A stretch of DNA of 36,707 nt from NCBI GenBank assembly GCA_016868015.1, contig VGIF01000015.1:1-36707 (forward strand). The letters are read 5' to 3'. A program made the position numbers and the translations under genes. The notes under the pieces are model-generated. The model was not told the DNA's origin. It worked only from the letters and a program-made list of their open reading frames with translations, and ran no database searches. Of this stretch, positions 1 through 36,707 are shown piece by piece. Each line of letters begins with the position of its first letter. The first letter of the stretch is position 1. The DNA is from Betaproteobacteria bacterium. GTDB taxonomy: Bacteria; Pseudomonadota; Gammaproteobacteria; Burkholderiales; SG8-41.

Positions 1-2
1 TC

Positions 3-122
3 GTCTCAAGCGGGATTTGTATCGTCCTGTTCATCATGACGATCATCGCGCTCGCCGCGCCGTTCATACTGGCGCGTACCGCCTTGGGCAAGCGTAAGGC
101 CGTCGCAGCGCCCGCGGAATAG
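3..122 (+). CDS. C-terminal fragment of a membrane protein (truncated by window edge)
   Basis: Open frame from the left edge to TAG at 120-122: VSSGICIVLFIMTIIALAAPFILARTALGKRKAVAAPAE*, a hydrophobic helix followed by a basic tail. Confidence 0.45.
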   Translation, partial: VSSGICIVLFIMTIIALAAPFILARTALGKRKAVAAPAE

Positions 123-187
123 CCGCATCGGCCAATGTGGATTCACGGGCATCGGCGGCGCAAAAGCGCAGGCGAGGATGCCGCGCT

Positions 188-613
188 TCACCCGCGCCGA
201 TAAGGAAAGCAGCGCGCCGGATCCAGCGTGAGCCCGTAGTGCCGGCCCAGCGCCTTGATGTCCTCCCCATACTTCGGATAAGGATCGGCATTCGCCGGCC
301 CCACCACGATCGGCCGGAATGAATGCTCGTTTTTGCCGGCGGGCGGCAGCATCGCGGTGGCGAGCCCGTTGCCCTCGCCATCACGCAGGGTGACGAAGAT
401 CGGCATCACTTTTTGCACGTGGGCCTTTAACCCGATCTTTTGCTCAAACGCCCAATTCGACGCCGGCGGCACGAAGCTCGTGGCCGCTGCCTCGGCTGCC
501 TGGCGGAAATATTTTTCGACCGCGTGGTTCATGAGCTGCGATTCCTTAATCGCCTCGCCCTCGGTCTGCATCCTGAACCAGGTGCCGTTGGGTGCATCGC
601 AAACGAACTGCAT
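188..613 (-). CDS. hypothetical protein
   Basis: ORF track 188..643; likely start MQFVCDAPNGTWFRMQTEGEA... No family recognised. Plausible soluble composition and isolated on its strand. Confidence 0.6.
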   Translation of the reverse strand: MQFVCDAPNGTWFRMQTEGEAIKESQLMNHAVEKYFRQAAEAAATSFVPPASNWAFEQKIGLKAHVQKVMPIFVTLRDGEGNGLATAMLPPAGKNEHSFRPIVVGPANADPYPKYGEDIKALGRHYGLTLDPARCFPYRRG

Positions 614-731
614 ACGCCTACCTCTTGGAAAAGGCACTTGCACATTATCTACCGCTCGCCGGTGCGCAACAACATGACGAAATTTTTAGCTAGCCCCTCA
701 CGCGATATTAAAAAGTGTGCCCCCACCCCTC

Positions 732-769
732 TTCCCTCCCCCGCGCGCGTTGCGCGCAAGGGAGGGGAA
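732..769. repeat. GC-rich palindromic (REP-like) hairpin upstream of rnpB
   Basis: ttccctccc-cc-gcgcgc-gtt-gcgcgc-aa-gggaggggaa: nested inverted repeat. Confidence 0.6.
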
Positions 770-772
770 ATT

Positions 773-800
773 TTGAGTTACTCGCTATCGCGGGTAGACT
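773..800 (+). promoter_or_regulatory. Candidate sigma70 promoter for rnpB
   Basis: TTGAGT (773-778), 16-nt spacer, TAGACT (795-800), about 7 nt before the start of the rnpB P1 helix. Confidence 0.6.
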
Positions 801-806
801 AATCAA

Positions 807-1182
807 CCGAAGTCGGCCAGACAGTCGCTGCGTGTGGGCGAAACCCGGTGTCGCAAGATGCCGGTGCCACGCGTAGAGGAAAGTCCGGGCTCCACAGGGC
901 AGGGTGGCGGGTAACACCCGTCCGTTATAGCCGCGAGCAATCGCGGTAAAGGCGAGGAATAGGGCCACAGAGACGAGTCCGTTTGTATTACTCGAAAGGG
1001 TGACGCAGGCGGGGTGAAACGCGGCAACCTCCACCCGGAGCAACACCAAATAGGCAAGCGATGAAGCGGCCCGCCGAGCTTGCGGGTAGGTGGCTAGAGC
1101 CGCGCAGCAATGCACGGCCCAGAGGAATGACTGTCAGGGGCGTCAAGCCTTATACAGAACCCGGCTTATCGGCCGACTTCGG
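807..1182 (+). ncRNA. rnpB: RNase P RNA, bacterial class A
   Basis: Hallmark GAGGAAAGTCCGGGCTCCACAGGGCAGGGTGGCGGGTAACACCC and AGAGGAATGACTGTC blocks; terminal helix ccgaagtcggcc (807-818) pairs with ggccgacttcgg (1171-1182). Confidence 0.96.
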
Positions 1183-1607
1183 ATCGATTATTAGTCGCGC
1201 GCAGCGCGACGCGGGAAACTTGCTTTCCCTGCGCAGCGAGGAGGGGGCAAGCCCTTGCGCAATCACGGTCCGGCGGCCGCGGCGTGAGTACTCACTGACC
1301 CGGCGTGCAGCCACAACGTATCCCCGGCCAACCCCGCCTGTTGTGGTGCAACCCGATCATTCGCGCAGCGATAGCGGTTACGCCAAGCCGAGCCTTTGGC
1401 TGATTGGTGCCGTTTCATGTTGCGGTACAGCAACGTACCGATATTGCCAGCGTTTTCGTACACTCAGCGTACAAAGTTAAAGTATAACTTTTTGATTGTT
1501 ATTTATCTTCATGTTTTAATTGTATTTTACGCCTATAGCAAAAGCGCCGCTCGCCTGGGGAAAATGACTTAAATCATTGTTTCAAAAACGAAAATCCTGA
1601 ACTTCCC

Positions 1608-1636
1608 TTGACCCGAAAATAGTACTCCACTATAGT
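1608..1636 (+). promoter_or_regulatory. Sigma70 promoter of the dcw operon (Pmra)
   Basis: TTGACC (1608-1613), 17-nt spacer, TATAGT (1631-1636), upstream of mraZ. Confidence 0.8.
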
Positions 1637-1663
1637 GGTAAAAAGTGGTAAAAAGTGGGAAAC
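1634..1663 (+). promoter_or_regulatory. MraZ operator: three 10-bp direct repeats
   Basis: agtggtaaaa / agtggtaaaa / agtgggaaac at 1634, 1644 and 1654. GTGG-type repeats at 10-bp period upstream of mraZ match the known MraZ binding arrangement. Confidence 0.85.
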
Positions 1664-1778
1664 ATGAGTACTCGCTATCATCGATGGTTTGGGTGATGCC
1701 GCAAACAAGTGCATCGCTCAATGCGTCGGTTCTTGCGCCGGTTAGTGAGTACCCACCACCTTTTCTTGGGGGAATTCG

Positions 1779-2225
1779 GTGTTCCGCGGCACGTCGCAAC
1801 TGACGCTCGACAACAAAGGCAGGCTCGTGGTACCGGCGCGGCATCGCGACGTGCTGCTTGAGCGCTGCGGCGGGCACTTGGTGATTACCGCCGACCCCGA
1901 TCATTGCCTGCTGCTCTACCCGCTGCCCGAGTGGGAAGTCATTCAGCAAAAACTTGAAGGCCTCTCCAATCTTGATAAGCGCGTGCGCGAATTACAGCGC
2001 CGGCTGATTGGTTTCGCCGTCGACACCGAAATGGATGGCGCGGGGCGCGTGCTGGTCGCGCCGGAGTTGCGCAAGTATGCGCAGCTCGACAAGGACGTGG
2101 TGCTGGTGGGTCAAGGCAGGAAATTCGAGTTGTGGGCACAACCGCATTGGGACAGCGTGGTGGAAGCGCCGGGCGGACTCGCGCCGGAGGGCTTGCCGCC
2201 GCAGTTGGAGGGCTTGTCCTTGTGA
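1779..2225 (+). CDS. mraZ: Division/cell wall cluster transcriptional repressor MraZ
   Basis: MFRGTSQLTLDNKGRLVVPARHRDVLLERCGGHLVIT...; GTG start; first gene of the dcw cluster. Confidence 0.95.
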   Translation: MFRGTSQLTLDNKGRLVVPARHRDVLLERCGGHLVITADPDHCLLLYPLPEWEVIQQKLEGLSNLDKRVRELQRRLIGFAVDTEMDGAGRVLVAPELRKYAQLDKDVVLVGQGRKFELWAQPHWDSVVEAPGGLAPEGLPPQLEGLSL

Positions 2226-2232
2226 GCGTGTC

Positions 2233-3186
2233 GTGAGCACGGGTGGGCACCAGGCGGTATTGCTGGCGCAAGCGGTGGCGGGTTTGGCCGTACGAGCGGA
2301 TGGCGTTTATGTGGACGGCACGTTTGGGCGCGGTGGGCACAGCCGGCGGATTTTGAGTGCGTTGGGCGGGCGCGGACGATTGATCGCGCTGGATCGCGAC
2401 CCGCACGCGATCCGCGCGGGGGCGGCGATCAGCGATCCGCGCTTGACCTTGCTGCATGCGCGCTTTGGCGAGTTGGCGAAGGTGTTGGCGGGTGTGGGCG
2501 TGACGGCGGTTGACGGCATCTTGCTCGATTTGGGTGTGTCGTCACCGCAGTTGGACGATGCGGCGCGTGGTTTTAGTTTTCGTCTGGACGCGCCGCTCGA
2601 TATGCGCATGGACGCAAGTGTTGGCAGGACGGCGGGCGAGTGGTTGCAAACGGCGCCGCAATCGGAAATCAGGGAGGTCATTAAAACTTATGGTGAAGAG
2701 CGGTTTGCTAAGCAGATTGCAGCAGCGATTGTTGCGGCTCGATCGCAAGGCGTTATTGACGGCACACGACAACTTGCCCAGATCGTGGCGCACGCCGTCC
2801 CGGCGCGCGAGCCACGCCAGGACCCTGCGACGCGCACGTTTCAAGCTATACGGATTCACCTCAATCAGGAACTCGAGGAGCTAAGGCACGTGCTGCCGCA
2901 GAGCGTGCAATTGTTGACAAGCGGCGGGCGGCTCGCGGTGATCAGTTTTCACTCGCTGGAGGATCGCATCGTCAAGCGCTTTATGCGCGAGGCCGCCACC
3001 GGTGCGCCCGGTGTGCGCGTGCCCGAGCGCCTGGCGTTGCGCGCCCACGAAATGCCGCGGCCGCTGCTGCGCTTGATCGGCAAGGCACAACGGCCGGATG
3101 CAGCCGAAATCGCACAAAACCCGCGCGCGCGCAGCGCCATTTTGCGCGTGGCGCAACGCACGGATGCGGACCCGGTGACGCCATGA
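2233..3186 (+). CDS. rsmH: 16S rRNA (cytosine(1402)-N(4))-methyltransferase RsmH
   Basis: GGHQAVLLAQAV...YVDGTFGRGGHSRRIL...VISFHSLEDRIVKRFM. The track ORF from 2008 is longer; GTG at 2233 is preferred. Confidence 0.94.
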   Translation: MSTGGHQAVLLAQAVAGLAVRADGVYVDGTFGRGGHSRRILSALGGRGRLIALDRDPHAIRAGAAISDPRLTLLHARFGELAKVLAGVGVTAVDGILLDLGVSSPQLDDAARGFSFRLDAPLDMRMDASVGRTAGEWLQTAPQSEIREVIKTYGEERFAKQIAAAIVAARSQGVIDGTRQLAQIVAHAVPAREPRQDPATRTFQAIRIHLNQELEELRHVLPQSVQLLTSGGRLAVISFHSLEDRIVKRFMREAATGAPGVRVPERLALRAHEMPRPLLRLIGKAQRPDAAEIAQNPRARSAILRVAQRTDADPVTP

Positions 3187-3482
3187 CCCGGCTTAACCTC
3201 GCCCTGCTCGCGGTATTGATGATCTGCGCCATTGCGCTGGTCACCTCGCAGCATCACGCACGCAAGCTCTACGTGCAATTGGAGCAGGAATTGGAGCGCG
3301 AAAAAAAATACGAGCTGGAGTTTAGCCGGCTGCAGCGCGAACAAGGGGAATGGTCCACGCACGCGCGCGTGGCAAAAATCGCCACGCAAAACCTGCGCAT
3401 GCGCGCACCTTCGGCCGAACGCACGCAGTTGGTGCCCTTCGTAGCCTATGCGCCGCCGCCCGCGGTGGAGGCGGCAAAATGA
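3183..3482 (+). CDS. ftsL: Cell division protein FtsL
   Basis: Small bitopic protein MTRLNLALLAVLMICAIALVTSQHHARKLYVQLEQEL between rsmH and ftsI; ATGA overlap with rsmH. Confidence 0.9.
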   Translation: MTRLNLALLAVLMICAIALVTSQHHARKLYVQLEQELEREKKYELEFSRLQREQGEWSTHARVAKIATQNLRMRAPSAERTQLVPFVAYAPPPAVEAAK

Positions 3483-5233
3483 AGATAAACGCGCGCGACA
3501 GCGCGAAACCCGCGCCGCGCCTGCCGCGCTGGCGCTCATGGGCGTTGCTGTCAATCCTGTTGGGATGTTTCACGGTACTGACCGGGCGCGCGGTGTATTT
3601 GCAGGGGCTGAATCACGATTTTTATCAAGCCAAGGGCGAGGCGCGTTACCAGCGTTCGATGGAAATCGCCGCCATGCGCGGGGTGATCGTCGATCGCAAC
3701 AACAGTTTGTTGGCGATTTCCACGCCGGTGGAGTCGGTGGCGGCAAGCCCCGCGGACATCGACATTACCCGCGAACAATCGCGCAGGCTGGCGCGGCTGT
3801 TGCAGATCAAGGAAGCGGAACTCGCCCGCAAGCTCGAAGACCGCAATCGCGAGTTCGTTTATCTCAAACGTCAATTGCCGCCGGAGCAAGCGGCGAAGAT
3901 CGTCGAGCTTAATATTCCAGGGGTGTTCTTGCGGCGCGAGTTCCGCCGTGCCTACCCGGCGGGCGAGGAGCTTGCCCATGTGATCGGTTTGACCAATATC
4001 GACGGCAAGGGGCAGGAAGCGCTGGAACTCGCGCTGGAGCAAAAACTGCGCGGCAAGCCCGGCTTTCGCCGCGTGATCCGCGATCGCAAGGGCCGCATTG
4101 TCGAGGACGTGGAAAGTATTCGCGCGCCGCAGCACGGCGAACGCATCACGCTGACCATCGACGCCAAGCTGCAGCATCTGGCCAATCGCGAGCTTAAAAA
4201 GGCGCTGGCCCTGCACCGCGCGAAGGCGGGTGGTATCGTGGTGCTGGATGCGCAGACCGGTGAAGTGTTGGCGATGGCCAACCTGCCGACCTACGATCCG
4301 AACGACCGCGGCCAGATCGATCCCCAACGCAAGCGCAATCGCGCGGTCACCGATTTGTTCGAGCCGGGCTCGACCTTAAAGCCGTTCACCGTGGCCGCCG
4401 CGCTGGAGGCCGGCACGGCGGCGCCGGGTACGGTCATCCAAACCGGCGCGGGCCAACTCACCATCGGTAAACACACCATCAGCGACACGCAACCCGCCGG
4501 CGCCCTCACCGTGGCGCAGGTGGTGCAAAAGTCCTCCAACGTGGGCACCGCCAAGCTCGCGCTGCAGTTGCCCTCGGCGTCGATGTGGAATCTGTTTAAT
4601 GCCGTGGGCTTTGGCATCGCGCCCGACATCGGCTTTCCCGGCGCGGTGGCCGGTCGCTTGCGCGCGCATGAAAGCTGGCGCCCGATCGAGCAGGCGACCA
4701 TGTCCTACGGGCACGGCGTGTCGGTGTCGCTGCTGCAATTGGCGCGCGCCTACACCATTTTCGCTAGCGATGGTGAACTGAAACCGGCGACGCTGATCAG
4801 AGATGATGGCGCTGCCGCGCAAGCCGCCCAATCCACCCAATCCCAACGCGTGCTCTCGCCGCGCACCGCGCAAGCGGTGCGCCAGATGCTGGAAATGGCG
4901 GTCGCGCCCGGCGGCACCGGCCCCAAGGCGCAGGTCGCGGGCTACCGCGTGGCGGGCAAGACCGGTACCGCGCACAAGGTCGAAGGCCGCGGCTACGCGG
5001 CCAAACGTTACATCTCCTCGTTTGTGGGTTTTGCTCCGGTGTCCAATCCGCGATTGATCGTCGCGGTGATGATTGATGAACCGGGCGCGGGTCAGCATTA
5101 CGGCGGCCTGGTCGCCGCACCGGTGTTTAGCGAAGTGATCGGTGACGCGCTGCGCATGATGGGCGTGGCGCCGGATGCGCCGGTGGAGCGGATAACGTTG
5201 CCCACCGCGCCGTTGATTCGGGAAGAAGTGTGA
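3479..5233 (+). CDS. ftsI: Peptidoglycan transpeptidase FtsI (PBP3)
   Basis: MKINARDSAKPAPRLPRWRSWALLSIL...; FEPGSTLKPFTVAAALE, KSSNVGTAKLA and AGKTGTAHK motifs. Start trimmed from the track ORF at 3350. Confidence 0.95.
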   Translation: MKINARDSAKPAPRLPRWRSWALLSILLGCFTVLTGRAVYLQGLNHDFYQAKGEARYQRSMEIAAMRGVIVDRNNSLLAISTPVESVAASPADIDITREQSRRLARLLQIKEAELARKLEDRNREFVYLKRQLPPEQAAKIVELNIPGVFLRREFRRAYPAGEELAHVIGLTNIDGKGQEALELALEQKLRGKPGFRRVIRDRKGRIVEDVESIRAPQHGERITLTIDAKLQHLANRELKKALALHRAKAGGIVVLDAQTGEVLAMANLPTYDPNDRGQIDPQRKRNRAVTDLFEPGSTLKPFTVAAALEAGTAAPGTVIQTGAGQLTIGKHTISDTQPAGALTVAQVVQKSSNVGTAKLALQLPSASMWNLFNAVGFGIAPDIGFPGAVAGRLRAHESWRPIEQATMSYGHGVSVSLLQLARAYTIFASDGELKPATLIRDDGAAAQAAQSTQSQRVLSPRTAQAVRQMLEMAVAPGGTGPKAQVAGYRVAGKTGTAHKVEGRGYAAKRYISSFVGFAPVSNPRLIVAVMIDEPGAGQHYGGLVAAPVFSEVIGDALRMMGVAPDAPVERITLPTAPLIREEV

Positions 5234-5243
5234 AGGATTTCGC

Positions 5244-6734
5244 GTGAGGCGTGAGGCGAACAAGCCAGACTGGCGGGCGATCGATGCGTTGGGCATCCAG
5301 CGCTTGACCAGCGACAGTCGCGCGCTGCGCGCGGGGGACACCTTCGTCGCCTACCGCGGCGAGACGCGCGACGGGCGCGATTTCATCCCGCAAGCGATCG
5401 CCGCCGGCGCGCGCGCGGTGCTGTGGGAGTCGAGCGGCTTTCGCTGGAAAGACGCCTGGCGTGCCGCCAACCTCGGGGTGCGCGGCTTGCGTCACAACAT
5501 CGGATCGATTGCGAGCCATGTGTATGGCCGTCCGAGTTCGCGGATGTGGATGGTCGGCGTGACCGGCACCAACGGCAAAACCTCGTGCAGCCAGTGGATC
5601 GCGCAGGCGTTTGAGCAACTGGGGACGCGTTGCGCGGTGGCGGGCACGCTGGGCAATGGTTTTCCCGGCGCGCTTCAAGCGGGTGTAAACACCACGCCCG
5701 ACCCGGCGTGGCTGCACGGCCAGCTCAACGATTGGTATCGCGAGGGCGCGCGCGCGGTGGCGATGGAAGTTTCTTCGCACGGCCTGGAACAGGGGCGCGT
5801 GGCCGGTGTCGAGTTCGATGTGGCGATGTTTACCAATTTGACGCGCGACCATCTGGACTATCACGGCAGTATGGCCAACTATCGGCGCACCAAGCAGCGC
5901 TTGTTCGACTGGGAGACGCTGCAGTGGTCGCTGTTTAATCTGGACGACCGTTATGGCGCGGTGATGGCGGCGAACGCGCGGCGCCCCGCGCTGGGCATGC
6001 TCGGTTTCGGTTTTGAGCGCGCGCGCGGTGCGCGGCGCATGGCGCGGGTTGAGGGCCGCAATTTGCGCATGGGGCTTGATGGCGTTGCCTTTGACGCGCT
6101 GACCCCGTGGGGCACGCTCAAGGTTAAAAGCGCGGTGCTGGGCCGCTTTAATGCGTCGAACCTGCTGGGTGCGTTGGCAGTGCTGCTGGCGAGCGGCGCG
6201 CCACCGCGCGAAGTCGAGCGCGTACTGGCCACGCTCACGCCGGTGGCGGGGCGCGCGCAATCCTACGGCGGCGGCAAGCGCCCGCGGGTGGTGGTGGATT
6301 ACGCGCACACGCCGGATGCGCTGGAGAAAATGCTGGTGACGTTGCGCGAGCTTCTGCAGGGCTCACGCGGCAAGCGGCGCGGTCGGCTTACCTGTGTATT
6401 TGGCTGCGGCGGCGATCGCGATCGCGGCAAGCGCCCGATGATGGGGCGCATCGCCACGCGTCGCGCCGATCACGTGATTGTCACCAGTGACAATCCGCGT
6501 GGCGAAAGCCCGCGGGTGATTATCGAGGAAATCCTGCGCGGCGCCACTCGCGAATGCGAGGTGATCGAGGCGCGAGCCAGCGCCGTCAAGACCGCGATCG
6601 CCGCCGCGCGCGCGGGCGACATCGTGCTGGTGGCGGGCAAGGGCCACGAGCCGTACCAGGACATTCAAGGCGTGCGCCATCCGTACAGCGATGCGGCGGT
6701 GGTACAAGCCGCGCTGAAGGAGCATCACCCATGA
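5244..6734 (+). CDS. murE: UDP-MurNAc-L-Ala-D-Glu--meso-DAP ligase MurE
   Basis: GVTGTNGKTSCSQWIAQ, LTRDHLDYHG, FGCGGDRDRGKRPMMG, SDNPRGESP. Confidence 0.95.
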   Translation: MRREANKPDWRAIDALGIQRLTSDSRALRAGDTFVAYRGETRDGRDFIPQAIAAGARAVLWESSGFRWKDAWRAANLGVRGLRHNIGSIASHVYGRPSSRMWMVGVTGTNGKTSCSQWIAQAFEQLGTRCAVAGTLGNGFPGALQAGVNTTPDPAWLHGQLNDWYREGARAVAMEVSSHGLEQGRVAGVEFDVAMFTNLTRDHLDYHGSMANYRRTKQRLFDWETLQWSLFNLDDRYGAVMAANARRPALGMLGFGFERARGARRMARVEGRNLRMGLDGVAFDALTPWGTLKVKSAVLGRFNASNLLGALAVLLASGAPPREVERVLATLTPVAGRAQSYGGGKRPRVVVDYAHTPDALEKMLVTLRELLQGSRGKRRGRLTCVFGCGGDRDRGKRPMMGRIATRRADHVIVTSDNPRGESPRVIIEEILRGATRECEVIEARASAVKTAIAAARAGDIVLVAGKGHEPYQDIQGVRHPYSDAAVVQAALKEHHP

Positions 6735-8101
6735 TGCGCGTAGCCGAAGCGGCGTTGGCGCTCGCCGCCGAACATCGCGGCGGCGATGTCACGTTTATGA
6801 GCGTAGGCACGGACAGCCGCGCGCTGCAACCGCAGGCGTTGTTTGTCGCGCTGCGCGGGCCGAATTTCGATGGGCATCAGTACATCGGCGCCGCGCGCGC
6901 GGGCGGGGCGGTGGCGGCGATCGCGGATACGGCGGGCGCGGCATTAGCGCCGCCGGACATGCCGTTGATCATCGTCAACGACACGCAGCAGGCGCTCACG
7001 CGGCTCGCATCCGCCTGGCGCAGCCGTTACCACGGCCCGCTGCTAGCGCTCACCGGCAGCAGCGGTAAAACCACGGTGAAGGAAATGCTTGCGGCCATCC
7101 TGCACGAAGTGGCGGGCGACGCGGTGCTCGCCACGCGCGGCAATCTCAATAACGAAATCGGCGTGCCGTTGACGTTGCTTCAGTTGCGCGCGCACCACCG
7201 TTACGCGGTGCTCGAACTGGGCATGAATCACGCGGGTGAAATCAGCCGGCTCACCCAACTCGCGCGCCCCGATGTGGCGTTGATTAACAACGCCGGGCGC
7301 GCGCACATCGAGTTTCTCGGCAGCGAAGAAGCCATCGCGCACGCCAAGGGCGAGATCTTCGAAGGGCTTAGCGCCGCGGGCACCGCGCTCATCAACGCGG
7401 ATGATCGCTACGCGCCACTTTGGATAAAAAACATCAATAAAATCAAATACTTACGATTTGGCCTTAAACGGGCGGCCGACATTAGCGCGAGCTACGCGCT
7501 GCACGCGTTGCACAGCGAAATCGAGTTGCGCACCCCCGCCGGCACGGTAAGCACCACCCTCAACGCGCCGGGCTTGCACAACGTGCATAACGCGCTCGCG
7601 GCGTGCGCCGGCGCCACGGCGCTAAACGTGCCGCTCACGGCCATCGCGGCGGGGCTGGCGAAATACGCGGGCGTCAGCGGCCGCTTGCAGCGCAAGACGG
7701 CGCGCGGCGGCGCCACCGTGATCGACGACACCTACAACGCCAATCCGGAATCGATGCGCGCGGCGATCGAGGTGCTGGCGCGCGTGCCGGGCCGGCGTTT
7801 ACTGGTGTTGGGCGACATGGGTGAGCTGGGCGAACGCGCCGAGGCATGCCATCGCGAACTGGGCGACTACGCGCGCGCCGCCGGCATCGAGCGCTTGTAC
7901 GCGCTGGGCGAACAATCCGCGCACGCCGTGGCGGCGTTCGGCGTGGGCGCGCGCCACTTCGCGACCATGGATGCGTTGACGGCGCAATTGACGGCGGAAC
8001 TCGCGCCGGTGCTCACCGTGTTGGTGAAGGGCTCGCGGTTTATGCAAATGGAGCGCGCGGTGGCGGCGTGCACCAATGACATTTCGGCGCCGCACCCATG
8101 A
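6731..8101 (+). CDS. murF: UDP-MurNAc-tripeptide--D-Ala-D-Ala ligase MurF
   Basis: [22 protein letters not shown]...[19 protein letters not shown]...[22 protein letters not shown] at 6731 overlaps the murE stop. Confidence 0.95.
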
Positions 8102-8159
8102 AGCCTGCCATGACATCCGGCGGCAACGGCCCCGCTGCGGTTGCGATGAGAGGAAGCGC

Positions 8160-9245
8160 ATGCTGCTAGAGCTCACACAATGGCTGGCGAAGGACATCCG
8201 CGCCTTTAACGTGTTCGGCTATATCACGTTGCGCGCGGTACTGGCGGCGCTCACCGCGCTGGTGATCACCTTCATGATCGGGCCGGCGATGATACGCAAA
8301 CTGGCGGCCTACAAAATCGGCCAGTCGGTGCGCGACGACGGACCGAAGACGCATCTCACCAAGGCCGGCACGCCCACCATGGGCGGCGCGCTGATTTTGG
8401 TGGCGGTGACGGTGACCACACTGCTGTGGGGCGATTTGCAAAACCGCTTTGTGTGGGTGGTGCTGCTGGTGACGCTGGGCTTTGGCGCGATCGGCTGGGT
8501 CGACGATTACCGCAAGGTGGTGCATCGCAATCCCAAGGGCTTGTCGGCAAAGGCCAAGTTTTTCTGGCAGTCGGTATTCGGGCTTGCCGCAGCGCTTTAT
8601 ATCGCCACCTCCACCAACCTGCCGCAGCAGACGGAGTTGATCGTACCGTTTTTCAAAACGGTGGCGCTGCCGCTGGGGGTGATCGGCTTTGTCATATTGA
8701 CCTATTTTGTCATCGTCGGCACCAGTAACGCGGTGAATCTCACCGACGGCCTCGACGGGCTGGCGATCATGCCCACGGTTATGGTGTGCAGCGCGTTGGG
8801 CGTGTTCGCCTATGTCGCGGGTAACGTGATCTTCGCGCGTTATCTCGGTTTTCCGTTCATCCCCGGTGCGGGCGAGCTGCTGGTGATTTGTGCGGCGATC
8901 GCCGGCGCGGGGCTCGCCTTTCTCTGGTTTAACGCCTATCCGGCGGAAGTGTTCATGGGCGACGTCGGTGCGCTGGCGTTGGGCGCGGCGATCGGCACCA
9001 TCGCCGTCATTGTGCGTCAGGAAGTCGTGTTGCTGATCATGGGCGGCGTGTTCGTGATCGAGACGCTGTCGGTGATTATCCAGGTGCTGTCCTACAAGAT
9101 GACCGGCAAGCGCGTGTTCCGCATGGCACCGCTGCATCACCATTACGAGTTAAAGGGCTGGAAGGAGAGTCAGGTGGTGGTGCGTTTTTGGATCATCACC
9201 ATGATGTTGGTGCTGGTGGGCTTGTCGACGTTGAAGTTGCGCTGA
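8160..9245 (+). CDS. mraY: Phospho-MurNAc-pentapeptide transferase MraY
   Basis: [31 protein letters not shown]...[12 protein letters not shown]...[11 protein letters not shown]...[12 protein letters not shown]. Confidence 0.96.
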
Positions 9246-10627
9246 TGGCGATCGCGCTTAAAGGAGCGAAGGTGCTGGTGCTTGGCTTGGGCGACACGGG
9301 GTTATCGATGACGCGCTGGCTCACGCGGCAGGGGGCGCGCGTCAGCGCCGCCGACACGCGCGCCGCGCCGCCGCAGGCGCAAACGCTGGCGCGCGAGTTG
9401 CCGCAGGTTCGACTGCGTTGCGGGCCGTTTGAGCGTGGGCATTTCACGGGTATTGATTGGATCGCGTTAAGCCCCGGCGTCGACCCGCGCGTGGGCGAAC
9501 TGGCCGCGGCGCTAAAGCGCGGAGTGCCGGCGGCGGGCGACGTGGAACTGTTCGCGCAAACCTTGCAAACAAAAAAATCCGCTGCGCGCGTGTTGGCGAT
9601 CACCGGGTCCAACGGCAAGAGCACGGTCACCGCGATGTGCAACGCAATGTGCCTAGCGGCGGGGCTCGATACGGTGATGGCCGGCAACATCGGTTTGCCG
9701 GTGCTCGAGGTGTTGACGGAAATCGACAACGGCCGCGCGATGCCCGACATGGTTGTGCTGGAGCTGTCGAGTTTTCAGCTGGAAACCACCGCGAGCCTGA
9801 GGCCGGCCGCGGCGACGGTGTTAAACCTTTCCGAAGACCACATGGATCGCTACGACAGCTACACCGATTACGGCGCGGCCAAGGCGCGCATCTTCGCCGG
9901 CGGCGGCGTGCAAGTGTTAAACCGCGACGACGCGTTAACGCTGGCGATGGCGCGCGAGGGCCGCGACGTGGTTACCTTCGGTTTGTCGGCGCCCGCCAAC
10001 GACAGCGAATGGGGCTTGCGCGGCAGCGGCGCGGCGCAAACGCTGGTGCAAGGTGACAACGCGGTGATGCCGGTCAATGAACTGCCGCTCGCCGGTTTGC
10101 ACAACGCCGCCAACGCACTGGCTGCCGGTGCGCTGTGCCGGGTCGTGCAGGCGCCGCACGCGGCGATGGCGAGCGCCTTGCGCGGTTTTAAGGGGCTTCC
10201 GCACCGCGTAGAAAAAGTCAATAAAATTAAATGCATAGATTTTTACGACGACTCCAAGGGCACCAACGTCGGCGCCACTGTGGCGGCGCTCGCCGGCATG
10301 CAACAGCCGGTGGTGCTGATCGCGGGCGGCGACGGCAAAGGGCAGGATTTTTCGCCGTTGGCCGCGGTGGCGTCGCGCGCGCGCGCGGTGGTGTTGATCG
10401 GGCGCGACGCGCCGTTGATCGCTCATGCGTTGCAACCGGCCGGAGTGAAACTGCTGCGCGCGGGCGGCATGACCGAGGCCGTTCAAACCGCGTACCGGGC
10501 CGCGCAAGCGGGCGATGCGGTGCTGCTCTCGCCGGCTTGCGCGAGCTACGACATGTTCCGCAACTACGTGCACCGCGCCGAAGTGTTCGTCGAGGCGGTG
10601 CGGCAACTATCGCTGCGCGAGGGCTGA
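9245..10627 (+). CDS. murD: UDP-MurNAc-L-Ala--D-Glu ligase MurD
   Basis: [56 protein letters not shown]. Confidence 0.95.
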
Positions 10628-10628
10628 C

Positions 10629-11801
10629 ATGGTTTACCGCTCGATGAAAATGAACCCCGTGATGCAGGCCCCGCCCAGCGAATTCGACCGCACCATGGTG
10701 TGGCTTACCGTGTTGCTGCTGGGACTGGGGCTGGTGATGGTGTATTCGGCTTCCATCGCGGTGGCCGAGGCGGGGCGCGCCACCGGCAACCAGCCGATGT
10801 TTTATTTGTTCCGCCACGCGATGTTTTTGGTGGTAAGTGTGACGGCGGCGGTGATTGCGTTTCAAATCCCCACCTCGGTGTGGCAGCGCATGGCTCCGTA
10901 TTTGTTTGTGTTCGGCCTGCTACTGCTCGCGCTGGTACTGGTCCCCGGCATCGGGCGCGAGGTCAACGGTGCGCGGCGCTGGATACCGCTGGTGGTGTTC
11001 AACCTGCAGCCCTCCGAGCTGATGAAGGTGTTTGTCGTGCTCTATGCGGCGGATTACACCGTGCGCAAAGCCGCCTTCATGCACAGTCTGCGCAAGGGCT
11101 TTTTGCCGATGTTTGTCGTGATGCTGCTCACCGGCGGCTTGCTGCTGCGCGAGCCCGACTTTGGCGCGTTCGTGGTGATCACCGTCATCGCCATGGGCAT
11201 TTTGTTTCTCGGCGGCATGAACTGGAAATTGTTCGCCGGCTTGTTCGGTTTGCTGGTGGTGGGTTTTTGCATGCTGATCTGGACCTCGCCCTACCGGCTG
11301 CAGCGCGTGGTGGGTTTTATCGACCCGTGGGCGGATCCGTTCGGCAAGGGTTATCAACTCTCGCACGCGCTGATCGCCTTCGGGCGCGGCGAATGGTTCG
11401 GCGTGGGCCTGGGGGCGAGCGTGGAAAAACTGTTTTATCTGCCCGAAGCGCACACCGATTTTTTGCTGGCGGTGATCGCCGAAGAGCTGGGCTTCGTCGG
11501 CGTGCTGGTGATCACCCTGATGTTCTGCTGGATGGTGGTGCGCGCGTTCGCCATTGGCCGCCGCGCGGCGTTTCAAGAGCGGTATTTCGCCGCGCTGGTG
11601 GCGCAAGGCATCGGCCTGTGGATCGGCGTGCAGGCGATTATTAACATGGGGGTCAACATGGGCGTGCTGCCGACCAAGGGCTTGACGCTGCCATTGCTGT
11701 CGTTCGGCGGCAGCGCGATCACCGCGACTTGTGTGGCGATTGCGATTTTGCTGCGCATCGACTGGGAAGGACGGCAAGTGGCGCGAGGGTTTAAGGTATG
11801 A
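10629..11801 (+). CDS. ftsW: Peptidoglycan polymerase FtsW (SEDS family)
   Basis: Polytopic; [66 protein letters not shown]. Confidence 0.95.
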
Positions 11802-12877
11802 CGCGCACGATCATGATCATGGCCGGTGGCACCGGCGGACACATCTACCCCGCGATGTCGGTGGCGGACGATTTGCGCACTCAAGGCTGGCGCGTCGTAT
11901 GGCTGGGCTCGCACGCTGGCATGGAGGCGCGCCTGGTGCCGCCCAAGGGCTATGACATGGCATGGATCCGCTTTTCCGGGCTGCGCGGCAAGGGGCTCGC
12001 GCGCCTGCTGACGCTGCCGTTCAGTTTGCTGATCGCCTGCGCGCAAAGCGCGCGCGCGATCTTCACGCACCGCCCGGACGTGGTGTTGGGCATGGGCGGC
12101 TATGTGGCGTTTCCCGGCGGGCTGATGGCTTCGCTGTTGCGCCGGCCATTGGTGATTCACGAACAAAATTCGGTGGCGGGATTGACCAACCGTGTGCTCG
12201 CGCGCTTGGCCGATCGCGTGCTGATGGCGTTTCCCAACGCGTTCAAAAACAGCCGGCGCGGCATGTGGGTGGGTAATCCGGTGCGCGCGGACATCGCCGC
12301 GGTAGCCGCGCCGCAAGTGCGTTATGCCGCCGCGCCCAACGCAAAGCTTAACGTGCTGGTGATCGGCGGCAGCCAAGGCGCGGCGGTGTTGAACGAAACC
12401 CTGCCCAAGGCGCTGGCGTTGATGCCTGAAGCGCAACGTCCCAACGTCACGCATCAAGCGGGCGCCGCGCATATCGACACACTGCGCGCGGCGTACGCGC
12501 GGGCGGACGTGGCTGCCGAAGCTCTTGCATTCATCGACGACATGGCGGCGCGTTACGCGCGAGCGGACTTGGTGATTTGCCGCGCGGGGGCGTCCACGGT
12601 CACTGAAATTGCCGCGGCCGGCGTGGCCTCGCTGCTGGTGCCGTTGCCGTGGGCGGTGGACGACCATCAAACCGGCAATGCGCGCTTTTTGTCCGAACGC
12701 GGCGCGGCGCTGTTGATCCCGCAAGCCGAATTCACGCCGGAAAAAGTGGCGCAATTGCTGCAGGGCTGCACGCGCGAAAAGCTTCTCGAGATGGCGTGTG
12801 CGGCACGGGGCGCGGCGAAACCCGATGCCACGCAAGCGGTGAGTAAAATTTGCATGGAGTTGGCGCATGCGGCATAA
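11798..12877 (+). CDS. murG: UDP-GlcNAc--MurNAc-pentapeptide-lipid GlcNAc transferase MurG
   Basis: [61 protein letters not shown]. Confidence 0.96.
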
Positions 12878-14255
12878 GGTCAAGAAGGTTCATTTCGTGG
12901 GGATCGGCGGGTCCGGCATGAGTGGTATTGCCGAGGTTCTGCTTAATCTCGGCTATGAGGTGAGCGGCTCTGATCTCGCGTCCAATGCCGCCACACGCCG
13001 CCTCGTCAGCCTCGGCGCCGCCGTCCATCAGGGTCACGTCGCGCAAAACGTTGCCGGCGCCGACGCGGTGGTGGTGTCCACTGCGGTCAAAGCCGACAAC
13101 CCGGAGGTGCTCGCCGCGCGCGACAAACACGTGCCGGTAGTGCCGCGCGCGTTGATGTTGGCGGAGTTGTTGCGCTTAAAACAAGGCATCGCGATTGCCG
13201 GCACCCACGGCAAAACCACCACCACGAGCTTGGTGGCGAGTGTGCTGGCCGAAGGCGGGCTTGATCCGACGTTTGTGATTGGCGGGCGCTTGAATAGCGC
13301 GGGCGCCAACGCGCGCCTGGGTGCGGGCGAATTCATCGTGGTCGAGGCCGATGAGTCGGACGGCTCGTTTTTACACCTGCAGCCTGTGCTGGCGGTGATC
13401 ACCAACATCGATGCCGATCACATGGAGACTTATGGCCACTCGATGGAGCGTCTGAAACACGCGTTTGTGGAATTTACCCAACGCATTCCATTTTACGGCT
13501 CGGTGGTGTTGTGCCTGGATGATGCCAATGTAAGCGAGATTTTGCCCAAGATCGCCAAGCCGACGACGACCTATGGGCTGTCGCCGCAAGCGCAAGTGCG
13601 CGCGCTAGACGTGCAGGCAAGCGGTGGGCAAATGCGCTTTCGCGCGCTGCGCCCTGACGCGCCGCCGCTCGATGTCGTGTTGAATCTGCCGGGCATGCAC
13701 AATGTCTTGAACGCGCTGGCGACGATTGCGATCGCCACCGAGGTCGGCGTGGCGGACGACAGAATCGTCAAGGCACTGGCCGAATTCAAGGGCGTGGGCC
13801 GGCGCTTTCAGCGTTACGGCGACATCGCGACGGCCGATGGCGGCAAGGCCGTGGTGGTAGATGACTACGGCCATCACCCGGTGGAAATGGCGGCCACCGT
13901 CGCGGCTGCGCGCGGCGCGTTCCCAGGGCGGCGGCTGATGCTGGCGTTTCAGCCGCACCGCTATACGCGCACGCGCGACTGCTTCGAGGATTTTGTGAAA
14001 GTGTTGTCCACGGTGGACGCGCTGGTGTTGGCCGAGGTGTATGCCGCCGGCGAAGCGCCGATTGTTGCCGCCGACGGGCGCGCGCTTTCGCGCGCGGTGC
14101 GGCTCGCCGGCAAGGTGGAGCCGCTGTTTGTCGATAACGTGGCCGGCGTGGGTGACGCGATACGCGGCGCCGCGCGCGATGGCGACGTGGTGTTGATCAT
14201 GGGGGCAGGGTCGATTGGGGCCGTGGCGGGCAATTTGGTGTCGAGCGGCAAATGA
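12867..14255 (+). CDS. murC: UDP-N-acetylmuramate--L-alanine ligase MurC
   Basis: [67 protein letters not shown]. Confidence 0.96.
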
Positions 14256-14270
14256 AACGTCAACCCCTTT

Positions 14271-14361
14271 ACCGCAGAGGCGCAGAGGCGCAGAGAACAC
14301 GCAGAGAAAAACATTCGAGGAACTGCTCTGCGAAACCTCTGCGCCTCTGCGCCTCTGCGGT
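14271..14361. repeat. Large palindromic intergenic repeat, copy A (CGCAGAGG family)
   Basis: 36-nt left arm accgcagaggcgcagaggcgcagagaacacgcagag (14271-14306) and 36-nt right arm ctctgcgaaacctctgcgcctctgcgcctctgcggt (14326-14361). The outer 25 bp pair perfectly. Second copy at 34185-34281. Confidence 0.9.
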
Positions 14362-14385
14362 GAAGCTCTTAGCCTTGCCCCGCGC

Positions 14386-15309
14386 ATGAATATGGCAGAA
14401 CCACCCACCCCGCAAACCCTGCGCGGCGAGCTCAAATTAAACGAGCCGATGGCCAGGCACGTGAGTTGGCGCGCGGGTGGCGTGGCCGCACGCACCTACG
14501 CGCCGGCCGACCTGGATGACCTCGCGGTTTTTTTGCGTACACTTTCACCGACAGAGGGCTTGTACTTTTGCGGACTTGGCAGTAATCTCTTGGTACGCGA
14601 CGGTGGCCTTAACGCCACCGTCGTGTTTACGCATTGGGCGTTGCGGCACTTGCGTTTGTTGAGCACGGGAACGGGGGAAAGCGAAATAAAAATTTACGCC
14701 GGGGCTGGAGTTGCCGCCCCCAAAATCGCACGCTACGCTGCGCTGCATGGCGCGGCAGGGGCGGAATTTCTCGCCGGCATCCCCGGCACCCTCGGCGGCG
14801 CGTTGGCGATGAACGCGGGCTGCTACGGCGGCGAGACTTGGGATCTGGTGGATAGCGTGACCGCCATCGACCGCGCAGGACAACTGCACGAGCGCGCGCG
14901 CGGCGAATACCGCATCGGGTATCGCACCGTGGTGGCCCCGGCGCAGGAGTGGTTTGTCGCCGCGCGGCTGCGTATGGCATCGGGTGATGGTGAAAAATCT
15001 CGCATAAAAATCAAAGAGTTGCTGTCAAGGCGGATTGCCAGTCAGCCGCTGCAACAGCCCAATGCAGGGTCGGTGTTTCGCAACCCGCCGGGGGATTTTG
15101 CGGCGCGTTTGATCGAAGCGTGCGGGCTCAAGGGCGCGCGCATTGGCGGCGCGGAGATTTCGAGCAAGCACGCCAACTTTATCGTCAATGTGGCGGGGGC
15201 GAAGGCTGCAGACATCGAAGCGCTGATTGAGTTGGCGCAAAACAGCGTGCGCGAAAAATTTGGCGTGGCGCTTGAACGCGAAGTGCGCATTGTTGGGGAG
15301 CGCGCATGA
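14386..15309 (+). CDS. murB: UDP-N-acetylmuramate dehydrogenase MurB
   Basis: MNMAEPPTPQTLRGELKLNEPMARHVSWRAGGVA...GLGSNLLVRDGG...GIPGTLGGALAMNAGCYGGE...PNAGSVFRNPPGDFAARLIEACGLKG. Confidence 0.95.
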   Translation: MNMAEPPTPQTLRGELKLNEPMARHVSWRAGGVAARTYAPADLDDLAVFLRTLSPTEGLYFCGLGSNLLVRDGGLNATVVFTHWALRHLRLLSTGTGESEIKIYAGAGVAAPKIARYAALHGAAGAEFLAGIPGTLGGALAMNAGCYGGETWDLVDSVTAIDRAGQLHERARGEYRIGYRTVVAPAQEWFVAARLRMASGDGEKSRIKIKELLSRRIASQPLQQPNAGSVFRNPPGDFAARLIEACGLKGARIGGAEISSKHANFIVNVAGAKAADIEALIELAQNSVREKFGVALEREVRIVGERA

Positions 15310-15446
15310 GCTTCGGTAAGGTCGCTGTACTCATGGGGGGAGCGCGCTGGAGCGTTGAGCAGGGGCCCCAACGCAGTTGGGGATGTAACCGCGGAAGCGC
15401 GCTGGGCCGCCCAAGGGACGCCGTGAACTGGAGTGATGTTGCATGA
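15306..15446 (+). CDS. 46-aa mini-ORF starting with a duplicated Ddl N-terminus
   Basis: ATG at 15306 overlaps the murB stop (ATGA); TGA at 15444-15446 overlaps the ddl ATG (ATGA). Translation [46 protein letters not shown]. Not in the supplied track, whose shortest entries are 60 aa. Confidence 0.55.
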
Positions 15447-16363
15447 CTGACTTCGGTAAGGTGGCAGTGCTGATGGGCGGCCGGAGCGCGGAGCGAGAAA
15501 TTTCGTTGCGCAGCGGCACCATGGTGCTCGCCGCCCTCAAACGCAAAGGCGTCGACGTCCACGCCTTCGATCCGCGCGATCAGGGTTTCGAGCAACTGCT
15601 CGCGCAGCGTTTTTCGCGCGTGTTCAACGCGCTGCACGGCCGCTTCGGCGAAGACGGCACGGTGCAGGGCGCGCTGGAGGTGCTGGGCATTCCATACACC
15701 GGCAGCGGCGTGATGGCGAGCGCGCTGGCGATGGACAAGTGGCGCACCAAGCTCGCGTGGCTGGCCACGGGCATTCCAACGCCGATGTATGAGTTGCTGA
15801 GCGCGGAATCGCAAGCGGTCGATGTGGTGGCGCGGCTGGGGCTGCCGCTGATGGTGAAGCCCGCGCACGAAGGCTCCAGCATCGGCATCAGCAAGGTCGA
15901 GTCGGTGGAAAAATTCGACGCCGCCTATGCGCTGGCGGCCCGGCACGACGGGCTAGTGATTGCCGAAAAATTCATCGCCGGGCGCGAAATCACCGCGGCG
16001 ATTTTGGGCGGCGAAGCGTTACCGCTGGTGCGCATCGAAGCGCCACAGGGCAACTACGACTACCACAACAAATATTTCGGCGAGGCGACGAAGTATCACT
16101 GCCCCAGCGGTTTGCCGGCCGAACTCGAAGCGAGCATCCGGCAAACGGCGTTAAGGGCGTTTCGCATCATCGGCTGCGAAGGCTGGGGCCGGCTTGACCT
16201 CATGCTGGATGCGCAAGACCAGCCGTGGTTTTTGGAGGTGAACACCATTCCGGGCATGACCGATCACAGCCTGGTGCCGATCGCCGCGCGCGCGCGCGGC
16301 ATCGCGTTCGACGATTTGGTGCTGCGTATTTTGGAGGCCGCGCATGTCGGATCTGTGGCATAA
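15443..16363 (+). CDS. ddl: D-alanine--D-alanine ligase
   Basis: [76 protein letters not shown]. Confidence 0.96.
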
Positions 16364-17093
16364 CGCGCCCGCGCTAAATCGCATTTGCGACCTGTTATTC
16401 GCGGCTGCGGCGCTAATGGTGTTCTACGGCGCAGTGCGTTATGCCATCGTGCAGCCGGTGTTCGCGATCCAGGAGCTCAGCGTGGTGGGGGCAACCGAGC
16501 GTATCCAACGCGTGCAAGTGGAGGCGATTGCCAAGCGCGATATTCACGGCACGTTTTTCACCTTCGACATCGTCAAGGTGCGCAACAGTTTTGAAAGACT
16601 GCCTTGGGTGCGCCGCGCCGACGTGCGGCGCCAGTGGCCCAACGGCATTGAAGTGGTCATCGAAACGCAGCAGCCGCTCGCGCGCTGGGGCAAGGGCGAG
16701 CTGGTGAATGTGCAGGGCGATGTGTTCGAAGGCGCGGTCGACGGCAAGCTGCCGCAGTTTCACGGGCCCGACGGCGCCTCGCGCGAAGTCACCATGCAAT
16801 ACGAACGTTTGAAGGACGCGCTAGCCGCGGTCGGACGCCAGCCGGTGGAGGTGCGCATGTCGCCGCGCGGCGCGTGGCAGGTGGTGCTGGATAACGATTT
16901 GAAGCTTGAGATGGGCCGCGAGCACGTGGCGGCGCGGGTGGAGCGTTTTCTGGCGGCCTACACGCACGCCATCGCGCCACTCGGCCATTACGCGGATTAC
17001 GTAGACCTGCGTTACGCAAACGGTTTCGCCGTGCGCGTGCGCGACCTTGATAAGGCAAAGCCCAATGCGACGCGCCCTGCCCCACGAGCTTAA
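16344..17093 (+). CDS. ftsQ: Cell division protein FtsQ
   Basis: N-terminal TM plus POTRA-like region ([70 protein letters not shown]). Confidence 0.93.
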
Positions 17094-17097
17094 ACGC

Positions 17098-18345
17098 ATG
17101 AGCAAAGCTCGCGAGCAAAAAAATATTATTGTCGGTCTCGACATCGGTACCTCGAAGATCGTCGCTATCGTCGCCGAGTTGAAGCCTGATGGTGATATTA
17201 GCGGGTTCGAAATCATCGGCATGGGCACGCATCCGTCGCGCGGCCTCAAAAAGGGTGTGGTGGTCAACATCGAAACCACGGTGACGGCGATTCAGCGCGC
17301 GTTGGAAGAAGCCGAGCTGATGGCCGATTGCAAAATCAGCGACGTGCACACCGGCATCGCCGGCAGCCATGTGAAGAGCTTTAACTCACAGGGCATGGTG
17401 GCGATCAAGGACAAGGAGGTTACGCAGTTTGACATCGACCGCGTGATCGAAACCGCGCGCGCGGTGCAGATTCCGAACGACCAGCAGATCCTGCACATCC
17501 TCAATCAGGAATTCATCATCGACGGCCAGGAGGACGTGCGCGAGCCGATGGGTATGGCCGGCATGCGGCTGGAGGTAAAGGTGCACATTGTCACCGGCGC
17601 GGTGTCGGCGGCGCAGAACATTGTGAAGTGCGTGCGCCGCTGCGGGCTCGAGGTTCGTGATTTGATGCTGCAGCCGCTGGCTTCCGCGATGGCAGTAATT
17701 TCGGAAGACGAGAAAGATTTGGGCGTGTGCCTGATCGATATCGGCGGCGGCACCACCGATCTGGCGGTGTTTACCCATGGCGCGATCCGCCACACGGCGG
17801 TGATCCCGATCGCGGGTGACCAAATCACCAGCGACATCGCGATGGCGCTGCGCACGCCGACTAAGGACGCCGACGACATCAAAATCAAACACGGCTGCGC
17901 GTTGTCGCAGTTGGCCGATCCGCAAGAGATGATCGAAGTGCCGGGCGTGGGTGAGCGCGGCACCAAGCAACTGTCGCGCAAGACGCTGGCGGAGGTGATC
18001 GAGCCGCGGGTGGAGGAACTGTATTCGCTGATCCAGGCGGAGTTGCGCCGCAGCGGTTACGAAGAGTTGCTCTCGTCGGGCATCGTGTTAACCGGCGGTT
18101 CTTCGATGATGCAAGGCATGGTCGAGCTCGGCGAAGAGGTGTTTCACATGCCGGTGCGCGTGGGACAGCCTTCGTATGACGGGGGCTTGTCGGAAGTGGT
18201 GCGTCATCCGCGCTATTCGACGGCGATGGGTTTGCTGCTGGACGGTGTGCAGCAGTATCGCCAGCGCGAAATCGCACGCACGCAAACCGGTGCGTTGACG
18301 CAGCTCATCGAGCGCATGAAGGCTTGGTTCAAAGGCAATTTTTAG
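17098..18345 (+). CDS. ftsA: Cell division protein FtsA
   Basis: MSKAREQKNIIVGLDIGTSKIVAIVAEL...IDIGGGTTDLAVF...GIVLTGGSSMMQG. Start at 17098 preferred over the track ORF at 17047. Confidence 0.95.
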   Translation: MSKAREQKNIIVGLDIGTSKIVAIVAELKPDGDISGFEIIGMGTHPSRGLKKGVVVNIETTVTAIQRALEEAELMADCKISDVHTGIAGSHVKSFNSQGMVAIKDKEVTQFDIDRVIETARAVQIPNDQQILHILNQEFIIDGQEDVREPMGMAGMRLEVKVHIVTGAVSAAQNIVKCVRRCGLEVRDLMLQPLASAMAVISEDEKDLGVCLIDIGGGTTDLAVFTHGAIRHTAVIPIAGDQITSDIAMALRTPTKDADDIKIKHGCALSQLADPQEMIEVPGVGERGTKQLSRKTLAEVIEPRVEELYSLIQAELRRSGYEELLSSGIVLTGGSSMMQGMVELGEEVFHMPVRVGQPSYDGGLSEVVRHPRYSTAMGLLLDGVQQYRQREIARTQTGALTQLIERMKAWFKGNF

Positions 18346-18355
18346 GCAACAAAAC

Positions 18356-18383
18356 ATAAGTATTTGATTATAAACGATTTTTT
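18356..18383 (-). promoter_or_regulatory. Candidate IHF-type site (dispersed AT-rich motif) in the ftsA-ftsZ gap
   Basis: Minus strand AAAAAA-N8-AATCAAATACTTA; matches WATCARNNNNTTR plus A-tract. Confidence 0.6.
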
Positions 18384-18407
18384 ATTCGGGCCATAAGGAG
18401 GCACACC

Positions 18408-19568
18408 ATGATAGAGCTGATCGATGCGCAATCGCAGGAAGCGGTAATCAAGGTTATCGGGGTCGGTGGCTGCGGCGGCAATGCGGTGGATCACATGATT
18501 GCGAACGGCGTGGAAGGCGTGGAGTTCATCTGTGCCAACACAGACGCGCAAGCGCTAAAGCGCAATCAGGCCAAGGTGCAGTTGCAACTGGGCACCAATG
18601 TCACCAAGGGCCTGGGCGCGGGGGCGAATCCTGAAATGGGCCGGCAAGCGGCGATCGAGGATCGCGAGCGCATTGCCGAGTTGATTCAAGGCGCCGACAT
18701 GTTGTTTTTAACCGCCGGCATGGGCGGCGGCACCGGCACGGGCGCGGCACCGGTGGTGGCGGAAATTGCCAAGGAACTGGGCGTGCTCACGGTGGCGGTG
18801 GTGACCAAACCGTTTGCGTTCGAGGGTAAGCGTCAGCGTATCGCGCAAGAGGGGCTGGAAGCGCTGTCGCAGCATGTCGATTCGCTGATCGTGATTCCGA
18901 ACGATAAGTTGACGCAAGTGCTGGGCAACACCATTACGCTGGATGAGGCGTTCAAAGCCGCCAACGATGTGTTGCACGGCGCTGTGGCGGGCATCGCGGA
19001 AATTATTTCCTGCCCCGGCATGATCAATGTCGACTTCGCCGACGTGCGCACGGTGATGGCGGAAATGGGCATGGCGATGATGGGTTCGGCCAAGGCTGCC
19101 GGCCCCGATCGCGCGCGCGCGGCCGCCGAGCAAGCGGTGGCGTGCCCGCTGTTGGAAGACATTAATATTTCCGATGCGCGCGGCGTGCTGGTGAATATTT
19201 CCGCGAGCAAGGCGACCTTCCAGTTGCAGGAAATGTACGACGTGATGGAAACCATCAAGGCGTTCGCCGCGGATTCGGCCACGGTCATCGTCGGCACGGT
19301 CTACGACGAGGATCTGGAAGACAATCTGCGCGTCACCATCGTCGCCACCGGTCTCGGTAAGCCCGCCGCGCGCCAGCAGCCCAAGCCGCAGTTGGTGATG
19401 ACGCAAAAGACCGGCACCGACAATCATCCGCTGGAAGTGAACTACGACGACCTGGAGCAGCCCGCCGTGATTCGCCGCCGTAACCGCGAATCGACGGTGG
19501 AGGCGATGCGACAGTCGGGCGTGGAAATGCTCGATATCCCGGCCTTCTTGCGTAAACAGGCAGACTAG
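18408..19568 (+). CDS. ftsZ: Cell division protein FtsZ
   Basis: [42 protein letters not shown] tubulin signature, C-terminal [21 protein letters not shown]. Confidence 0.97.
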
Positions 19569-19692
19569 TCACGCTTACCCGCAGGCACGGTGTCGCCTTG
19601 GGGGCCGGCGGCGGGCACCGCCGCTGCCTACGGCTGTTGTTTTGGTGCGTAGTGGTGATTGTTGCACTGCAATCGTTGTACTACGATTTGCT

Positions 19693-19721
19693 TACAAATG
19701 CGTTACTTATAGTGCTATAAT
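19693..19721 (+). promoter_or_regulatory. Candidate promoter upstream of lpxC
   Basis: TTACAA (19693-19698), 17-nt spacer, perfect TATAAT (19716-19721). Confidence 0.55.
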
Positions 19722-19841
19722 GCATATCTATTTGATTTAATTCAAATATTTAACGGGCGATTGATTTGGCCATCGTCGGGCCGCTATCGCCGATAAAGGA
19801 AGAAGCGCACGACACGATCGCGCGTACTGCACTGCGAAATC

Positions 19842-20759
19842 ATGATCCGGCAACGCACACTCAAAAACGTCATTCGTGCCACGGGCATCGGCTTGCACAC
19901 CGGGCACAAGGTCAGCATGACCTTGCGCCCGGCGGCGGCCGACACCGGCGTTGTTTTTCGGCGCGTGGACTTGACGCAGACGGTGGATATCAAGGTCGAT
20001 CCGTACGCGGTGGTGGATACGCGGCTCGCGACCTGCTTGGGCAAAGACGGCGCCACCGTCGGCACCGTCGAACACCTAATGTCGGCGTTGGCGGGCTTGG
20101 GGCTGGATAACGTTTACATCGATCTTTCGGCGCCGGAAGTGCCGATTATGGATGGCAGCGCCGGGCCGTTTGTTTTTTTGCTGCAATCTGCGGGCATCGA
20201 GGAACAAAAAGCCGCCAAGCGCTTTATTCGTATCCTGAAAACCGTGCACGCGCGCCAGGGCGACAAGTGGGTGAAGCTCGAACCGTATAACGGCTTCAAG
20301 GTCGATTTGTCGATCGAGTTTAACCACCCGGTGTTCGAACGTTCCGAACAAAAGGTGAGTTTTGATTTCGCCGACACCTCGTATATCAAAGAGGTGAGCC
20401 GCGCGCGCACCTTTGGTTTCGTACAGGATGTCGAAGCCATGCGCGCGCAAGGGCTGGCGATGGGCGGCAGCCTCGATAACGCCGTGGTGCTCGACGAGTA
20501 TCGCGTGTTAAACAGCGACGGGCTGCGCTACGACGACGAGTTCGTCAAACACAAAGCGCTGGATGCCATCGGCGATTTATACATTTTGGGCCACCCGTTG
20601 ATCGGTGCCTTTAGCGGCCACAAGTGCGGTCACGCGCTCAATAACCAATTGCTGCGTGCCTTGCTCGAAGACCAGGAGGCTTGGGCGTTTTGCAGTTTTG
20701 CCAAGGCCGACGAAGCGCCGCGCTTTATGGCGTGGCAACCGCAAGCTGCGGGCGCGTAG
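19842..20759 (+). CDS. lpxC: UDP-3-O-acyl-N-acetylglucosamine deacetylase LpxC
   Basis: [74 protein letters not shown]. Confidence 0.96.
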
Positions 20760-20799
20760 TTTCGCGCTGACGCGTCCTTGCGCCCGCTGCGCGCGCTTT

Positions 20800-20820
20800 C
20801 CACGCTCCACGCTCCACGCT
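20800..20820. repeat. Short tandem repeat, 3 x CCACGCT
   Basis: ccacgct ccacgct ccacgct at 20800-20806, 20807-20813 and 20814-20820, between convergent lpxC and the DUF721 gene. Confidence 0.8.
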
Positions 20821-20853
20821 CACCCGTGCCGTGGTGCAACCCCGCTTGCCGCT

Positions 20854-21297
20854 TCATTTCGTGCGCCGGAGGACCAGGTTGGTGATCGCTGACTTAAGGT
20901 TTTGATCCTTCACCGCTTGCGCGAGATTCTTAAAATTTTCAATAGAATCAGAGGGTAATGTTTTTTTTGAGGGGTCAGCGGTTGCCTTTTGTGTGCGATC
21001 TTTTACTTGCACCACCACCCTGATTCCAGTAACCTCCGGTTCCAGTTTACGGAATACCGGCAGTAACCGTGGCAGCAGTTGCCGCAGCTTCGCCGCAGCG
21101 GATGCGTGTTCAGCCAATAAAAACAGCGTCCCTGCCTTGATGTAACCCACACGAGTCGCTTTGCTTAAATCGGCGAACTCGACCGGGGTATGGTCCACAA
21201 AAGCCTTTTGTAATGCCGCTTGTTTACCGGCTTTAGCGCGTACGGATTTCAGTTCCGCCGACCCGCTGAGCAGGTGTTGGATGTCAGTCAGTGGCAT
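20854..21297 (-). CDS. DUF721 / DciA-like protein (putative helicase-loading factor family)
   Basis: MPLTDIQHLLSGSAELKSVRAKAGKQAALQKAFVD...AGTLFLLAEHASAAAKLRQLLPRLL; size and lpxC/secA context typical of this family. Confidence 0.7.
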   Translation of the reverse strand: MPLTDIQHLLSGSAELKSVRAKAGKQAALQKAFVDHTPVEFADLSKATRVGYIKAGTLFLLAEHASAAAKLRQLLPRLLPVFRKLEPEVTGIRVVVQVKDRTQKATADPSKKTLPSDSIENFKNLAQAVKDQNLKSAITNLVLRRTK

Positions 21298-21320
21298 GTG
21301 AAGCCGTTGGGAGGTAAACG

Positions 21321-22232
21321 TTGAACATCATTTTGGTTTCCGGCCGTTCCACCAAGGCGCGCACCTTATCGCTCACCAAGCGGCATATCGCGGTTGCCGT
21401 CACGGCGGTGTTGCTGACGGTACTGGTGCTTGCGGGAACGCTCAATTTTCTGGTCCTGCGCTTTGCGCCGGCGCTGCCATACTTGCAAGACCATTTGTCC
21501 GCGATTCAGGAAACGCGCCTTGCGCAAAACGAATCCTACATGCGCGATCACCTAAACGCGATGGCCAAACGCCTGGGCGAAATGCAGGCTCAATTGCTGC
21601 GCTTGGATACCTTGGGGGAACGGCTCGCCAAGCTGGCGGGGGTGGGCACGCAGGATCTGCAATTTAGCGAACTGCCTGGGCGCGGCGGCGCGAAATCGGC
21701 GGTGCCGAGCCGCGATTTCACGTTTAGTGAACTTTCCCAACAGGTCGACGTGTTAACCCGCCAAGTGGACGAGCGTGGGGACAAGTTAGGCGCCCTGGAG
21801 TCGCTGCTGCGGCTGGAAAATGCCCGTAAAAAGCTGATTCCGACCATGTTGCCGGTGCTCAGCGGCCACTACAATTCGAACTTTGGCTGGCGCATTGATC
21901 CCTTTACCGGCCGCATGGCGCGGCATGACGGCATCGACTTTGCGGCCCCTCACGGCGCACCGATCTTGGCTGCTGCGGGCGGGGTTGTGGTGTTCGCCGA
22001 GTACCACGGCCAATATGGTAATATGGTGGAAATCGATCACGGAAATAATCTGATCACGCGATATGCTCATGCATCGCGCCTGCTGGTGAACGTGGGTGAC
22101 ATGGTGTTGCGCGGCGCGAAGATCGCGGAAATCGGAAGCACGGGCCGTTCCACGGGCGCGCATTTGCATTTTGAGGTATTGCAAAATGGCGTAGCCGTTG
22201 ATCCCGCGCACTTTTTGCGATTGCCGGGCTAA
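21321..22232 (+). CDS. M23 family metallopeptidase (murein hydrolase-like)
   Basis: N-terminal TM; NSNFGWRIDPFTGRMARHDGIDFAAPHGAPILAAAGGVVVFA...HLHFEVLQNG; TTG start with GGGAGG upstream. Confidence 0.92.
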   Translation: MNIILVSGRSTKARTLSLTKRHIAVAVTAVLLTVLVLAGTLNFLVLRFAPALPYLQDHLSAIQETRLAQNESYMRDHLNAMAKRLGEMQAQLLRLDTLGERLAKLAGVGTQDLQFSELPGRGGAKSAVPSRDFTFSELSQQVDVLTRQVDERGDKLGALESLLRLENARKKLIPTMLPVLSGHYNSNFGWRIDPFTGRMARHDGIDFAAPHGAPILAAAGGVVVFAEYHGQYGNMVEIDHGNNLITRYAHASRLLVNVGDMVLRGAKIAEIGSTGRSTGAHLHFEVLQNGVAVDPAHFLRLPG

Positions 22233-22291
22233 GGCCGCGATCGATTGGGAATCAGGGCTATCGATAAGTACCCAAGAGTACTGACACGCGA

Positions 22292-22320
22292 GGGGTGGGG
22301 GTTTCCCCGCCCCTTTTTTT
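22292..22320 (+). terminator. Rho-independent terminator after the M23 gene
   Basis: GGGGTGGGG-GTTT-CCCCGCCCC-TTTTTTT. Confidence 0.88.
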
Positions 22321-22378
22321 ATGGGTAGCGGTTGGGCGAGTCGGTTCGGAATGCACCGCGAAAGAATCAAGGCAGTTC

Positions 22379-25255
22379 ATGGTAACGGACATCTTTAAAA
22401 AAATTTTTGGCAGCCGCAACGACCGGTTGCTTAAACAGTATCGCCGTAAAGTCACCGCGATCAACGCGTTGGAGCCGACCATCTCCAAGCTGTCCGACGA
22501 CGAACTGCGCGAGAAGACGGTGGCCTTGCGCGAGCGAATCAAAACGCACCTGGCGAAGTATGAAAAACCCGAGGCCGGCGCCGACGAGGATAAAGATGCG
22601 GCCAAGGCCGCGGCGGACAAGGCGCTCGAAAATGCGCGCCGCGACATTCTCGAAGAATTGCTGCCCGAAGCGTTTGCCATGGTGCGCGAGGCGTCCAAGC
22701 GCGTGCTCAACATGCGCCACTTTGACGTGCAAATGCTGGGCGGCATCGCGCTGCATAACGGCAAGATCGCCGAAATGCGCACCGGCGAGGGCAAGACGCT
22801 GGTGGCGACGTTGCCCGCGTTTTTGAACGCGCTCGCGGGACGCGGCGTGCATATCGTGACGGTGAACGATTACCTCGCGCAGCGCGACGCCAACTGGATG
22901 GGCGCGATTTACCGCTTTCTCGGCTTGACCGTGGGCGTCAATTTGCCGTTTCACGATCTGTCGCCCGAGGATCGCCAGGCCGCCAAGCGTGAGGCGTACG
23001 GCTCGGACATCACCTACGGCACCAACAACGAATTCGGTTTTGATTACCTGCGCGATAACATGGTGTATCAATTGCCGGACAAGGTGCAGCGCGTGTTGGC
23101 GTATGCCATCGTCGACGAGGTGGACTCGATTCTGATCGACGAGGCGCGAACGCCGCTGATCATCTCCGGCCAGGCGGAAGACACCACCGATCTGTACGTC
23201 AAGATGAACACAATCGTGCCCAAGCTCACGCGCCAAAAAGAAGAAAAAGGCCCCGGCGACTACTGGGCCGATGAAAAAGCGCATCAAGTGTTGCTGTCGG
23301 AAGATGGGCACGAACACGCCGAAGCGCTGCTGGAGCAGGCCGGCATGCTGCCACCGAACAGCAGCCTGTACGATGCGGCGAATATCGCGCTCATGCACCA
23401 TCTGAATGCCGCGCTGCGCGCGCACGCGCTGTTTCACAAAGAACAGCAGTACGTGGTGCAAAACGGCGAGGTGATCATCGTCGACGAATTCACCGGGCGC
23501 TTGATGCAGGGCCGGCGCTGGTCGGAAGGCTTGCATCAGGCGGTGGAGGCGAAGGAAGGCGTGGAGATTCAAAAAGAAAACCAGACGCTGGCGACGATTA
23601 CCTTTCAAAACTACTTTCGCATGTACAAAAAGTTGGCGGGCATGACCGGTACCGCTGACACCGAGGCATACGAGTTCCAGCAAATTTATGGCCTGGAAAC
23701 GGTGATCATTCCCACGCACCACCCGATGATCCGCAAGGACACCAACGACTTGGTGTACCAATCGACCCCCGAAAAATACAAAGCGGTGATCGCCGACATC
23801 AAACAGTGCCACGCGCGCGGGCAGCCGGTGCTGGTGGGTACGACTTCGATTGAAACTTCCGAGTTGCTGGCGGGCTTGCTGCAAAAGGAGGGCGTGCCGC
23901 ACAACGTGTTGAACGCCAAACAGCACGAACGCGAGGCGGAAATCGTCATTCAGGCCGGGCAACCCAGGATGGTCACGATTGCCACCAACATGGCGGGCCG
24001 CGGCACCGACATCGTGCTGGGCGGCAACCCCAATCCGCAGATCGAACGCATCAAGGCCGATGAGGCGCTGGATGAACCCACCAAGCAGAAAAAAATAGAA
24101 GACATCCGCATCGAATGGCAAAAGCTGCACAACGAGGTGTTGGCCGCCGGTGGGCTGCATATCATCGGCACCGAGCGTCACGAGTCGCGGCGCATCGACA
24201 ATCAGTTGCGCGGCCGCGCGGGACGGCAGGGTGACCCGGGATCGAGCCGTTTTTATCTGTCGCTCGACGATTCGCTGATGCGCATATTCGCCGGCGACCG
24301 CGTCAAGGCGATCATGCAGCGCTTGAAAGTGCCCGAAGGCGAACCGATCGAGGCGCGCATCATCAACCGCTCGATCGAAAACGCGCAGCGCAAGGTGGAA
24401 GCACGCAACTTCGACATCCGCAAACATTTGCTCGAATACGACGACGTCGCCAACGACCAGCGCAAGGTGATTTACCAGCAGCGCGCCGATTTGCTCGATG
24501 CCAGCGATATGTCGGACACCATCACCGCGATGCGCGCGGACGTGCTGGCCAGATACGTCGAGCAGCATATTCCGGCGGGCAGTCTGGAAGAACAGTGGGA
24601 TGTTGCCGGCCTTGAGCGCGTGCTGGAGAGCGAGCTCAATTTACAGTTGCCGATCCGGGAATGGCTGAAGAACGAATCGGGGCTCGAGGAGGAAGCCTTG
24701 CGCGGGCGTATCGTCGAGGCGGCGCATCAGGCGTATCGGGACAAAACCGCACCGGTGGAGCAGGCGGCGATGCGCCACTATGAACGCGGCCTGCTGCTGC
24801 AAAGCCTGGATACGCATTGGCGCGAGCATTTGTCTTCACTCGACCATCTGCGCCAGGGCATACACCTGCGTTCGTATGCGCAGAAAAACCCGACACAGGA
24901 ATACAAGCGCGAGGCGTTCGAGCTGTTTTCGATGTTGCTCGACACCATCAAGTCCGAGGTCACGCGCACGCTGATGTTGATCAAAATCGCGAGCCCCGAG
25001 CAACTGCAAGCGGTGGACGAACATCGTGAACCGACCAACGTGCAATACCAGCACGCGGATTTCAGCGAAGCCGCCGCCGCGGCTGAAGCCGCGACGGCCG
25101 AGGCCGCGGCGCAACAGCCGCAGGGGCAAATGCGCCCGGCGCAGGCGCCCAAGGCGCAACCGTTCGTGCGCGCCGGTCAGAAGGTGGGCCGCAACGACCC
25201 GTGTCCCTGCGGTTCAGGCAAAAAATTCAAGCAATGCCACGGCAGACTGGCGTGA
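22379..25255 (+). CDS. secA: Preprotein translocase ATPase SecA
   Basis: [33 protein letters not shown]..., [33 protein letters not shown]-terminal [14 protein letters not shown] zinc motif. Confidence 0.97.
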
Positions 25256-25274
25256 TTTCTCGTAGGAGTTTTTT

Positions 25275-26504
25275 ATGGCCGTAAACCTTTTGCCGCCCGA
25301 TCCCGCGGCGATGTTGCCGGTGGCGGGCGTCACCCTCGGTTTCGCAGAAGCGGGCATCCGCAAAGCGGGGCGCCGCGATTTGATGCTGATGCAATTCGCG
25401 CCCGGCACGCGCGTCGCCGGCGTGTTCACCCAAAACAGCTTTGCCGCGGCGCCGGTGCTGGTGTGCCGCGAGCATTTGCGCGCGAACGTAGCCGTACGCG
25501 CCATCGTGGTCAATGCCGGCAATGCCAACTGCGGCACCGGCGAGCAGGGCCTGGCGGCGGCACGCGCGACTTGCAGCGCGGCCGCGCGCTTGGTGGGTTG
25601 CGATGCTAAAGCGGTGTTGCCGTTTTCCACCGGCATTATTCTCGAACATCTGCCGGTGAATCGCATCGAAGCGGCGCTGCCGGCCTGTGTGAAATCGCTC
25701 GCGCCCAATCACTGGGCCGACGCCGCGGCGGCGATCATGACCACCGACACCGTGCCCAAGGGTGCATCGACTGCTGCTACCATCGGCGGCAAACGCGTGC
25801 ACGTGACCGGCATCGCCAAGGGCGTGGGCATGCTGCAGCCGAACATGGCGACCATGCTCGCTTACGTTGCCACCGATGCCGCGATTGCACAGCCGCTCAT
25901 GCTGCGCTTGGTGAAAGAAGTCGCCGACCGTTCGTTTAATCGCGTCACGGTCGATGGCGATACCTCGACCAATGATTCGTTTGTGCTGATCGCCACCGCG
26001 CAAGCCGGCAATGCCGAAATCACCAGCGCCGATCATGCGGATTACGTCGCGCTGCGCGAGGCAGTGCTCAAGGTGGCCATACCGTTGGCGCAGGCCATCG
26101 CGCGCGACGGCGAGGGCGCCACCAAGTTCATCACCATCCGCGTTAGCGGCGCGCAAGACGATGCGCAAGCCGCGCGTGTCGCCAAGGCGATTGCCCATTC
26201 ACCGCTGGTGAAGACGGCGTTTTTCGCCTCCGATCCGAATTTGGGGCGGTTGATCATGGCGATCGGCAACGCGGGCGTGGCAGATCTCGATACCTCGCGC
26301 GTGTCGATTTGGCTGGGCGACGTGCGCGTGTTGAGCAACGGCGGGCGCGACGCGGCGTATCGCGAGGAAGACGGAGCGCGCGTGATGAAGCCCGCGGAGA
26401 TCGACATCCACGTTGCGTTGGGCCGCGGCAGCGCCGAGCAAACGGTGTGGACCTGCGATTTTTCCTACGACTACGTCAAAATCAATGCCGAATACCGTAC
26501 TTAA
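25275..26504 (+). CDS. argJ: Bifunctional glutamate N-acetyltransferase / amino-acid acetyltransferase ArgJ
   Basis: [80 protein letters not shown]. Confidence 0.95.
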
Positions 26505-26531
26505 AAAATACAATAAAATCAAATACTTACG
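26503..26531 (+). promoter_or_regulatory. Candidate IHF-type site (dispersed AT-rich motif) between argJ and the ATPase gene
   Basis: AAAAAA-N8-AATCAAATACTTACG; 26511-26531 is identical to 7435-7455 in murF. Confidence 0.6.
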
Positions 26532-26557
26532 TCATTTCGCGGGATGCGGCTTGCAGC

Positions 26558-27457
26558 ATGAATGACACAATCAAATTGATCGGTCGCGCCGAGTCGTTGT
26601 TGCAGCGCCTGGAGCAGTTGTTGCCGCAAGCCGCCGCGCCGGTGGATTGGAAAGCCTCGATTGCGTTTCGCTGGCGCAAGACCAAGAATGGCTTAGGCGT
26701 GCTGCAGCCGGTCACGCAAGTGCACCGCATCCGGCTAAAGGATTTGCGCGGCATCGATGATCAAAAAGACCTGGTTGAACAAAACACGCGCCAGTTCGTA
26801 GCGGGCCATCCCGCGAACAACGTGTTACTGACCGGCGCGCGCGGTACCGGCAAATCGTCGCTGATCAAGGCGTTGCTCACCCAATACGCGCCGCGCGGTT
26901 TGCGCCTGATCGAGGTTGAAAAACAAGATCTCGTCGATCTGCCCGAAATCGTCGACCTCATTTGCAGCCGGCCCGAACGCTTTGTGTTGTACTGCGACGA
27001 TCTGTCGTTCGAAGCTGATGAACCGGGCTATAAAGCGTTAAAGGTAATCCTCGACGGCTCGGTGGCGGCGGCCTCCGAGAATTGCCTGATCTACGCCACG
27101 TCGAACCGCCGTCATCTGATGCCGGAGTTCATGGCGGAGAACCTCGAATACAAGCACCTTGGCGAGGAGATTCACCCCGGCGAAACTTCAGAAGAAAAAG
27201 TCTCGCTGTCGGAGCGCTTCGGCTTGTGGGTGTCGTTTTATCCGTTTGATCAGGACGAATACTTGAACATCGTCGCGGTGTGGCTCGAACACTTCAGCGT
27301 TAAAGGCGCCGGCACCGACGAGGTCAAACACGCGGCGCTGCAATGGTCGCTGCAGCGCGGCTCGCGCAGCGGGCGTGTCGCCTGGCAGTTCGCGCGCGAC
27401 TGGGCCGGTAAAAAAAGAATGCAGGCACGGCGCGCGGCCAGCGGCAAGCGCAAGTAA
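26558..27457 (+). CDS. ATP-binding protein, DUF815-type AAA family
   Basis: NNVLLTGARGTGKSSLIKALLTQY (Walker A), FVLYCDDLSFE (Walker B-like), IYATSNRRHLMPEFMAEN. Start at 26558. Confidence 0.85.
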   Translation: MNDTIKLIGRAESLLQRLEQLLPQAAAPVDWKASIAFRWRKTKNGLGVLQPVTQVHRIRLKDLRGIDDQKDLVEQNTRQFVAGHPANNVLLTGARGTGKSSLIKALLTQYAPRGLRLIEVEKQDLVDLPEIVDLICSRPERFVLYCDDLSFEADEPGYKALKVILDGSVAAASENCLIYATSNRRHLMPEFMAENLEYKHLGEEIHPGETSEEKVSLSERFGLWVSFYPFDQDEYLNIVAVWLEHFSVKGAGTDEVKHAALQWSLQRGSRSGRVAWQFARDWAGKKRMQARRAASGKRK

Positions 27458-27482
27458 CCGCGCCGCGCCGCGAATTACCGTT

Positions 27483-28424
27483 GTGAAAACCCGAAAGCGT
27501 ATCGAGGTGGCCGCGGCGGTGGTTTACGACGCGGGCGGCCGGTTTTTGCTGGCGCAGCGACCGCCGGGCAAGGCGTTCGAAGGCTATTGGGAATTTCCCG
27601 GCGGTAAAGTCGAGCCGGGCGAATCGGCGGCGGCGGCGATCTGCCGTGAATTGCACGAAGAGCTCGGCATCGACGCCGATGCGGCGTGCCCGTGGCTCAC
27701 CCGCGATTTCGAATATCCGCACGCCTCGGTGCGGTTGCGTTTTTTTCGCATTTACCAATGGCGCGGCGAGCCGCACGGGCGCGAAGGCCAACGCTTTACC
27801 TGGCAAACCGCCACGCAACTTGACGTCGCACCGATGTTGCCGGCCAATGAGCCTATCCTGCGCGCGCTCGAACTGCCCGACGTGTATGGCATCACCCAAG
27901 CCGAGGCCTTGGGCGCCGATGTGTTCTTGCAAAAGCTCAACGCCGCACTCGACAGCGGATTAAAGCTCATCCAGGTGCGCGAAAAAAACATGCCCGCGCC
28001 GCAATTGCGCGCGTTCGCGGCGCAGGTGGTGGCGGCGGCGCATCGGCACGGTGCGCGCGTGTTGATCAACAGCGATGTCGGGCTCGCGCGCGATATCGGC
28101 GCAGACGGCGTGCATTTGACGTCGCTGCAACTGCGCGCGTTGACCGCGCGGCCCGCGTGCAATTGGGTTGCCGCGTCGTGTCACACGCAAGCGGAAATTG
28201 AGGCGGCATCAAACATCGGAGCGGATTTCGCCGTGCTGGGCCCGGTGATGGCGACACCCACGCATCCCGGCGCGCCGATCTTGGGTTGGCGTGGATTTCA
28301 ACAAGCGGTGGCGGACACGCGTATTCCAGTGTACGCGCTGGGTGGCATGCGGCACGCGCATCTCGATGAGGCGCGCGGCGCGGGCGCGCACGGGATTTCA
28401 ATGCTGCGCGGCGCCTGGGCCTAG
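27483..28424 (+). CDS. Nudix hydrolase (MutT-like) fused to a thiamine-phosphate-synthase-like (ThiE/TenI) domain
   Basis: N-terminal [28 protein letters not shown] (Nudix box); C-terminal [18 protein letters not shown]...[19 protein letters not shown]...[21 protein letters not shown]. Confidence 0.9.
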
Positions 28425-28624
28425 TTCAGCTTGCCGTCGTCCGCCGGAAATTCCGCGTCATCGACGTCGTCGTACTCGACTACCGGTATGCGATAAGACT
28501 CGCTCGCCCACGCGCCCAAATCCATGGTCTTGCAATGCTCGGAGCAAAACGGGCGCCACGGGTTGTCGCTGCGCCACACCACCTTGTTGCCGCACCGCGG
28601 GCAATTCACCGAGCGCTGGGCCAT
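28421..28624 (-). CDS. yacG: DNA gyrase inhibitor YacG
   Basis: [42 protein letters not shown]: four-Cys zinc motif. Confidence 0.93.
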
Positions 28625-28636
28625 AGAGGTAGCGCG

Positions 28637-29392
28637 CTACAGGTTACAGAAAGTCAGTTCGAATTCGACGTCGGTATCGACCACCTTGGGCCGCTGTCCG
28701 CCGTCGGCGCTGGTGAAGCGGATATTGAGCGCGTACTTGTTGGCGCTGATTTCCGGCACGCACTGATAATTGCGCGATAAGCGTATGCGCAGCATTTGCG
28801 CGACCCGCCCCGCCATCATTTGCTGATACAAACCCTGGCGCGCCACCAGCGTGGTGCTCTTGCTGCTTTCGCGCAACAGCCGTAACACGACCACCACCGC
28901 TTCACGGATCGGCGTAAACGGCATCAGCCATTGCTGTAAATCGTGGCGGCGCTGTTCGCTGTTTTGCTGCAGCCAGAAGTGATAACTCGGCAAATCGAAT
29001 TCGCACACGCCGCCGGGGATGCTGGTGCGCTGTTTGATGCTCATCAACCAGTCGTTGTCGCGCAACTCCTGACCGACTTTGCCGGACGCCTGAAACAGTT
29101 GCGACGACGATTGATCAACCCTGGCCAAGATGTCGTTTAACGCAGCTTCCGACACATCCGGATTCTCGCGCAGCGATTCGAGCACGTGTTTTTGACGTTC
29201 GAGCTCTTGCAACAAATCCGATTTCAGATCGGCGCGGCTGGCGACTTCCAAAATCTCAAATACGGAAACCAGCGCCGCGTGATGTTCGTGCGCGTCCGGC
29301 TTGGCGAGGAAATATTCGACACGCTCGTACAAGTCCTCAAAGCGCAACAGCGTTCGTACGCGCTCGCTAAGCGGATACTCGTAGCTGATCAC
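28637..29392 (-). CDS. zapD: Cell division protein ZapD
   Basis: MISYEYPLSERVRTLLRFEDLYERVEYFL...; located next to yacG. Confidence 0.92.
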   Translation of the reverse strand: MISYEYPLSERVRTLLRFEDLYERVEYFLAKPDAHEHHAALVSVFEILEVASRADLKSDLLQELERQKHVLESLRENPDVSEAALNDILARVDQSSSQLFQASGKVGQELRDNDWLMSIKQRTSIPGGVCEFDLPSYHFWLQQNSEQRRHDLQQWLMPFTPIREAVVVVLRLLRESSKSTTLVARQGLYQQMMAGRVAQMLRIRLSRNYQCVPEISANKYALNIRFTSADGGQRPKVVDTDVEFELTFCNL

Positions 29393-29507
29393 AAGACGCC
29401 CGTGCCCGTTGCCGTTGAGAATGCGGGCAAGTATTCCCTAAAACGCCGGAAAAAGAAAGGGTTTGGCGCGTGCGCTGGGGCGCGCCATCGGCGCGGGCAG
29501 ACGAGCG

Positions 29508-30377
29508 CTAGAAGAGATTGAGATACTGGCGATTGATCGCCTGGCCGTGGAGCAGCGCAATCACGCCGGCGATCGCGAGATAAGGTCCGAAGGGTATCGG
29601 CGTCTCGCGGCCATGGCGCGCGAACACCATCATCGGGATGCCGATCACCGCGCCGACCACCGATGACAACAAAATAACCAGCGGCAGCATTTGCCAGCCA
29701 AGCCAGGCGCCGATCCCCGCCAGCAGCTTAAAGTCGCCGTAGCCCATGCCTTCCTTGCCGGTCAGCAGTTTAAACAACCAGTAGACCGACCATAGCGCGA
29801 GGTAACCGGCCGCCGCGCCGATCACGGCCGAGGTCAAATCGGTGTGCGTGCCGGCAACGTTGAACAACAGTCCCGCCCACAACAGCGGCAAGGTGATGTC
29901 GTCGGGCAGATAAAACGTGTCCAGATCGATGAACGTCAGCGCGATCATCGCAAAAACAAACAACAAGGCGCTGACACCGGCGAGCGTGGCGCCGAAGCGC
30001 CAAATCGCGTACCCGGCCAGCAAGCCAGTGATGAGTTCCACCATCGGGTAACGCGGCGAGATGCGGGTTTTGCAATTGGCGCATTTGCCGCCCAGCGCCA
30101 AATAACTGACGACCGGGATGTTTTGCAAGGCGCTGATGGGTTGCGCGCACGAGGGGCAACGGGAGCGCGGCACCAGCAGGTTGTAACGTTCAACGGGCGC
30201 CGGGCTTGTACCGGCCGGACTACCGCCCGCGTTGAGCTCGGCGCATTCGGTCTGCCATTGCCGTTCCATCATTTTGGGCAAGCGGTGGATGACGACGTTC
30301 AGAAAACTGCCCACGGCAAGGCCGAACAACACGGCTAGCGCGACGGCGATCAGCGGGACGGCGAGGGCGCTTAGCAA
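29508..30377 (-). CDS. pilD: Type IV prepilin peptidase PilD
   Basis: GLAVGSFLNVVIHRLPKMME, CPSC...CANC cysteines, FIDLDTFYLPDDITLPLLWAGL, GYGDFKLLAGIGAWLGWQ. Confidence 0.94.
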   Translation of the reverse strand: MLSALAVPLIAVALAVLFGLAVGSFLNVVIHRLPKMMERQWQTECAELNAGGSPAGTSPAPVERYNLLVPRSRCPSCAQPISALQNIPVVSYLALGGKCANCKTRISPRYPMVELITGLLAGYAIWRFGATLAGVSALLFVFAMIALTFIDLDTFYLPDDITLPLLWAGLLFNVAGTHTDLTSAVIGAAAGYLALWSVYWLFKLLTGKEGMGYGDFKLLAGIGAWLGWQMLPLVILLSSVVGAVIGIPMMVFARHGRETPIPFGPYLAIAGVIALLHGQAINRQYLNLF

Positions 30378-30436
30378 CGGCCTCTCCTGGCTTGCGCAAT
30401 CAACGGTATTTTTCCGGGCGCCGGCGTCGTGGCGGG

Positions 30437-31699
30437 TTAGACCACCGAACCCATCTTGAAGATCGGCATATACATGGCGATCACCATGCCGCCGATCAGC
30501 GTGCCGAGCACCACCATGATGATTGGTTCCATCAAGCTTGACAGGGCCGCCAGCGAGTCATCCACCTCGGCCTCGTAAAAATCGGCCACTTTGGAGAGCA
30601 TCGCATCCAGCGAGCCCGATTCCTCGCCGATCGATACCATCATCACCACCATGTTGGTGAACACTTTGGAATTTTCCATGGCGCTGGTGAGGCTGGAGCC
30701 GGTGGCGACTTCGCTTTGAATTTTTTTGGTGGCAGTGTAGTACTCGTGGTTGCCCGCTGCTCCCGCCACCGAATCCAGCGCTTCCACCAGCGGAACGCCG
30801 GCGGCGAACATGGTCGAGAGCGTGCGCGTCCAGCGCGCCACCGCGGACTTGCGGATCAGTTCGCCGAACACCGGCACGCGCAGCAGCAAACGGTCCATCA
30901 CGATTTGCATCTTGACCGAGCGCTTCCAGAAGTAGAAAAACGCGTAGCCGCCGGCGCCAATGCTGCCGAAGATAAGCCACCAATATTGGACAAAATACTC
31001 GGAAATGGTCATCACCAAAACCGTCGGCGCCGGGAGATCTGCGCCGAAGCTGGCGAACACTTCTTTGAATGCCGGGATTACCCAAATCATGATCACCGCG
31101 GTAATCACAAAGGCCACCACGATAATCGACACCGGATAAAACAGCGCCGATTTGATCTTGCTCTTGATGGCAAGAATCTTTTCCTTGTACGTCGCCAGGC
31201 GGTCGAGCAGGCTATCCAAAATACCGGCCGATTCACCCGCGCCGATCAGGTTGCAAAACAGGGCATCGAAATACAGCGGATGTTTCTCAAATGCCTGTTT
31301 GAGACTGGCGCCCGTTTCCACATCGGTTTTGATGTCGAGCAGCAGCCGTGACACCGCCGGGTTGGCATGGCCCTTGCCGACGATGTCGAAGGCTTGCAAC
31401 AACGGCACGCCGGACTTCATCATCGTCGCGAGCTGCCGCGTGAACAAGGAGATATCTTTTTCGGTGACCTTGCCGCCGCGTCCTGCCCGCTGCTTTTTGA
31501 CCGAATCGACTTTGATGCCCTGGCGGCGCAATGTGGCGTTGACCTGAGCTTCGCCCGCCGCGCGAACTTCGCCGCGCACGGTTTTACCGGCCTTATCCTT
31601 GCCTGTCCAAACGTATGTGGCTTCTTGTGAAGCGGCAGCTTTTCTGCCTGCCCCTGCGGTTGCTGTTGCCGTCGCCATCGCACCCCCTATTTTACTCAA
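30437..31699 (-). CDS. pilC: Type IV pilus inner-membrane platform protein PilC (T2SS F family)
   Basis: YVWTGKDKAGKTVRGEVRA...DISLFTRQLATMMKSGVPLLQAFDIV...EPIIMVVLGTLIGGMVIAMYMPIFKMGSVV. The start may be the internal ATG giving MATATATAG. Confidence 0.93.
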   Translation of the reverse strand: MSKIGGAMATATATAGAGRKAAASQEATYVWTGKDKAGKTVRGEVRAAGEAQVNATLRRQGIKVDSVKKQRAGRGGKVTEKDISLFTRQLATMMKSGVPLLQAFDIVGKGHANPAVSRLLLDIKTDVETGASLKQAFEKHPLYFDALFCNLIGAGESAGILDSLLDRLATYKEKILAIKSKIKSALFYPVSIIVVAFVITAVIMIWVIPAFKEVFASFGADLPAPTVLVMTISEYFVQYWWLIFGSIGAGGYAFFYFWKRSVKMQIVMDRLLLRVPVFGELIRKSAVARWTRTLSTMFAAGVPLVEALDSVAGAAGNHEYYTATKKIQSEVATGSSLTSAMENSKVFTNMVVMMVSIGEESGSLDAMLSKVADFYEAEVDDSLAALSSLMEPIIMVVLGTLIGGMVIAMYMPIFKMGSVV

Positions 31700-31763
31700 T
31701 CAAACCAATGAGTTAGAGAAACTTGCCGATTATCTCTCCGGGTGCCCAACGGGTAAAGCCTGT

Positions 31764-33089
31764 TTAGCCGTTAACCGTGGCATTGTGCTCATCTTGTTGC
31801 GCATTTGGTGGTACGGCGCGCACTACCTTCACAATACGGCCTTGCGTGTGCACGATCTGCAGCGGCACCCCGGCGATTTTGATGCTGGTGTTGGGCTCCG
31901 GGATGTCCTGTAGATTCTCCAGCAAAAGCCCGTTCAAAGTCTTGGGCCCGTCGAGCGGAAACCGAAAGCCCAGCTTGCGATTGAGTTCCCGTAACGGCGT
32001 GCCACCCTCGATCAAATAGCTGCCATCGGCCTGCTTGGTGTAGCCGCCCGCGCGCATCGGCGAGTTGGTGGTGAATTCGCCGATGATTTCCTCGATGATA
32101 TCTTCCAACGTGACCAAGCCTTGCAACTCGCCATATTCGTCGACGATCAAGCCCAGCCGATCCTGGCTTTCCTGGAAGTTTTGCAACTGCATGAACAGCG
32201 GCGTGCCCGACACGATGAAGTACGGCTCGCGCACTAGGGCGAACAGCGATTCTTGGGAGACATCGTCGCGATTGATCAGGTTTAGCGCATGCCGCACGCG
32301 CAGCGTGCCGATGATTTCATCCATGTCCTCGCGAAAAACCAATACGCGCCGATGATGCGCGGTGAGCAACTGCTGGGTGATTTCCTCCAGCGGCGAGGCA
32401 AGGTTGATCAGCTCGATTTGGCTGCGCGGCACCATGATATCGTCGACCGTGATCGCCTCCAATTCGAATAGGTTGAGCAGAATGGCGCTGTGCTTTTTGG
32501 GCAGGATGTTCGACGATTCCAGCACGATGGTGCGCAACTCCTCGGCCGACAGGGCTTGCGTGCCGCCGTCTTGCTCGCGTATGCGAAACAGCCGCAGCAG
32601 CGGCTTTAGCAGCGTGTCGGTCGATTTCGCGAGCAACGCCACAAACGGCGCCGAGATAAACGCCAAGGCGCGCATCGGCCATGCCGCAAGTCGCGCGATG
32701 CCCTCGGCGTTGTATTGCGCCAGGCGTTTGGGCACCAGTTCGCCGATGACGATGGTGGCGTAGGTGATGCCCAACACGATCACTGTCGTGGCGGCAATGT
32801 TTGACAGTTGCGCCTCAAAGCCGAACGACTGAAACCATTTTGAGAGCGGCGCGGCGAACACCGCTTCACCGACGATACCATTTAACAGGCCGATCGAGGT
32901 GATGCCGATCTGGATGGTTGATAAAAAGCGCGTGGGATCGCCGCATAGTTTTGCCGCTGCCGCGGCGAGGCCGTCGCCGCCGTTGGCGAGCGTCGCCAGC
33001 CGTGAGCGGCGCGCGGTGAGCAGCGCCACTTCCGACATGGCGAACAACCCGTTTAAAAAAATCAGCGCGGCGAGTAACAATATGTCCAT
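31764..33089 (-). CDS. CNNM/CBS-domain hemolysin-family (CorC/TlyC-like) transporter-associated protein
   Basis: MDILLLAALIFLNGLFAMSEVALLTARRSRLATLANGG (DUF21-like), CBS-like IVDEYGELQGLVTLEDIIEEIIGEF, CorC_HlyC-like C-terminus. Confidence 0.9.
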   Translation of the reverse strand: MDILLLAALIFLNGLFAMSEVALLTARRSRLATLANGGDGLAAAAAKLCGDPTRFLSTIQIGITSIGLLNGIVGEAVFAAPLSKWFQSFGFEAQLSNIAATTVIVLGITYATIVIGELVPKRLAQYNAEGIARLAAWPMRALAFISAPFVALLAKSTDTLLKPLLRLFRIREQDGGTQALSAEELRTIVLESSNILPKKHSAILLNLFELEAITVDDIMVPRSQIELINLASPLEEITQQLLTAHHRRVLVFREDMDEIIGTLRVRHALNLINRDDVSQESLFALVREPYFIVSGTPLFMQLQNFQESQDRLGLIVDEYGELQGLVTLEDIIEEIIGEFTTNSPMRAGGYTKQADGSYLIEGGTPLRELNRKLGFRFPLDGPKTLNGLLLENLQDIPEPNTSIKIAGVPLQIVHTQGRIVKVVRAVPPNAQQDEHNATVNG

Positions 33090-33185
33090 GGTTTTGCTTT
33101 CATGCGTGCGCGGGCACACCGGGATTGATTGTATTTATCCCGTGCATCGGCAACAATCCGCGCACTGATTTAAAGGAGAAATGGC

Positions 33186-34166
33186 ATGTTGAATGTGGCT
33201 ATCTATGGTATGGGCAACTGGGGTTCGCGCTTGATCGCCTCGGTGCAGGGCAAAAGCGGCAAAATCAAATTTACCCACGGCATTACGCGTGACCCGGCGC
33301 GGCACCGCGAGGCTGCCGAAAAATTCGGCCTGCAGTTAACCAACAGCTACGCCGACGTTTTGCGCGATCCGCATGTCGACGCGGTGCTGATTGCCACGCC
33401 GCACTCCATGCATTGCCAGCATATTTGCGAAGCCGCGCGCGCCGGCAAGCATGTGTTTTCCGAAAAACCGATCACGCTAACCGCCGCCACCGCGCGCGAA
33501 GCGGTCGCGGCCACTCAGGCCGCGGGTGTTACGCTGGGCTTGGGCTTCAATCGTCGCTATGCGCCGTCCTTCGTCGAAATGCAACGCCGTCTGCTCGCCG
33601 GCGAAATCGGCGAGCTGCTGCATATCGAAGGCCATCACTCCGGCCCGACGGGTTTTAATCTCAAACCGAACTACTGGCGCTCCACGCGCGCCGAGTCGCC
33701 CGCCGGTGGCATGACGCCGCGAGGCATCCACACCATCGACGCCATGATCAACCTGGGCGGATTGATCAGTGAAGTGTATGCGCACAGCGAACGGCGCAAG
33801 CTGCAATTGCCGATCGACATGGACGACACCACCTCGATGCTGCTCAAGTTCAAAAACGGCATCACCGGTTATTTCGCCGTGCTGTTCATCACCGGCGAGT
33901 TGTATCGCGTGCACGCGTTCGGCACCAAAGGCTGGCTCGAATTACGCGGCGACACCGAACTCATTGCCTGCGGGCTCGAAGGTAAGCCGCAGCGCATCGA
34001 GTTGCAGCCGGCGGAGAAGGAGCGGGCCGAGCTCGAAGCGTTTGCCGATGCGGTGGCGGCGAAACAACCCTACATGGTGCCGCCGGAACAGGCGGTGAAT
34101 GGCATCGCCGTCATTGAAGCGATAGTGGCGTCGGCCGAGAGCGGGAATGTCATGAAAATCGGTTAA
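33186..34166 (+). CDS. Gfo/Idh/MocA family oxidoreductase
   Basis: VAIYGMGNWGSRLIASVQ, HVDAVLIATPHSMHCQHICEAARAGKHVFSEKPITLT. Confidence 0.93.
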   Translation: MLNVAIYGMGNWGSRLIASVQGKSGKIKFTHGITRDPARHREAAEKFGLQLTNSYADVLRDPHVDAVLIATPHSMHCQHICEAARAGKHVFSEKPITLTAATAREAVAATQAAGVTLGLGFNRRYAPSFVEMQRRLLAGEIGELLHIEGHHSGPTGFNLKPNYWRSTRAESPAGGMTPRGIHTIDAMINLGGLISEVYAHSERRKLQLPIDMDDTTSMLLKFKNGITGYFAVLFITGELYRVHAFGTKGWLELRGDTELIACGLEGKPQRIELQPAEKERAELEAFADAVAAKQPYMVPPEQAVNGIAVIEAIVASAESGNVMKIG

Positions 34167-34184
34167 TCACCGATGAAAACAGCA

Positions 34185-34281
34185 TCACCGCGAAGGCGCA
34201 GAGGCGCAGAGAACTGCCGCAGAGAAAAACGTGCGAAGTTTTCTCCGCGATTCCTCTGCGTCTCTGCGCCTCTGCGGTGAA
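34185..34281. repeat. Large palindromic intergenic repeat, copy B (CGCAGAGG family)
   Basis: tcaccgcgaaggcgcagaggcgcagagaactgccgcagagaaaaac...cctctgcgtctctgcgcctctgcggtga. Shares gcgcagaggcgcagagaac and cgcagagaaaaac with copy A. Confidence 0.88.
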
Positions 34282-34298
34282 GGGTTGGTTTTTGGGAA

Positions 34299-35465
34299 CT
34301 ACACAGCGTTTGCCATTGCCGCAAACGCCTGCGCAATATCCGTTATGAGATCCTCAGGGTCTTCCAAGCCGATGTGCATGCGTATCACCTGCCCATCCTC
34401 GGCCCATTTCGTCGCGGTGCGCAGCGGCGCGATATTGGGCGCGGTGACCAGCGATTCGTAGCCGCCCCAACTGGAGCCGATGCCGAACAGTTTTAGCGCA
34501 TCAACGAACGCCGCCACTTGTTTTTTGTTCACCGGCTTTAACACAAACGAAAACAGCGAGGCCGCGCCCTCAAAGTCGCGTTTCCAAATCGCGTGACCGG
34601 GGTCGCTTTCCAGCGCGGGGTAGAGCACGCGCTTGACTTCGCCGCGCTTTTCCAGCCAACGCGCAACGTTCAACGCATTAGCCATTTGCTGCTTCATGCG
34701 CACGCCGATGGTGCGAAAGCCGCGCAGCGCAAGATAACAATCGTCCGCGCTCGAACAATAACCGTAATCCGCCACCGCGCGCCGTACTGGCAGCCAGTAT
34801 TTTTCGTTGGTGACGATCAGTCCCATCATCACATCGGAATGGCCGACGATGTATTTGGTGCCGGCGTGGATTGACACATCGACGCCGTGCTCGAACGATC
34901 GAAAAAAATAGGGCGTGCCCCAGGTGGTGTCGGCGAGCACCGGTATGCCGTGCGCATGCGCTTCGCGCGCGATCGCCGGGATATCCTGCATCTCAAACGA
35001 GAGCGAACCAGGCGCTTCGCAGAATATTGCGTAAGTATCTGATTTTATTAACTTTTTTATTTGGGCCCCGATCAGCGGATCGTAGTACTCAATCTCCACG
35101 CCAAACGCCTTCAAGCGCCGCTCGCAAAAACTGCGCGTCGGGCCATACACGCTATCGGCCACCAGCAAATGCGAACCGGTTTTCGCAAACGCGCACAACG
35201 GCGCCGCAATCGCGGCCAGCCCCGAACACACCGCCACCGCGTTGTGGCCGCCTTCCATTTTCGCCACCGCTTCTTCCAGCGCCCAATGCGTGGGCGTGCC
35301 GTGAATGCCGTAACGCGGCGTTTTGTAATCGTCAGAAGGGCGCGTGCTGTAGGTTTCCAGATCGGGGAACACGATAGTGGACGCGCGGTACACCGGCATA
35401 TTGATGGTGCCGTGGGTTTCGCGCGGGTTGCGGCCGGAGTGGCCGAGCAGAGTATCTTTTTTCAT
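34299..35465 (-). CDS. metC: Cystathionine beta-lyase (PLP-dependent Cys/Met metabolism family)
   Basis: MKKDTLLGHSGRNPRETHGTINMPVYRASTIVFPDLETY...VLADTTWGTPYFFRSFEHGVDVSIHAGTKYIVGHSDVMMG. Confidence 0.88.
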   Translation of the reverse strand: MKKDTLLGHSGRNPRETHGTINMPVYRASTIVFPDLETYSTRPSDDYKTPRYGIHGTPTHWALEEAVAKMEGGHNAVAVCSGLAAIAAPLCAFAKTGSHLLVADSVYGPTRSFCERRLKAFGVEIEYYDPLIGAQIKKLIKSDTYAIFCEAPGSLSFEMQDIPAIAREAHAHGIPVLADTTWGTPYFFRSFEHGVDVSIHAGTKYIVGHSDVMMGLIVTNEKYWLPVRRAVADYGYCSSADDCYLALRGFRTIGVRMKQQMANALNVARWLEKRGEVKRVLYPALESDPGHAIWKRDFEGAASLFSFVLKPVNKKQVAAFVDALKLFGIGSSWGGYESLVTAPNIAPLRTATKWAEDGQVIRMHIGLEDPEDLITDIAQAFAAMANAV

Positions 35466-35639
35466 GTTTGGTTTACTTCGCCGGTTTACCTTTAAAATCG
35501 CATTATGCCCGTTGGTTCAAACCGCTTGCGGATTGCACCGCGGCGGAACGTTTCGCGGCGCCCCGGTTCCAGTTGGCAGGGCGCCAAGGCCATTTTAAAA
35601 AGTCAATTAAATCAAATATTTAAAATTTTCAGGGACAGC

Positions 35640-36485
35640 ATGGTCAAACAAACAATGCAAGCCTGGTTGCTCATAGCATGCTTTTCGGTGGGCGCTGCAT
35701 GGGCGCAAGAGCCGGCGGCAGCCAGGGAAAAGCCCATCGAGCCGCAGGCCGCTGAACCCGCCGCGGCAAAACCGTTCGAGCCGCAAGTGGGCCAAGCCGG
35801 CCGCGACGTGGTGTGGGTGCCGACCCCGGCGGTGCTGGTGGAAAAAATGCTCGATGTGGCGAAGGTCACGGCGAAAGATTTTGTGATGGACTTGGGCTCG
35901 GGCGACGGCCGCAACATCATCGCCGCCGCCAGGCGCGGCGCCAACGCGTTAGGTGTCGAATACAACCCCGACATGGTCGAACACTCGCGGCGTCTTGCCG
36001 AAAAAGCCGGCGTTGCCGACAAAGCCAGGTTCGTGCAAGGCGATATGTATGAAGCCGACATTTCCAAGGCGAGTGTGCTGGCGCTGTTTTTGCTGCCGGA
36101 GAACATGAACAAACTGGTGCCCAAGTTTCTCGGCTTAAAACCCGGCTCGCGCATCGTCGCCAATCAATTTGCGCCCACCGGCTGGGAGGCCGATGAAACC
36201 GGGCGCGTCGACGGCGAGTGCGGCAGTTGGTGCACTTGGCTGCTCTACATCGTGCCCGCGCGCGCGGAAGGGCGCTGGCGCTTCCAGGGCGGCGAACTGG
36301 AGTTCGAACAAAAATTTCAAATGCTCACCGGCAAGCTAACCGTCAATGGCGCCAGCAAGCCCGTGGAAAAAGGCCGGTTGCGCGGGGAGCAGATCATGTT
36401 TACCGTCGACGGGCGCGAATACCGAGGGGTGGTTAACGGCGACGCCATGGTCGGGGCGGGTTGGAACGCGACGAAAATCCGTTAA
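35640..36485 (+). CDS. SAM-dependent methyltransferase-fold protein with a predicted signal peptide
   Basis: MVKQTMQAWLLIACFSVGAAWAQEP (signal-like), VMDLGSGDGRNIIAAARRGANALGVEYNPDMVEHSRR (class I SAM motif I and following), extra C-terminal region. Confidence 0.85.
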   Translation: MVKQTMQAWLLIACFSVGAAWAQEPAAAREKPIEPQAAEPAAAKPFEPQVGQAGRDVVWVPTPAVLVEKMLDVAKVTAKDFVMDLGSGDGRNIIAAARRGANALGVEYNPDMVEHSRRLAEKAGVADKARFVQGDMYEADISKASVLALFLLPENMNKLVPKFLGLKPGSRIVANQFAPTGWEADETGRVDGECGSWCTWLLYIVPARAEGRWRFQGGELEFEQKFQMLTGKLTVNGASKPVEKGRLRGEQIMFTVDGREYRGVVNGDAMVGAGWNATKIR

Positions 36486-36536
36486 CCGGTAGGGTGCGTA
36501 TCGCGCACGCTGCGCGAAACCGTCGCCCGCGGGATG

Positions 36537-36707
36537 TTACTCGTTGGCGTGAAACACCAAGCCCGCATGCTCACGCAGCGTGTGAAATTTGATATTCGGC
36601 CAGTGTTCCAGCGCAACTTTGATTTCGGCATCGTGGGCGGCGAGAAAGGTCGGCGCATCGACCGCGTCGTGCGCCACACGGTGCGCATTGGCGTCGATAA
36701 AGCGTTT
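36537..36707 (-). CDS. prfC: C-terminal fragment of probable peptide chain release factor 3 (truncated by window edge)
   Basis: Minus-strand frame open to the window edge: KRFIDANAHRVAHDAVDAPTFLAAHDAEIKVALEHWPNIKFHTLREHAGLVFHANE*. The LxxWPxxxFHxxREH ending resembles RF3 C-termini. Absent from the track because it lacks a start. Confidence 0.6.
   Translation of the reverse strand, partial: KRFIDANAHRVAHDAVDAPTFLAAHDAEIKVALEHWPNIKFHTLREHAGLVFHANE

What the first reader, a model, noticed from the sequence alone, without database searches (positions are those of the whole stretch)
7426..35622. Dispersed ~30-bp AT-rich motif with IHF-site architecture, repeated across the dcw region inside and between genes
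Six sites share A-tract (5-6 A), 8-9 nt, then AATCAAATACTTACG or a close variant: 7426-7455 (+, in murF), 10212-10237 (+, in murD, degenerate), 18356-18383 (-, ftsA/ftsZ gap), 26503-26531 (+, argJ/ATPase gap), 35030-35058 (-, in metC) and 35597-35622 (+, upstream of the methyltransferase). Five of the six match the published IHF consensus WATCARNNNNTTR, and the A-tract lies on the side and at about the spacing known from strong IHF sites such as lambda H'. The degenerate NNNN positions are also conserved (ATAC in four, ATAT in one). This suggests either a family of strong nucleoid-protein sites under sequence-specific selection or a copied element. The surroundings are GC-rich, so chance AT-rich matches should be rare. 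I estimate well under one expected perfect core if A/T are each near 18%, a composition I assumed and did not measure.
Basis: partly seen in the sequence, partly recalled or inferred. Interest (0 to 1): 0.75.

Follow-up and report, generated by a model that had tools for sequence, protein, structure and literature searches.

The report
Evenly spaced genome-wide IHF-type DNA sites
This bacterium and its close relatives carry hundreds to about a thousand near-identical 39-base DNA sites that look like binding sites for the DNA-bending protein IHF, mostly between genes and at strikingly even intervals of about 4-7 kb, which suggests a sequence-encoded chromosome scaffold or, less likely, a new kind of DNA-uptake tag.

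Summary
All six sites exist; two more were missed. The host genome (GC-rich betaproteobacterial draft) has 821 matches to the 18-bp core (<=2 mismatches; reversed control 1). Aligned sites give a 39-bp motif: A-tract, then AAT[AT]AAATCARATACTTA, then an AT-rich tail, with A-tract and WATCARNNNNTTR in the layout of strong IHF sites. It is confined to four genera of one family: a strict IHF-architecture pattern gives 606 hits here, against 0-20 in some 570 genomes outside the family (one outlier, 36). It is not an inserted element: murF keeps its length, and orthologous positions are shared across species while flanks diverge. About 80% of sites are intergenic. Spacing is overdispersed in three genera (means 3.9, 6.7, 5.2 kb; CV 0.46-0.62 against 0.79-0.91 for random intergenic gaps), and intragenic sites fill long gaps. 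IhfA and IhfB are present with normal DNA-contact arms; HU was not found in the motif-rich genomes typed. Best reading: an evenly spaced array of IHF sites with an architectural role. Main rival: a DUS/USS-like uptake sequence. Binding and function are inferred, not shown.

The parts
7423..7461 (+). 39-bp site inside murF, in frame, no added length
   Evidence: PWM 52.6 bits; MurF alignment
10207..10245 (+). degenerate site inside murD
   Evidence: PWM 31.3 bits; hits at the same place in relatives
18349..18387 (-). site in the ftsA/ftsZ gap
   Evidence: PWM 41.0 bits
   Evidence: PWM 40.4 bits
   Evidence: PWM 32.1 bits; gene names
26499..26537 (+). site whose A-tract begins at the argJ stop codon
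   Evidence: PWM 58.0 bits; argJ ORF ends at 26504
35024..35062 (-). site inside metC (cystathionine beta-lyase), same strand as the gene
   Evidence: PWM 57.5 bits; gene name
35592..35630 (+). site at the start of the methyltransferase gene (start codon uncertain: 35505 or about 35640)
   Evidence: PWM 51.9 bits; ORF list and gene calls

Best explanation
The sites are strong binding sites for the host's own IHF (IhfA/IhfB), forming a genome-wide array of fixed DNA bends about every 4 kb (4-7 kb across the clade). Each bound IHF would wrap about 35 bp, A-tract arm and consensus arm, and bend it sharply, pinning loops or supercoil apices at set positions in a lineage where HU, the usual abundant architectural protein, was not found. 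Sites arise and are kept by point substitution, preferably between genes and inside genes mainly where no intergenic site is near. Shown: the array, its IHF-like anatomy, conserved positions, even spacing, presence of IhfA/IhfB, no HU match. Inferred: IHF binding, bending, and the architectural role.
For: A-tract and core in the layout of strong IHF sites (layout in PMC8421141 and PMC9519438). In the sister genus g7 the most variable positions are mainly the IHF NNNN, while C-A-A and T-T stay fixed. IhfA/IhfB arms intact; HU not found in G000, G001, G018, G019, G020. Overdispersed spacing in three genera; intragenic sites in unusually long gaps; near-equal strands. Literature simulations: IHF pins plectonemes and can divide topological domains (PMC9519438).
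Against: No binding data. Sister genera often have A where the IHF consensus has T, without a change in the IHF arms. Information content, 51 bits, far exceeds the 13 needed to locate sites, which hints at drive or a stricter reader. HU is also missing in some motif-poor genomes. Depletion between convergent genes is unexplained.
Confidence: 0.5

Rival explanations
1. A DNA-uptake (DUS/USS-like) sequence: the competence machinery of this clade prefers DNA carrying the motif, and molecular drive fills the genome with it. The IHF-like look would reflect a preference for bendable A-tract DNA, or a role of IHF in the process.
For: Hundreds of copies on both strands, origin by point change, mostly outside genes, dialects between genera; an even distribution is expected of uptake sequences (PMC7811141; PMC1939737). 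ComEC is present in nearly all motif genomes and missing in G009, which lacks the motif. USS also carry AT-tracts. 51 bits against 13.
Against: The full IHF layout would be a coincidence. The core of the sister genera is degenerate at the IHF NNNN. ComEC and ComP-type pilins are equally present in motif-less relatives. Intragenic share is about 15-22%, against 65% in H. influenzae and 35% in N. gonorrhoeae (PMC1939737).
Confidence: 0.27
2. Ordinary gene-regulatory IHF sites: each site helps a nearby promoter, and the array is simply a large IHF regulon.
For: Intergenic, rarer between convergent genes (0.49 against 1.2-1.5 per kb, P 0.0002), IHF-like sequence.
Against: No preferred orientation (26 same, 21 opposite) and tandem sites lean towards the upstream stop codon; spacing more even than a random choice of intergenic gaps; intragenic sites fill gaps; near-identical sequence over 39 bp is more than regulation needs.
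Confidence: 0.15
3. A mobile or copied short element (MITE-, REP- or Correia-like).
For: High uniformity of copies on both strands.
Against: No element ends or shared flanks beyond the motif; murF keeps its length and relatives carry intermediate sequences at the same residues; positions shared by nearly all g7 species.
Confidence: 0.04

Closest known systems
Strong IHF sites (phage lambda H' type, E. coli)
   Same: WATCARNNNNTTR core with an upstream A-tract, about 35-bp span (PMC8421141, PMC9519438)
   Different: E. coli has around 300 consensus sites (PMC8421141); here they are several times more numerous, nearly identical over 39 bp, and evenly spaced
DNA uptake sequences: USS of Pasteurellaceae, DUS of Neisseriaceae
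   Same: hundreds of copies, both strands, dialects, relatively even distribution, origin by point change, AT-tracts in USS
   Different: unrelated sequence, IHF layout, more strongly intergenic, no known receptor; uptake preference untested
IHF-containing repeats such as E. coli RIB/RIP and neisserial Correia elements (from memory)
   Same: dispersed IHF-like sites, largely intergenic
   Different: those are parts of larger palindromic or inserted elements; these are bare sites without element ends

Membership tests
IHF binding sites | consensus WATCARNNNNTTR | tested here: met
   72 of 83 sampled host sites match (these were chosen by a core pattern that includes it); sister genera are W at the T position
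IHF binding sites | A-tract upstream in strong sites | tested here: met
   70 of 83 have AAAA at -9 to -6, not part of the search pattern
IHF binding sites | host encodes IhfA and IhfB with intact DNA arms | tested here: met
IHF binding sites | specific binding and bending by IHF | not testable with these tools
   needs EMSA, footprinting or ChIP
DNA uptake sequences (DUS/USS) | strong genome-wide over-representation on both strands | tested here: met
DNA uptake sequences (DUS/USS) | competence genes present, tracking the motif | tested here: inconclusive
   ComEC family-wide except G009 and a few incomplete genomes; ComP_DUS pilin order-wide
DNA uptake sequences (DUS/USS) | preferential uptake of motif-bearing DNA | not testable with these tools
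   needs an uptake assay
Mobile short elements (MITE/REP/Correia) | insertion at occupied sites, or element ends | tested here: not met
   no length change in murF; no homology beyond the motif; shared positions

The most novel reading that the evidence does not exclude
A sequence-encoded nucleoid scaffold: in this betaproteobacterial clade IHF has taken over general chromosome architecture from a lost HU, and the genome has evolved up to about a thousand near-perfect IHF sites at a regular pitch of 4-7 kb.
Probability: 0.35. Interest if true: 0.92.

Novelty: new variant of a known kind. Interest (0 to 1): 0.74.

Why it matters
If IHF binds these sites, the chromosome carries a visible, evenly spaced map of its bends, and the question of what fixes nucleoid loops and supercoil domains becomes directly testable by ChIP and contact mapping. 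If it is instead an uptake sequence, it would extend that phenomenon to a family not known for it, with a new kind of motif built like a DNA-bending site.

Tried and rejected
Mobile or copied element: rejected by length conservation in murF and shared orthologous positions. Chance in AT-rich DNA: rejected by reversed-pattern and Markov controls. A dcw-specific feature: rejected, it is genome-wide. IHF arm residues co-varying with the T/A dialect: none found. HU loss as a sufficient cause: not supported, some motif-poor genomes also lack an HU match. ComP-type pilin as a discriminator: present across the order. Literature search for the motif string: two phage P22/Salmonella papers only, judged unrelated from their abstracts. 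Viral contigs: 22 single hits among 2.9 million contigs, not followed. Plasmid search with the murF site: no match.

Full report
OBSERVATION. All six sites are in the sequence at the given coordinates, and five match WATCARNNNNTTR. The window is 61% GC, with A 19.5% and T 19.1%. A PWM trained on sites elsewhere in the genome scores them 31-58 bits, against a maximum of 9.7 in 50 order-2 Markov copies of the window, and also finds 19742(-) and 20941(+). In the whole draft genome (4.55 Mb, 366 contigs) the 18-bp core has 821 matches with up to two mismatches, 413 and 408 per strand, while the reversed pattern has 0 and 1. A 10-mer over-representation test that knows nothing of the motif puts it first in this genome and in two relatives, G018 and G001, and among the top words of a third, G019.

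ANATOMY. Aligned sites give a 39-bp motif, roughly [AT]4 AAAA[AT][AT]nTn AAT[AT]AAATCARATACTTA[CT]G[AT]5, with faint AT-rich positions about one helical turn further out. Strong IHF sites carry an A-tract upstream of WATCARNNNNTTR and span about 35 bp (PMC8421141, PMC9519438); that the spacing equals lambda H' exactly is from memory. In 3000 column permutations none matched the IHF layout as well. The core was part of the search pattern, so only the A-tract half of that test is independent. Information content is 51 bits against about 13 needed to locate the sites.

DISTRIBUTION. The motif is abundant in most g1 genomes (absent from G009), in g6 and in most of g7, sparse in g8, and essentially absent from the five other genera of the family. 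G001 is a betaproteobacterial MAG (OMIN01, AM_0616), judged by its contig of identical length, 77,227 bases. A dialect-independent IHF-architecture pattern gives 606 hits in the host, 226 in G003, 155 in G019, 112 in G059 and 33 in G060. Among some 570 sampled Pseudomonadota outside the family nearly all have 0-9; the highest are G238 with 36 (control 3) and G377 with 20 (control 9). Sister genera often read AATAAAAACAAATACTTA, an A where the IHF consensus has T.

NOT AN INSERTION. MurF has no extra residues at the site. Motif-less relatives read like WRELAGNRRVVDFGL, the genus like W.KLVNKNKYLKFGL, and the host [15 protein letters not shown]. PWM hits recur at the murF and murD positions and elsewhere in the genus dcw regions. 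In a 20-kb alignment of 15 g7 species the main sites are shared by nearly all species with sequence at that place, while flanking DNA has diverged; the variable bases are mainly the IHF NNNN. That alignment had long gaps, so only the clean blocks (columns 4709-4778 and 22087-22242) are relied on.

POSITION AND SPACING. In 419 kb of the host, 82 of 96 sites lie outside called genes, and 76 of 97 in gaps of at least 40 bp; intergenic DNA is about 13-14%. Gene calls are my own and approximate. Spacing is overdispersed in three genera, G000, G019 and G018: mean 3.9, 6.7 and 5.2 kb, CV 0.57, 0.46 and 0.62, against 0.79-0.91 when distinct intergenic gaps are chosen at random (P <0.001, <0.001, and 0.003-0.011). 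Intragenic sites lie in longer gaps than size-biased chance (P 0.004, 0.095 and 0.025). Sites are rarer between convergent genes, 0.49 against 1.2-1.5 per kb (P 0.0002), which remains unexplained.

PROTEINS. The host has exactly two PF00216 proteins, IhfA and IhfB by best match, with intact arms. G047 and G064 have three matches, not all typed. HU is also missing in motif-poor G014 and G024, so the link is suggestive only, and absences in draft genomes need care. ComEC is present in nearly all the family, with or without the motif, and missing in G009. ComP-type pilins are order-wide.

INTERPRETATION. IHF binding is the most specific explanation of the sequence. Even spacing, gap filling and lack of orientation fit an architectural role, in line with simulations in which IHF pins plectonemes and divides topological domains (PMC9519438). 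The same statistics fit an uptake sequence kept by molecular drive, for which an even distribution is expected (PMC7811141), so that rival keeps substantial weight. Nothing here demonstrates binding, bending, uptake or any phenotype.

Noticed in passing
window 14265-14365 and 34178-34284: Two copies of a palindromic intergenic repeat built from GCGCAGAG / CTCTGCGCC units, unrelated to the IHF-like sites.
   Followed up: no
relatives G019, G018, G024, G015, G014 (L177-L196, L212-L216, L278-L289): Each sample is rich in its own short tandem words (GTGAACGG, CTTCACC, GTTCATC, GAGGATT, ATGAGGG), like heptamer tandem repeats that differ by genus.
   Followed up: no
family-wide PF00216 search: HU appears to be lost in a large part of this betaproteobacterial family while IhfA/IhfB are kept.
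   Followed up: partly
G009 (L148, L207-L211, L352-L354): Filed in the same genus but with a GC content of 48% in the sample, no motif, no ComEC match and a divergent second IhfB-like protein.
   Followed up: partly
G238 (another family of the order, 1.8 Mb): Outlier with 36 strict IHF-architecture sites against a control of 3; possibly a second, weaker case.
   Followed up: no
host genome sample (window and L157-L176): Two other over-represented words, GGGAACCCAT (15 seen, 0.25 expected) and CGGGAGAGGG (13 seen, 0.12 expected), belong to unexamined repeats.
   Followed up: no
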